A DNA stretch of 64,000 nt from Ulva prolifera (taxonomy: Eukaryota > Chlorophyta > Ulvophyceae > Ulvales > Ulvaceae): assembly GCA_023078555.1 (NCBI GenBank), contig CM041197.1, forward strand, positions 1,646,501 to 1,710,500. Direction: 5' to 3'. Below, piece after piece: positions 1 through 64,000 of the stretch. The translations under genes and the position numbers were made by a program. Under the pieces are notes generated by a model. The model did no database searches, was not told the DNA's origin, and saw only the letters and a list, made by a program, of their open reading frames with translations. Positions within the stretch are counted from its first letter, which is position 1; each line of letters opens with the position of its first letter.

Positions 1-117
1 AAACCCCAGCGACCACCCCCCCGCCGGATGCATTCCCGATAGAGCGGCGCACAGGTGAGCGGCAGAGTAGCGCCACATCATAATTCACAAAAATAGGAAG
101 GCAAGGGATTGAGACGG

Positions 118-3100
118 CTACACACCATAGGCGACCAGGGGGCAGATGGTGTCAGTGCCAGAGAGCTTTGTAAAAAGGGATGCCATCTCAGCGTCCGAGA
201 GCGCCCGCCAGAAGGCGGCGAGGTAGCGGATACTGCCGTCCATGCCCGTGAAGCCCTCGGCAGCCGGGCCGCCGCCGATGTAGGACTCAGTGACCACGAA
301 GTCCTCAAGTCCGCCGGCAGCGACAACCTGCATGGCAGCCCATGCATCATGCGGCACAGCATCTCCTGTGTCGCCTGCCGCTTGGTGGCAGCTGCTTTGC
401 GCAGGCCGATAGCGGCATCGGGCGGGGGAGCAGAGCACACGATGCCGTTTGGGCCCGGGGAAACTGATCCCAGGATTCTGTGAACGGCGCTTGACAGGGA
501 GGCGGTTCAGCGAGTTGAAGACTGATTCCCCAATCATGTGCACATGTGACAGGAGCTGAGGCATCAATCATTCCCAACCTGTAACTATGCATGCAGTCCA
601 ATACTCAGCATGCTGCAGTGATCATGGTCCGCACCAGCGAAGCTACGCTCGTCTGCGTGTCGTCAGCGCCCCCCAGCCACACCTCCATCTCTCCTGTCTC
701 CTTCACAAACCGCACGGCCGCCGTCAGCGCCGTCCCCAGCACCACCGCGCCGTCCGCCGACGCGGCCGTGAATACGCCCCCGCCGCCGGCCAGCTCCACC
801 CTGAACTCCAGCCGCTGTGCGGCTGTGGCAATCCGCACATGCATCGCGGCACCGGAGGCACCCTGAAGCAGCAGCATCTGCGCGTCCTCGCCACCGCTGG
901 GGAACGAGTCGAGGGTGAAGGTGAAGGCTGCAGAGAAGCCGGTGGAGGCGCGCAGAGGCGCATAGAGGGCGGGGTGGGCGAGCTGCATGTGCTTTGTGCC
1001 ACCAGCAAATGCAAGGGCGCCGTTGTTGCGCGTCGGCCACGCTGACGAATCGGCAGGGCGGGTGTACAGGGCGTTTGTGGCGCGGTCGCAGATGGCAGAG
1101 TCGATGCCGGACAGAAGTATGAGGACATCATTGTCTGCATGTGGCACCACCCATTGAGCTACGTCACGCCATGAGAATGCCGAAACAGATAGAAAATGTA
1201 AAGTAAATCTGAATTTACTGAGCCGCATCCTATTGGCCATTGACAACTCCGAATCAACGGGACCACATATGCCGAAGGGAAAACCACCTGGAAACTCCCC
1301 TCAGACGACCGCACGCAACTCACAGGGCCTCCTCCTGTGCTAAGCGAGGTGGTCATGCACGGCCGTTTCGATTCCCCGATGTGATCGATACACCCAATAC
1401 ACAGCTGAGTTATCAATATCCACATCGATCTATCTACGTAACAATGCATATATACAGCCACTTGGTTGAGAATGGAGTCCGGCCTCTGTACAGTAAAGTA
1501 AATCTGAATTTATCGGAGTCCGGCCTCTGCCCTTTATAAGAACATACAGCCATGAGAAGCCAATGTGAACCTGGACTCAAAGGTACGCCGATGAGGGTGC
1601 ACATCTGCAGTGCACACAGGTTCACACAGGCGAGAGGCAGCACTTCCCGCGCACGTGGGGTATGGCCAAGAGACATTTGTGTGGCACTGGATCAGGTAAG
1701 CCCGGCCTCCATGTTCTCGGGGCACTTGCAGGCGTTAAGCCGCAACAACAAGGCGCAGTGCTGGAGCACGCGGCTGCGTACGTTGGGGCAGGTGTGAGCG
1801 TTGCTGCTGAGGGCTGCTTTAGTGTGTTGCTCAGACTGTTCCGGCAGCTAAGACCGTCCCTGCCGACACTGCCTACCTCAACAACGGGCGACTGCGGCAA
1901 CCCAGTGAACACCCGTACATACTGCTGGCTTGCCACAGCGACTGTGACCACGCAACACTCACACACTGTTGCGTCACGGACAGTGGATCTCAGCACCGCG
2001 ACGGTGGGTGGGAGCGCACCTAGCCACATATCGGAGCAGGCAACCTCGTTGGACCGAATCTGGGACCCTCCGGAGGAGGTGGGCTGCAGCGCGGGGTGGT
2101 TTTCAGGCAGCGCCCGGGCCAGCAGGTACGCGTAGTTGATGTCGGCATCGAGCTCGTTTTTGGCCACAGAGGTGCTGATCCAGCCTCCAGTGAAGGTGTG
2201 GTCGGGCAGGCCACCATCGCTTGCGATCTGCAGCACACTGCCTGCTGTTGCTGCACTCGACGCAGATTGCTGCACTCGACGGCCGGTCCACAGTCGATTC
2301 GAAACCAGGTTTTGCTTGCTTCATTCTACATGTTAAACCTTCCGCATGTGGTGCCGTTCATTCGGAATTGGCAATGTCCTCTTCAGGATGCGGCTGAGTA
2401 AATCTAGAATTGCTTTACTTCACTTGGCGGTGATGCCAGTAATGCCAGTTTGTTGGTGGCTGACGCGCAACTCATCAGCCTCAGGCGCTGGACAAGTGAT
2501 CTGTGCGACTCGGCATGCTGAAGTTGCACCACAAATCAGTGTGTCCTGCAGCGCAAACAGCACCTTCGTGCACAACTACATCCGCAGCCTGCCCGTCCCA
2601 GCGTGTTTGTCCTCGCATGGCAGCAGCACAGGCACCCTGGACAAGCCCATTGTTACGTCACATGCCCCCAGGCATGAATCTGAAACATGCGAAGGGCAGC
2701 GAAGAAGCAGCAAGAACGCTCTGTGCACTTGTGTCCGGCCGCACGCTCTTAACAAGTGATTGTGCGAGCACCATTCAACGCAGTATAACCATGTTGCAAG
2801 TGTGGCAATGCATGGAGATGCAGTGAATGACGCACTGCCGTGCCGGCGTTGCCCTGCGGCACGCCGTCCACATAAATCTCCATCGTTGAGTCCGCGTGCT
2901 TGTAGCGGAAGGCCAGCATGAAGAGCACCCCCGGCACGACCGTGATTACGCCGGTACTCTCGTACGTCGTCGCGCCGAATGTATACGCAAAGCGTGGCCG
3001 CGTCGACGTCGGCATCGCCTCCTCCGACGGCAGAATGCTCGCTTCCAGCTGAAGCCCGCCCCCGCCGCGCAGCATGAACAGCTGCATCCGCGTCCCCGCT

Positions 3101-4482
3101 GCCGGGAACGCCCGCAGCCGGAGCATGAAGACCGCGGAGAAGCCGCCGGAGGTCGACAGGCCGAGGGTGAAGGGCCCCCGCGCCTCGAGGAACTGCGCGG
3201 GCTCGCCCTTGGTGAAGGTGAACGCGTCGCCGCCAGTGCCGGGGTGGTTGGTCGGGGAGGCCGGGAGCCGGAAGAGGGGGGGCTCGTGGCCGCAGATGCC
3301 GCCGTCGGGGCCGCTGAGCACAAACGCGGCATCGAGGGCGTTGTGGGCGGAGAGACCTGCGGGCCATGTGGGGGAGATTTTACCAGGCAATGAGAAGGCC
3401 GGGGGTGGCGTTGCGGCGTCGAGGTGTTGTGAGCGGGTGGCCGTGCTCATGGGCGCATGCGTGCGCCCCGAGATGCATGCTCGGGCCAATTTCGCACTGC
3501 CCAGATTGCGCTGCCAATGTCACAATGGATCTGGATGTGTAGCGCACATGCATGCTCGATAGATAGCAATCCTCCTGCTTGCAGGTAACAGCAAGGATCC
3601 ACCTCTCCTGGCGACTATCAGGGCATCTGCCAAGGTTGTCGGTCATAGGAGCGGAGGCGCACTCTGCACAAAGTGAGTGCGGTAGCCAAGGATGAACTTG
3701 TCCCCGGTGAAAGATGTGTCATACTCTGTGACAGCATCAACCTCGAGGGTGGTCTCATGTGGGCCAATGCAGCCCCCGGACACTATGGTCGCTGTGGCTG
3801 CAGTGCCGCTGGAGTACACATAAGAGCCGTCCGGCTGCCGGGCTGAGACAGAGTATGACCCCGAGACGATGTACTCCACGCATTGCATTGCATAGCTAGC
3901 TGTGGCCGTGAGTCTCACCTGCAAGATTTGAACAGCCTAATTAGCACTGGAGCTCGGCTAGTATCTGCAATTGGCTGGAGATGTTGTGGTCGTGAAACAG
4001 CACATGTTCGGCATGCACAGATGGGCTGTGTAGGCGCACTGATACTCTGATTGCGATGGTCTGGCCTGCAAATGCCGCTTCCATGGCTGCCTCATTGTCA
4101 TAGCCGCAGGTGAAGCCCATATCACCGCCCACCCACTGCCAAGCGGTCTTGCCGTGTCCAGAATCAGCACCTCTCACATGATCCCAGTTGTAGTAAAGGC
4201 AGTCTGGATTGTACGCGGTGTAATCCCTGGGGGTAGCTGCATTCACATGGGGAGTTGAGGCACACGATCCAGGCAGCCACCTTCAACGCCACGCAGCATT
4301 GACAAGTAGCCATGGGAGCGTACTCGCGGGGTGATCTCCAGCATATATCCATAGCTCCATCATGTGGGCCCAAGATGAGGTATCATCGGTGTCTGGGTCC
4401 AGTCCAACCTCATCAGCGGGGTAGTCCAGGTCCAGCAGCTTGCGTTGTGTTCCAGCGGGTAGCGGCGTACCCACCACACCAT
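118..4482 (-). CDS. Secreted or cell-surface protein with two laminin-G-like domains (5' end unresolved)
   Basis: Seven minus-strand exons join in frame: 4324-4482, 4046-4236, 3663-3918, 2836-3356, 2020-2227, 635-1134 and 118-327 (stop at 118-120). The first three encode a Cys- and Trp-containing extracellular-type region without a recognised family. The last four encode two concanavalin A/LamG-like beta-sandwich domains, each split over two exons. Landmarks are GFSAVFMLRLRAFP and MEIYVDGVPQG in the first, GFSAAFTFTLDSFP, GEMEVWLGG and SYIGGGPA in the second, and the closing helix motif RALSDAEMASLF. LamG domains bind carbohydrates or proteins, so a role in the wall, scales or adhesion is an inference. 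Introns hold copies of repeat R1. The model needs at least one more upstream exon ending in phase 1; no signal peptide was found. The domain call is fairly safe, the whole-gene extent is not. Confidence 0.7.
1198..1366 (+). repeat. R1 repeat, full-length copy, in a LamG-gene intron
   Basis: It begins GTAAAGTAAATC and ends near GGCCGT. Hairpin 1 is AGTAAAT (1202-1208), CTGA, ATTTACT (1213-1219). Hairpin 3 is CCG-AATCAA-CGG. It lies antisense to the host gene in intron 1135-2019. Confidence 0.92.
1474..1529 (+). repeat. 15-bp direct repeats around an R1 5'-end fragment
   Basis: GGAGTCCGGCCTCTG occurs at 1474-1488 and 1515-1529. Between them lie 26 bp containing AGTAAATCTGAATTTA, the first hairpin of R1. 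Confidence 0.8.
2341..2423 (-). repeat. R1 repeat, 5' half, in a LamG-gene intron
   Basis: Minus-strand copy with hairpin 1 AGTAAA..TTTACT (longer loop), hairpin 2 TCCT-GAAG-AGGA and hairpin 3 CCG-AATGAA-CGG. It lies in intron 2228-2835 in the sense orientation of the host gene. Confidence 0.85.
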
Positions 4483-6338
4483 CTGAACACGAGCAAGCGT
4501 GTCATAATAAACGAGACTTCACAAACATACAACTGCGCGATAACCGCATCAGAAACGCCACCAGCGACGACGATGAGTGAATGGTACCTGAAGCCCTCGC
4601 CAAGGTCCACCTGGGTGTGGCATGACATTGAATCAGGCCGAGCCAGGCAATGACAATGTTTACAAGTGGTTGGCGCGCAGCATGCGACAATTGCTTGAGC
4701 ACGCGGACTGTGCGTTCACGCAACACTGCCCGTGGCATCATGCTTAACGGAGGCATGATGCACGATAGGCTTCCAACGAGGACATCATGTAGTCACGAAT
4801 GGTTGATACGAATGCAGGGCTGTACTATAGCTGAGCCCCGCATCATGTCCGCGTTGCATCAGCATCGGCGCGGACACGATTGGGCAGTTGACCCGGGTCA
4901 CGGATCGACCTAGAATCACAGCTGCCCCTTCGAGCATATCCATGTAGACACTAGAAAGCTGTAATATCATGCCGTGTTACACTGTGTTGCTTAGCCAGCA
5001 GCATCCGCGCCAACTACCGGAAGCGTACGCAGAGCATGTAAACATCAGTGCGCAGATCGACATGTCGCGGTTTGCTGTCGCTTGGCCAAGTTGCGCTAAG
5101 AACGACCTCTGCTCACCTGAACCTCCTCGGAATGACCGATCTAATGTTTGTGGTCACACTGGTGTTACTCGGGGAAGCGGCATCTACGCATCAATCCCGG
5201 GTCAAGCTTGTCAACGGGCCGTAGACTTCACCATCGATGTGCTGCACTACCTGTGCCCACAGCTTGGCCATCTTGCGCTCCGCACGGTGAATTCTTGTGA
5301 TATTCTGACTCTGTGTTCCGCAGCTCTTGTGCCTTGTGAATACACTGCACGGCAGATGGGACATCTCGCGCAACATAGCTGAGAATACGCACTGCTGCTG
5401 TGCATGGCAGACACAGCGTCCACATTGGCACCACAGCAAGTCGTATTCCACCCTACAAAGCAAATTAGATCACAGGCATAGTACTCTGGTCACCCACATG
5501 CCAGGGCACACAAACTGTGCTCAGTCCAAAAGCCTCCCCACCCTGGCACACAGAAGCACCAGTCATCGCAGCTGTACATAGTGTGGACACTCCTTCTGGT
5601 TTCAGATCAACGACTCGTCATTGTCCCCATGGACCTGGCTGAATATGCCATCACGCGTGAACCAAGCACATGTGGGCCAGGCATCCTCTGGCAATGCATT
5701 GGCGAATTGGCCTGGCAATGCATTCTGCATCTGGTACAGCTGGAGGCTCCAGCAGCAAATTATATCCTCAAATCGATCAATGTAGAGTACTGTGACCATT
5801 GCCACCCACACACTTCGGCCTGATTGGGGACGCAATAAGTTTGACAGCCCAATCAAAGAGCATCGAGTACTTCTCAATGTGTGCGATTGTGAGGACATTT
5901 GTCAGTTGAGCCTTATATGTGTCCAAGCCTATCCACTTGAAGCATCCGCAGCGTTTCCACTTGAACCATCCACATCGAGGACGGTGCCCACATGAATCGA
6001 CCAGATCAGCCTAAGCACCTTGATTGAACGATCGGAATGCCAAGCAGTCCTTCAAACGGTCAGCTTTCACACCAATACAGTTGAGCTAATTTGGCCTGTT
6101 GTGTTCATCCATAGTGGCGTGACCTCTGTGGACAGCATCAAACACACATGCCCGATGGTGTGGATTCCAGAGCTGCCACTCATATATCTACTCTGATCAT
6201 GTCGTCTACCAGTGGTCCGCAGACAAGTACAAACATCAAGTCCAACACTACAGGTACCTCTTGAGTCGTGTGGACGACCCGCTGCCATTGGTAAGCAGCT
6301 GTATCATTGGAAACTCGTCACAACGCCAATGCTCTCCA
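4483..6338. other. Spacer, possibly holding upstream exons of the LamG gene
   Basis: No gene could be closed here. Three minus-strand stretches read like protein and may be 5' exons of the LamG-like gene: about 4590-4612 (frame with VDLGEGF after a CCCAG acceptor), about 5250-5400 (frame with KMAKLWAQ before a GTAGTG donor) and about 5630-5730 (frame with WPTCAWFTRDG, after an ATGCAG acceptor). None could be joined in phase to the exon at 4482, so they stay candidates. The 3' UTR of CFAP52 must lie at the high-coordinate end. Confidence 0.3.
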
Positions 6339-9300
6339 TTAAACAGACAGCGCATCCACACTTGGCTGAAGGTACTTCCAGATGAATATGCCCCCTTCCG
6401 AGCCAACGGACACGATTGCAGTGCGATCTGGTGAAGCCCGTACACGGTTCACTGCACCAGAATGCCCAATTCCGGTGTAATAGCAGAACCCCTCGTCATA
6501 GCCCCAAACCTGCATGTCCCAGTCAATGGATAGGTTCAACCATGGTCATCAGGACACTCACTGCACGGGCTGCGACAATCTTCATTTTCACTTCATACAA
6601 CAACAGTGCAATCTGAAACCCAAGAGAATTTCCCACAAGGCCCGCTCGGGGCCTTGCATTTGGGCGATGCATCGCCCTTCCGGATCCTGTGTCTATGCGG
6701 GCTGGCTAATGAGCATTGCAGGAAAATCATCAAGCATGTGACACCGTCAGATCAGATGCTAAGAATGGATGCTCTGCTTCGTGACACCCACACAGGCATT
6801 GGCAATGCTGATAGCTCATTTGTGTACACTCGTGTGTGCATGCCCAAATCTCATCGCCTGCCAGCCTGCCGTATGCCGCAGCAGTGCAGCGGTATCACAT
6901 CGGCTGCTGTGCTGTGATCAATGCAATAACCAGGATTCTGCTTGGTCAGGCAAGCTCGTTGTGTGCAGTCAGCCGGGGCATGATGCAATTCATCTGCAGC
7001 CACCCTCAGACCTCAGGTGGCGAGCGCAAGCAGCAGCAAGCTGAGGCAGGTGGTGACTTACATGCATAGGGATGAGCCCCCTGGACAATCTTTGTACAGG
7101 TAGCAGGGCCGATGTACTTACCGACCAAGAGCTGGAGAGGAATTGTTCGGGCAAGGATATGCAGAAGGTAAGGAAACGTACCAGGACGCGGCTGTCTGCA
7201 CTGCCGGACACGAGCGCATCACCTTCACAGTCCACATGCACATCACACATTGCCGAATCTTCACTGGCATCGACGACTCGCACAGCACTGCCGTCGTATG
7301 CATCCCAGTATGCAATCTTCCGGTCTGTGCCAGTGGTCACAATCTGCAAGACAGCCATGCCCATTATATGTATTTGAGCATGGGTCTGGCCCACCGAAGT
7401 GCAGCTGGTGCCTCCGTGCGTACCTGCGATTCATCAGGATGGTACGCCACAGACTTGAAAAATGTGTTGGAATAGAACGAGGTGCGCCGCTTCAAAGTCA
7501 CCAGGTCCCAGATTATACAGCAGCCATCAGATGACGCTGACACAGCCTCCGATCCTGTCCTTGGACTCACTGCTATCGCATTGACAGCAGATTTGTGGTC
7601 CTTCATTGTTGCAAGCATCACCACAGTGCCCGTCGGTGACACCTGCTCCCAGCACCGAGAGCTGAGATGCATGCTTCAGAACCAGTCCAGACCGCAAGTT
7701 CTCATGCAGCAGGAACACCAGCGGTTCGGAAAATATGCCGGCTACCAGGAGCACTACAGCATGTCCTTGTGAGTTGTGATTGATGTTTCGCACCTGCCAT
7801 GCCCGGACAATGCCATCATCACCACCAGATAGCATGCGCTGCGGGTCTTTTGTGGCAGCAATGGACAGTACACCCTTGTGGTGTGCTTCGATTGTGTACA
7901 GAAGCTTGCCAGACTGCGGGCCAAATGCTCGAATTTTGCCATCGCTCCAGCCTGAAATGACTGCTGAACCATCAGCAGAGAATGCCAGGCAATGGCAGGA
8001 AACATTGGGTACCTTGATACGCAGCAGCTCACGGCATGTGTGAATGTGCCAGAGCCGAATTTCGCCAAATGATGAAGTGGCAAACACCTGCATAGGACAC
8101 TATTCATCTGATCTTGCTTGATGCGCTAATGCGCATGAACCTGCTGTACAGCCATCAAGGTATGGGATCCTGCTCATTATCTTTTGTACCGAATGCAGAT
8201 GTTTGTAGAGCAGAAGGTAAGATCCGGTCACTATGTTGGGACGTACCTCGCCGTAGAGTTCAGGGAACGCTACAGCTGTGACACCTGCACAGTGTGCACT
8301 CTGCACCAGCTGCTCGGAGATGCTCCCATCACGCATGTCAACAATAGCCTGATAGATGTTGCCCGTGGCAGTGCCGACATACAGAAGTATGCAGTTTTGG
8401 TCACCGCCACCAGGTCCACTTGCATCGATCGTGATGCTGGTGATTGTGCCGTCCAAGACGACTGATGACGCTAGAGCCATATGTTGTACCACTTTTGGAC
8501 CCTTAGGCTGCAAACAATCGACGTCAGCAATCGCCGAGCAATGCATCATCTATGTGGATAGCCATGTATGGCTCTGCAGAGGGAACACTATGCCCCATCA
8601 GATGGAACAGGTCAAAGCAAGATTATATGGTGCAAGACTGGGCCGCCAATATAGCAACATGTCCAAAGCAGCAAAGGTTCAGCGAAGGACATGAAACAGT
8701 ACGGTTGCCTGTCCACCCGAGCAGACTGCGGCATAGACATTTGTAACTCATGACAGCAGCTGCATGATCTGCCCTGCCTTACTGTTTGAGCATGCCAACC
8801 GTCCCGCGTCCAGGATGTCAAACTCCCCGGCAGAAGGACATATGATTGAATGTTACAGGTTTCCTATGCAGACTGCAATCAGAAGCCGACATACTTTGCG
8901 AACAGCGTCTTACCTCTTCTGGCACGCGCATCAGCCCAAGTCGGCCATTCCCTGTGCCAATCAGTACGGCCGAGTAGCCTGGGAGCGTTGAACACGCTGT
9001 GATCCCACCAGGTAAAGCTTTCTTTGGACCTGTGCAGCGCAGAATATTCCTCTTGAGATTTATTTGCATGAGGTCGCCTGACTTGCTGCCTGCGTAGACA
9101 AAATCATCATCTGCTGAGATGGCTACACAGTTGAAGTACCGAACAAGCTTGCCAAGCTCCATTGCGGTAGACTTGAGTTTGTTGATGCTGGCGTGATACT
9201 CCCAGACACTCATGTTTCCTGCAATGAAAAGAGCCGCATCAGTCTGGGGCAGCTTTCTGTGGCAAGGCTTTCGATCAACGCCTGATCACACATTGAACAA

Positions 9301-9912
9301 GCATGGCATACCTTGTCCAGCTGTGATAATTCTCGTGCTATCTTTGTTGAGGAACTTGACGCAGTCGACAAATTTGTTATTTGCAGGAGATCCACAAACA
9401 GCTTCACCAGATAGAACATCCCAAAGCACAAGAGAACCATCATCAGGGCCACCCAAGGATGCAAGTTTCAATTCATCGTGGCTGAAAGCTAGCGCTTGCA
9501 CCATAACCTTGTGTAGTTTCAGTTTCTTATGAATTTGTTTTGTCTCTAGATCCCATATCATAATATCAGCTGTGAAACCCATGAAAGTCTTCTGACCGGA
9601 GGCGAGGTAACGTCCCGATCTTGACAGAGCGATACATGAAACCTGCACAGAAATATTGACGTTTAAGACACGGCACTATTGGGAATGTGCTGCTGTGACA
9701 GATGTCTGGCAGGTCGGTTGAGCGTTGAAGTTTCACACCTCATGGCTGTGCCCTCGCAAGAACTGCTGATTGCCTGCGTCCTTCTTACTTCGGAGAACTA
9801 CTGTCGATCCCAGGGGATAAATGACCGTGTCCCCATCAGGATGTACAACGAGACCATTTGTGACCGTGCCACTAAAGCCGATGACAGCAGTTAAAGGCAG
9901 TATCTCTGCCAT
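6339..9912 (-). CDS. CFAP52: Cilia- and flagella-associated protein 52 (WD40 repeats)
   Basis: Eight exons: 9739-9912, 9312-9642, 8914-9218, 8247-8507, 7794-8087, 7424-7642, 7182-7343 and 6339-6509. They give 638 codons in one open frame; human CFAP52 (WDR16) is about 620 residues. The match runs the full length: AVIGFSGTVTNGLVVHPDG at the start, ASGQKTFMGFTADIMIWD, LASLGGPDDGSLVLWD, ISGWSDGKIRAF, CIIWDLV, TTGTDRKIAYWDAYDG, and VSVGSEGGIFIWKY at the end. The product is two WD40 beta-propellers in tandem. Known family role: an inner-junction protein of axonemal doublet microtubules in motile cilia, in the lumen of the B-tubule. The start ATG (9910-9912) is the only in-frame one before the first conserved block. 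Seven introns, all GT-AG. It is transcribed divergently from SPAG16. No missing blade was noticed. Confidence 0.95.
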
Positions 9913-10391
9913 CTTGAAAGCCGATTGAGCGACCTGCTACTGTCCGAAGAGTTCAATACATACGATATTTCGGTGACAGTCTGTGCTTCCTCACCCCAAA
10001 TCTATTTAACGCAATACAGCTGGGAAGGTCAACGAGTACAGGCAGATTGCCAGAGTCCAGCTTTTGACAACAGTACCAAGCATCGCCGCTAGCCATCGTA
10101 ACGCGATGCATCACTCGGGGTCCACCTGGAGCGCATAGGAGTTGAGGCGCGACAAAGCCCCCATGGCCACGTTTCAACCAGCTAGCGAAATGGAAAATGG
10201 ACCTGCCGCTTTCTAGGTGCACAACCGTCTCTGAGTTGACTGCCCAAGATCTGGAGACAGGTGCTCATTAACGAGCCTTGCCTGTCAGTCATGGTATTCG
10301 TTATAACGCTGCGTGCAAATGTGCAAACAGAACAAGGCTTACCGTTCCAATCAAATCTGCGATCTCGAATTAAACATTCGTTCACGCAGGC
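9913..10391. promoter_or_regulatory. Shared 479-bp spacer between divergent CFAP52 and SPAG16 starts
   Basis: The two start codons face away from each other, so this stretch must hold both 5' UTRs and both promoters, and may work as a bidirectional promoter. A CCAAT pentamer lies near 10345 on the plus strand and an AT-rich TATTTAAC near 10000. Neither is proven functional. No clear RFX-type X-box was seen. Both neighbours are motile-axoneme genes, so joint induction during flagellar assembly is expected but not shown here. Confidence 0.5.
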
Positions 10392-13300
10392 ATGGCCGAC
10401 GTAGTGGACCAATCTTTACCAGGCTCAACAGCATCTCGGCCAGCACCTGTTCTCGACGAGGCTGACTCGTTCCAGTATGGGGAAGTGGCAATCCCAGAGT
10501 GCGGACTCCCAGAGTTGCGTGCCACTATATTCTGGAGCCATGCTTCTGGCAGCACGACTTTACAAGCATTTGAATGTAGTGAGGAGGACTTGGAGGACGA
10601 CATCAGTGAGGACTTTGACCTGGCAATGCAGAAGCTGCTGGAGAGCAATATGGCAGACTCGCAGCCCGTGGAGCCAGATCCTTCCATAGAACGTCACCCT
10701 GAAGTAGTAGATGATTTCATCCGAAACTTTCTTATCAAAATGGGGATGCACAAATCCCTGGATTCGTTTGAAACGGAATGGTGTGATAGCCATCTTGCAG
10801 CTGTAAATTGAAGGCCGCATTTGAGGCAGCTTCTGTGCTTTATGTTGGCTGCACACGTAGGTATGAGCTGAAACGCGCTGGAAAGTTGGCAGCAGCTGCT
10901 TCAGATCGTGTGCCAGATGCACACCGACACAATGCACAGCTGAGTGATGAGATCATCATGCTGCGGCGGCGCTTGGACAAAGCCAATAGTGTAGCGGAGA
11001 AAGCATCGTCAACTTGGGACACTTTTAGGAAGGAGCGCGACTTTCATCGAATGCATCACAAGCGGGTCATGCAGGTAAACATTCACTTCCAGCTTGGGTC
11101 ATGCCTGGTTTTGATGGTACATCCCACCGTAAAGTGATGTCTGCCAGTCACGTCACATAATTCCATGTGCTCTTTGATGGATACTGGCAGTGCTTATCCG
11201 CTGCTCACCTCACTTTGACCTGTATGCACCCAGTTGCCATGAGCAGCCTGTGACACAGCAGCATGTGCAGTCGGGTGCAGCAGCTGATGTGTCAAACAAT
11301 CGTGGATCTACTCGCAATGGCTTGTGGATTCGAGTGAGCGATTTGCTCATGTAACATACATGTGCAAGGCTGCAGGCGGGCGTGCAACCGTGACCGGTCA
11401 TTTTTGCCCCCATTGCAGGAGAAGAATAAGCTGATAAAGGATATCAAACAGTTGAAGGCGCACTACGAGAAATACGAGCCGACCATCGCAGCACTCAAGC
11501 GTAAGTATGAGAGTGCAAACCGGGAGAAGTCTTTGGCCAGTATAGAGCGAGACCGCCTGGCGCAAGCCCTGAAGTCTCTACAGGCGCGGCTCGAAGACCA
11601 GGAGGACAAAGTAGGAGACACCATCAAAGGTCCGGCACTGCCCAGGCCGATGCACCACTTGGTGTTTTGCGTTGTGCTGGCCAACTTTACAGGTGGATTC
11701 GACGGTACTCACAGCCACCAACCTGATTGACAGCGGCACCGCCGCTGTGTATATTGGCTGCCTGTGGAACATGGCTGTACGATCCACAATGTACAAATGC
11801 GGCGTCCCTGGGGTGTAGGCGGGGGCACTGGCGTGTCCTTCTGCCAGCACGTGCTAGACAGCAACGTGTGCCACATGGCTGCAGCATTGGCTTCGACCAA
11901 CACACCATTGCTGCTCAACTGCACGAATCACTTCGATAATGGGTCTTTGTAGCGTCACCTGAACAAGCAGGCAAGGCAAGCACAGCGAGGGGAGCCCCCC
12001 CTGCTGCTCCAGCCTCTGCCAGGATCGAGCCCGAGACCGCCACCGTCACGGCTCCCGTGGGTGCACCCGCACGGCCGACCTCGCAGAAAGCCCCGCACCG
12101 GTCCATCCATGGGCTCCTCGCAGCGGGCCCACGGCGGAACCCGTTCGCGGACCTGCAGTTCGAGCCGATGGACTGCGCGGGCATGCAAGTCTCGAAGGCT
12201 GTCAAGGCCCACCCCATGGGCATTGCACATATCGCGCTGCATCCGCGCAAACCGGTTGTGGTGTGATGCTGGCCTCAGTGTGATTGTTGTGTGCGAGTCT
12301 TGGCTGGCAGCTGGCGGGTCAAGCTACTCATAGCATCAGGGCTGTACCCTTGCGAGGCAACGCTGGAGAAGCTATGTAGCTGGTCTTCAAGGGGCGTTGG
12401 GGCTGCTGGTAGTGATGGGGCCATGCTCTCGCAGGGCTGGCAGGGCCGTTGTAGCGCAATGTACACGCTGTGCCAAACAGACTGTTGATGCACGAGGTGA
12501 CAACCGCTGCTGGCCTGCAGGCGACGGCGTCCGACGACTGCACGTGGCGCATGTGGCAGCTGCCGGACGCGGAGCTCATCATGGCGGGGGAAGGGCACAA
12601 GGACTGGGTGGCCGGGCTCGAATTCCACCCCGGCGGCGCATGCCTCGCGACCGGCGGCGGCGATGCGACCGTGAAGCTGTGGGACTTTGCCGAGCAGCGG
12701 TGCGCCGCGACGCTTTCGGAGCACACCGGGGCGGTGTGGGCCGTCGCCTTCCATGACGCCGGCGAAGTCCTCGCGTCGTGCTCCCTCGACCAGACGATCC
12801 GGCTGTGGGACGTCGCCGCCGCGGCGCTGAAGACGGTGTGTCCGCTGGGTTGAACTGTTCTTGTGTGGTCGGCGATGCCTCTCTATCTGGCATGCGTTCT
12901 GCTTCTTCACATGGCGTTGAAAATTGTGGGCTTGTGTAGAGGTTGTGATGCAGAATACAATGCTATTCTGGATGGCGTCATTAGTACAACGGCCTGCATG
13001 CATCGGCCGGACTGGCGGCGGTCTGCTTACAAGTATGACTGCGTGGATGCATTGCTTCAAGGCTCCGTATACGTGCATGCGGGTGTCTGTGGCGGGCCAC
13101 GGCAGCTACAAAGCTGCTGGCCTGAAAACAATGATTTGCAAGAGACGGTGGCACAGATGTATTGTTGAGCGGCCACAGCTAACCGAAGCTCACCCCCATT
13201 TGCGAAGCTGTGTTGAACTGTCTTGGGTATTCATCCGCAAAAAACACAGCAAATTTCAGGCTATTCAAAAGGCCGATGTTTTGATGTGATTCGCGCGGAG

Positions 13301-13820
13301 GACAGGGAGTTCCATGTCAAGCAATGACACCATGCAGGCGCTGCGAGGCCACGTGGACTCCGTGAACGAAGTCCAGTGGCTCATGTCCACCAACACGCTG
13401 GCGTCGGCATCCTCTGACAAGACGCTTTCATTGTGGGACGCGAGGAGTGGCCTGCCGACGGCGACGCTGTATGGCCACGGGAACTCGGTCGCGTCCGTGA
13501 CGGCCTCGCTCGACGGCCGGCGCCTCGTGTCGGTGGATGCAGACGGGCTGCTCAAGGCGTGGGAAGTGCGCATGCTGGCGGAGAGCGCGAGCGTCGCAGT
13601 GTCATCGTCGCCGCTGAACCGTGTTCGGCTGGACCGATCGGCAGGGGTGGCGGTGGTCGCGTGCGACGACGGGCAGGTGTATGCGGTGGATGTGGAAGCG
13701 CAGCAGGTGCAAGGCGAGCTCGCAGGGCATGAGGAGTCGGTGCAGAGTGTGGCGTTGGATCCAGAGGGCGGCTTTGTTCTGAGTGCCGGATCAGACTGCT
13801 CGTTCATCATGTGGAACTGA
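10392..13820 (+). CDS. SPAG16: Sperm-associated antigen 16 / PF20, axonemal central-apparatus WD40 protein
   Basis: Six exons: 10392-10780, 10861-11074, 11419 to about 11692, 11953-12260, 12521-12835 and 13338-13820, about 660 residues. Human SPAG16 is 631 and Chlamydomonas PF20 about 606. Order: acidic N-terminus; conserved helix PEVVDDFIRNFLIKMGMHKS around residues 100-120; coiled coil with RKERDFHRMHHKRVMQ and HYEKYEPT; then a seven-blade WD40 propeller starting with HPRKPVV and TASDD, continuing through LRGHVDSVNEV and LASASSDKTLSLWDAR, and ending SDCSFIMWN. Known role: central-pair bridge protein needed for flagellar motility. The donor of exon 3 is uncertain. GTAGGA at 11611 breaks the phase; GTCCGG at 11630 or GTGGAT at 11693 keeps it. 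The rest of the model is firm. Confidence 0.93.
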
Positions 13821-15218
13821 TTGGCAATGGCTTGGCTTCATCAAGGTCAGGCGCTCTGCTTTGTAAACTGGTCACGGACGAAGTTGGCTGTGAGGCGTAT
13901 GGTTCAACTCTGCCGGAGAGTGGGCTGCCCGCCCCAGGCTGGATACTATATAAACAGCACTGTGGTACTTGGCATCGTGTTGCAGTCTGAAGGAAGCTGT
14001 GGCAAGTGTGTCATGATGGCAATCCCTCGCAGAGTCTAGAGCTGCTGTGGGGTGAGCAAAGACGGGCCACTGTGTGTGAGGATTTGGGTTGTGTGCACTA
14101 CCATGTCCAGAGCATCGCGTGGAGGATGAGTTGATATGTTTACTTGACCTGCCATACAATGGCCCGATGTGTGTTAATTGACAGCACCATGTCCAGGGCA
14201 AGGTCAATGTGAATTCGAAGGCCTCGTCTGTCTGCGTAGGCGTCATCCAGGAATCACTGGGCTGCAGACGCAGTCTTCGTGCATTTACGTGAAATGTGGA
14301 TTGGACATACAATTCCTAGTAAGCATGATCACGCCGCAGTGTGTGTGCATTTCCATATCCTACCACAAGCATGCTCGCCTGCAGCTGGAAACTTTGACTT
14401 TACCGCTGGAATACCGGGCGTCGGTGCATGCACAGCTTCCATGGATCACATTTTGTTCCGTACTGTGCCGGTCCGCCGTACTCCCGTAAACTATGGTGTG
14501 CGGCCTGTGACATCATGGTTCGAGTTGTCGTGCTATTGAGTCACGTTCTTGCAACATCGGCTCTGCTAGTCGGGCTCAAGCGGGTTACCAACTCTAGCGA
14601 AACATTGGCCATTTGCTTGTTATCGTCACTCAAATTTGCGTTCAACTCGTCAGCGTTCACTCCGGTCTGCGAGCAGAAATGCGCTCGTGTTATCTCGATG
14701 TGTGGGCAAGGTCATATGCACATATGTTGCGAAACGCCAGATGAAACCGATAGCATGATGCAGCATGCACAACATGCATGCCGAGGTTTGTCCTGGAATG
14801 CGCGGCTCTGTGGGCCGGGCGACAAACAACGTGGACATCGAACGACGTCATGCTCTACAACGCATTGAAAGCACACACGTAAGGTGTTTGCATGCGTTTG
14901 TTCCTGACGCCACGCTGCATGGATCTTTCAGTTCGGAGCACACCATGCCGACGCAGCGCATGGACCAAGCGTTGTAGAACAGAAAGAAAACAAAGAATCT
15001 TTATTGGTCGTCGCGATATTGCTAGTCCCGGTGTGGTGCAACCACTAGCAACTCCGAACTTCCATTAGACCCACTGCTGGCTGCCGCTGCCCGTATCATT
15101 ACAGTGCACTTGCATGGTATCAACGACTCCGCCATCAATTCGAATATTTCCAGATAGTAACGTTTGTGTGCAGCGATCTACTGAAGGTTCCCTGTGATTA
15201 AGCCAGCAATACAGTGAC
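13821..15218. other. Spacer without a recognised gene
   Basis: This holds the 3' end of SPAG16 and the 5' flank of the B3 gene. A TATATAAA string lies at 13947-13954 but no start follows at a fitting distance. An open frame at 14428-14868 (plus) has no recognisable domain and no GC3 bias, so it is not called. Otherwise nothing was seen. Confidence 0.4.
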
Positions 15219-18200
15219 ATGGCTTCCGACCAGCCCACATCCTTGTCACCGCAGAACTTGAAGCTCAAAGCCCAGTTACAAGCCGTAGGAGCAGTGCCCT
15301 TCTTCGAAAAGTGCCTGACATCGTCGGATACGGGGGCGCATGGGAGAGTAGTCCTTCCAAAGGTGAGCTATTATCGAGCCTGCTGCGTCCACATGCATCT
15401 GTGACTGTCCTCCTGGCTCGCGATCAAGCAATTTTGTGGACTCATCAACTCAGGCGCATCGTTGGCGCATTGTAGGGGACGCCTGGAAGAATTGCGCCAT
15501 CTGGCACACGCACGTTGCATGAACTTCGGTGTCTAACGCTCGCCGGTCAATGTCAAGTGATGCGCGCGCAATGCTCACACACGTGTCCTTATGCACCGTT
15601 CTGTCGTTGTCAATGGGTGACATTCGTGTCGCGATCATTTTTCCTCACGTCCCAATGATCCAGGGCCGTCGTGGGTGCCCGTGCCGTGAGCAGAGGCCTC
15701 GACCGCCTCTTGTCATGTTGTATTTCGGCTGCGCATCAGTGATCAAGAGTGTTCAAACTTCGAACAGCTTTTCTTTTCGCACTTTGCGTGTCGATCTTTC
15801 GGCTGACTACGGCCCGACATTACACCATGCGTGCGATTGCAGCCTTCCAGGCGCTGCACAGCACTGTCAGTGTTCACGCAGAGAGCCTTCATCTGTGTTC
15901 CTGCCTGATTCACTGGCAACTTTGGAATGACGTTTGGTCTGCAAGGCTGCATGTGCCACCCTGTCTCGCAGGACCTGCAGCACACACCCACCCAGGACCT
16001 TCTGCTCACAATTCAGTCGCCACCGACCAGCACTCGAGCTCTAGAAACGACCTAGATGCAGCTTGTAGAGGTCACACACCGTCAACCCCTCTCTGTTCTT
16101 TCAGCGCCTTTGATTTTCTGTGTCGGTTTTCCTGGCACTCTCCACAGCCATCATGAGGCCTTGGTGTCCTTCTGTGGCGGACTGCTGTGCTTGCCGCAGT
16201 GACACACGCATCCATTCACATGGATGCACCATTATGGTGTGCCTCAGCAGCGATGCCTGGGCGTTGTGCACATGAGGCACAAAGCCAGAGCTACCGCTCC
16301 GAGGGACCTGTGAAGCAAGCTTAGTGACACCGTTCTGCGCGCTTAGCATCCAAATTCGGTGCTGCCTGCTGCGATTCGGTGGCCATCTTCAATGTGGCCT
16401 GCTTGCATCACGCAATTGACCCATGAAGACTACCACCTTTCTTCGCAAGCATCCCACTGAAAAATGTTCCGTCAGCGCAACACACACTGTCTCAGAGCCC
16501 CGGCCTGGATCAGCAGCACTTCTGTAACAAGGCCCGCACCTGCTGCTTCCTCCGCCCCTCACGCCACATCTTGTGAGATGCCGGGCATGGCACCCGGGCT
16601 GCGACGTGTGAAGCACTGACGACAGCGGTACCTACCCAGAACAACTAACATCCTCCCCGGAACTGCATGGCAAGCTGAACGTGGGCACGCATGCAGGCCG
16701 TCGCGGAGGCGCAGTTTGCAGAGTACCTGGAGAAGCAGGGCGCGCAGATGGTCGGGGAGGACGTCGACGGCCAGACGTACGACTTCCGCTTCCGTTTCTG
16801 GCTCAACAACCAGAGCCGCATGTACCTCATCGAGGGCTGCCTCGAGATGATCAAGAAGTACAAGCTGCAGAAGGGCGACGTGATCGTGTTTGCGCGCAAA
16901 GGCGACGGCACGCTCGTCGTCGGCGGCCGCCCCGCCGGCCCGGTGCGTCCCCCGCTACCCTGCATGCGTGCACGCATCCCCCCTCACATGCTTGCCCGCT
17001 GTGGGAAGGCCATCACCACAGCGTGTCTGCTCTCTTGCGAGGTTGCGAGCATTGAGCCAGGAATGCAGAGGCCGGAAGGCCGGGCTGACTGGGGCATGCG
17101 TTGTGAGTGCACGCGATTCAAACGAAACGCAACGCGGCACAGATGTCACAGCGCATGCATGCTGCGGAAAGATGGGTGGCGCCTGGTGGTGATTCATTGT
17201 GCGCATGCATGTCTCCCTGCCAAAACAGTCCAATCAGGCGTCTCGGTGAGAGTAGGTAAGGGATGGTGCTGTCCGTGGGAAGTGAAGCCTTTTTGCACAA
17301 CGCCAGCTGCCGACCTGGGCAAGATCTGTACGCAAGTCTGCAATGGATCATCTGCGCCCATGCCGGAGATAGGCTGTGACCCTCACAGCTCCAGCACGCC
17401 CCATCACGATCTGAATGCAAGTTCAATTGCGCCCAACTGAAGTGACGGGCATGTGCCATATGTAGGAGGATGCTTCCAAACGGCCGACAGTACGGCAGCG
17501 GCCGGCGAAGGGCGAGGAAAAGGGCAAGTCTGCGAAACGCCGGCGGGACGGACCCCTCACTGGTGCGCCTCGCCACCCCCGTAATCAATACACCATCCAT
17601 CCGTGCCGCCGCCTCTGCTGCCGCCGTGCCCTCGCTGTGTTGGTGTTCTGGAGTCGTGCAAATGTGCGCATCGGCAGCGCGATGGAGCCGCAGCCGGGCA
17701 GTGGGGGCGTGTGCTGCGGCGGGGCCGCGGACGCGATCGGCGCACCGACGCCTGCGCCGTCGCGCCTGTGTGCTGCCACAACGTGCGCGTGCCGTCAGAG
17801 CAGGCATCAGCAAAGTCACTGCGGTGCCCCCCGTGTAACTGCTCAATGGTTTGTTCAGATGGAGTGTTCCGAACCGTTCAGCAGCCGACGAGCACGCGCG
17901 GCGTCGTGCCGGACGGCCCCTTCTTTGCGTGCTTTATCAGCATCGCGGGGGAGGTCTTCAAGGCGCTGTTCAGCCTCGAGCCGGACGCGTACGCCGCGTA
18001 CCGCGCCGCGTGTCCACAGGAGTCGGCCTCCGCGACGCCGTCCGGCGCCGCGCCGGGGGGCGGCGCCGGCAGCGGCGGCTCCGGCATGCAGGGGCCCCCG
18101 ACGCAGACCAACGGCATCGCTGGCGGCAGGCCGGGGGGGCCTGGGGGGGCCGGGGGCGCGGGCGCTGCGCCGCCCTTGCAGATGAACATGCCGCAAGGTG

Positions 18201-18334
18201 GCCAGCCGATAGGCGGGATGCAGGCTCCGCCGGGCGCCGGGATGATGGGGATCGCGGGCGTAATGGGGGCGGGGGGCGGGGGGCCACCCGGTGGAGGGGC
18301 GAATCCCATGGGTGGCATGCATGGGAGGGGCTGA
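15219..18334 (+). CDS. B3-domain DNA-binding protein (VAL/ABI3-like B3 fold)
   Basis: Four exons: 15219-15362, 16697-16942, 17466-17580 and 17859-18334, 326 residues. One B3 domain spans about residues 27-130. It starts FFEKCLTSSDTGAHGRVVLP, where land-plant VAL and ABI3 proteins have FEK-LS-SDAGRIGRLVLPK, and continues FRFRFWLNNQSRMYLIEG and LQKGDVIVFARKGDGTLVVG. The following exon is rich in Lys and Arg (KRPTVRQRPAKG, KSAKRRR), a likely nuclear signal. The last exon has an aromatic patch (PFFACFISIAGEVFKALF) and then a Gly/Pro/Met-rich tail of about 90 residues. Known family role: sequence-specific transcription factor binding DNA in the major groove; land-plant VAL proteins bind RY elements (CATGCA). 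The plant partner domains (CW, PHD-like, EAR) are absent. The B3 call is firm; the third exon rests on phase alone. Confidence 0.85.
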
Positions 18335-21300
18335 GTAACTGGGGCTCTGGCGGCCGCTGCGTAGTGGTAAGCCATGGCGCCGATCGCTTCAGTGAGAGCC
18401 GCGGCGGCTGCGCCACTGCTACGTGTTTACGCGGGCGGTGCACGGCGCCATCAAATTGGGCCGGCGCCATCAAATTGGGCATCACACGTCCACTGGCAGG
18501 CCCGTTCACGGGCCTCTGTGCTGTGCTGTGTGCAACGCATTCACACACGCGACCGTCTTCAGCTGGCCCGCGTCGAATGATGACGGGGTCAATTGCACGA
18601 AGCGCATGCATGGAGGGCGCTGTCAGGCTGGCCGGAACTGCAGATTTCTGACTGGGTGTGGTGGTTGTGTGGTGGCTTGACATGTGGGCACGGGCACCCG
18701 CTTGCGGGTTGATACTGTGTTGGGCTTTGCTTGCTTGGGTCGCGGGCATGCACATGCATGCTTTGATATGGATGGTCTCTTGTAGGGGGTGGTGGATAGT
18801 GAGTGGTCGCCGTAACATGAGCGGCCACTCGGGGCTGAGTAGTAGGGTGAATTGTGGCTGTCGATGTTGAAGTCATGCGGCAGGTCCTCAGGTGTGTGCG
18901 TGAGCGTGGTTGCCGATGCAAAGCCAGATCACTACGTGGAGTTCTACATGTGGGACGGTGTTGCGCGTATGGGGTGTCTCGGCGTGGTACAGCAACATGT
19001 GGGCGGTGTTCTCTGCATGACGGGGTGGGCTGATACCTAGGATAAAGGGAATTGAACAATGGCTAGATGTGCACGCGACGAGAGTAGGCTGGCTTCCTGG
19101 CCTCAGGAACTTTCTTGGTTGAGCTCTGCATGTGCAGTGTGACAGGCAATTCAGGATCAGTGTTGTGCCAGCCTTTCATAGGCAGCGGGCCACTCCTCGG
19201 GCAAGTGTCGTGCACTTGCCTGTGGCTGCAAGCACGCACTACTTCATACATATGAAATTTAGAGTCGCATCTGAGTTGGAGGGGTCTCCCCGGTGCCAAA
19301 ATTCTGAAGATATTAAAATAATTCGTTTACAGCGTAGCAACAATGATAATCTCACAAGACCCCCCAAAATCAAGCAGTTACGTTCTGGGCATTCCAACAG
19401 TGATGACTTTCCAGGAATTGCCATCTGGTCTTGTTCACTGTAAACTGTGTTACACATGCAGATATTGTATGTAGCCATTTAAGCCCGGAACTTGTCATCT
19501 TGGTAGGTGATCCTGTTACATGCAGCTGCATGCAGTGCACTGCTTCCGATACCTCCTCCATGACGTGCCACGATCGTTCGTGTGCTCGCGGACATCGTGA
19601 TGTCTACGAGTGCGTCTGCATCCATGTGCTTTGGAGGGACGCATAAGTCATAATTACACGCTACGAAGACATCTTCGGCAGATGAATGTCTATATAGAGA
19701 TACTTTTGATGTGGTCACGGCACTCACTGCACAGAATCAAGGCTGTCGGAGCCGCGAAGTAAGCCGCACAGCCGGGTGTTCGTCGCTCGTTTGTTTCTCT
19801 ATAATAATCTGTGAGAAACAGCTATGCTACGTAACTCAAGACTGCTGACTCATGCGTCTGGGTGTCTGGAGCGATGGTGCAGCTCTGTAGGTGCGTCCGG
19901 TCGTTCGACGTCGATGTTCCTTCCAGTCCACGTGCTCCCACTGTTGCAACGTGCGCGGCGAGCATATCTTGCAGATGTGAAACAAGCCGGATCACTGCAC
20001 AATGTTTCGGATCTTGTTCCGCTATGATGTCAAGCTGGTGGCCTGTGCATTGACTGATCTGATCGATGCCGCAGCCAGCACTGCGCGGCACCAGACAGAG
20101 CACAGCTTCACGCTCTCGCGCATCTGACCAATTTCGCTCCAAGCGCTGCGTGAATATTCCATGACGCTCAAGATAGTAACACATAGAATCTCGCTGTTTT
20201 GACCATGCCGTTGGTCCTCAGGACGCGGGCCTCGAGGATCGTGGGCAGGTCGTCGAGTCTTCGAATGCACAATCCGCAACACAGCTAACGGCACGTGCTT
20301 TGTGCAGCCACGTCCCAAGTGGCTGCTTCTGATGCACTGAATCTCGAGAAGGCTGTCCTCTTGAGGCTGCCAGAACGGCCTTGGTCTCCATTCACATCCA
20401 TTCCCAGCTCCGCTATTCAAGCGGCTTGCGGCAGCTTGCCACGCTCAGTCGGCTTAGTGCGAGACTCTTTCACCCCACATTCCGTACCTCAACGTCCTCT
20501 TTCCTCCATTTTGAAGGCAACTTCACCAGGAGAGGTGGCAGCACACAGCGTCCTTGCTCAATCTCACTCGAGGGCCCTGGTTGACCGATACGACCTAAGC
20601 TCCTCCGGCTCGTACAAGCTTCAAAGCTCATCAATCGACCTTCTGAGGTACCTACATGATCAAGATGTCCGTGTGGCCCTGCATCCTGACCTGGCCGCTC
20701 AGCTGAGACCATGTGCCAATGCCCAGCAAAGCACGAATGAGGTGCAAATCCCATCGCTGCTGCCCTGTCACATAGAGCCACTGGGAGATTTTGCTTTCCC
20801 GCAGAGGCCCTTAGCAGCTTCATGTTCTGTGACTTGTGTGATACACAGCGCTGCTTTTGCACCACAAGCCATCTCAACGTGAACTGTTATCCACAGCAGA
20901 TCACCTTGCTGACAGCATCAGAACAGTGATAGTCACTGTAGTGACTTCCAAGCCAGCAGAATTAACAGTCATGAAAACAACATGGACAGTGATACGCAAT
21001 GTCAGATCATCACCATATTTCGATAGTGGCCAGTACCCGCTTCACTCTTGCCGTGGCGTGGGCCTGCGCAGATTTCTGAGGTCCTGCCGTTCCCTTCACA
21101 AGCACACCTTCTCAGACATGTTGAATCAAATGATTTGCTAGGAAATTTCCAGCCTTTCCAGCCGTCACATGCATCTTGAATTCCAGTCAGAGTACGTACA
21201 CAGGACAACGCTACCACGTTCCATGAGGTATTCACAAGAACGATTCGTTGAAGACACAGCCTCGTGAATACACAATGGCGAGATTGCCAACGCCATTGCA

Positions 21301-21419
21301 TGGAACAGCTGTGTGGAATCCCTGGCATCACCTTTCTGCAGGCATGTGCGGATACGCAGGCACTGATTTCCATAGTAAATTGCAAGTTTTGAATCGTGAT
21401 TGACAGATCTGCTCTGGTC
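18335..21419. other. Spacer with one unassigned open frame
   Basis: A Gly-rich exon's 3' flank is followed by mixed sequence, with an AT-richer stretch at about 19230-19740. A short inverted duplication of CATCAAATTGGGC(C/A) lies near 18450-18482 just after the B3 gene. An open frame at 20303-20882 is listed separately. No RNA gene or mobile element was recognised. Confidence 0.35.
20303..20882 (+). CDS. Unassigned possible exon
   Basis: About 190 open codons follow an acceptor-like TGTGCAG. The composition is protein-like (motifs LEKAVLLRLPERPWSPF, SSSIDLLRYLHDQDVRVAL) but no family is recognised and no partner exon could be joined. It lies upstream of the ctlX gene on the same strand. It could be an exon of a separate gene or a chance frame; GC3 bias is weak compared with the safe exons. 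Confidence 0.25.
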
Positions 21420-24136
21420 ATGCCCTGCACACCTCACCGCACCCATGTAAGTCCGGCAGTTTTTGCCGAACAGCCCACCAACATGGTGCCGCTCTGCGTG
21501 CTCGTGCATTCCGGGCCTCCATGGCCGCGCTCTAGATCTCAAGCCCCACCGCAGACTCCCTCAGGCCTCTCATGCGTGCGCAGGTGCTGATGGTGTCCCC
21601 GACGGCCTTCGGCTTCAACGAGCAAACCGCGCAAGACAACCACTTCATGCATGAGAGCGCCGACACCGGCGGCGCGTCCGTCGCGCAGCAGGTCGTGCGC
21701 GAGTTCGCTGCGCTGCACCACCAGCTCTCGGAGGTCCACGGTGCGCAGCACAGCACGCTGCGCGTGCGCATCGGCACCCGCCGCTGTTGCGCATGAGCGG
21801 CGGACCGGTGATGCTGGCCAAAGCCTCCGCCCGCGCTCGTCGCCAGCTGCATCATGTCTGAGTGCAGCTACCATCTTCGGATTGCAGCTTTTGATGCAAG
21901 GCCTAGTAGTTTGATTTGGTGCTCTGCCATGCAACGTCCAGAGTCCTTGTAGTTTTATTTCCCAGACCACCACCCTTTACGTGAATGCAGCCGGTATGGT
22001 TGTCACCCGGCCTGGCCCCTCAACCCCCGCGCATCTACGCAGCCTCGCCCATTCACCGTCCCTGATGCATGCATCAGCTGCATGCATGTGCGCAGGGGTG
22101 CAAGTGAACGTGATGGAGCACTCGCTCGCACACGGCACGCCGGACGCCGTCTTCCCGAACAACTGGTTCTCGACGCACAGCGCGCACGAGGCGCACGGCG
22201 CGACGCGCGAAGACACACTCGTGCTCTACCCCATGAAGTGCCCCAACCGCGCCGCAGAGCGCCGCCCGGAGCTTGTCGACTTTGTCGCGGCGCGTGGGTA
22301 CCCCAAACGCGTCGACCTCTCTGGCCTGGAGGCGCGGAACGACCAGTACTTTGAGGGCACGGGCGTGCTCGTGCTGGACCGCGTGAACGGAGTCGCATAC
22401 GTGTCGATGTCGGAGCGGGCGGATCGCGCCGTCGCGGAGCGGTGCGCCACCGCCACCCGCCCTCCTGGCCTCCCCAACCCTCTCGTCTGTGGCCGCATGT
22501 ACGCTTGCAGATCCCCATCGGTGCAGGCTCCCCGCAGCGCTTGTCGTCTCAACACACCTCTTCGGTGCACCCTCCAAGCTGCGTACTCCCCGCATCAAGC
22601 TGCAGTGTTCATGCATGTGGCTCATGCATATGGTGCATGCAGGTGGGTGGAGGCACTGGGGTACAAGGAGCTTGTGACGTTCTCAACCGTCGACACGCAG
22701 CGGCTGCCGGTGTACCACACGAACGTCATGATGGCCGTCGGCTCCGGCGTCGCAATCGTCTGCGGCGAGAGCATCCCCGACGATAAGGAGCGCCAGCACC
22801 TCTTTGTGCGACCCCCCTCTGCCCCCCCCCCCCCCCCCCCGCGGACTACTGTAGTATGGATCTTCAGATCGCTGACTCTGGATGCATTGCCTGGTAGTGT
22901 GCATGGGTACTCTGCTGTATAATTGTCAACATTTCTGTCCTTGTTCCCCTCCACCGAACGCCCTCCTCTGCCCCTCTACACTGTCGTATGGATACCTTTT
23001 TTGGTCACGGAGGTTGGTGGTGTTTGTCCCAATGGACGTGGCTAGCTCAATATGCGCACATACATGCATACACTGTACTCCCACCAGCAAGTGCATTCCG
23101 AGCAACGGCTTACTGCCCGGCCTCTGTCCTTTGTAACTACATGCATGCACTATGCTTCCACCAGTGGCAGCACCGCCGCCACTGGCTACCACATCTGAAA
23201 GCCCCGGATTTAGCACCTTCCCCCTCCGCAGTATTGCGAGCGCAGCCCTCGTCTTGTGAGTGCATGTGCGAACGCCGTCACTTCTGGGCTGTGGATTGTC
23301 AGGCAATGGAACTGGTGGAGTGGCACTGCCCCGCCCCCAGTGACGTGTTGCACCTGTCACTGTCCAAACATCATATAACTCGGCTTCAGCGCATCCACAT
23401 GCATGGCACGCATGCGCAGGGGTGAGGCAGCCACCGGTGTCCCTGCTCGCACCGTCCCGCACTGAGGCCCTTGGTGCGAGGGATTGAAAGCGCTCGCCCT
23501 CATGCATGCCGCAGACAGAACCTGGACATGGGCGTGACAGGCATGGTCGCAACACATTCGCGCCTGGTCGCATGATCTGACGTCTCGCCATGCCCCACCC
23601 GCATGCGCGCTGCACTGACGCTCCCTCGTTTGGGACCACCTGTCATGCCGGTGTGGCGTATCTTGTGCTAGCTCACCTCGAAGAGTATCAATGCGCACCC
23701 CAGTGCGTCTGGGACATCATGTTCGTCCCCATGCGTGACTACGCATGCGGAGCTGCTGCTCTTGTTCATGCTGAGCACACTATTCTGTGTTGCTACCTCG
23801 CCTCTCGCCGGTGCCCTTATGACGTATGTCTCGTGCCGACCGCTGTGTGCTGATGCCGTTGAGTGGCCGCTGCTGCAGGCGACGCTGGGGCGGACGCACG
23901 AGATCGTGGACATCACTGCGGCGCAGATGGGCAGCATGTGCGGCAACGCGCTCGAGCTGCTCGACGGCCGCGGCCTGCCGATCATGGCGATGTCGTCGCA
24001 GGCGGCCGCCGCCCTGCGCGACGAGCAGCGCGCTGCCATCCTCCGCCACTGCGCCGCCATCGCGCACGCGCCGGTGGACACGATCGAGCGCATCGGCGGC
24101 GGCAGCGTGCGCTGCATGCTCGCTGAGCTGTTCTAG
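21420..24136 (+). CDS. ctlX: CtlX-type citrulline/arginine hydrolase (amidinotransferase fold)
   Basis: Five exons: 21420-21446, 21584-21740, 22096-22441, 22643-22805 and 23879-24136, 316 residues; bacterial CtlX proteins are about 300. Conserved blocks in order: VLMVSPTAFGFNEQTAQDN, DAVFPNNWFSTH, LYPMKCPNRAAERRPE, YFEGTGVLVLDR, YHTNVMMAVGSGVAIVCGES, CGNALELLDGRGLPIMAMSS and GGGSVRCMLAELF. The fold is the guanidine-modifying superfamily (arginine deiminase, amidinotransferase). The likely catalytic set is the Asp/Asn block near DAVFPNN, the His in YHTNVMM and the Cys in the C-terminal RCMLAEL (about Cys310). The exact substrate is not settled in eukaryotes. The ATG at 21420 gives a nine-residue first exon before a textbook GTAAGT donor; no transit peptide is seen. 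The last intron (1073 bp) opens with a C tract. The last six codons are copied in tandem after the stop. Confidence 0.88.
22822..22840 (+). repeat. Poly(C) tract, 19 bp, just inside the last ctlX intron
   Basis: A 19-C run starts 16 bases after the GTGCGA donor of the fourth intron, after a shorter C-rich lead. See the finding on C tracts next to 5' splice sites. Confidence 0.95.
23106..23146 (+). repeat. R4 repeat (also at 1513-1552 and 54018-54060)
   Basis: The shared pattern is G(C/T)CCGG(C/G)CTCTG followed by (C/T)CC(T/A)TT, a variable gap and ACAT(G/A)CA. Three copies were seen. The one at 1513 directly abuts an R1 fragment. Confidence 0.5.
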
Positions 24137-24271
24137 GCTCGCTGAGCTGCTCTAGCCTCGCTGAGCTGTTCTAGCCTCGCTGACCTGTTCTAGTCTCGCT
24201 CAGCTCAGCCGAGGTGTTCTGGGCTCGCTGAGCTGTTCTCGACTCGGTGAGCTCAGCTGAGGTGTTCCGGG
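24119..24271 (+). repeat. Tandem repeat built from the ctlX stop region
   Basis: Seven imperfect units: 24119, 24138, 24157, 24176, 24195, 24224 and 24243. Five are 19 bp and two are 29 bp. The unit is CTCGCTGAGCTGTTCTAGG. The first unit encodes the end of the ctlX protein (LAELF) and its stop (24134-24136). The longer units carry an added GCTCAGC(C/T)GAG insert, which is itself near-palindromic. The array therefore forms the start of the 3' UTR. Confidence 0.9.
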
Positions 24272-27207
24272 ATCGCCGGCGCCTGCGTGCCCTGGAGCGT
24301 TGCGCACAGCATGGCCGGGAGCTTGTCTCACAGCACACCCAGGATCCTATCATCTAGCGCTCTCTAGTCTACGCTCGACCTGACACAGCCGCTGTGCTGC
24401 GGACTGCGGCACAGCACATCTGGAAGAACAAGAACCTCGCGGTCTCACCCATTGCGAGTTGAGAAGTACAGGTATGCATTTCTGTTGGATGCTGACTTCA
24501 TGAGCGCTGTGACTATGGCCGATGTATGCTGCTGCCAAGGGAAGAGAGATGAAGGGCTTGACCACGAAATGGGCCGCCCAGATATCAGCCTTCAGAGGTG
24601 GAGGCAGATCAGCGGTTGTTACGGTGGCTTGTGAGCATAGCAGGATGACTGTGTGCGTTGCAGCGACTGCCGTGACCTGGCCACTGAGTCAGGAGAAAGC
24701 TGCTGTGAGCTCAGTACAAATGCCATCCCGGGGTATGCCTGTGGATTAGGGAGGCAGGAAGGAGGCGGGAAGGTGCCTACGAGGTATGAGTCCTGGCAAC
24801 AGGGATAAGGTTCTTGGGTACGAGGGACAGGTGACATGTCAGGTGACATGACGGAGGAAGCATGGCGCATGAGCTTGGGTGGTGAATTTGTTTGCTTCAG
24901 AGCAGGTAACTGTGGGATTCTGGTGGTTGACAGGTGTCACCTTGTAGCACATGGCAGGCTCTTGTGCTTGAACACAAACCTGTGCAGGCTCAGCTGCACA
25001 GCCTGCTGGACATGGAGCACCTACAATACCAACCTACAGTACCAACATAGCGGGGCAGTGGAAAGGGGCAACACTGTACAGCAGTGGTCCAGGTGTAAAA
25101 CAAATGCTCTGGTCATTGTATGAGCGATGCATTTGTCTTCTGACAGCGCTGCCTGCTGTACACATGTATGTGCCATCTGTTCCAGCAACCGTGTTTGATC
25201 ACCCCACTGTAGTTGCTGCACGCAAATGTGGTGCCCATTGCTCATTTGAGAGCGTCTATGGTTGAATGCACGCTGTATGTGCGTTCAAGTCTTTTACGAC
25301 AGAGTCAACATGGCAGCCAGCCACTGCATGCGGCACGGGTGTGACTGCATGGAATGCTGTTCAGTCGACATGGAGGGACTGTGTTGAGGAAGGCACCCTG
25401 ATGTGATGTAGCAGAGGTGCCGAGTGTGCTTCTGATCACGGCTAATCGTTGTCAAAAGCATGGCCTGTGGGCAGATCTACCCGTGTGAACTGGGTACGAT
25501 CGCATTTGCCAGCAGCTTCGATTTGACGAGCTGTCCGACGTCATCCAGCACAAACGCTGTGTAGACACGTCAAAGGACTCCGCACACATGTGAAAAACAT
25601 GTCTCCCGTTGCTCGCAACGCTCAGACGCAGAGCAGAGATGTGCTGAGTGACAATCCACCACGCCAACTTCGACGTGCGCTGACAATGAACACAAGCATG
25701 TCCTGGAGATGCCTGGGTGTGCACTGTCAGGCAAGATTTTTTTCTTTGCTGGGCTCAGCAGGGGCTGACAATAACAGCTAGCGGCGCTTCGTTTTTGGAA
25801 AAGGTGGAAGCCGTGCTTCCATGAGCGTTCGTGCAGTCTGCACGCATGCTCTAGCCATTGATTGCGTCGCACTGCAAACGATGCTGGGAGGTTGACAGTC
25901 AACACTGCCGCGTAGAATCTTGATGCATGTTGTCTCATCGCTTCCGTGGTCTAATTGACGGGCGGTCCGGCAGGTCTTCGTGTAGGTGCTCGATTCTCTG
26001 ACCACGAATTACAACACACGCGATGGGCCAAGCAGGCACTGCGCGTGGCAAGGCAACACGGTTTTGTTTCGTGGCCCATGCATTAGTACAACAGCGTTGA
26101 CAACATGCGTCGCGGGACGGGGATCCTTGCGCCACAGATTTCACTGGATCTGATGAGGTTGCCGGTAGAGCACTACGTGCGGAGTTGCTGACGTGGTCCT
26201 TCGTGCCAGAATCGATCGGGGTCGCGTTGCTGCGTTTCTACTCAATCTCGGTTTATTCTGGTGGTGCAGTGTATCATCCAGTGGCTGTTGTCTTACATCT
26301 GCCAAACATTGTGTTCCGCGTGGCTGTGGGTGTCAATATCACTCGGAGGTAACGCTTGTTTGAGGATAATTCATCCAAGATTTGATCGCGGTATGCCCTA
26401 CATATTCTGCAGAGTGGCTCGATGTTGAGTGCCAATACTGGCTGTCTTTGACGTCTTCAAGTTCTCTTGTGGTGCCCCACGCTGTGTTCAATCTCTATGG
26501 CCGAAAACGCGACAGCGAAACAGACGGAGTCCTGCTGGCGTTACATCGACGAATTTACTTTGTGCAACAGTACGCAGCTTCTGTTTTGTGGCGCTGTGTA
26601 GTCGTTCGTAGTGCCGCAGCATCGCGTTACCACTTGTTTGCAGGAGCCTGGCTACAAACACGCAATTACTACGTGAGTGGCGGGGATATTTTGGATTGTT
26701 CTCGCAAGTATAAGCTCATGAATGCTTGTTTCCTTGATCACTCGCCGCTACATAAAGTGCGCGTCCGCCTGCACTCGACCTGGAACGTTCGGGTCAGGGA
26801 TCCCATGGCTTGAAACTGCATCAATTTGCTCCGCTATGCCTCTGCTTGCACGTAATTTGGGTTGCTATGCGGGTGTAGCGGCCGCACCTGGCCATCCAAC
26901 GTCTCGGCCCTTCCGTGCGTATGTTGGCATGCTGCTGCATACACATGTAGGTGGCTGCTGCAGCCGTCGCACAACATCTCCCCTTAGTTACGTGGTACGC
27001 TATGCAGACTGATCCCGGTGTATCTGAGCTTGCTGCGGAGAAATTACGGCATCCTGTCTGGCAATTGAGAACACCCGAAGAAGCACGTGAAGCCTGGGAC
27101 GCCGCTTTGAAGGCGAAACAAGTTTGAAGACGTAGTCAAGCGTTGCAGCCCTCTGGTGACCTTCTCCTTGTTGTTTACTTCCTTGAGTGGGGGCGGCGTG
27201 TACCGAG
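24272..27207. other. Spacer without a recognised gene
   Basis: Base composition is more even than in the flanking exons. Short local duplications occur (GGTGACATGTCA at about 24830-24848; ACCAACMTAC near 25030). A 143-codon open frame at 26382-26813 (plus) lacks an ATG at its head, GC3 bias and any known motif, so it is not called. The promoter of the hydrolase gene must lie at the right-hand end. Confidence 0.35.
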
Positions 27208-29050
27208 ATGGCAGCATCACCGTCGAACTCTTCAAACAGGTCTATGTACCGTGTCGACCGATACTTCTGGCCAAACAGGAGGTACGCTGAGGCTGTTGGA
27301 TATATCATATGGCGGCGGGACAATGTGGGGCGTGTGCTGTGAGTGGCAGGCCTGTTGCAATCCCTGTTTTCTGTTCTGGTTACATTCGATGGTGCCACAT
27401 TCAACTGGTGGCATTCGATGATGGGAAAATCGCGCTAAATTGCTAGGTCAATGTGTCTCGTTATTTTGCGTGAACGCAGCGTTGTCCTTGGCGCTCCAGC
27501 TATGGAAGCAATTCATTTTGATGGCTTGAGTGACGTGTGGGTGCCTGCACTGACGTACCACCAAGTGATGGTGTCTATACTGAGCATTTCAGACAACATC
27601 AAGCGGTAGACACTGCGGAGTGTTGCCAATGTCGCAGAGCTTCTGCATTGTTTGCTGGTCTGATTGACACACCTCCCCAACCTTGTTCTCACCCACAATC
27701 CGCTGCTTGCAGGGGCCAGAACCTGTGTGTGTACACATACCGGTGTCAGGATCCAGTGGCTGCTGTCTTCTTCCATCATGGCTTCTGTGAGTACTGCGGC
27801 TGGTGGAAGCGAAGTGCGCTTCTAGACACGCACCTCCACAGCCTGCCTGGAGTTGCACCCAGTACCGTGCACACCCGCACCTGTACACCCCACTGTGTGC
27901 ACCGCTCTGAGTGCACCACCCTGCATTCGCCGTTGAATTAAGGCATCGTCGTATCCAGCCAAGTAGTTGACGTCTCGACGGTCCTGCTCCAGGGTAGCAT
28001 CACTGCAGCAGCTGCTTCCCCTTGCTGTGCGTGTCTCACTGTCTGTGGCTGAGCCATGAACACCGACAAACCTGAGATCAAAACTAACTCAGACACACCG
28101 CAGCACCCGCGCCTCTGCGGCTATCCTGTGCTGATAATTATATGTTGCTGCATGCCCGTTGCTGAAAGTCATCCGTTGAAGTCCACTGTTCGCATCACAG
28201 ATGCACGGGCATGACAGAGTGATGTCACATGGTGTCATTGGTGTGACTCGCTGCTGCTTCTGACCTCCCGCTCCGGCACTGCAGTGTTCACGGTGCTCGC
28301 CGAGGCTGGCATCGATGTCTACGCTTACGACATGCATGGGCACGGCCTCTCGGAGCCACAGCACGAGGAGGGCCGCGTCTGCATCGTCAGCGCGGATCAC
28401 CTCGTCGAGGACGCGGAGGACTTCCTCGACGGCGTCGTCGAGCCCGCGCTGCGCGGCGGCGGTGCCGCGCCGCCCCCGCGGCCTGCGGCCGCGGCCGACG
28501 CGGCCGCGGCTGGCGGCTGCGGCGACGTGACCGCGCATGACACGTCGGCGGCTGCGGCCGAGATGGCCGGCGCGGCCGCAGCGCAGGTTGCTGCAGATAT
28601 CGGCGACGCGGCTGGGAGTGTGGGACAGGCGGTCGCTGATGGCGTCGCAGCCACCTCGGCGGCCGTGCTGCCATGGAATAGCGGTGATAGCAGTACGAGT
28701 CCACGCGGCGATGTGAGAGACGGTGCCGTGGACTCTTGTGCCAGTGACAGCGGGACGGCTGGAGACGCCGGGCTGTCCGGGAGGCGCGTCAAGCTCTTTG
28801 GCGTTGCGCACAGCCTCGGCGGCGGGGTGCTGTCCCTTCTGGAGTCTACGCGTCCCGGCACTTTTGCGGTGCGGCCCTGTGTCTTCTGCCAGCGAACTCA
28901 GCTGCACGCTGACGTCTGCCATGACACGCTGAAAGTCGGCTGTTGCCTTGATGCAGCGGCGATGATGTGCAGGGGCTCGCTCTCAACGCGCCTGCGCTCG
29001 GCCGAAAGCTCACATTCCTCGACAACGTCGCCATGGTCATCGTTGGTGCG

Positions 29051-29083
<33 letters not shown>

Positions 29084-30460
29084 TTGTGTTCCCTCAAACC
29101 CTGTCTCCTTTCATGCCTGAGGTATTGGAGGACTGCTGAGACTCTGTGAGGCAGAATGTGTTTGTGCTGACGAGCGCCGTGCGGAGCTGCAGGAGCGCTT
29201 CGCAGCCTGTGTCCGACGGCGCAGCTGGTGCCGTCGACGCCGTGGCCGCTGCTGAGCGACGACGCCGAGGTGCCGCGCCGCGCCGACGGCGACGCCGCCT
29301 ACTTCAACGGCGGCTGCCGCATCGTCACCGCCTACTCCATCGCAACGGTGAGCCCCCCCCACCCCGCTCGGGCGCTAAGACTGACAGAAACAAACTCCTC
29401 ATCTTGCGCCTGCTCAAACGCTTTCCTTCCTCCTGTGCCCTTGAACTCAGACCTCGTTGTTGTTGTTGTTGTTGTTGTTTGGTCACCTGTGTAGAAGGCG
29501 CTGCCGGATGGCCACGCCTCAGACTGGTTGCCCTGCGCCCGAGCTCCCGCACCTCCTGAAGTAAGACTGCTGCGAGCGACGGCGGTAGCTTACCAGCTGT
29601 TCGAAATTACCACTCCGTGACATCTGAAGCCAAACGGCTGGCATGTCCTCGCCTTGGTTCATCTTCCCGACCCTCTCCCGCATGGAGTTTGTGTCTGTGC
29701 TCCTGCTTGGTAAACAAATAGGCATGTGCCCCACTGGCTCTGAGCAGATGCCCGTGCCAAAGCCAGCCCTGCCTAGAAACACCCTCTCACAGCAGCGCGT
29801 GTCTGCGTGCAGCTCTTCCAGCGGCTCAACGCAACCGCCGGCGACGTGCGCTGCCCGGTGTACGTGCAGTGGGCATCCGAGGAGAAGATCACGTGCCGTG
29901 CCGCCGCCGAGGCGTTCGTCGCGCAGCTGTCGGACCACGAGGTCGCGTGGGACGAGGTCCGCGACGCGCGCCATGTCATGATCCACGGCCGCCGCGGCCC
30001 CGGTCTCGTGCGCGCGATCCGCGACTGGCTGCTCGCGCGCCTCGACGACGCGACCCCCCGCGCCGCCAGCACCGCCTCGGATGCCTCAGAGTCCCGCACG
30101 GAGAGCTCCGCCGACCCGCAGGAGGCCGACGTCAGCCGGCCAGTCTCGCCCGTGAGTGACGCGGCAGCCGGCACTGGCGAGTCCGGGGGAATCGGTGCGC
30201 GTGTGGCCGCGATGCTGTGGGGCAAGGCCTCGCAGGCGGAGGGTGATGCGGCGGGGTGGCCGGCGGGGAAGGCGGGCAGCACGGCGGTAGAGCGGATGCC
30301 AGTGCAACGTTGCATAGAGGAGAGTGTGGGGGGCGGCCACCTGCTGAGCGTCACGAGTGCGGTGTGTATTAGCGACCGCAGCAGCGACGGCGGCGGCAGC
30401 GGGCGCCTCTCGGCGGCGCTACCGGCGCACATGACGATTGATGCGCCGATCTCCTCTTAG
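27208..30460 (+). CDS. Alpha/beta hydrolase, monoacylglycerol-lipase-like, with a long low-complexity insert
   Basis: Six exons: 27208-27281, 27713-27786, 28285-28868, 28973-29045, 29193-29347 and 29813-30460, 535 residues. Landmarks: DRYFWPNR then RGQNLCVYTYR (the start typical of this family), oxyanion VFFHHGF, VYAYDMHGHGLSEP, nucleophile elbow GVAHSLGGG with Ser at about 226, GLALNAPAL, YVQWASEEK at the acid position, and ARHVMIHGRRGPG with the likely catalytic His at about 374. Between FLDGVVEPAL and VKLFGVAH lies about 110 residues of Ala/Gly/Asp-rich sequence, and a 150-residue disordered tail follows the fold. Known role of the family: hydrolysis of mono- or lysoglycerolipid esters at membranes; the substrate here is unknown. 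Exon 2 may end later or a tiny exon may be missing, because the loop after HHGF is about nine residues short. Confidence 0.82.
29051..29083 (+). repeat. Poly(C) tract, 33 bp, directly after a splice donor
   Basis: A run of 33 C begins at the sixth base of the 147-bp intron 29046-29192 of the alpha/beta hydrolase gene (GTGCG then C). It is the longest homopolymer in the window. Confidence 0.95.
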
Positions 30461-31122
30461 GCCCGCCGCGCTCGGCGCGAGGTGTGGCCTCGGAGCTGAG
30501 GGACTGGGAAAGGTGTTTGCTGGTGAGGGGGCGCGGCTGCAGATGTCCATCTGCCACGGGCCGTGAGATGGCGTTAGCATGTGGCGGCACGAGCACCTCT
30601 GGCAGAGGGCCAGCAAGTCCCAGTGTGTGGGGTGGTTGCAGGAAGTACTTGACGTGCCTGCTGCCGGCGGCACGTCATAGCCATGCCCAGATGGTGGGGT
30701 GAGATTGTGTGCGGCCGTCGCAACGCGCTGAGGCCAGGGTCGGACCTGTGGCGCAGGCTGCGCCCGAGCATGGCCGTGCATGCGTGCATGCGTGCATGCG
30801 GTGCTGATTTGAGGTGTGGCGGCGGGGGCCGTCGTGTGCGCAGTGCCGTCATGGCTGCGCGCATGTGCTGCATGTGTGTGGCGACATCGCACCTCGTGGC
30901 GCTGGCCGTGTGTGCTTGGGGACGGCGCTGCCGTGGAGGAGAGGGCGCACAGCCAGAATATTGATAGAAGCCTGCGCCTCGAGGCTGGCTATGGATCTAG
31001 AGAAGCTGCGCTGCTTGTGTGTGTGCGCGGTAGATGGGACGACAACAGCTACAATGGCTGCCAGGTCGATGTCAGCGACTCGGCGGGCTGGGAGTCGTCA
31101 TGTTGCCCGCGATTGGGATGAT

Positions 31123-31242
31123 TTACAGGATGTTTGTAGGTAGACGATTTTTAGAACTCGCAAAGTAGAACTGCTCTCGGTCGGAACGAGTGAGGTCAAA
31201 GAAGCCCCTTTGGAACCTGTCCATGTCGTCTCTGGTATCTGC
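31123..31242 (-). CDS. Possible terminal exon, unassigned
   Basis: After a CCGCAG acceptor, 39 open codons and a stop follow. The peptide is strongly charged and reads naturally (MDRFQRGFFDLTRSDREQFY near its middle). No upstream exon could be joined and no family is recognised. It could be a remnant of a gene or a chance frame. Confidence 0.2.
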   Translation of the reverse strand, partial: ADTRDDMDRFQRGFFDLTRSDREQFYFASSKNRLPTNIL

Positions 31243-31429
31243 CTGCGGCTGACAATTAGTGGATTGAGCATAATGGCTGACAAAGATGCAGTGTTGTGCT
31301 GGATGCAGCACGTTGCCTGTAATGTACATTGATTGCATTGATTTGGCAGCGCTGGAGATGTCAATGCAAAGTGCGTGTGCATGCCAAAGACTGGCCTGCG
31401 GCGGTGTGTAGCTTGGTTGTCTCTCTTGG

Positions 31430-31482
31430 TCCCAGATTTTGGAGTTGCCAATGTCCAACCGCATATGGAAACGGCAAGTAGT
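31430..31482 (-). repeat. R1 repeat fragment (hairpins 2-3 only)
   Basis: Minus-strand match to the core of R1: TTGGACATTGGCAACTCC. The third hairpin is present with a changed stem, CCA/TGG in place of CCG/CGG. Confidence 0.75.
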
Positions 31483-32105
31483 GGACACATACAACTGTGA
31501 ATCCTTATGCTTTCATCCATACATTCATAGACTTCGGGCGTGTCTCGACGGCCCCTCAGGCATCCCGATAAGGCCTCACGCATTTGGTGAATCACCAGTG
31601 GTGATGTGTATGTATGTTGCATGTGGCTCTGCATGGTTACATAGTATATGCTTCCATCGCTGACAGTACACGTGTCTCCCTATGAAGTAAGCATTTGCTG
31701 ATCATATTGCTCATTTCGCATAATCACTGATGTATTCCTGGCAGTCACTTGAGTGCAGGATTGAGCAGCCGCTGCGACATGTGATGTAGTGTCGCAACAT
31801 TTCGACTGCGAGTCGGGTGTACTGCACTATCAGGAAGTGGTGGACATTCCAATCCAACTGCTTCTCAACCAATACACAATGGCAATAAAGCAAAGAAAGG
31901 GTATTGCCATGAGCCTCTCTACTGCCACTTTACACAAAATTTAAGCACCTCTGCGCCTGCAGCACTGGCAAGTAACTGTGCTTAAAGTCACCAACAAATC
32001 CGCTGCTTTGCACATCATTGCAAGATCTGGCTCAACTTCAGTGCCACCTGCGTCACACGCCACATTGGGTAATGGTTGTGGTGGTAATGCAATGATATGT
32101 TTGGA

Positions 32106-32168
32106 ATCCAGTGATGTGGCCACCATACCACTGGTATGCCGGTCATATCACTGGAGTGCCACAACGGT
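32106..32168 (+). repeat. R2 repeat, foldback form
   Basis: TCCAGTGATGTGG at one end and CATATCACTGGA at the other form an imperfect inverted repeat around a second small palindrome (ATACCA..TGGTAT). It is followed by GTGCCACAA, the R2 signature. Confidence 0.65.
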
Positions 32169-33163
32169 CTGCCATATGCCGCAATGTCAAGATACATCTA
32201 AAGCTTGCGTGTCGGATGCCAGGTAGATAGGGACTTTCCTCATGCGAATTGCAAGAACGATTGGGTTCATTATTGCTGTCCAAAGTGGGGACTAGGAGGC
32301 ATGTACATACAAAGTGAAGTTGCAGGCTACTTCCTTGTCCCCGTGAAAAATCCAGATGAATCAGAAACCGAATGGCATGCTGCAGTTGTTCCACGAGCGT
32401 GGCGCCAGCTGGCCTCGGGCAAATGCTGAGCTGTAGATGAATGACTTGGTCAAAGCCTGGTGTCAGTGCCATCAGAGGGCGTGCTGATAGCCTTTAGATG
32501 GAACAATAGTCAGCACTGCTGAATGCAACCCACAAGCGCACGATGACATTCGCCACATCGCACATCTGGTTGCAGCAGGTGTGTTGCGTGCTTGCTTTAC
32601 TGGGGCCTGTCATCTCACTCATGGAGTCAGAAACAACAGCCTGAACTGCGGCATGTGGGCGCAAGCGACAGCCACACAAGGCTGTCTGTGTAGGCACGTG
32701 TGTAGACCCACAGCACTGAACAAAAAAGGCCCCTACGCTCTCCTCCCATCAGCATGCACTTCCCTTGAAAGGTGTGCCAGCATGCACTGCAGCTGGCCGC
32801 AGAGATCCTTCTGAATGCTTTCTGAATGCTTTCATCAGGACCCTTTCAGCGCTGCCCTCCCCCCCGGACTGTGCCATAAGCAGATGCAGTAACATAGAAC
32901 CTCCCACACGTGGAAACGAACTCGAAAACAAACTTGTTGGAACCCTGCTTGGGCCAGCACTCACGCACTGACTGTGTTGAACGCGCTATCTGTACACACC
33001 ACACATGCACGCCCTCATCTGTGGAATTGTTGTACTCACGCCCTACGCCGCCTCCGCACAATCCTTGTGCAAGAGCCTGCCGAGGAGCGCCTGCCAGCCG
33101 CACGCACGCATGACGGCACATGCATGACGGCGACCATATGACGACACCCGGACGCCACCGGCC

Positions 33164-35045
33164 TCAAGCAACCGCTGACGGTGCGCCCGCGAAGTCCCGC
33201 CTCACCTGCGCAGCCATCTCCCGCCGCTCCTCCTCCCCCGCAACACTGAACCTCCTCCCGTGGCCCGGCAGCACATGCAGGAAGTCGAGCTCCAGCAACG
33301 CATCCACACTCTCCACCTGCTTCGCGATCCCGCCGCGGTTATACCGCGGGAAGATGCTCACGCCGCCGACGCGCTCCGACCACCCGAGGTGGTCGCCGGT
33401 GAACACGGCGCGCGAGGGCGCGTGCCAGAGCGCGATGCAGCCGGCGGTGTGGCCGGGGACATGGATGAGGCGGACGCCGCCGTCGAGTGTGTCTGGCGTG
33501 ATCAGCGCGCCAGACAGATCCCACGGGCCGGTGCCGGAGAGCTGGACTTCGATGTCGGCGATGGCGGGGCGGACTTCGGTGGTGTGGATGATGCGGGGCG
33601 CGGCGAAGTGGGCGGCCCATTTGTCGTGGTCGCCGATGTCGTCTCTGCAATAGGAACAGTTATCTCGAGATAGTGACACACAAAGTACCCATGGCACTTG
33701 GGTTCGAAGTCCTGAAGGCCGGGGCGGTGAGGGCTCGAGGATGTGCGTTCGAGCCATTGAGCTGTGAACTTTGGGGCAACCCCGCCCCCTGGATATACAT
33801 TAGACATACACGAAACAGCACAGTTACCAGCCAATTTCGCTTGTGGCCGAGCGGTGTCAGGGAGGCGTATGGGAAAGGTGCAGGCGTGGTGGTGCAGGAG
33901 CTGTGTTGGTACTGCACCACGCCTGCATGGTGATGTCATATTGGTAGATGGTGACTGCACCAGCTGCAGTTTGTGATCTGTGGATGAAAGGAAAGAAAAA
34001 TAAGACAAGGATAAGACAAGCCGCAGTGACAACGACCCCAGACGATGCCATGTAGCGGTGATTGGTATGAGTGTTGAGAGCTGGGGTGGGAGGCGCACAT
34101 GTGTGAGAGGACGATGGTGTCCACTCCTCCCATCGCCTCGAACTTCTTGGCAAGCACAGGTGTGAAGCGGGGCGAGTCCATGAGGATGTTGCCCTCAGGC
34201 CTCACGATGAGGTAGCTGGTGGCGCCGAAGCTCTTCTCGGAATGGAAGCCGCAGTGGTACACGCCTGGGCAGTCGGGAACAGGGATGGGCATGCCTTCTC
34301 GTGCCTCCTTCAGTTCGTCCTTGTCCCGAGCTCGCATGTGGATTGAGAACCTACAGAATGCAGAGAGTGAAGTGGCTGGTGCACAGTGGTCTGGCGTCTT
34401 AGACAGGAGCAGCTGTGCTGCGTTGCTGCTGTCGTCGTCGTTGTTGCTGCATCTCAGCTACATGGCATCCTGCTAGCTGCCTGGCCATCGAAATGCCAGT
34501 GCTGGCCAGCAGCAGCCGATGGACGAAGTAGCACATCAATGCACGGGTAAGTACCAGTTCTACTACGACTGGCGCAAACATGTGCTGGCGTTCCGTCGCC
34601 TCCTATATGTGTTCCGAATGAAGTGAGGCTGCCAGCACCTCGATGTGGAGGACATCGACATGACCGCAAGCACTTAACCCAACAAAGGCGACTGCAATTC
34701 TGCGTCGAGCTACGTAGAAGCAACAATACACATACTAGCATCATGCCAGCATTCCAGATGAGGAACCGGAGCGCACGTGGGGCAGGAGAGTGTCGCCTGC
34801 ATCGCGGCGATGCGCTCATCCCGGCTCTCAGGCTGTTTCACAACCGAACTGCCATTTCCCACTCGTGAGAACGATTCCGGCGCCATCCAGCGGCATGTAT
34901 CGCAGTCGATGCACGTGTGGTCGACGAAGAACTGCCCACCGACGTTGCCCTCTCGTGGATCTTTCTGAGCCCTCGTGCTTGTTGACGCACGAGGCCTGCC
35001 ACGGACAGCGGCTGTGTAGCCTTTAGCAGCCCCAGACATCCGCAT
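33164..35045 (-). CDS. Ferredoxin-domain metallo-beta-lactamase fold hydrolase
   Basis: Three exons: 34777-35045, 34099-34350 and 33164-33644, 333 residues in one frame. The N-terminus is rich in Arg/Ser/Thr and could be a plastid transit peptide. A single-cluster ferredoxin-like domain follows with CIDCDTC (Cys45, 48, 51) and SCPT (Cys88-Pro), fitting one 4Fe-4S cluster. Then comes the metallo-beta-lactamase fold: VYHCGFHSEKSFGATSYLIV, LMDSPRFTP, the metal motif SHIDDIGDHDKWA, VPGHTAGCIALW, FTGDHLG and VLPGHGRRF. This fusion is known from plants, algae and cyanobacteria as a family without a settled substrate. An electron-transfer role for the cluster is inference. The ATG at 35043-35045 is the first in frame. 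It is divergent from the mS33 gene. Confidence 0.9.
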
Positions 35046-35742
35046 GATGGGGCTGAGATCAATCACAATGCGAAATTGGGTTGGAGAGGGCCTTGATCAC
35101 AGTATGACTGTATATCGAAAGATGCTTATGATGCACGGAAGTGCTGCTGAGGACACTTGCGACTGCAGAATTGGCTCTGTAGGTGTATGCAGACAGTATG
35201 ATTATGTCTTTCCAGCCGTGGGTATATGTACCTCCCCTGCCAGTCTCCCGTGAGTCTGCAGTGGCCACGCATTCGCGTCCGATTTGGACGGCCACGTCCG
35301 ATTTGGATGTTGATCACGTCAGCTCAAGCTGCGCGCTCCTGTCGCAGAGTATCGTATCAACTGGGTGGCAACTTCTCCTGGTGACATTGTGGGCGCCCCA
35401 TGCGTTGGCCGTGACCATGAATCCGCGTGAGCTCAGCTGGGGCCCCCAGCTGCAGGTGGTCAGTGCCATGCATTGCGTCCCGCCTTTCCTGCATCCTACA
35501 GTAGCGCTGCACGCGACGAGGCTTCGCGGGCCGATAACCATGATGTCCTCATGGCACCTGCACGAACAAAACAGTCCGGTGTAGCCATAATTCGGTCACA
35601 GCTGCTGGCGCTTTATCATGCGTAGCACAAGCTGATCAGGATCTCTTGCAGGCAGTTTGGCCTTGTGATCCGGGCCGTCCCGAAGTGCATTCTCGACTAC
35701 GTTGCATTGATAGATTGCATATAATTACTGACTTGCTTTCAG
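35046..35742. promoter_or_regulatory. 697-bp spacer between two divergent organelle-linked genes
   Basis: The spacer separates the starts of the ferredoxin-MBL gene (minus) and the mS33 gene (plus), so both promoters must lie here. A pyrimidine-rich TGCTTTCAG abuts the mS33 ATG and could be an acceptor of a 5' UTR intron. No specific regulatory motif was recognised. Confidence 0.35.
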
Positions 35743-36574
35743 ATGCTCGGCGCGCGGTTTTGTGTCGCAGCCCAGCGGCTTGCAGAGGTGCGCCTGCCCA
35801 ATGATTCAAGGCCGCTGTGTCGTGATCTCTCCGCTAACAGAGGCTCATTGGCACCATCAAGCCCGTGATACGTCTTTCACACGGTCAGTGCTGCTGTGTC
35901 GCATGGCAAGATCCCGTTTGGGGCCAGTCATGCACGCCAGAATGCCCTGGTACAGCTCATAGCTAAGGCCACTGTGCCTCTTGCAGGGAGGACAGGCCGC
36001 TCGCGCCTTGTTCCCAGACATTTATAGAGACACTCTTGAATCACATTGTCACCGGCGCCGGGAGTGTTCAGCAGCAGTGAGCAGTTTGGCCGCGCTCCCA
36101 TCTGCAGCTACATGCCACACTCGCCAGCTCTCCCAGGCGAGCGGCATACATACCGTTCCTTCATCTATCTTATGCCAGTCTCAACGCGGCTTCAGTATTT
36201 CATCCTCTGGTCACGCAGAAGACCCGCCGACGGCAAACAAGGAGGTTTCATTCCCCTCTGCTGAAGCTGGTGGTGTCATTCTCGGGCCACTCCAGCCATC
36301 AGAAGACGCCAAGAACCACGAGCGCGTCAAGAAGATTGTCCGTGCTCGTATTTTTGATGAGTTCTATCAAGAAGGCGTCGTGCGCACGGGCCGCAAGACA
36401 CTCGGAAAGGCTTTGAAGGGTGACTTCATCGCGGACTACTACATGGACAAAGTCACTGACCCGTTGATGACCAACCCAGATGGGAGGGAAGAGGCCGCTG
36501 CTCGAGCTGAACGAAATGCACGTGGCTTCAAACGGAGGCGGCCACAGAAGAAAGTCAAGAAAGGGGGCAAGTGA
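35743..36574 (+). CDS. MRPS33: Mitochondrial small ribosomal subunit protein mS33
   Basis: Two exons, 35743-35787 and 35987-36574, 210 residues. Exon 1 (MLGARFCVAAQRLAE) and the Arg/Ser-rich stretch up to about residue 85 look like a long mitochondrial presequence. The conserved part is VKKIVRARIFDEFYQEG, RTGRKTLGKALKGDFIADYY, DPLMTNPDGREE and a basic tail ending KRRRPQKKVKKGGK. Plant mS33 shares the RSGRK-L--L-GD--A-YY and DP---P pattern and the Lys/Gly-rich end. Known role: a structural protein of the mitoribosomal small-subunit head. The usual length is about 90-110 residues, so the extra length is nearly all N-terminal. The exon 1 join is supported by phase and a GTGCGC donor. Confidence 0.68.
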
Positions 36575-37843
36575 TGAACTCACGCCAGGCATAGCCGTCC
36601 TGTTGCCAGCAGCAGATCTGAGCTGCTTGAGCCCTGCACGTGGCTGGTAAGGCGCACCATCAACCTCTGCGGCAAATCTGTAGAGGCCCGGTGCTGCCCA
36701 CTCTCCTAGCAGATCCGACTGGGGCGCTTGTTCCAATGTGGCGGAGAGCTTGCACTTTGCTGCATGCAGTACCAGGGATCGCGGCCTGGCAAACCGTGAT
36801 GTCGTTTCTCCTATTGATCGTCAGGTACTGTGGCTCACCTGTGGTGGCTGTGAGTGTCCCGCAGTGGTGTGGATGGCAGCCACGAGTCCCGAGCGTGCCT
36901 GGTCCAGAGATTGAATCAGCCTGTGATGATTCAGACACGGCACGACATGCCTCTGTCTGTGGATCCCAGGAGTAAGCATGCTTGCCGTTTTGATGCATTG
37001 GTGTCTGTTGCTGTTCATGTTGGTGTGCCAAACATTGCGACGTCCGCATTCTTAGACTGGCAAGGCAGCATGCAGATGGTGGCGGTGCCCGGTTGCATGC
37101 GGCACCAATGACATGCAACGATGTTGACCTGCAACGAGCGATTGAGCCATCCAGTCCGCTCTGGACTGACTCCAGCTGAATGTTATAGCTGCCTGGAGGT
37201 GTCTGTGCATCGGATCTCACTCTCAGCTGTAACATCACCGGCGTTTCCAAGCACAGCATTCATGAGGGCTCGGGTGTTGCAGTCTCTGTACATGGCCATG
37301 TGTCAACGGCTCCTCGATCATCCGTTGATATGACCAGGGTTCACAGATCCCACTTTGGTTGGTTCTGTGTCCTTGGGTGGTCCAGAGAGTTCGTCTGCCA
37401 GTGCAAGCAGCAAACAGTTCCTGCAGCCTTGTGCAAGCCTACGCGGGCAGGTAAACAGAATAGCCAGGCGCAGCCCTGCGCATGCAGTCTCATGCCTTGT
37501 GGCGTGGCTGGAGTGTCATACCTCGACTGGGTGAGCGCAGGATGCACCCCGCCACAATGGAAAAATCAGCACTGAGTGCTGAGGGCGGTGGAGCAGCGGA
37601 ATGATCACTGAGTCTCCATGAAGGTCTCGTGTGCAGGCATGTTTTGGACAGGGTTAAATCATATAATCAAAGTTCGACCTCTTCACATTGGCGTAGCACT
37701 GGCAGTTCTCCTCGTTGAAACTGCCCACGAGTAAAGGCAGCCTGACATGACTTCCCCACATCACAGCTGTCGAGAGCCCATTGATAGAGCCGATCGAAAG
37801 AGCCAATCGATGTGAGTCTGTCCTACTCTCCCGCCTCATGCAG

Positions 37844-37980
37844 CACAAGCTGGCAGCGGCGGCTCGCCAGCTTGCAGATCTCGCCTGGCCACAACACCCC
37901 CAGGCCACAGGAATTTATCACGGATGTGGCCTTCGGACGCCGTTGGAGCCCCTTGGAGCAGAAAAGGCCTTTGTCAAAGG
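37844..37980 (+). CDS. Possible internal exon, unassigned
   Basis: It is flanked by a CTCATGCAG acceptor and a GTAAGC donor, both in the style used across this window. Two frames are open. One reads HKLAAAARQLADLAW and continues to GLRTPLEPLGAEKAF; the other contains EFITDVAFGRRWSPLEQK. The correct frame and the product are unknown, and no neighbouring exon could be joined. Confidence 0.25.
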
Positions 37981-38245
37981 GTAAGCGCACGGCACCGCAG
38001 GAGGCGAGGCGGCGGCGCGGCAGAGGCCCCTGGCTGCCTCCGGCCCCTCCTCCCGGCGGCCACACCTCCTCTCGGCAACCGCGCACATCACACATTACAC
38101 CATCAGTACACCATCAGTCCACATCATTTGCAACACACAGCCACACGAGCGCTTCTACTTCGATCGTGCATGATGCCCCTTGAAGCCTTGTCCGAGGTCG
38201 GGCCTGGACGCTAAACGCGGCACCGGGGTGGTGCGGCAACCCATT

Positions 38246-38285
38246 CACATGGCCGCTACAGCACTGGATTGCCACAGGTGGCCAC
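38246..38285 (+). repeat. R2 repeat
   Basis: ATGGCCGCTACAGCACTGG followed by ATTGCCACAGG matches the R2 core found at 41383 and elsewhere. Confidence 0.6.
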
Positions 38286-38480
38286 GGTGTCGGGCCGGCG
38301 TGCCCCCCCAGAGTCAAGCATGGCCTGGCACAATCTCTGCAAGAGTGGCCAAGGGGTGCAGGCGCAGCGCCGTGCATGGCCCCTGCTGCACATGTCCATG
38401 CGCACAGGCCACACACTCATTCTCATGGCCCCCCTCCTCTGGCCTCGAGCTCCACAGGATGGATCACTTCCGGAGGTCAC

Positions 38481-38770
38481 CGTTCTCCGCGTCGGCCGCC
38501 GACGCCTGCAGCGCATGCATGACCCAGGGGCCGTGCGACGCGTCGCTGCCCGGCGCATGCGCGCCCACCTCCCCCGCAGGCCGCGCGACGGCCATGCATG
38601 TGCGCTCGTGTAGGAGCCGCGGCGAGCACGCTCCGCCGGGGAAGCGGGCGCGCAGCACGAGGCAGGGGTCGCCGCGGGAGTCGATCCACACGCCTGCTGA
38701 GTCGTAGGAGGCGAGGGGGGCGAGCTCGGTGTGGGGGCCGGCGCCGCAGTCTGCGCTGTCGACGGTCCTC
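38481..38770 (-). CDS. Possible internal exon of a Cys-containing protein, unassigned
   Basis: It is bounded by a GTGCAG acceptor and a GTGACC donor. The 96 codons have the strong C/G third-position bias of the safe exons. The peptide includes ELAPLASYDSAGVWIDSRGD and VLRARFPGG. A plus-strand frame shares the same third positions, so the strand is likely but not certain. No neighbouring exon or family was recognised. Confidence 0.35.
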
Positions 38771-39370
38771 CTGCACGGCATCTACTGTTGGCGGTTTGAG
38801 CGATCGATGCTACAGACCGACAAGCGTAAGCGAGCGCACGAGCTGGCGCGGGGGGGTACCGCACAGGCCGGCGCACAGGCTGCCAGGCTCTCCGCACGGT
38901 GCTTTTGACGTGATGTAAACGTAAAGCAATCACTTTAAATCCGTATCTACTGCGCGGTATTCATTTGGGATATCAAACACTCGGGATGATCGGGACACAC
39001 ATGCTGATGGCATGAGCTTGACTGACTGTGGCGTCACTTGCCACGGCATGAGCGGGTGAGGCGTGTCCGGGTGAGGTGTGATGGCCAGCCCGGGTGAGGT
39101 GTTGCTTGCACGTGTGTGCTGGCCTGATGGATGTGGGAGGCTGGGAGCTACTGGCACACCAGTTTGAGCTGAATGTGTCCACAGGCGTGGTCGAGGGCTG
39201 GTGATTTCAAGTACATGACAACCTGGGCTTGATGCAGGAACCTTTTCAAAACAGCAAGCTGCGAATGAGTAGCGGTGCAGATCGGATGGGGGACAAGGAA
39301 CGCTGATCAAAGCCATGGACAGACAGGGATAACATGCATCAAGGCAAGGTGCGTGGTCCCTGTGGCAGGT

Positions 39371-39540
39371 CGGTGATGTGAAGCAGAGTAAAGTGAATCT
39401 GGAAAATCTTCGCCGTAACCTCAGAGGGACAGTGACAGCTTCGAACAATGCACGAGTTCGCTTGATCAGGACGGAGGACGACGGCATGCTGCAGGGGTAG
39501 ACCACCTGGAAACCCCCTCAGACAAGCGAACGCAACTGAT
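39371..39540 (+). repeat. R1 repeat, divergent full-length copy
   Basis: The 3' half is clear (ACCACCTGGAAACCCCCTCA then AACGCAACT). The 5' half (AGAGTAAAGTGAATCTGG) has diverged and its hairpins are weak. Confidence 0.7.
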
Positions 39541-40500
39541 GTGTCCTCTATACCATGGCTCTGCCACATGAAGCCTGGATGGCGGCTTCCCATGACGTTG
39601 TGGACGTGTGGACATAGTGTGGGGTTGTCTTACAAGGATAAAGGTGGCGAGGCGGGCAGCGCCGCGAAAGAAGCAAGCAGATCACGGACACGCCCAGACA
39701 CCCACGCACGCAACACACTCACAAAACTCGCCACGTCCTCAGCAAACGACACAGATCTGCAGGCCGCCAAGTACACACCCACGCACGCACACACAAACAC
39801 AACGCCCCAAACACACCCACACAGCATGCAGCACCTCGATGCCGGTCGCCGCACAACGACCGCGCCCGACACGCTGCCTAGTGTCGGGTTGTGTGGGGTT
39901 GTGTGGGGGTGTCGTTCACTCGGTGACAGTGGCGGCTGCAAACTGGCATAATAAAATTTGTCGAGCAGTTCCGATGCTGCCTGACTTCCTGACTGTCATA
40001 TCGTGAGATGAGGTGTGATTGTGTCATTGACACGCAATGCCACTCTGAGGAGCAATGTAGGGCAGTGAAAAGCAGCAGTGGGAGATGCTGCTGCTGATTG
40101 TGATCCAGGTCTGAAGGGCAGCTGTGAGGGTGGTGTAGGTAGTTGGTGGGTACGCCAGCACAGGCCCAATCACTCACCCCAATGAATGCAATCCCCCAAC
40201 GCAGTCCCTGGCCCCATCGCAGGTGGCAATGCTATCACTTGTCCATCACATGTCCCCCCGTGGGCCCCGTGCAGATGCAATCGCTTGTCATGATGCAGTT
40301 GCTGGGAGTGGTTGTTGGTGGGCTTGTGATGGCATGGCTTTGGGGCAGAGGTACACCCTTCCCTGCCCCCAGGCCCCTGCCTTCAGGGTTACAGGTGGCA
40401 GGGTTTCCTGTTTGGCTGCATCATCTGAGTTCAAGAGCCCATGGGTGGCTGATGCTGTTCATGCGACGCACAAGTGCAGGCCTTGCCAACTGCCACTGTG

Positions 40501-40541
40501 GCAGTCCAGTGATATGGCTGCACCATTGGGTTGACACTGCC
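40501..40541 (+). repeat. R2 repeat
   Basis: GCAGTCCAGTGATATGGC then ACCATTGGGTTGACACTG matches the R2 pattern. Confidence 0.6.
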
Positions 40542-40710
40542 AACTGGCTCTATCAGATGTCTGTGAGTGTCAAGCAAGCAGCAACAAGTTCAGACCACCA
40601 AAGCCACACAATCAGGGTGCCACAGCAGCCTAGGCGGTCAGAGGGCCTGTGTTGGCTGGCCATGCAAGGCCTTGCCACCTGCCACTTCTGGACAGGGTTT
40701 GATGTGCAAG

Positions 40711-40763
40711 GGTCCAGTGGTGTACCAGTCATGTGACTGGATTGCCACAGTGGATTGCCACAG
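40711..40763 (+). repeat. R2 repeat with internal inverted repeat
   Basis: GGTCCAGTGGTG, then CCAGTCA/TGACTGG arms around two bases, then ATTGCCACAG twice in tandem. Confidence 0.65.
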
Positions 40764-41382
40764 GGCGATGTTCTGTGTGGAGTGCATGGAGAGTGTGTCG
40801 ACAAGGCCGATATTGGTCAGGCGGGTAGCACCGCCAGGACAGCGAAACAGATCAGTCGCTTCAACACCACAGCCAAAAGCGGACGCAGGCACAGTGGATA
40901 TTGTGTGTGGAGTGTGAAGTGACAGCGGGTGCTTCGTGTGCAGTTTCCGTGACTGTGTTGAAAGGACAAAGCCGGAGCGGCAGGTAGCACCACGACCGCA
41001 TGACCTGAACAAGGGCACCACACACGCAAGCGGATCTCTCCTTGTTTCACTGTTGATGGTGACAATGTGTTGTAGTTTGGGCTTGTGCTCTGCCATACAA
41101 TAGCCCGAGATGGTGTAATTGTCTCGCACGTGCGAGCGGCTGCGCCGGCGACCAACTCAGACCGGCTCAGACCGACACGGACACTGGCACAGTTCTTGCG
41201 GCACTGACGCTGTTGCTGTGCCTGCGATGCATGCGGTGCCTCAGGCACTACATGCCTCTCCGGTTGCGTCCTTAATAGGTGGCAGGCTATGTGGGGTGGC
41301 AGGCGTGCCATTCGGCAAGCAGCCACAGCCAGACGACTCTGTGACAAGCTCACAGATACAATGCCAAGCAGCAGCTGTGGCG

Positions 41383-41421
41383 ATCCAGTAATATGGCCGC
41401 TACACCACTGAATTGCCACAG
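41383..41421 (+). repeat. R2 repeat
   Basis: TCCAGTAATATGGCCGCTAC, CACTGAATTGCCACAG. It sits 15 bp upstream of the R1 copy at 41436. Confidence 0.65.
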
Positions 41422-41435
41422 AAGCAATGGGGTGG

Positions 41436-41615
41436 GTAAAGTAAAGTAAAGTAAATCTGAATTTACTGAGCCGTATCCTATTGGACATTGACAACTCCGA
41501 ATCAACGGGACTACATATGCCGAAGGGGTAAACCACCTGGAAACCCCCCTCAGACGACCGTACGCAACTCACAGGGCCTCCTCCTGTGCTAAGCGAGGTG
41601 ATCACGTACGGCCGT
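41436..41615 (+). repeat. R1 repeat, full-length copy
   Basis: It is near-identical to the copy at 1198-1366 over about 165 bp. The 5' end carries GTAAA repeated three to four times, then the hairpin AGTAAAT-CTGA-ATTTACT. The 3' end is GCTAAGCGAGGTG(A/G)TCA then GGCCGT. Confidence 0.92.
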
Positions 41616-42850
41616 GGGTCCTCTGAGATCTGAGGCTAGGTCTTAGGCTGATCAGGCTGATCATAGCAGCTCACAGAGACAATGTCGCGACAAGACGCCA
41701 TAACTTGCGCTAGGTCAATGAGTTGCTGCCCTCAAGCCGCTCGATGGTCTGACCGACCGAGTAACAACAAGTGAGGAGAACAGCAGCTGAGGGTGGTGAG
41801 GTGTATGAGTCACACAGGCGGGTCTCATGCTGGTTTCAGGTGTCAAGTGTGGGTTTCAAGGGGAAACCTGGGAAGGCAAGCCTGCAGGCGGTGAAGGCAG
41901 CTTGACGGCACACATCTCAAGCTACCCTGCAACCTCAAGATCACAGCTTATATAGATTTCTGTGCAGCAAGCTGACAAGCAGGGTGAGCTGGTAAGATCG
42001 CTGCTAAGACATGGCCAGCAGAACCAAAGTTACTTGACTCTAGTGCATTGAATTCTGTGCTGCTAGGAACTGCTTGGTACATCCAAAGTTGCTCTACTTT
42101 GCTGCGATGAGCAGCACTATCAGCAATGCCAATAGTGAAGCACACTTGTGTAGAGCTAGGACCCTTGTGGCACACAGGCGTGGTACAAGGTCAAGTCTGA
42201 GAGGCAGGCAGCAGTGAATTCAAGTGAATTCAATTCTTAAGCAGGCACCACACAGGTGTGTGATTGGACCTCATGGACAGAGGCACCTAGCCATACACAA
42301 GCACACCAACCTGCTGACCGCTGTAGAAGGTGAAGGTGGCATTGTGTGTCTGCTTGCTGTAGTATGCAAGCATTGGCTATCCTGCAGACCAATGCAGTGG
42401 CACAAGCATGCATATCTCACAGTCCGACATGTGCACCCATGCAGGGCAAGCCCCCAGGCAGGCTGTAAGTTGCAGTAAGGCACTAACATCATGGACACCT
42501 GTTTCGTGTGTGCAACCTGTCTGCCAGGCAGATGCTGCTGCACCCCCTGTGTGTGTGACACAAGGTGCACACTTGGGATGAGATGATCTGCATGCATATA
42601 TAGCACACAAAAGCCTGCACTTGACTACTCCCACATGACTATCACATGCATGCAGGCTCTGCACCCAATGCATGTGAAGTATGCCATATCCTCTTGGCAG
42701 GATGCCTCATCCACACACCCCAGATGGTGGTGGGAGGGGAAAGAGCATGACTGTTGGCCCACATGTGTGATATTGAGGTTCCATGAGCTCCTGCTCCCTG
42801 TGGGGCAAGAGCATGAGCATGGCTGCTGATGTGAGAGCCGATGGTGCGGG

Positions 42851-42892
42851 GCAGTCCAGTGATATGACGGCTACACTGGTGCACTTCCACAC
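42851..42892 (+). repeat. R2 repeat
   Basis: GCAGTCCAGTGATATGACGG then CTACACTGGTGCACTTCCAC matches R2. Confidence 0.6.
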
Positions 42893-43327
42893 ACAGCAAG
42901 CCCTGTGATGGCTCTGGTGATTTGTCTGCAGAGAGGCCTGCAAAGGTGGCCCGCTTCCAGGGTGTAGTGCAGGCAGGTGCATTAGTAGCTGGCAGCACAC
43001 TAATATTGGCTGAGCTCATCACTTCATGTGCAGCGCAGAGTCCACAGACATGAGGTGGGGGTGTGCGGCACCATGCCAGTCACATAACACATGTACACCA
43101 CAGGACCAACACACTTTGTTGTTGATTGGTTTGCATGTTGGTCTGCATGCTGCCAAGTCGTTGTTCGGTTTGTATGCTGCCATATTGGCTCTTCAGGCAT
43201 GATGCTGTGCTCAGTGAAGAAAGGCACATGAAGAAGGTGTGGACTGGTGATGCGCCTGGACAGATTTCGGCCAGCAGATCGAGGCACTGGTGAGATCCAG
43301 TGCCTATTCCAGCGTGCGGCCCTGCTA

Positions 43328-43352
43328 GCAGGGCACACACACACACACACAC
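43328..43352 (+). repeat. CA microsatellite
   Basis: An uninterrupted CA run is followed by CGCTCACA. A second, related sequence (CACACACGCTCACACGCTCACA) lies near 43436. Confidence 0.85.
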
Positions 43353-43983
43353 GCTCACAGATGCGCCTGATAGATTTTGGCCAGCAGATCACGTCCTGGT
43401 GAGGTGCTGTGCCTATTCCATCCAGCGTGCGCAAACACACACGCTCACACGCTCACAGCTGATGGTGCGTCGGTGTGGCCCTGCCAGGGACCACAGTCTG
43501 TGTGGTTCAAGGACACAACCAGCGAGGCAGGCAGCGCCGCAGGCCACAGAGGCCCCACACACCGGCTCAACCACCGACACGCAAAACAGGCTGTGTGTCT
43601 CCGCTGGTGACGTCTTTGTGCGGTCGAGTGGGGTGCGTTTCTGCGGCGCCGGAGCGGCTGCGGCGCCTCAGGGTTACCCTACTGTCGCTTGCAGTGCCAG
43701 TGTAGCCGGCCGCTGCACGCGGCACGGTGCCTACCCGTGTCTCTGTGAATCAAGGACAGAACACCTGTCCTTGATACACACGCACGCGCGCACGCTGTTG
43801 ACCCGTATGACTTGTTGCGTTGCCGCCTGCGGTGCCCCAGCTCCCACGTGTGTGCATGCACCCGCCTTAACCTCCAGCAACGCAACCGCCCCTCCTCTAC
43901 GCAGCAGTCGCTCGACTAGCCTGAAGCGTCCCGAATCAACCACATGCATGCCTGCCGTGCCGCCTCCCGCTATCACATGGCAT

Positions 43984-44063
43984 ATGTAGTCCCGTGCATC
44001 CGGAGTTGTCAGTTTCCTCTTCAGGAAACGGCTCGGTAAACTCAGATTGGCTTTACTTTACAT
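43984..44063 (-). repeat. R1 repeat, 5' half
   Basis: Minus-strand copy. Hairpin 2 has its longest stem here (TTTCCT-GAAG-AGGAAA). The copy overlaps the end of the hypothetical gene at 44042-46490 and supplies its last codons and stop. Confidence 0.88.
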
Positions 44064-46490
44064 AAAAAAAAACAATCAACAGTACATACGCCACGTGGAT
44101 AGCTACTGCAGCAGGGGCCATGGGCCCCCCCTGCAGGCGGGGTGGGGCGGTGGGTGGGAGCGCACGTGCACGAGAGGGCCGGCCGGGTGCGGTGTATCCA
44201 GGACAGCAGCTCGCTGACACCGTGGCTCGCCGCGGGGTGAGGCAGGCCGCGGCGCCGCCACAGGTGAACCGCCTCCAGCACCCAGGCGTGGGCCGCGCTA
44301 CTGCCGGTCGCGATGGCGCCGTAGTCGACGTCCGCCGTCATGCGGCGCCACGCCGCTTCAGAACAGCCCGCCGCCTGCACCGCACGCGGGCACTTGCGGC
44401 CAAGTGGCTTGGTGCGAGCCCCTGGGGGTCAAGCGGGGGAACAGTTGGGGGGGAAGCAAGTAGATGTGCAGAGATTGAATGTGCTTTGCGCGTATGCTGT
44501 GCAGCGCATTGCTGGCTTCGAATGAAGTGGCGGCTTGCCGGGGAGCCGTTTGTGACCCCCCCCCCCCCCCCCCCCCGGGACGACCATGCGCCGCAGCATG
44601 GCAGTCCCGCATATGTATATGTGACGTGTATGGAGGCCGTCCGAGGTAGGCTGTGTACGTGGGGAGGGGGCTCCCGGCTGCTGGTGTGAGGTCCAGGTGA
44701 CTGTGTGCATGGAGGCGCAGGGAAGGTGGCACGTGAGCTTGCATGGGATTGATGTGCACAGCATGAGTGTGGCAGCATGGGATGTGCACAATAGCAGTGG
44801 CCACCAGGGGAGCGCCCTCAGCACATGCTGTGGACACAGCAGGGGTGATGCTTGTGCACTGATGAGGTGACCACCACCGCTCCAATGCTGCATGATGAGA
44901 AGGTTGGAGCTGCAGTGATGCTGCACATTCCCTGGGGGTGACTAATGAATCTTCGAGCCGGCTGAGCTTGGTCACCCATGAAAGCTGATGGCAGGCAGCT
45001 TGGCAGACCTCGCGGGCACAAGAATGGCAAATAGCGTGGTGAGCTTGTGAGATGAGAGCAAGCTGGTGGACGCGGTGCACGCAGGCATGAGAGAGACGTA
45101 CCCACGAGGACACCCCGAAACTGCCCACGCGCCCGCATGGCCGCCGTGTGCGGGGGTCCACCGAGAACGCTCCCGGCGTCGGCACCGTGTCTGGCAGTGC
45201 TGGCTGCGGCTGCGGCCGGCGGGCGCCGGCGGGTGCCGGCGGCGGCCGGCCGGGCCGGCCGGCCAGACCTGCCTCCGGTGCGGACGCCGGCCGCGGCGGC
45301 GGCCGCCGCCGCAGCGGCAGCCGCGGCCGATCGGTGAGGTGGCCACGCCCGCCGTTGGACGGCGTCGGCGACAGCGGCGACGCCGGCGGCTGCGCGCCGT
45401 GCGTGGACGGCGTGAGCGTCGTGGCCGATGCGGCCGCGAGCGTCGCCGGCTGCGACGACTCCGCGGCCGTGTCATCGCCGCAGCCATCACACTGTGAGTT
45501 GCTCTGCGACGGCCATGGCACGGACGCGCACGTCGACACACGGCCGCCCTCGAGGCACCCCTCTTCCTCCTCCTCCCCCCCCTCAAACCCCAGCATCCCT
45601 TCCCCCGCCGGCCCGGACGGCCGCAAGCCGTCCAGCGTCGACACCTCTGACGGAGCCTCCGTGCAGCTGCTGAGCTCGCTGCGCGGCTGCGCAAACGTGT
45701 GTGGCTGCGGCGGGCCGAGCAGCGCGGCCGCGTGGTGGAGCTGCAGCCCCGAGCCGCTGCCGCCGCTGCTATTGCGCAGCGGCGTCTGCTGCGGCGGCCG
45801 CCCGTCGCGGGTGCGCAGCGCGAGCGTCGCGCTGACCTGCTCGGAGGAGGAGGTCGCCGGGGAGTGGAGGGGGGAGATGCGGAGAGTCTGGATCGACGAG
45901 CCGGTGCTGACGTATGTGCCGTTGTTGGAGCTTGTGCGCGAGACGGCCGGGCTGCGGGCCGCTTTGCGCCTGGAGAACGCGTCAAAGACCGCTGCGGCCT
46001 CCACGGCCTTCGCTGCAGCCTCCTCAGTGTCCGCCGCAACTGCATGCAGGGCAGGCGCCAGCCGCAGCTGTGGGTGGGCCATCTGCTGCAGCTGGTGGAG
46101 ATGGTCGGCCGCTGAGGCCAGGTGTGTGCGTGGGGTGGATGCGGGAGAGCCGATCCCGTGTGTGGCCGTCGAGGATAGGGCTCTGGCTGGCGAGGCGTGT
46201 GCGGCTCGCTCCATGCGGACTGTCCGCGCCTCTGCGATGCTGTCTGTGTCGAGTGGTGCTGGGTCGACGTCACGAGAGATGTCAGCACGAGGCTCGAGGT
46301 GCGCTGACGAGTCACGCGCGCTAGTCACCTGTCGCGTTGGTAGCTCTGCTAATGGGTTGGAGTGGGCGGTGTGCCACAGGGATTCCTCTCCAACATCCAG
46401 GAACACGGATGCGCTGGCAGGTGCACTCAGCAGTTGGCTGGAGCTATCACTGAGCGAAGCACCGCTATGCGCCAAGTAGATACTTCTCAT
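44042..46490 (-). CDS. Hypothetical, mostly disordered protein
   Basis: Two exons, 45102-46490 and 44042-44374, join in phase (donor GTACGT, acceptor GGTGCAG) to give 573 residues. Exon 1 is Ala/Ser/Pro-rich and probably disordered. It has one helical stretch (about residues 130-165, with HLHQLQQMAHPQLRL and AVEAAAVFDAFSRRKAA), an acidic EEEEE run and a Pro/Arg-rich part. Exon 2 begins with a compact-looking segment: CSEAAWRRMTADVDYGAIA and AWVLEAVHLWRRRGL. No family is recognised. GC3 bias supports both exons as coding. The frame after about residue 535 runs into repeat R1, so the true end may lie earlier or use another donor (GTGCGC near 44170). The ATG at 46488-46490 was chosen as the first in frame. 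Confidence 0.6.
44556..44576 (+). repeat. Poly(C) tract, 21 bp
   Basis: A 21-C run on the plus strand lies inside the single intron of the minus-strand hypothetical gene, where it reads as poly(G). It follows a GTGAC sequence. Confidence 0.95.
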
Positions 46491-48029
46491 CGTAACTGTG
46501 GTATGCTGTGAAGCTGATAAATGCGAATCAGACTGAGAGGGCGACACTTAAGAACGCAAAACAGCCATCAGGCCGAGCCGAGCCTGACAGTGCTTGCGAG
46601 TTCGTGGAAGCTTCGTTGGCCCCCGCCAGTGCCTTATGGTGTTGGCTGCTGGTCGTAGTCTGTGCAAGGCCTTGTGAGACTCCGCCGTAGTGCCTGCGCT
46701 GCAGTGATACGTGAGGAGGGACCCATGCAGTGCTCGGGAACGACACATTCGTCGTATGGATCGGATGCCAGTAAACAGGAGAACACACGAGCCGCAGCAG
46801 TTGTGGTATTTGTAGTCCAGTGTTACGCAGCAGTTGCGCCTGCATGAGCAATCCGTGCTGGATTGCTGCTGAACTATTCGACGGATGTCAGCAGCAGTGC
46901 AGCTCACGCAAGCAGAGCCGTTAGCCACAAATTACACATGATTGTTCACAGCTGAGACAACTCGCCACGTATCGTGCGTCCCTCTGACACCGCTGTGGGT
47001 GCACGCGCATATTGGGTGCCGCGCTCGGGAAATGCACAGCTATTTGTGTTCGGCATTGCGCCAAAACGCAGCTGATATGCGCACAACGTGCATGCTTTTG
47101 TGTTTCGTTACCAGAATGCCGTACGTCGTGCACACAATGGCGAGCTTTCAACATGTCAAACGTTCGAGAGCTCGGTGTTTAGGCACCAGCCAGCCCAGGT
47201 GAGCTCGTTGCACGTTTTGTTGCCAACAACACTAGAGAAGAGAGCAGCGCCATTATGATGCTGACAGTATCATCCAGTGCCGGCTACGATGACTGCGAAT
47301 GCACTTACGTGGGCGGGGACCACTGCTTCGCATGTGCAGCACACAGTTCAGCATACCACAGCGCACGTCCCTTGACGAGTGAACACACACCTGCTCTAAA
47401 TTGTTGATGGTGGGCAGAACCCAGACTGCAAAGACAGCTTCGCAGCGCAGACGAGTGCAGCCCAGCTGAACAAGCCCCAGCGCTGCTTCAGGCTCGGATC
47501 TGCGCGGAGAACAGCCACCACTAACTTCTGCGAATGTAGTTGCAGATTATCCCTGCTGGATGCACACAAGCAATATGATATTGCTCAAACTCAATTTGGC
47601 TCACCTGAATCTGGCGCCAGCTGGCGTAAGCACTGTCGTGAAACAGCCCCATCACCTCGTTGACATCCGTTTCAAAACACCGACTCGTATGACTCCAACT
47701 ACAGCGAAGGATGATGCTGGGCCGGATTGTGTCAGCCTGGTGGATGCAGATATCGCATGTAGACTGCTAGCGCATGTGGCGAGGCTATGTACATGTGCAC
47801 TCTGATCCCAGCCATAGCGCCCAGACACAAAACACAAGTCCCCTACGGACCTGTCCACACCATTGCGGACGCGGTATCATGCAGTAACGAATCCTCAAGT
47901 TCAACGAGGATTTCGCCCATGTGCCAGAGGTTGTTCTGATGGAATCGACGCTATGTGTAAGTTTGCAACGCTCCGCCAATCCAGACTACGGATTTGCGGT
48001 TCATAGCACCTATGCATGCGAATGCATGG

Positions 48030-49110
48030 ATTATGCTATTCATTGACCAGATGCTCCGGCAGAGGCGCCACGTCGTACGCGTACGTATGTAATCGGCCGT
48101 GTACGACAATGAGGCCCGGCTGCAATTCTCAAATCGCTCCGGGCGATGCCCAGGTTGCTGCGGCGGCTGCTGTACATGTGTTCGGCCCGACTAGGATTCT
48201 ATACCTGCATGCTGCAGGGCCAGGCCATCGAGCTGTACCACGTCGCACGCGTACGCCACGTCGTACGCGTACGCTAGCACGCGGCTGCAGCCACCGGCCA
48301 CTCAGGAGCGGCGCGCGGACTGCATGAGCGTGATGTTATGACACTGTATGGACTTACAAACAACAGAAGCCGGGCATGCTACCGTTCCTCGGAACGCATG
48401 CATGACTCTGTTCTCTCAAAGGTATAGATGACCAGGGTACCCTGGTCACCGGTGCCGGCCGGTCGCTCATGCGGCACACGACAACGTCAACGAGCTAGCT
48501 ATAGCCCGCACCATGTGCCATGCACTACAGCTACGGTGAGCGGCCTCAATGTTGCCGGAGAATGTGCTCACATACCTTTCGGTACCTCGAGATCAGCTTC
48601 ACACGCATCACTATCGATGGGGGTCATGAGCAGTAGCACTCTGAGCCTCATGAGATCAGATGTTGATCAGATGTTTCGCTTCGCGCTCCCGCCGGCGTGC
48701 TGACCGGGCCTCTCTGGTGTCTGAACACCGTGCGTGAGGCGGGGGATTGCGGTGCTGTGCGGTGATATCATACATCGATGTATATGTACCTGCCCCCGAC
48801 CGCGCAGCGATATCACATATGTGTGTATACGTGCACGTGCTGGCGGGGATACGTAGGCACAGCATAACAGATGACGTCGACGTACATGCTGTATGCGTCT
48901 TGAATGCGGATTCGAGGGCTGCGGGTAAGGCCAGGAGCTGGGTACACGTACGCTAGAGCTATATATAGCAGCTGGGCAGCTGGGCAGTGGTAACGGCGGC
49001 CTCCCGTCACCCGGATCATAAGCGGATGACAGTCTCGCCCTCGGCGCACGCGCACCTATAGCCAGCTCCCCCGGGAACCCCCACCGCGGTGCTCCAGGTC
49101 CACACCACGC
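48030..49110. other. Palindrome-rich island of unusual oligonucleotide make-up
   Basis: It is dense in self-complementary words: a perfect 20-bp palindrome at 48429-48448 (TGACCAGGGTACCCTGGTCA), ATACATCGATGTAT at 48770-48783, GCTATATATAGC at 48958-48969, and repeated GTACGCGTACG near 48074, 48247 and 48264. CpG and TpA steps are common. Neighbouring spacers are not like this. No coding frame was recognised. Confidence 0.55.
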
Positions 49111-50726
49111 GACCCCACCACTGTCTCTGTATGCATATACGTTATAACGGAAAGTGGCTGTGTCACACAACAGCAGCCGCCTCAGGCCGGCGGGAGCGTC
49201 GTGGACGCGGTCGGCGCACGGTCGAGGAAGTTGCATTGCTCTCTGCGGTCGGATTGCGCGCCATACAACTGGGTGCCCTTGGATGTCGCAGCAAGGCAGA
49301 GCTACCGTTGGTCATGGAGCAGCTGCGGTTATAGTGGTGGTGAGAAGGGATACGCTGCTCACCTCACTTGACGCTGTCAACATGAGAGGCACATCAGCTG
49401 CACCGCAACCTCACGAAGCTTCGCTGTCCATACACGTGCAGCATGCCCAGAACGTTGGGCATTCCCGTCAGGCCCTCGAGTTCAGTTGGTCTGCCTAGGG
49501 CTTCGAGCTGATCAGATGAGCTGGGCCCGTTGCTGTGAGCCAGTCAGGACACTGGCATCGAGAAAATAGTTCATTGTAACTGCTTGCCTGCGCATGGCGT
49601 GGACGATGTTGCGCTGTGGTCTGCCCGTATCTCTGGTTTACGAGCTCTGGTTGCGTGTGGTAGAATCTGCCCATGCCGTTCGAGGCCGATGCTCGAGTAC
49701 ATGCCTAGATTGCCGTCACAACAGTTGTAGTCTTTTGTGTCGCGTGATGAGTCGAGCTTGATGCTGATTCTCTAGTCAAGCGCGTCACGATGTCCAACAT
49801 CTGGCGCTGAGAAACGGGGCGCTCTTGATGACACCACGGATGCAAGAGCCTAGAGCTGACACACGGCATACATGTGCCTGTCCTGTAGCTGCAATGCGAA
49901 GCTGTTGACGTCTAACCACGAGGCACCAACACTAAACGGAGAGGTCCGACGCAGCTCCGGTCCGAGCGTGAGCTCCAGCACGATCGGCCTATAATCCGGC
50001 CGCAGCTGAAGCCGGTCCATTTCGGCTGCCTCCCATCAGCATTCATTGCTTTGGCGAGCGAGGCATGGCCCACGTCGCTTGCTAGACACAACCACACACC
50101 ACACCAGAGTGCAATGAAGCTGCGTAGCTGTGTTTTGAACAACATGAAGCAGGAGGGCATAGCGTTTGTTGCTGGCATGAGGATGGTTCTTTCACCGCGC
50201 TGCAGCGACGAGTCCTGTAGTCCCTCTTTGAAGCCCAAACCAACCAGATCAGTATGGCCTATGCCAGTGCCATGTGTCGTTGCAATCAGTGGCACTTACG
50301 CGGCATCCGACTGTTACTCTCCTTCACTGTAGAGGACTTACTGGTTCTGTATGATGCGGCCCAACAACCCAACACTACTGTTTGTGGAGAGCATGCGACC
50401 GCTGTTGTCCGCACGGTCAATGCATGGGCTGTGTCAGCTCGGTGAGTACGATTGTGACAGAACCGGCATGCTTGGTTTGCGTCTGTGTGTCACAATCCCA
50501 CATAGTGTAGATAGATAGCAGCGTAGACAGGGCTGTGCCACAAACCATCGCCCGAATAGTTCAACAATGCCCCCAAAAGCAGAACAATGCCGATCCACCC
50601 AGTCACTCTGAAAAATCCCAACAACAGCACCCCCAAGCCCACCACCAGGTGCCCTCACACAATCATCACCATAAACACGACCACCAACTCGAACGCCTTG
50701 CAGCGATAGGGCTGTGTGTTACAGGC

Positions 50727-50757
50727 TCAAAGCCGGAGGGGCCTGTAGCACCGCCAG
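50727..50757 (+). repeat. R3 repeat (also near 40822-40845 and 40966-40995)
   Basis: The shared words are CAAAGCCGGAG(G/C)GGC and GTAGCACC(G/A)C(C/G)A. The copies at 40822 and 40966 lie 140 bp apart; this one is 10 kb away. Confidence 0.5.
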
Positions 50758-52778
50758 GATAATGAGGAATTACACGGACAACCCAGAGCACGCGCGTCAG
50801 GAGAGCGGCAGCCACCCCGGATCCGACCGAAGTCAGGGCCAAGTCACAGCAAGCTAACCCCTGACCCCGCCACAGCCCGACAGGAACCCACTGAACACGC
50901 ACCCGTACACCCGTACACCACACCCACGCACCCGCAGGGCTGTGTGTGGAAAAGTAGTACACCCTTTTTGTGTCTGCTGCCGTGCATGCTCAGCGCGTGG
51001 CCCTCCCTGGCCCGTCCGGTGCCCATTTTATGGCCTCGGCTCGCAGGGATAACCTCTGCATCTGGCCGCTAAGTCGCTGCGGCTGTGGCTGCAGCTGTGG
51101 AGCTTGGTGCGGCGCTAGGGCAGCGTCTGAGGTTGCTGCTGCATGATGCACCAGGCAGTGCACAGGCAGCGTCGCATCTGCCATGGGTCAACATCCAGCC
51201 GCCAAGCAAGCAACCAAAAAACACCATATCCCAGAAAATCATCTGCCATGGGTCAACATGGGCCACACACTGGTGTCATACCGATGTGGCAGCTGCAGCT
51301 AATGTACTTGATGAATTCAGGGGTTGACAATCATCACTTTCACCATTGGACCTTGTCTCCTTAGGCGATGCCGCGGAGGATGTGTCAGCAGTCACCTGCT
51401 CCACAGGGATGTGTTGCAAGGATAACGGGAACTTCACAGGGGTGTAGCTGTTGAGCATCTCTCTCGCCGGGCCACTCTCTCTGGACTGACCAGCTCCAGA
51501 AGGCACACACGGCATGCGCAGCTGTGGAGGTGTGCCAGTATTACAGAGACCAAGACGAGGAGGCAGCTCGTGTGCGACAAACTGCTGATGTTGATGGCAA
51601 GCAAACAGGGGATGCAGTGCAACCGCAGCGTCAGGTTGATTATGCCAACCCAGGACCAAGATGCTGCCGATGCCACAGAGGTGCCTCGGACGAAGAACCT
51701 GCGGCCACCAGCAAGTAAGGCATGGCGATGTGATTGATTTCATCAGATTGATTTCCATGCCTTGCTTTCTACTCTTTCCACTCATGGTATGCCTGATGAG
51801 CCACGGGTGGATGCTGCAAGAGAGTAGCCAGGCCAGGGCATGTGGCCGCATGCTGTCAACGGAAAGCTACAGTGATGTCCTTGCACGGCGACAGCAAGCG
51901 AGGTCGCTTATGAGCTGCACACACATGTGTCACATGACAAATGTGGCAGCATGGATCCCTGGAGACGCAAGTAATTCCTGCATGGGACAGCGAAATTGTG
52001 GAAGAACACAGACACATTGAACGGCATCGTGCATTCGACACAGGTCCACATCAAAGCCATGGGACATGAACGTGCACAGCACGAAGGCATGGCTGCGATC
52101 AGGCCACATGGGCAGGCCACATGGGGCAGGCAGTGGGTGAAGCTGTAGTGGGTGAAGCTGCACGTGGTGGGGCCCGACTTGTTCAACCAGTCCGCCTCCG
52201 GGTGGGTAGACGATGCAGACTCAGAAAAGCGAAATCTGGATTCTGACTCAGTAAGCAAGCCTGGGAGTAAATCTGAACCTGACTCAGTGACCAAGCCTAG
52301 GTCTACCATCCATGATGCATTGCATGCGACACCCCTTTCTTTCAGTCTTGAGGCGGCCTACTGTGCTGGCAATGCTCGCAGTAATGCGATTGGCGATCTC
52401 CGGTCGGGCAGTAGTTGCTGTACAGGGGCGCAGGCGAGGAGGCAGGTTGCACAGCAAGAGCAGCAAGCAGGACGTGTGCTTGTACAACCACTGTTTCACC
52501 GGCTCGGACACGGCACACAGAGCAGCAATATGCAGCAGGGCTTCAGCAATTGATTAATCTAGATAGAGTTTTCGCACACCCCCCTGCGTGCTACACCATA
52601 TGGCTTCGTGGAGTGCAGGCCCCGTCACTTCGAGCTGACCTGATTCAATGAATAACATTGATCCATGTGCCCTGGCAGCTGCATCAGGTGCACGGGAATC
52701 ACTGTATGCACAAGCACGTTGAACAGTTCCGCAGGACCCGCGCTGCTGCCCGCTTCACCGCCCTTGCCCTTGCAGCAC

Positions 52779-52860
52779 AGTAAAGCAAAGTAAACTTAGA
52801 TTTCCTGAGCCGTATCCTGAAGAGGACATTGACAGCTCCGAATTATCGGGACCATATGTC
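52779..52860 (+). repeat. R1 repeat, 5' half
   Basis: All three hairpin segments can be seen. Hairpin 2 is TCCT-GAAG-AGGA and hairpin 3 is CCGA-ATTA-TCGG; hairpin 1 has one mismatch. Confidence 0.85.
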
Positions 52861-52994
52861 GAGTCTCGCTGTGTGTCCGCTGTGTTGTGCCAGATTGATG
52901 ACCCTGCTCTTAAGCTTGAACCGTGCGGTGCAACCAGCCTCTCCGGTATTGACCTGGTAACAGGGTGGCGGCATGTCTCTTGGACGCCTCTTCC

Positions 52995-53042
52995 GGTCCC
53001 GGACCTCGGAGTTGTCAATGTCCAACTGGATATGGCTCAGGC
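52995..53042 (-). repeat. R1 repeat fragment, inverted relative to its neighbour
   Basis: The minus strand reads GAGCCATATCC, AGTTGGACATTGACAACTCC and a third hairpin CCG-AGGTC-CGG. It lies 134 bp from the plus copy at 52779-52860, so the two can pair as a long inverted repeat. Confidence 0.75.
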
Positions 53043-53399
53043 GATATATGCGCATGCACATAGACAGGGCAAGTGATGAATTGCCGACTCATGTCGGGGA
53101 ACTGGACTTGGCGCCACAATGCCATTGAGAAATAATGGCGCCAGATCGGTTCCCACGCATGTGTGGCATGCACGCGCATCCTGCGCACAGCGGCATTCGT
53201 CTGTGCGCACGGACGGTGTGTGGACACCTCGCGCAGGCCCATGCTGGCCCGCCTCGCCCGCCTGCCCCTCGTCCGCCGCTGCCTGCCTCCCAGCTGCGGG
53301 CCCTTCGCGTGCGGCAGCGTCGCCCGGCCGCGCGCGCGGCTGCGGCGCAGGCGCCGGAGGCTGCTCCAGCCGCCGTTTCCGATGCTGTGCGCAACGCCC

Positions 53400-53950
53400 A
53401 TGTGGGGGGACCCGCGCCGGACGCGGCGCCGGCTGCGGCGCCAGTGGCGGCGGGGGTGCGAGGTGGCCAGGGTGCGGCGGGGTCTGGGGAGCAGGCCACT
53501 GCCGCGCAAGAGGAGGGGCTCGAGAACGTGCTCACGGCAATGGCCCAGGAGAAGGTGCGGGACATCATGTTTGTGCCGCCTGATGACCATTTGTGCACAG
53601 GGGATGGGTCGGTTGTGAGCCCCTGTGCGGGTACCTATTGCAGCGTGGCGGCTCGGGAGGAAGGGGGTGCTGCGGTGGTGCGGGATGCGCAGAAACGCAC
53701 CGCATATCGGGCGTACGACCCGGATGCATATGCTTTTGTGCCGTTGTCGCATGAAACACGCGGTAGGTTGGGGCGGCCTGCTATGGCGCTGTTGAATCGG
53801 CTGGCGGAGGTTGCGTCTTGGTGTGGTGTGGTGGGCCGTGGTGTGTTTGTGACGAATGCTTTGCGCCGATTGAGTGCAGCACTGTGAAAAGGGAATGCTT
53901 ATGTGCGCCGTGCGGGGCTTCCATCTTCGGCATGTATCACCACCAGGGCT
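53400..53950 (+). mobile_element. Non-LTR-type retroelement remnant (C-terminal end of the RT polyprotein)
   Basis: The translated frame carries YAFVPLSHETRGRLGRPAM, then a helical LLNRLAEVASW and ALRRLSAAL. This resembles the conserved C-terminal segment (FVP-VETYGRLG..., LR-LSVAL) of reverse-transcriptase polyproteins of LINE-like elements in algal genomes. The reverse transcriptase core itself is not recognisable upstream, where Ala/Arg-rich sequence begins around 53230. The piece looks broken and 5'-truncated. LINE origin is likely but rests on this short domain alone. Confidence 0.5.
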
Positions 53951-54448
53951 GTAGTATACACTCGTGCCCGGCCAGGTGTAATGAAGGAGTGAGTGGGTTT
54001 TCGAGTGGATCCGAGAACCAGCTTCATGCCCGGGCTCTGTCCATTGTGGCTACATACAGGGCAAGTTCACGATCTCGCATTTCGGACTTGTCCCCATCGG
54101 CTCGGCTGTGAAGTCATGCAGACAAACATGCATGATGGCACACCACGCACGTTGAGGCATGCCCAGCGGCCATTGCTGTGGCCACAGGGACCGGAGTCTT
54201 CCAGGGGCCACAGGGACCGGAATCATCAGGCTGCTGTTTACAGTTGCCCAGTGGTGCATGTTCTACGATCCCGCAGCAACAGCTTGCATCTGCATCACAA
54301 AGCCCTGCAAACAGGGTGTGCTTAGCACACAGACGATTCAGGATCATGCCAGGCCCGACGTCGAGCAGCGGCCATCGATCGATGTCCAGTGCGCACACCC
54401 CACACCCCACACCCCACCACGGCCTCTCAGTTCAGAGGGACATGGAGT

Positions 54449-54482
54449 AGTACAGCAAAGTAACTCTGATGTTACTGAGCCC
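54449..54482 (+). repeat. R1 repeat fragment with re-paired first hairpin
   Basis: AGTAAC-TCTGAT-GTTACT (54459-54476) keeps a six-pair stem although both arms differ from the usual AGTAAAT/ATTTACT. GAGCC follows, then similarity ends. Confidence 0.75.
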
Positions 54483-54772
54483 TGAGGTAGTTGTTCTGTG
54501 TGTTGGGTGGGTCTTCACACCAACAACCTGTACATACGGTTGCTGTGGTTGGCCATGCATGCGTGCGGTGTGTTGCTGAACTGTTGGCAAACACACAACC
54601 GCGGGCCCCCTTGGCTCTGGCGCGTTCAAGCGCACTCATGCATGACCTGTTCTGGGCGCTCTACCATGCAAGGGCCCGAGCTCGCGCACAACCTGACCCC
54701 ACATAGCACCATGGCCGTTGCATCCATGAAGCAGCAGTCACTGTGGTAAAGTAAAGTAAACCCTGGAGCACT

Positions 54773-54793
54773 CCCCCCCCCCACCCCCCCCCC
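54773..54793 (+). repeat. C-rich tract
   Basis: Two runs of ten C separated by one A, right after an R1-like GTAAAGTAAA string. Confidence 0.9.
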
Positions 54794-55461
54794 GCGCCCC
54801 TGCAGCATAGCCACTCGGACACGGCCTCGTAGACTCCCAGATACACGGCCTCTTGAGGGCCTGGACGGCATGGTTGTTCCAGCGGGCCCGGACCGTTAGA
54901 GTAAATACTATGTTTTGTTCTTATCAGCAGGTGCTAGCCCCGACAAAGTCAAGGAAAATGTCTGTACAACCCAACTCGGCTCGGCAGCACAGCCGCTCGC
55001 GCAGCGGCGATCGCCGGCAGCCCCCCAGCCCGCAGTAACACGCGCACCTCGGTGCCAGCCACATAGCGATGCCATTGCCACTCATGGGTGTGCGTGCACA
55101 GCAAGCCACTCGCAGGTGCAGGCGGTTCCTGCGAGTTCTGTGGTCATCAGGCTGATGTGCCCCCACCACCCTCTATTCCCTCGCTGTGTCACACTGCCAG
55201 CGAACAGCTCAGGTCACATATAGGTACGTCAAAGCAGCAAACGCGTTGTACAATAGTCCTCAGAAATCAGCGCCACCGGCCTCCCCTCCCCCCACCCTAC
55301 CCCCCAAAACAAGCGGAATGTCTGCGCAGTAAAACCGCATAGAATCTGCGTCTCACTCAGATCTGCAGCAGCACGCACATACATTGCAAATCGTGGCTCA
55401 GGGACCCTGCAGCAGCTGCTCGGCCGCGGGCCGGCCACACGGGCCTGCCACTGCGTTGGAG

Positions 55462-55504
55462 GATCTTGACATGACGGAAGATCTTGACATGACGGAAGAT
55501 CTTG
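55462..55504 (+). repeat. Tandem repeat, 18-bp unit
   Basis: GATCTTGACATGACGGAA occurs twice in full (55462-55479, 55480-55497) and once in part. The length is a multiple of three, and the plus frame would read DLDMTE repeats; no gene is established. Confidence 0.85.
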
Positions 55505-55911
55505 GATCGCCACCCTCAGGGTTGGCGCCCACGCGGTGTGGTGGAAAGACCACGGCAGCCGGCCCCGGCGGGCCACCACCCACCGCACGCCCCTCGGCCC
55601 TGCCGGCGCCACCGAGCCGGCTGACGACGCTCCGCCCCACCCGGCTGGCCATCCCGAGCGCACAGGAGTCACGATGCATGCACAGCATGCGCAACATCGC
55701 CCGCATGCATGGCACACGCAGCGTTCACAGTACGCACAGCGCAGCCTTCTCATTGTGCGAAGCCGTGCACATACATCAGGCTGAAGATCAGCAGCAGTTC
55801 AGGGCCCCGGGCGGGGATGGGCCTGATTGGTGTGCCGGGAGCGTGGGCGATCCGCTGCGGAGCCTCGCGGGCGCGGCGCCCGCGCCGCATGCATGTCGCG
55901 CGCAGGGGGCG

Positions 55912-58900
55912 CTACCCCGGCGACACGGAGGCGGTGCTGTGCAGGAGGCGGTTGCAGACACGGCAGAAGTCGGGCATGGAGGGGCGGCGGGCGGCGTCGC
56001 GCGAGACGAGGTGGAGGATGTGGCGCTTGAGGGCGCCGAGGGAGCCGATGATGCGGGCGCTGCGCTCACCGTCCTCCCACGGCAGCATCTCCCCATCTTC
56101 CCCCGCGATCTGCCGCACCGCCTGCATGCATGTCGCGGAGTGTACGCGCGGTCCACTCTTGTGCTCACGCTGCCGAATTCGCGCACGGGGGGGGGGGCGT
56201 GTTATGGCATCGGGCAGGTGCGGCGCTCGCATGTCCGTGAGGATAATCATTGCCCAGGAGGAGGAGTCAGGCAAGGGGGGGGCGGGGGACATGAATTGAA
56301 CAGATGCCGGTTGCAATGACTGTGCTAAGCGGACGTGGATGCGCTGAGGGCAGGGCGGAGGTACAGGGCGTGGCCATCATGGGCACCCTGTAACTGTGAG
56401 CATGCCCCACATGCCCATCACGTCGCCCAAGCGCCATGTGGCCTGGTGAAACATCAGTTGCCAATGCGGATCAGGTGTTTGTTCTGTAAGGGATGTTGGC
56501 CGTGGCTTGGGTTTGAGCTGAGTGCTGCTCTCAGGGTGCACACTTTCCCCACTGTGCTGCCTACCGCCTCGCTTCGTCATTCCACTGGCAACATAGCAGC
56601 GACAAGTTGCACAATTGGTGAAGGTACAACACATCACATATCGCGGCACGGCAACGAAACTGTGTGTTGATCAAGTCGACCGGCCTACATTTGAGGTCCG
56701 GTCGCCATCGCACGTATGCAGAAACCCTACTTTCCCAAAGCCGGCTCTGCGTGGACATCGCCGGTGGAGCGCCCCCCACTCTCACACACAAGCGCCAGAC
56801 TCAGCGCCGGCAGCTCCCCGGCACACTGACATGCAGACGCGACGAGCAGATTTGCGCGATCGGGCTCGCAATTACCTGGCCTCTCGCCCGGTGCTGGGTC
56901 GTCGGCCCGACCACATAAAACAATTCAATAATTTTCAGGCCTAATCTCTGGATTGCAGCCGGGAAAATGCGGGGAGGTGACCCACCACTCGCCCGCGCAC
57001 CAACTCCACACCGTCGCTCCGCTCCCAGGGCCCTAAAACAACAATCACCTTCGACAGTGCCAAGCAAGGCAGCGGCCGCACCAGGTCCATGCCGCCGCTG
57101 GTGTCCAGCAGCGAGAAGCCGCAGAGCAGCTCCATGCTGAGCACGCCGAGCGACCACGCGTCGAGCTCCGCAGTCACGCGGATCTCCTTGCGGCCGGCAC
57201 GCACCGCCTGGATGACCTCTGGCGCCGCGTACACCGGGCTGAAGCCCATCGACGCGGTCTCGCCGATGCGCGCCGAGCAGCCAAAGTCGATCAGCGTCCA
57301 CCGGTTCTCGCGGGGTAGCCACATCACGTTGGAGGGCTTGAGGTCGCGGTGCGCGTAGCCGGCGGCGTGGAGGTCCGCGAGGCGCTTCGCGATGTGGTGG
57401 ATCACCTGCAGCCGCGTCGGAGTATCAAACATTTGCGTCGGGTCATCAAAGTTTGAGGTGTGTTTCTCGCAGACAGCGTGCACTGTCGGTAGCATCACCG
57501 CTCCGCTGACCGCGCTTGACGTGTGTCGTGGTTAGTTCAATTGCGCTCCGGCGTGAGTGCTGCGTGTGTGGTGTACACCGCATTTGCTCGTCGCGGCCAC
57601 CATGCCTCCACCCAAGGTTTACATGCGTATCTGATGGCATGCGACCATGAGCCGTTCTGCAACGACCGCGTTCAAAACCAGAGCAACAGACGACAGCACA
57701 AAATGCAGAAGACAGTGCTGACTAGCGCAGTGTTTGTGCTCGGAGATACGCACGACGTAAGCCTGCCCGAGATCCGGCTTGCGCCGGCTGCACCACACGT
57801 CCAGCGCCTCCCCCTTCTCCATCACGATGCACGGCGGCATCGGCGTGCCGTACGCGTCCACGAGGTCCCCCCCGGCGTCGTCGATGAGCGCCTGCAGCTT
57901 CGGCAGGAAGGCGCCGAGGGGGTTGCCGGAGTCGACGTACAGCGCAGCCTCCGCGTCGAACGCCGGCCGCACCGCGAAGAACTTCATCGCGACCTCCTGC
58001 CCGCTGTGCCGGTTGCGCGCGATCTGCACGATCGCCTGCCCTGCATGCATGCGCGAGGTGAGTCAGGTACGCGAGGTGTCGCATGCATGCGGAGAGCGAG
58101 GCAGGCGCCAGGGGTGCAGGTCGGTGCATGCTAGAGAGGCAAGACATAATCTGCCACAGAAACATCTGCGGACCCGGAGCGTGTCGGCAGATACCGTCGC
58201 TTCCACAGGCACTGCCGTACTGGCCCTCGACAAGACGGTCAAAGCCCATCCGTGGCAATGCTGGGTGTGCATGCTGGGCGCGCATATGCAACACACTGCA
58301 AAGACCCCAAAGACCCCTTGTGACCAAAGGACTGAACCGCAAGGTCAGTGCTCACTGTGTACCCCGACCAGGAATGCCCGTACTATTGAAACGTGTGCGT
58401 CAGAGCCCATGCATGTGTGCTTGCCCTTCGCGCTGCTGCGCGGTGCCGTGCTGCGCTGTGCTGTGTGCGCTGTGGTTGGGGATCTAGCCTGCTGAGCCTG
58501 AGTCCACAGCTGAGCTGCGGCACTGCGCGGCTGTGGGCCGCCCATGTGGGTGGGGCAGAACAGCAGACAGCTTGCGGTGCGTGTTGCCGTTGTGCTCGTA
58601 CAGCCATCGCTCTGGCCAAAATACCCGGCAGGAAGAACGAAGGGACACATGCGAGCGGGACTCGGTCTTCATCGGGGCTGCGAAATTCAGAGCAAGGATA
58701 CATGAAGACTGCAGACTCTCGGTCCATGCAAGGTTGCCGCACTCTCGAGTCGCTCCACATGCTCCGCACAGCACCCAAAAAAACAAAAACAGCACACCGC
58801 AGCAGATTTGGCGTTCATTCAGGCTCAGCACGCTCCACAGCTTCATGAACCGCACCTCCCTGGAACCTGTACATCACACCACCTCCAAGCAGCACGAGCC

Positions 58901-61233
58901 CATACATGATCTCCCGGTTCCCTCCGAACGAGTCGAGCTGGAAGTGGATGAAGTCCATCTTGGTCTGCAGGCTGTCGCCCGGGCCTGGCGGCGGCCGGGG
59001 GCTCCCGATCGTGCTCGTGCCGGCGAGGGTGTTGCTCCGTGTGCGCGGGGTCCCCATGCGTGCGGCGCTCACGCCCCGCCCCCGTGGCGGCCCCCCCGCC
59101 GCCGACACCGCCGCGGGCCCCTCGCCGTCCATGTTCGCGAAGCTGCGCGGGTGCGGCGGCGGGAGGCCACCGCGTGTCGGCGCGGTGCCGGCGCTCGTCG
59201 ACGGGCTCACGGTCGACGCGCCCGCCGTGCTCACCGCGAGTTCGCACTGCGCAGCCCGGCCGCTCCCGGTGCTACCGCGCGACAGCGAACGCCGCCCTGA
59301 GTGGCCGCCGCCGCCGCAGCCGGGGCCCCCCGGCCAGAACGTCGGCGTCGACGGGTTGAGGACCGCCGGCGCCGGGAGGAGGGGGGAGCGGTTGGGGTTG
59401 CCGTAGGGGCCCGGCGGCGGCGTGAAGTTCCCGCTGCCGCCGCCGGCGCCCCCACCGGCCGTGCTGACGTTGCCGCTGCCCATGCGGCCGCCCAGCAGGT
59501 ACTCGTTGCTGGTGTCGCGGCTCGCGGCGGCGTGTATGCTGCGTGCTGTGGCCATGGCGGCGCCCTTGTGCTCGGGGGCCATGTGCACGACGCTCGGCAG
59601 CACCGGCGGCTCTCCGTACACGCTCTGCAGCTGCCCCTGCATGCATGGCCGCACGCGTTGCAGCACGCATGGCCGCATGTGTTGTTGCACGCATTTCGCC
59701 GAGAGCCAGGGCCATGCTGTGCTCCTCAGTGAGGAGTCCTCACCATGCCCACGCATCGTGACCTGGCGCAGCTGCCACACAGCCGCAGGACGCCACACGG
59801 GACTGACTGCTTCGGCGAACTAGCGCTGGAGCATGCATCACATGCTCGTGCTGTCCATGCTGTGCATGCTGTGTGAGAAGGGACGCGTCACGGGCTGCAC
59901 AGGTTCCTAGCGCGCACATGCGCAGCGCGGTGGCGCTGGCCCCGCGGCCCAGCAGCTGTCTACACTCACTGAGCGACATACGTGCTGTGGCCGCGCCGTC
60001 ACGCTGCTCATGCGGGGCACACAGCCCCTGGGCCTCTCTGCTATGCTAAGCGAGGTAGCAGCGCACGACTGCTTCGCGTCCCGGCGTCGCCGTGCGTGTC
60101 GAAGCATCGCAGCCGTCGTCTTGATGTCTGCGGCGGAGGTGGCGCACCTGGGGCCGGCGGCTCGTGCAGGCGTCCTCGCTGTCGCCGTTCTTCCGCGCCT
60201 TGCGGCGCCGCAGCAGCCACACCAGCACGGACAGCAACACCCCGGCACCCAGCGTTGCTAGAGCCGCCACGACCATCGTCGCCCAACGGTTCAACTCCAC
60301 CGAGCTTCCCCCACTGCCGCCGCCGCCGGAGGCGCGGCCCTGCCCGGGTGCCACCGCGCTTGCCCCCACCTCACCCCCTGCTGAGTCGGCGATGCGGGGG
60401 GCGGTGCTCGACGGGGTGCCGGCGGGCGTGCTCTCGCTTGTGAGGGGGGCAGTCGTGGCGCCCGCGGTTGCGCCTTGGTCATTTTCTGCATCGGCACTCT
60501 CCTCGACTTCGGACAGGGACCTGCGCTGCACCGGGCGCTGCTGCTGCGTGCTGTGGCGTAGGGGGCTGTCGTGGCCGTGCTGCTGCGAACTTCTTGTTGT
60601 CAACCGCGGCGATATGACAGCACTGCGGTGGACGCGGGGTGGTGCTGACGCCTCGGGTAGGCGCTGATGTGCGCGGTGCTGAGTCGTTGCTGCCACCTGA
60701 GCAGACGCAGTGCATGGGCCGCATGCGTGCGTTGCAAGGCAGACGATCTCTGTGGTGGCCTGGTCACATGCAGGCTCACAGCAGTGGGCAGGGACTTGGA
60801 GATGGCTGCTGTGCAGGATGTTGCGAAGGGCTGTGTGAGCAGCCGAGCACGCTGGTGTGTTGGGAGAAGGTTGCTGTGAGCAGCTAGGACCAGCTTGGTA
60901 GAGCAGGAAGAGGGCTGAGATGGCTTCGTCTTTAACGGTGGCAGGGCCGCAGAGGCTGTTGCCTGGCTCATGAGGAAGAGAAATGGTGCGGCAATGGGCA
61001 CCGTCAGTGGCGCTGGTGCTGCAGCCGAGAAGGAGGGCGTCTGCGCTGGCGACTGTGCTTTCCAGGCAGACTTGAGCATGCGCCAGTAGCGCCGAGAGAG
61101 ATGTTTCAGCTGTTTCGGTGGAAGGTACGCAAGCTGGCGCGCCAGATCGCGCATTGCTGAGCCAACTGCAGTGGCTCGTCCCTGCGGACAGGCTCCACCT
61201 CAGCGTTGTCATTCCGTGTTGTTCCGTTACCAT
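55912..61233 (-). CDS. Single-pass membrane protein kinase (receptor-like)
   Basis: Five exons: 60148-61233, 58856-59636, 57754-58040, 57049-57405 and 55912-56121, 906 residues in one frame. Order: Cys-bearing N-terminal region (about 1-310); transmembrane segment WATMVVAALATLGAGVLLSV continuing LVWLL (about 317-341), then RRRKARK, which predicts an extracellular N-terminus; a Gly/Pro/Ser-rich linker; kinase domain from about 600. Kinase landmarks: GQEVAMKFF (VAxK lysine about 641), ACIVMEK-type hinge PPCIVMEKGEALDVW, HRDLKPSNVMW (about 737-747), LIDFGCSARIG (DFG), YAAPEVIQ, LDAWSLGVLSMELL, and RDAARRPSMPDFCR at the end. All catalytic residues are present, so it is probably active. Green algae have many kinases of this type. 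No signal peptide is seen, so either it is a signal-anchor protein or a 5' exon is missing. The ligand is unknown. Confidence 0.85.
56187..56197 (-). repeat. Short poly(C) tract (minus strand) in a kinase intron
   Basis: Eleven C on the minus strand lie 66 bases upstream of the acceptor of the last kinase exon. Unlike the other tracts it is near the 3' end of its intron. Confidence 0.9.
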
Positions 61234-64000
61234 GCAATGCAGCTCCAGTACAAGCACAATTCAAACTACAGTGCATGACAGACCTCGAGCGTGACGCATG
61301 CTCATGGGAGTGCTGCGTGCCTGTACGAACCACATCGTGTTGACCTGTCTGCATCGAAAGTGAACATGCCGCACATCAGGATGTGGCGGTATTAATCTGC
61401 CATACAACACTATTGATTCAGTTTCAGGCACAGCGACCTGCATTCGTCGCCAACTGTCTGACGCTCAGACGGTCTTCGTGAGCATGCTGTAGGAATGAAG
61501 ATAGCAACGCTCGAGCTCTTCGAACAGTCCCCGCTAAACGCCATAAGGTAAACAAACGTATGCCCAGCAGATAGCCGCTGGCTTTTCTGATTTTTTGCGA
61601 GAACTGCGCATGCTTGACTGAGGTGTGCCAGAGCTGCCCGTGCGAACTTAAGCATTTGGTCACAAGCTACACACCGTGCGCGCAGTACGCACCCAAGACA
61701 ATCGTACATGCTACATACAAATATGGGAAAAGGGAGTGGGCAGAATATTCTACAAAGTATCATCGCCCAACAAGCAGAGCGCGCGACACGGCATGGCGCA
61801 CAGCTCACGGCGTGTTACGATGATGACGGGAATTGACGCAAGAATACCACACGGTCAGTCCTCCAGGGCCAGTGATATCAAATTTAGAGCTCAGCACTGT
61901 ATTGAATTTCCAGAATCACACCGTCTGCCTGTACTTGCTGCAGTACGGCAGCGAAGATGAGAAGGGCGCATGCATTCCCCGTCCTACATAGCGCCGAGCT
62001 TCCCACGCCCATAGTCAATCATCAACAGATTGAAACGCAAGAGAAGGTCTTAAATTTAAAGTGCCCGTTGTGGATTCTTCGGGTCAGCAATGACTCCCTA
62101 AACAAGGCGAATTCTGCGACCGGCTTGTCAATTGCTTGGTCCACTAGTACTGGGCTGATGGTGCTGCAAATGACATTGTCGCGCAGTTTGGCAGCCTCTG
62201 GACGGCACTCTAGCTCTCGATCATCACAGATGTGGCAACCCCGTGCCAGCTTCGCATGGTCTGTTCGAGCCGAGCACTCCGGGAAGGGCGGTCATCTATC
62301 GATTCCGATCTTGAACTCCGCGGCACGTGTGCGGTGGCGTAATATACGTGGCCACAAGTGGAGTCAGCGATGCCATGCGGTCCATACACTGTAGAGCGCT
62401 TTTGCGATGTGTCAACATATGCAAGTTACTGCGGCGAGCCGCTCTTCCAGCTGTGTTATATCACCGCGCTACGATCTTGCCGGTGATCCAGGCTGCTGCT
62501 GCGAAGCGTATGTTGCATCTGCGTGTTGGGCATGGAGGGGAGTGCATCACTGCCGGGCTGACTCAGCTGTTCTCAGCGCCTCTGATTCCATATTTACTGT
62601 GGGAAGAACGGGTGCTGCACTCAAATCGATCGTGCTGATCCAGTAGGCTGCTCTCCGGATGATCGGCTGCAGAAAGTGTTACATCACGTTCGCGGCAGGG
62701 CTGGTACACGCCTGAACTGCGCAGGCTGTGTGGGAATGCGTTTCTGTGCTAATTCTGCAAGGGGGCAGCGGTATCCGCTGCAAGCTGTATTGTTTGGAGC
62801 GGTCAGCAAGGCATCCGTCGCTGCCCGGACACTCCCCATGATGTAGCAGCAATGTGCATGCCGCTTGATTGATACGTCAAGCGATTGTTGTCGGCTGGGA
62901 GTATTGTTGGAGTTGTGCTGATGCAGCTGTGCGCATAGGTGTGCTCACATTGTCCTTGTGACATACCCGCATGCTGCATGGTCATTGACTGGGAGCTCGA
63001 GGGGGGTAAGCTCGACACCGCAAGGACATCCACAGCTTCGCACGGCGCAGAGGCATGTTACATGCCATGACGGTCATCCCCGCTACTCATTTTGACAAGA
63101 TCTCACTAGGCGGGCGACATACTTGTGCAGCAAGTTTGTTGTGATGTCTGTGACTTCAAACACGAGCCATCACTTCACTGCGAGGCTGATCATGATCATG
63201 CTGCAGGCAAGCACACATCATTGAATGTGAAGGCCATTGGCACCTTCAGCCACGTGCAAAAGAAACAAATAAGCGGGCGTCATGTACACACAGCATGGGC
63301 CACTGCTGTGTTGCCACCTGCTTCACAATCTGGCCTATGACAACACTATGCTTGAGGGCAGCATCATCAGCTGAGGCAGTGACCATCTGGCCTCTCCCTG
63401 TTTGAACATCATGGTGCTGAAGTCATTGTGTGCCAGGGCAAGATGTGCTGTCTATGTATACTAAGCGCCTGTCAGCGCAGCACTAGTAATACGCAGCAGT
63501 GACAGCCTGCATCACTGCACTGAGAACCTCCCAGACCCCCTGCAACTCCGAGGGGGCCCGGTCTGCAAGCACCACAGTCTGCTACACAATCTGCTATGTT
63601 GCGCACCTTCACAATGTCAGGCCACAATGAGTCTGTTGCTTGCTACTTTCACGGTGCTGTCCGCCTCACCGTCTTCATCCTTGTTCCTTGTAACACCTAA
63701 CACCGAACATAATGAGCTCACTAGTGTGGCACAGAAACGCTGGGGTAGGTTTGCAGCTGTACGGCCGCAGCAGTGAGGCGTGCCTGCAACGCATCCCCAC
63801 GTGCTAGTACTGCAGAGCATGGCACAGCCAGGGCGTGCCGCAGCCACATGTGGATGCACACGGGGCGTGCTCCATGTCCTGCCACCGCATGCCCTGCATC
63901 ACAGAACAACATGATGTGCCTGCATCTACTAGTGGCGGTGGCGGTGGCGACTCTGTGGCTGTGCATTCTTCCGGCATTGCCCCCCCCCTCCGGTTGTCCT
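61234..64000. other. Spacer without a recognised gene
   Basis: The left end must hold the 5' flank of the kinase gene. Open frames at 61957-62394 and 62327-62638 show no GC3 bias, no splice-flanked exon shape and no known motif. Nothing repetitive was noticed. Confidence 0.35.

Follow-up and report, generated by a model that had tools for sequence, protein, structure and literature searches.

A dispersed repeat of the green alga Ulva prolifera is very probably the 3' end of a 264-nt LINE-tailed SINE

Introduction

A stretch of 64,000 nucleotides from Ulva prolifera (the window) contains a short repeat with small hairpins that recurs at nine listed places, and the question is what kind of element spread it. 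The preliminary description took a shared segment of about 75 nt as the 5' end of the family, saw in its stem-loops paired changes suggestive of a folded RNA, and found that it fitted no SINE. The dispersed family itself holds far beyond chance: the genome has 1,886 sites for an 18-nt tail core (≤2 mismatches; a count that takes in LINE ends too) compared with 6 for the reversed pattern. Here we argue with high confidence that the repeat is the 3' end of a 264-nt SINE, a retroposon, in this green-lineage alga. The element is short, present in high copy number, anchored at its 3' end and truncated at its 5' end. We did not find the family itself described; the partnership of a LINE with a SINE that shares its tail is of a known kind.

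Results

Copies in the window are 5'-truncated

When the window was scanned by blastn with the 264-nt element sequence, seven of the nine listed places were recovered, along with one additional place at 1488 (Table 1); the place at 54449 appears as a 32-nt alignment. A repeat search of the window also groups most of these copies (D4, D6, D7, D9, I1-I5). Two of the nine, 31430 and 52995, belong instead to a LINE, LINE-A, whose 3' end they represent, and the former was recovered through the LINE rather than the SINE query. The other seven are 5'-truncated SINE copies or fragments. The LINE-A end at 31397..31493 reads WLSLLVPDFGVANVQPHMET in the LINE frame, and that at 52967..53037 reads SWTPLPVPDLGVVNVQLDMA. 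No Rfam family matched in the window at gathering score. As a side observation, gene L148 is of the chlorophyll a/b type: summed over domains it matches a Euglena polyprotein best (entry 9vfj), and the highest scores for whole domains go to chains named chlorophyll a-b binding protein.

Table 1. SINE and LINE features in the 64-kb window.
Feature	Position	Strand	Evidence
SINE copy, 5'-truncated at consensus position 79	1195..1377	-	94.6% identity over blastn match
SINE tail fragment, last ~35 nt, absent from the earlier nine	1488..1522	-	blastn
Short SINE 3'-end copy, 88 nt from 3' end	2338..2423	+	84% identity
LINE-A 3' end, decayed, no SINE copy	31397..31493	+	82% over 62 nt, E 2e-8
Diverged SINE copy (listed at 39371)	39382..39537	-	blastn match through body, 39486-39537; tail region 39382-39421
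Best SINE copy in the window, 5'-truncated at consensus position 90	41441..41615	-	98.3% identity; 6-nt flank match ACCCAC, overlapping element ends
Short SINE 3'-end copy, 83 nt	43979..44061	+	87% identity
Short SINE 3'-end copy, 85 nt	52780..52862	-	87% identity
LINE-A 3' end, no SINE copy	52967..53037	+	87% over 71 nt to L091 LINE
LINE-B (second LINE) fragment, decayed, directly after LINE-A end	53075..54058	+	79% over 262 and 738 nt
SINE tail fragment, 32 nt, with AGTAAC/GTTACT; weakest copy	54450..54481	-	score 39; random 61-nt window pieces have their 99% point at 33

Full-length copies carry an internal promoter-like head

On the sense strand the 264-nt element consists of a head with A and B boxes, a body and a (TTTAC)n tail. 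The 5' start of the full-length SINE, where a transcript would begin, is GGTCCAATGG. An A box lies at position 1 (0 mismatches) and a B box at position 57 (1 mismatch), scored against consensus strings that we take to represent these boxes; a pair with tRNA-like spacing arose in only 1 of 5,000 dinucleotide shuffles of the SINE. Heads occur at 426 sites in the genome (control pattern, 0), and tail-core sites are divided nearly evenly between the strands (955 and 931). The Rfam tRNA model gave no match to the head up to E 10 at the one locus searched, and ARAGORN called a tRNA in none of 11 loci, so that descent from a tRNA is at most a possibility. Judged from its sequence, the boxed head would be transcribed by RNA polymerase III.

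The shared segment had been read in antisense: it is really the 3' end, where the copies are anchored. The observation that only some copies possess a 'second half' was sound, and its cause is 5' truncation. Likewise, the window copies do lack a clear B box, since truncation has removed their heads, whereas full-length copies carrying both boxes were found outside the window. With an A box, a B box, a LINE-like 3' end and a tandem-repeat tail, these copies speak against the statement that the family fits no SINE.

Copies have a fixed 3' end, and some have short duplications

The extent of individual copies was assessed in a tail-selected sample, which covers 45 of 50 listed places (44 loci), all on contig C1, and which is biased to young copies by its requirement for a perfect AGTAAAT/ATTTACT palindrome. 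Among its 46 copies, 12 measure 252-264 nt and 34 are shorter, with a fixed 3' end and a variable 5' end. Of the five omitted places, loci L017 and L018 account for two and another two have a listed head, so that at least four of the five would increase the number of full-length copies. Loci L140, L141 and L142 are 92-99.9% alike over their whole lengths, so that the 12 full-length copies may include one insertion counted twice.

Target-site duplications were sought in 120 of 144 copies, namely those that reach the tail, span at least 60 nt and have enough flank; the set had been reduced from 149 by removing duplicates, whereby L141 lost its copy. Exact duplications of at least 6 nt flank 34 of the 120, compared with a mean of 4.5 and a maximum of 11 in 300 trials with shuffled flanks. 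The longest is 9 nt, and most start in the AC of the tail. The 86 of 120 copies that have no exact duplication of at least 6 nt count against the SINE explanation.

The SINE shares its 3' end with a LINE of the same genome

The last ~75 nt of the SINE include ~44 nt, preceding the tail, that are homologous to the 3' end of LINE-A (88.6%, E 1e-9, two loci searched). The match lies near the 3' limit of the stretch common to L091 and L092, and the segment shared by SINE and LINE contains the LINE stop codon. LINE-A has RVT_1 and Exo_endo_phos domains, the latter with 25 matches, of which 11 fall in frames of 1,574 aa and a further one in a frame of 1,577 aa; its reverse transcriptase region matches those of R2 and L1. 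At 20 further loci with the LINE C-terminus, a score of at least 35 on the LINE strand is reached by the LINE end at 19 and by the SINE end at 15, a cut-off that has no control of its own. By eye, the exact SINE end was found on the LINE strand at 0 of the 20, and the terminal repeat units differ, being (CATA)n in the LINE and (TTTAC)n in the SINE. These unlike units speak against LINE-A being the exact partner and are no argument against the LINE-tailed class.

Two other sources of the tail were rejected. LINE-B has a different 3' end. For LTR elements, PF00078 was scored on 150 of 452 candidates, and the 3' regions beside six of the hits (L065-L070) have no convincing tail match; the two of these that were tested both have RNase H and integrase domains.

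A predicted fold is common to both ends, and covariation is faint

The 3' ends of SINE and LINE are both predicted to form a bulged hairpin, then a tail-proximal hairpin, followed by the tandem repeat. In the SINE, the predicted bulged hairpin is GAGUUGU-CAAU-GUCC...GGAU-ACGGCUC, and the GGAUA beside the stem presumably resembles the loop of the eel element UnaL2. The 86-nt SINE 3' end folds no better than shuffles (z -0.70). The hairpin core pattern had no exact match in the viral or prokaryotic collections. Both elements have an upstream arm complementary to their respective tail repeats: AGTAAA can pair with TTTAC for the SINE, and TATGTA with CATA for the LINE. This is suggestive only, as the arms were picked after inspection and an equal-length match occurs in 1,421 (SINE), 584 (LINE-A) and 3,943 (LINE-B) of 20,000 shuffles.

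The three palindromes described as co-varying stem-loops are present in the SINE tail; the clear covariation ascribed to them is not. A covariation test on genome copies was performed on alignment A1 (84 distinct of 117 sequences). Two-sided changes occupy 5 of 1,169 stem cells, each in one sequence, and RNAalifold predicted no pair. All five measures exceed shuffles, with only 1-3 of 500 as high (mean for two-sided cells, 1.0), an excess that copy relatedness alone can produce. When the partners were slid by 1-3 columns, pairs with two-sided changes numbered 2-6, compared with 5 at register 0, and further pair types 7-17, compared with 16. The covariation score was 0.064 at register 0 and 0.009-0.052 in slid registers, and paired cells were also most numerous at register 0. 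Covariation among copies is thus a faint signal, above shuffles and not clearly above slid registers. A stronger case for a structured tail comes from the predicted folds common to the SINE and LINE ends, and of the two proposals, selection for or descent through a folded RNA, we retain descent from an RNA with a LINE-like predicted fold.

We consider it very unlikely that the hairpins were retained because the copies themselves work as RNA, for example as a dispersed regulatory RNA. That five pair-keeping two-sided changes surpass shuffles in 497-499 of 500 trials, and that the covariation score peaks at register 0, would fit such a role. However, each change is confined to one sequence and slid registers give similar counts, once the outer stem is included the structure yields only 3 two-sided cells, with an ordinary score that 131 of 500 shuffles reach, about 5% of the cells in stems lack a pair, and the copies are spread about equally over both strands. 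Moreover, the LINE's use of the source RNA would suffice to explain the fold. The end of a DNA transposon, MITE or Helitron is hardly credible: the terminal 18 nt are near-palindromic, yet the first and the reversed last 30 nt score 8, a value reached by 1,819 of 2,000 shuffles, and the absence of terminal inverted repeats reported earlier is upheld. One end is fixed and the other variable, a tandem-repeat tail is present, the duplications overlap it, and the segment before it is homologous to a LINE.

Short copies break off at a predicted hairpin

In 13 of the 46 tail-sampled copies, the 5' break lies 79-85 nt away from the 3' end. In a test confined to truncated copies, this 7-nt window holds 13 of 34, compared with a maximum of 9 in 20,000 simulations. 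The recurrent break-off point lies at the 3' base of a hairpin at consensus positions 152-185; among 230 local windows of 34 nt, none is predicted to be more stable than this one (-17.0 kcal/mol). From this position, reverse transcriptase plausibly halts at the base of the hairpin and so generates the recurrent short copies.

Alternatively, the 79-85 nt copies could descend from a minimal retroposon distinct from the SINE, which we regard as improbable. It would be a small RNA comprising hardly anything beyond the LINE tail, independently transcribed and mobilised in trans. Their 5' end is sharp, they form a sizeable part of the tail-selected sample, and 29 of them (28 distinct) have no upstream flank common to the set; duplicate aside, three pairs share 20-37 nt. 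The flank comparison also led us to reject the idea that a single longer element extends upstream from the short copies. Among 44 short copies, 11 of which come from loci chosen for their short extent (L116-L127), duplications of at least 6 nt flank 11, and the nearest loop type is young in 26 and older in 18. Against a minimal retroposon, the short copies start where the strongest local hairpin has its base, so that no new RNA is needed, the ends scatter over several nucleotides, and the sequence types also occur in full-length copies. In its most specific form, likewise doubtful, the 82-83-nt copies would be an independent retroposon with its own 5' end, maintained beside the 264-nt SINE while the sequence type turned over at least once; alongside this, a hairpin arm complementary to the tail repeat, in the SINE and in the LINE alike, may set the priming register. 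If this were true, these copies would rank among the smallest mobile RNAs.

Discussion

For the LINE-tailed SINE we propose that LINE-A mobilises the element in trans. The LINE endonuclease/reverse transcriptase would bind the shared 3' end and then nick the target. The freed target 3' end, ...GT, could base-pair with the AC at the (TTTAC)n terminus and so prime cDNA synthesis, which would explain short duplications that start in the AC or TAC of the tail. Synthesis would often abort early, yielding 5'-truncated copies.

Comparable partnerships have been reported. In Chlamydomonas reinhardtii, SINEX-1 to SINEX-6 are partnered with RandI/Dualen or L1-1_CR, and some are listed with a tRNA promoter (PMC3747384). 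The Ulva SINE has in common with them a green-lineage algal host, a LINE-like 3' end (~80 nt in SINEX-3) and a short tandem repeat at the 3' terminus, for example (ATT)n or (CTTT)n in SINEX (PMC3747384). It is set apart from SINEX, as described in the portion of that paper available to us, by its (TTTAC)n tail and by a LINE end with (CATA)n and a stop codon within the shared segment. A shared LINE/SINE 3' tail is also found in the stringent-type pairs UnaL2 of eel and ZfL2 of zebrafish, and the ZfL2 ORF2 protein binds the tail stem-loop (PMC4176376). Unlike theirs, the Ulva hairpin has a CAAU bulge and is known here from sequence and a predicted fold; the string GGAUA does not occur in the available text of PMC4176376. 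Finally, maize/sorghum ZmSINE2 and ZmSINE3 with LINE1-1_ZM offer a conserved LINE/SINE 3' end of ~45 nt with a stem-loop, also in the green lineage, where compensatory changes are reported, in contrast to the faint ones in Ulva (PMC3747384).

A 64-kb window holding truncated copies only can conceal a SINE promoter. The Ulva family contributes a further algal SINE/LINE pair from the green lineage, the algal pairs tabulated in the accessible part of PMC3747384 being from Chlamydomonas only. It also raises two questions: does a hairpin in the template RNA fix the point at which the LINE reverse transcriptase aborts, and does pairing between an upstream arm and the tail repeat set the register for priming?

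Anatomy and age of the repeat family

Nine copies of a segment of about 75 nt, carrying three small stems, were listed in the preliminary description. This repeat exists but had been read in reversed orientation, and the copies at 31430 and 52995 match a LINE instead (Table). The genome (88.9 Mb, 44 contigs; window at C2:1646501-1710500) was searched with the window copy at 41430-41620. Forty scored matches among 1,890 candidates were 97–100% identical and ended at nearly the same two points. Past the end of the window copy, the matched loci continue for roughly 90 nt more, a head containing GGTCCAATGGG and GGTTCGATTC of which little or nothing is left in the window copies.

On its sense strand the 264-nt element runs from a head with an A box and a B box through a body to a 3′ end, GTGGTCCCGTTAATTCGGAGTTGTCAATGTCCAATAGGATACGGCTCAGTAAATTCAGATTTACT, followed by (TTTAC)n. 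With the consensus strings RGYNNARNGG (A box) and GGTTCGANTCC (B box), the A box lies at position 1 with no mismatch and the B box at position 57 with one; such a pair, 20–65 nt apart, was found in 1 of 5,000 shuffles. The Rfam tRNA model had no match in the head at E up to 10 (one locus), and ARAGORN found a tRNA in 0 of 11 loci. Because the head is not recognisable as a tRNA, we call it a Pol III-type head, with no claim of tRNA descent, and judged by its sequence the element is a SINE with such a head.

An 18-nt tail core, allowing up to two mismatches, occurs at 1,886 genome sites (955 and 931 by strand), a count that takes in LINE ends, against 6 for the reversed pattern. The 24-nt SINE head occurs at 426 sites and its control at none. 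At least 98% identity to the majority sequence was seen in 27 of 40 full-length copies (lowest, 84%), a set made up mostly of best matches and therefore weighted towards young insertions; some of the family is thus recent. Three full-length loci on contig C1 (L140, L141 and L142) are 92–99.9% alike across the whole fetched loci, so they read as segmental duplications and not separate insertions. At another locus, L015, a partial extra head lies just upstream of the SINE copy, with a second head match at C3:5624204.

A 3′ end in common with a LINE

The LINE-type endonuclease, PF14529, was located at 25 places; the reading frame is 1,574 aa long at 11 of them and 1,577 aa long at one. The example at L091, LINE-A, has Exo_endo_phos and RVT_1 domains, its reverse transcriptase region matches those of R2 and L1, and it ends in GGTCCCGGATTTCGGAGTTGTCAATGTCCAAATGGATACGGCTATGTAATCATG(CATA)n. 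When L091 and L092 were searched, the SINE and LINE 3′ ends matched over 44 nt at 88.6% (E 1e-9), and the TAA stop codon of the LINE frame sits inside this common segment.

The last 260 aa of the LINE gave 154 protein matches at E up to 1. At 20 of these places, most of them divergent, the LINE end scored at least 35 in 19 and the SINE end did so too in 15, on the LINE strand; at L103 neither did. CATA-type repeats were seen by eye at most of the 20. The exact SINE end was absent from the LINE strand at all 20, and thus the direct partner may be LINE-A or an unsampled relative. At L096, a LINE remnant and a SINE copy lie on opposite strands.

Both LINE ends in the window keep the LINE frame, which reads VPDFGVVNVQ at that point in the reference. 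The CCA/TGG stem variant reported at 31432 sits in LINE coding sequence, not in a SINE copy. A 5′-truncated fragment of a second LINE, LINE-B, directly follows the LINE-A end at 52995, as one does at L091 (3936-7001), and LINE-B may have inserted into the CATA tail of LINE-A; a LINE-B fragment also follows at L092 and L093. A second, MITE-like repeat family has inverted ends CTGTGGCAATCCAGTG ... CACTGGATTGCCACAG, with 18 exact end 15-mers in the 351 kb examined. One light-harvesting gene in the assembly belongs to the chlorophyll a/b type.

LINE remnants and other repeats in the window
Feature	Position	Strand	Detail
LINE end	31430	+	82% over 62 nt to LINE; frame kept, VPDFGVANVQ
LINE end	52995	+	87% over 71 nt to LINE; frame kept, VPDLGVVNVQ
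LINE-A 3′ end (the one at 52995), then LINE-B	52967-54058		
Isolated LINE-B 3′ end	23091-23146	+	91% over 56 nt
Second repeat family	38232-38277, 41376-41421, 1893-1938, 32119-32164, 42847-42892, near 40736		about 46 nt
Tandem repeat	43249-43457		110-nt unit, 1.9 copies

Target-site duplications

An exact duplication of at least 6 nt was present at the expected place in 34 of 120 copies and absent there in the other 86; exchanging flanks at random between copies gave a mean of 4.5 and a maximum of 11 in 300 trials. Nine of the 15 duplications of at least 7 nt start 2–3 nt inside the tail (AC or TAC). We infer that a target ending in GT would pair with the terminal AC of the RNA and prime, and these starts are consistent with such target priming.

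Predicted folds and covariation

Folded alone, the SINE and LINE 3′ ends are predicted to look much alike. Each has a bulged hairpin, with 7+4 pairs in the SINE (GAGUUGU-CAAU-GUCC/GGAU-ACGGCUC) against 6+4 in the LINE, and near the tail a second hairpin, of 7 pairs in the SINE against 5 in the LINE. The three stems first proposed captured the inner part of the bulged hairpin and the hairpin near the tail but missed the outer stem; the CCG/CGG stem keeps only two pairs in the SINE-end fold and is missing from that of the full element. Against shuffled sequences, folding is better for the complete SINE (z −2.74) and no better for its 86-nt end (z −0.70).

The hairpins had also been said to co-vary. 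Across 84 distinct copies, the 1,169 cells of the proposed stems include 5 two-sided changes, and all five measures were each equalled by only 1 to 3 of 500 shuffles. This exceeds shuffling, but slid registers, although lower in covariation score, gave 2–6 pairs with two-sided changes against 5 in the proposed register, and RNAalifold predicted no pair on the alignment, leaving a faint signal. With the outer stem included, two-sided changes fall in 3 cells, a number reached by 22 of 500 shuffles, and the covariation score is ordinary (reached by 131 of 500). Uncompensated decay is what one expects of dead copies, so that faint covariation is no surprise and does not count against folding of the source RNA.

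A class of short copies

Copy lengths were taken from 44 loci picked by the 3′ palindrome alone (45 of 50 listed places). With duplicates removed, 43 of the 44 keep a copy and 46 copies reach the tail: 12 measure 252–264 nt, a full-length share that is understated since at least four of the five left-out places are full length, 13 measure 79–85 nt, and 21 have other lengths from 27 to 205 nt. When truncation points were drawn evenly in 20,000 simulations, the fullest 7-nt window held at most 9 of 34, compared with the 13 seen at 79–85 nt. The 29 short copies first found, of which 28 are distinct, lack an upstream flank shared by all; three pairs share 20–37 nt.

The short class starts at about consensus 181–185. 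Of 230 windows of 34 nt along the SINE RNA, 152–185 is predicted to be the most stable (−17.0 kcal/mol), and a reverse transcriptase coming from the 3′ end would run into this stem where the short copies start. We offer a stop at this stem as a model, built on a coincidence of position.

Relation to known SINE/LINE pairs

No earlier description of the family turned up in the results of full-text literature searches. Its terminal repeat, (TTTAC)n, is not identical to the (CATA)n of the LINE; by its other features the family classes as a putative LINE-tailed SINE. SINE/LINE pairs of Chlamydomonas with short 3′ repeats, one with a common end of about 80 nt, are listed in PMC3747384, and stringent-type LINE proteins of zebrafish are reported to bind the 3′ stem-loop (PMC4176376). 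The Ulva family would work like the Chlamydomonas pairs and the zebrafish stringent type.
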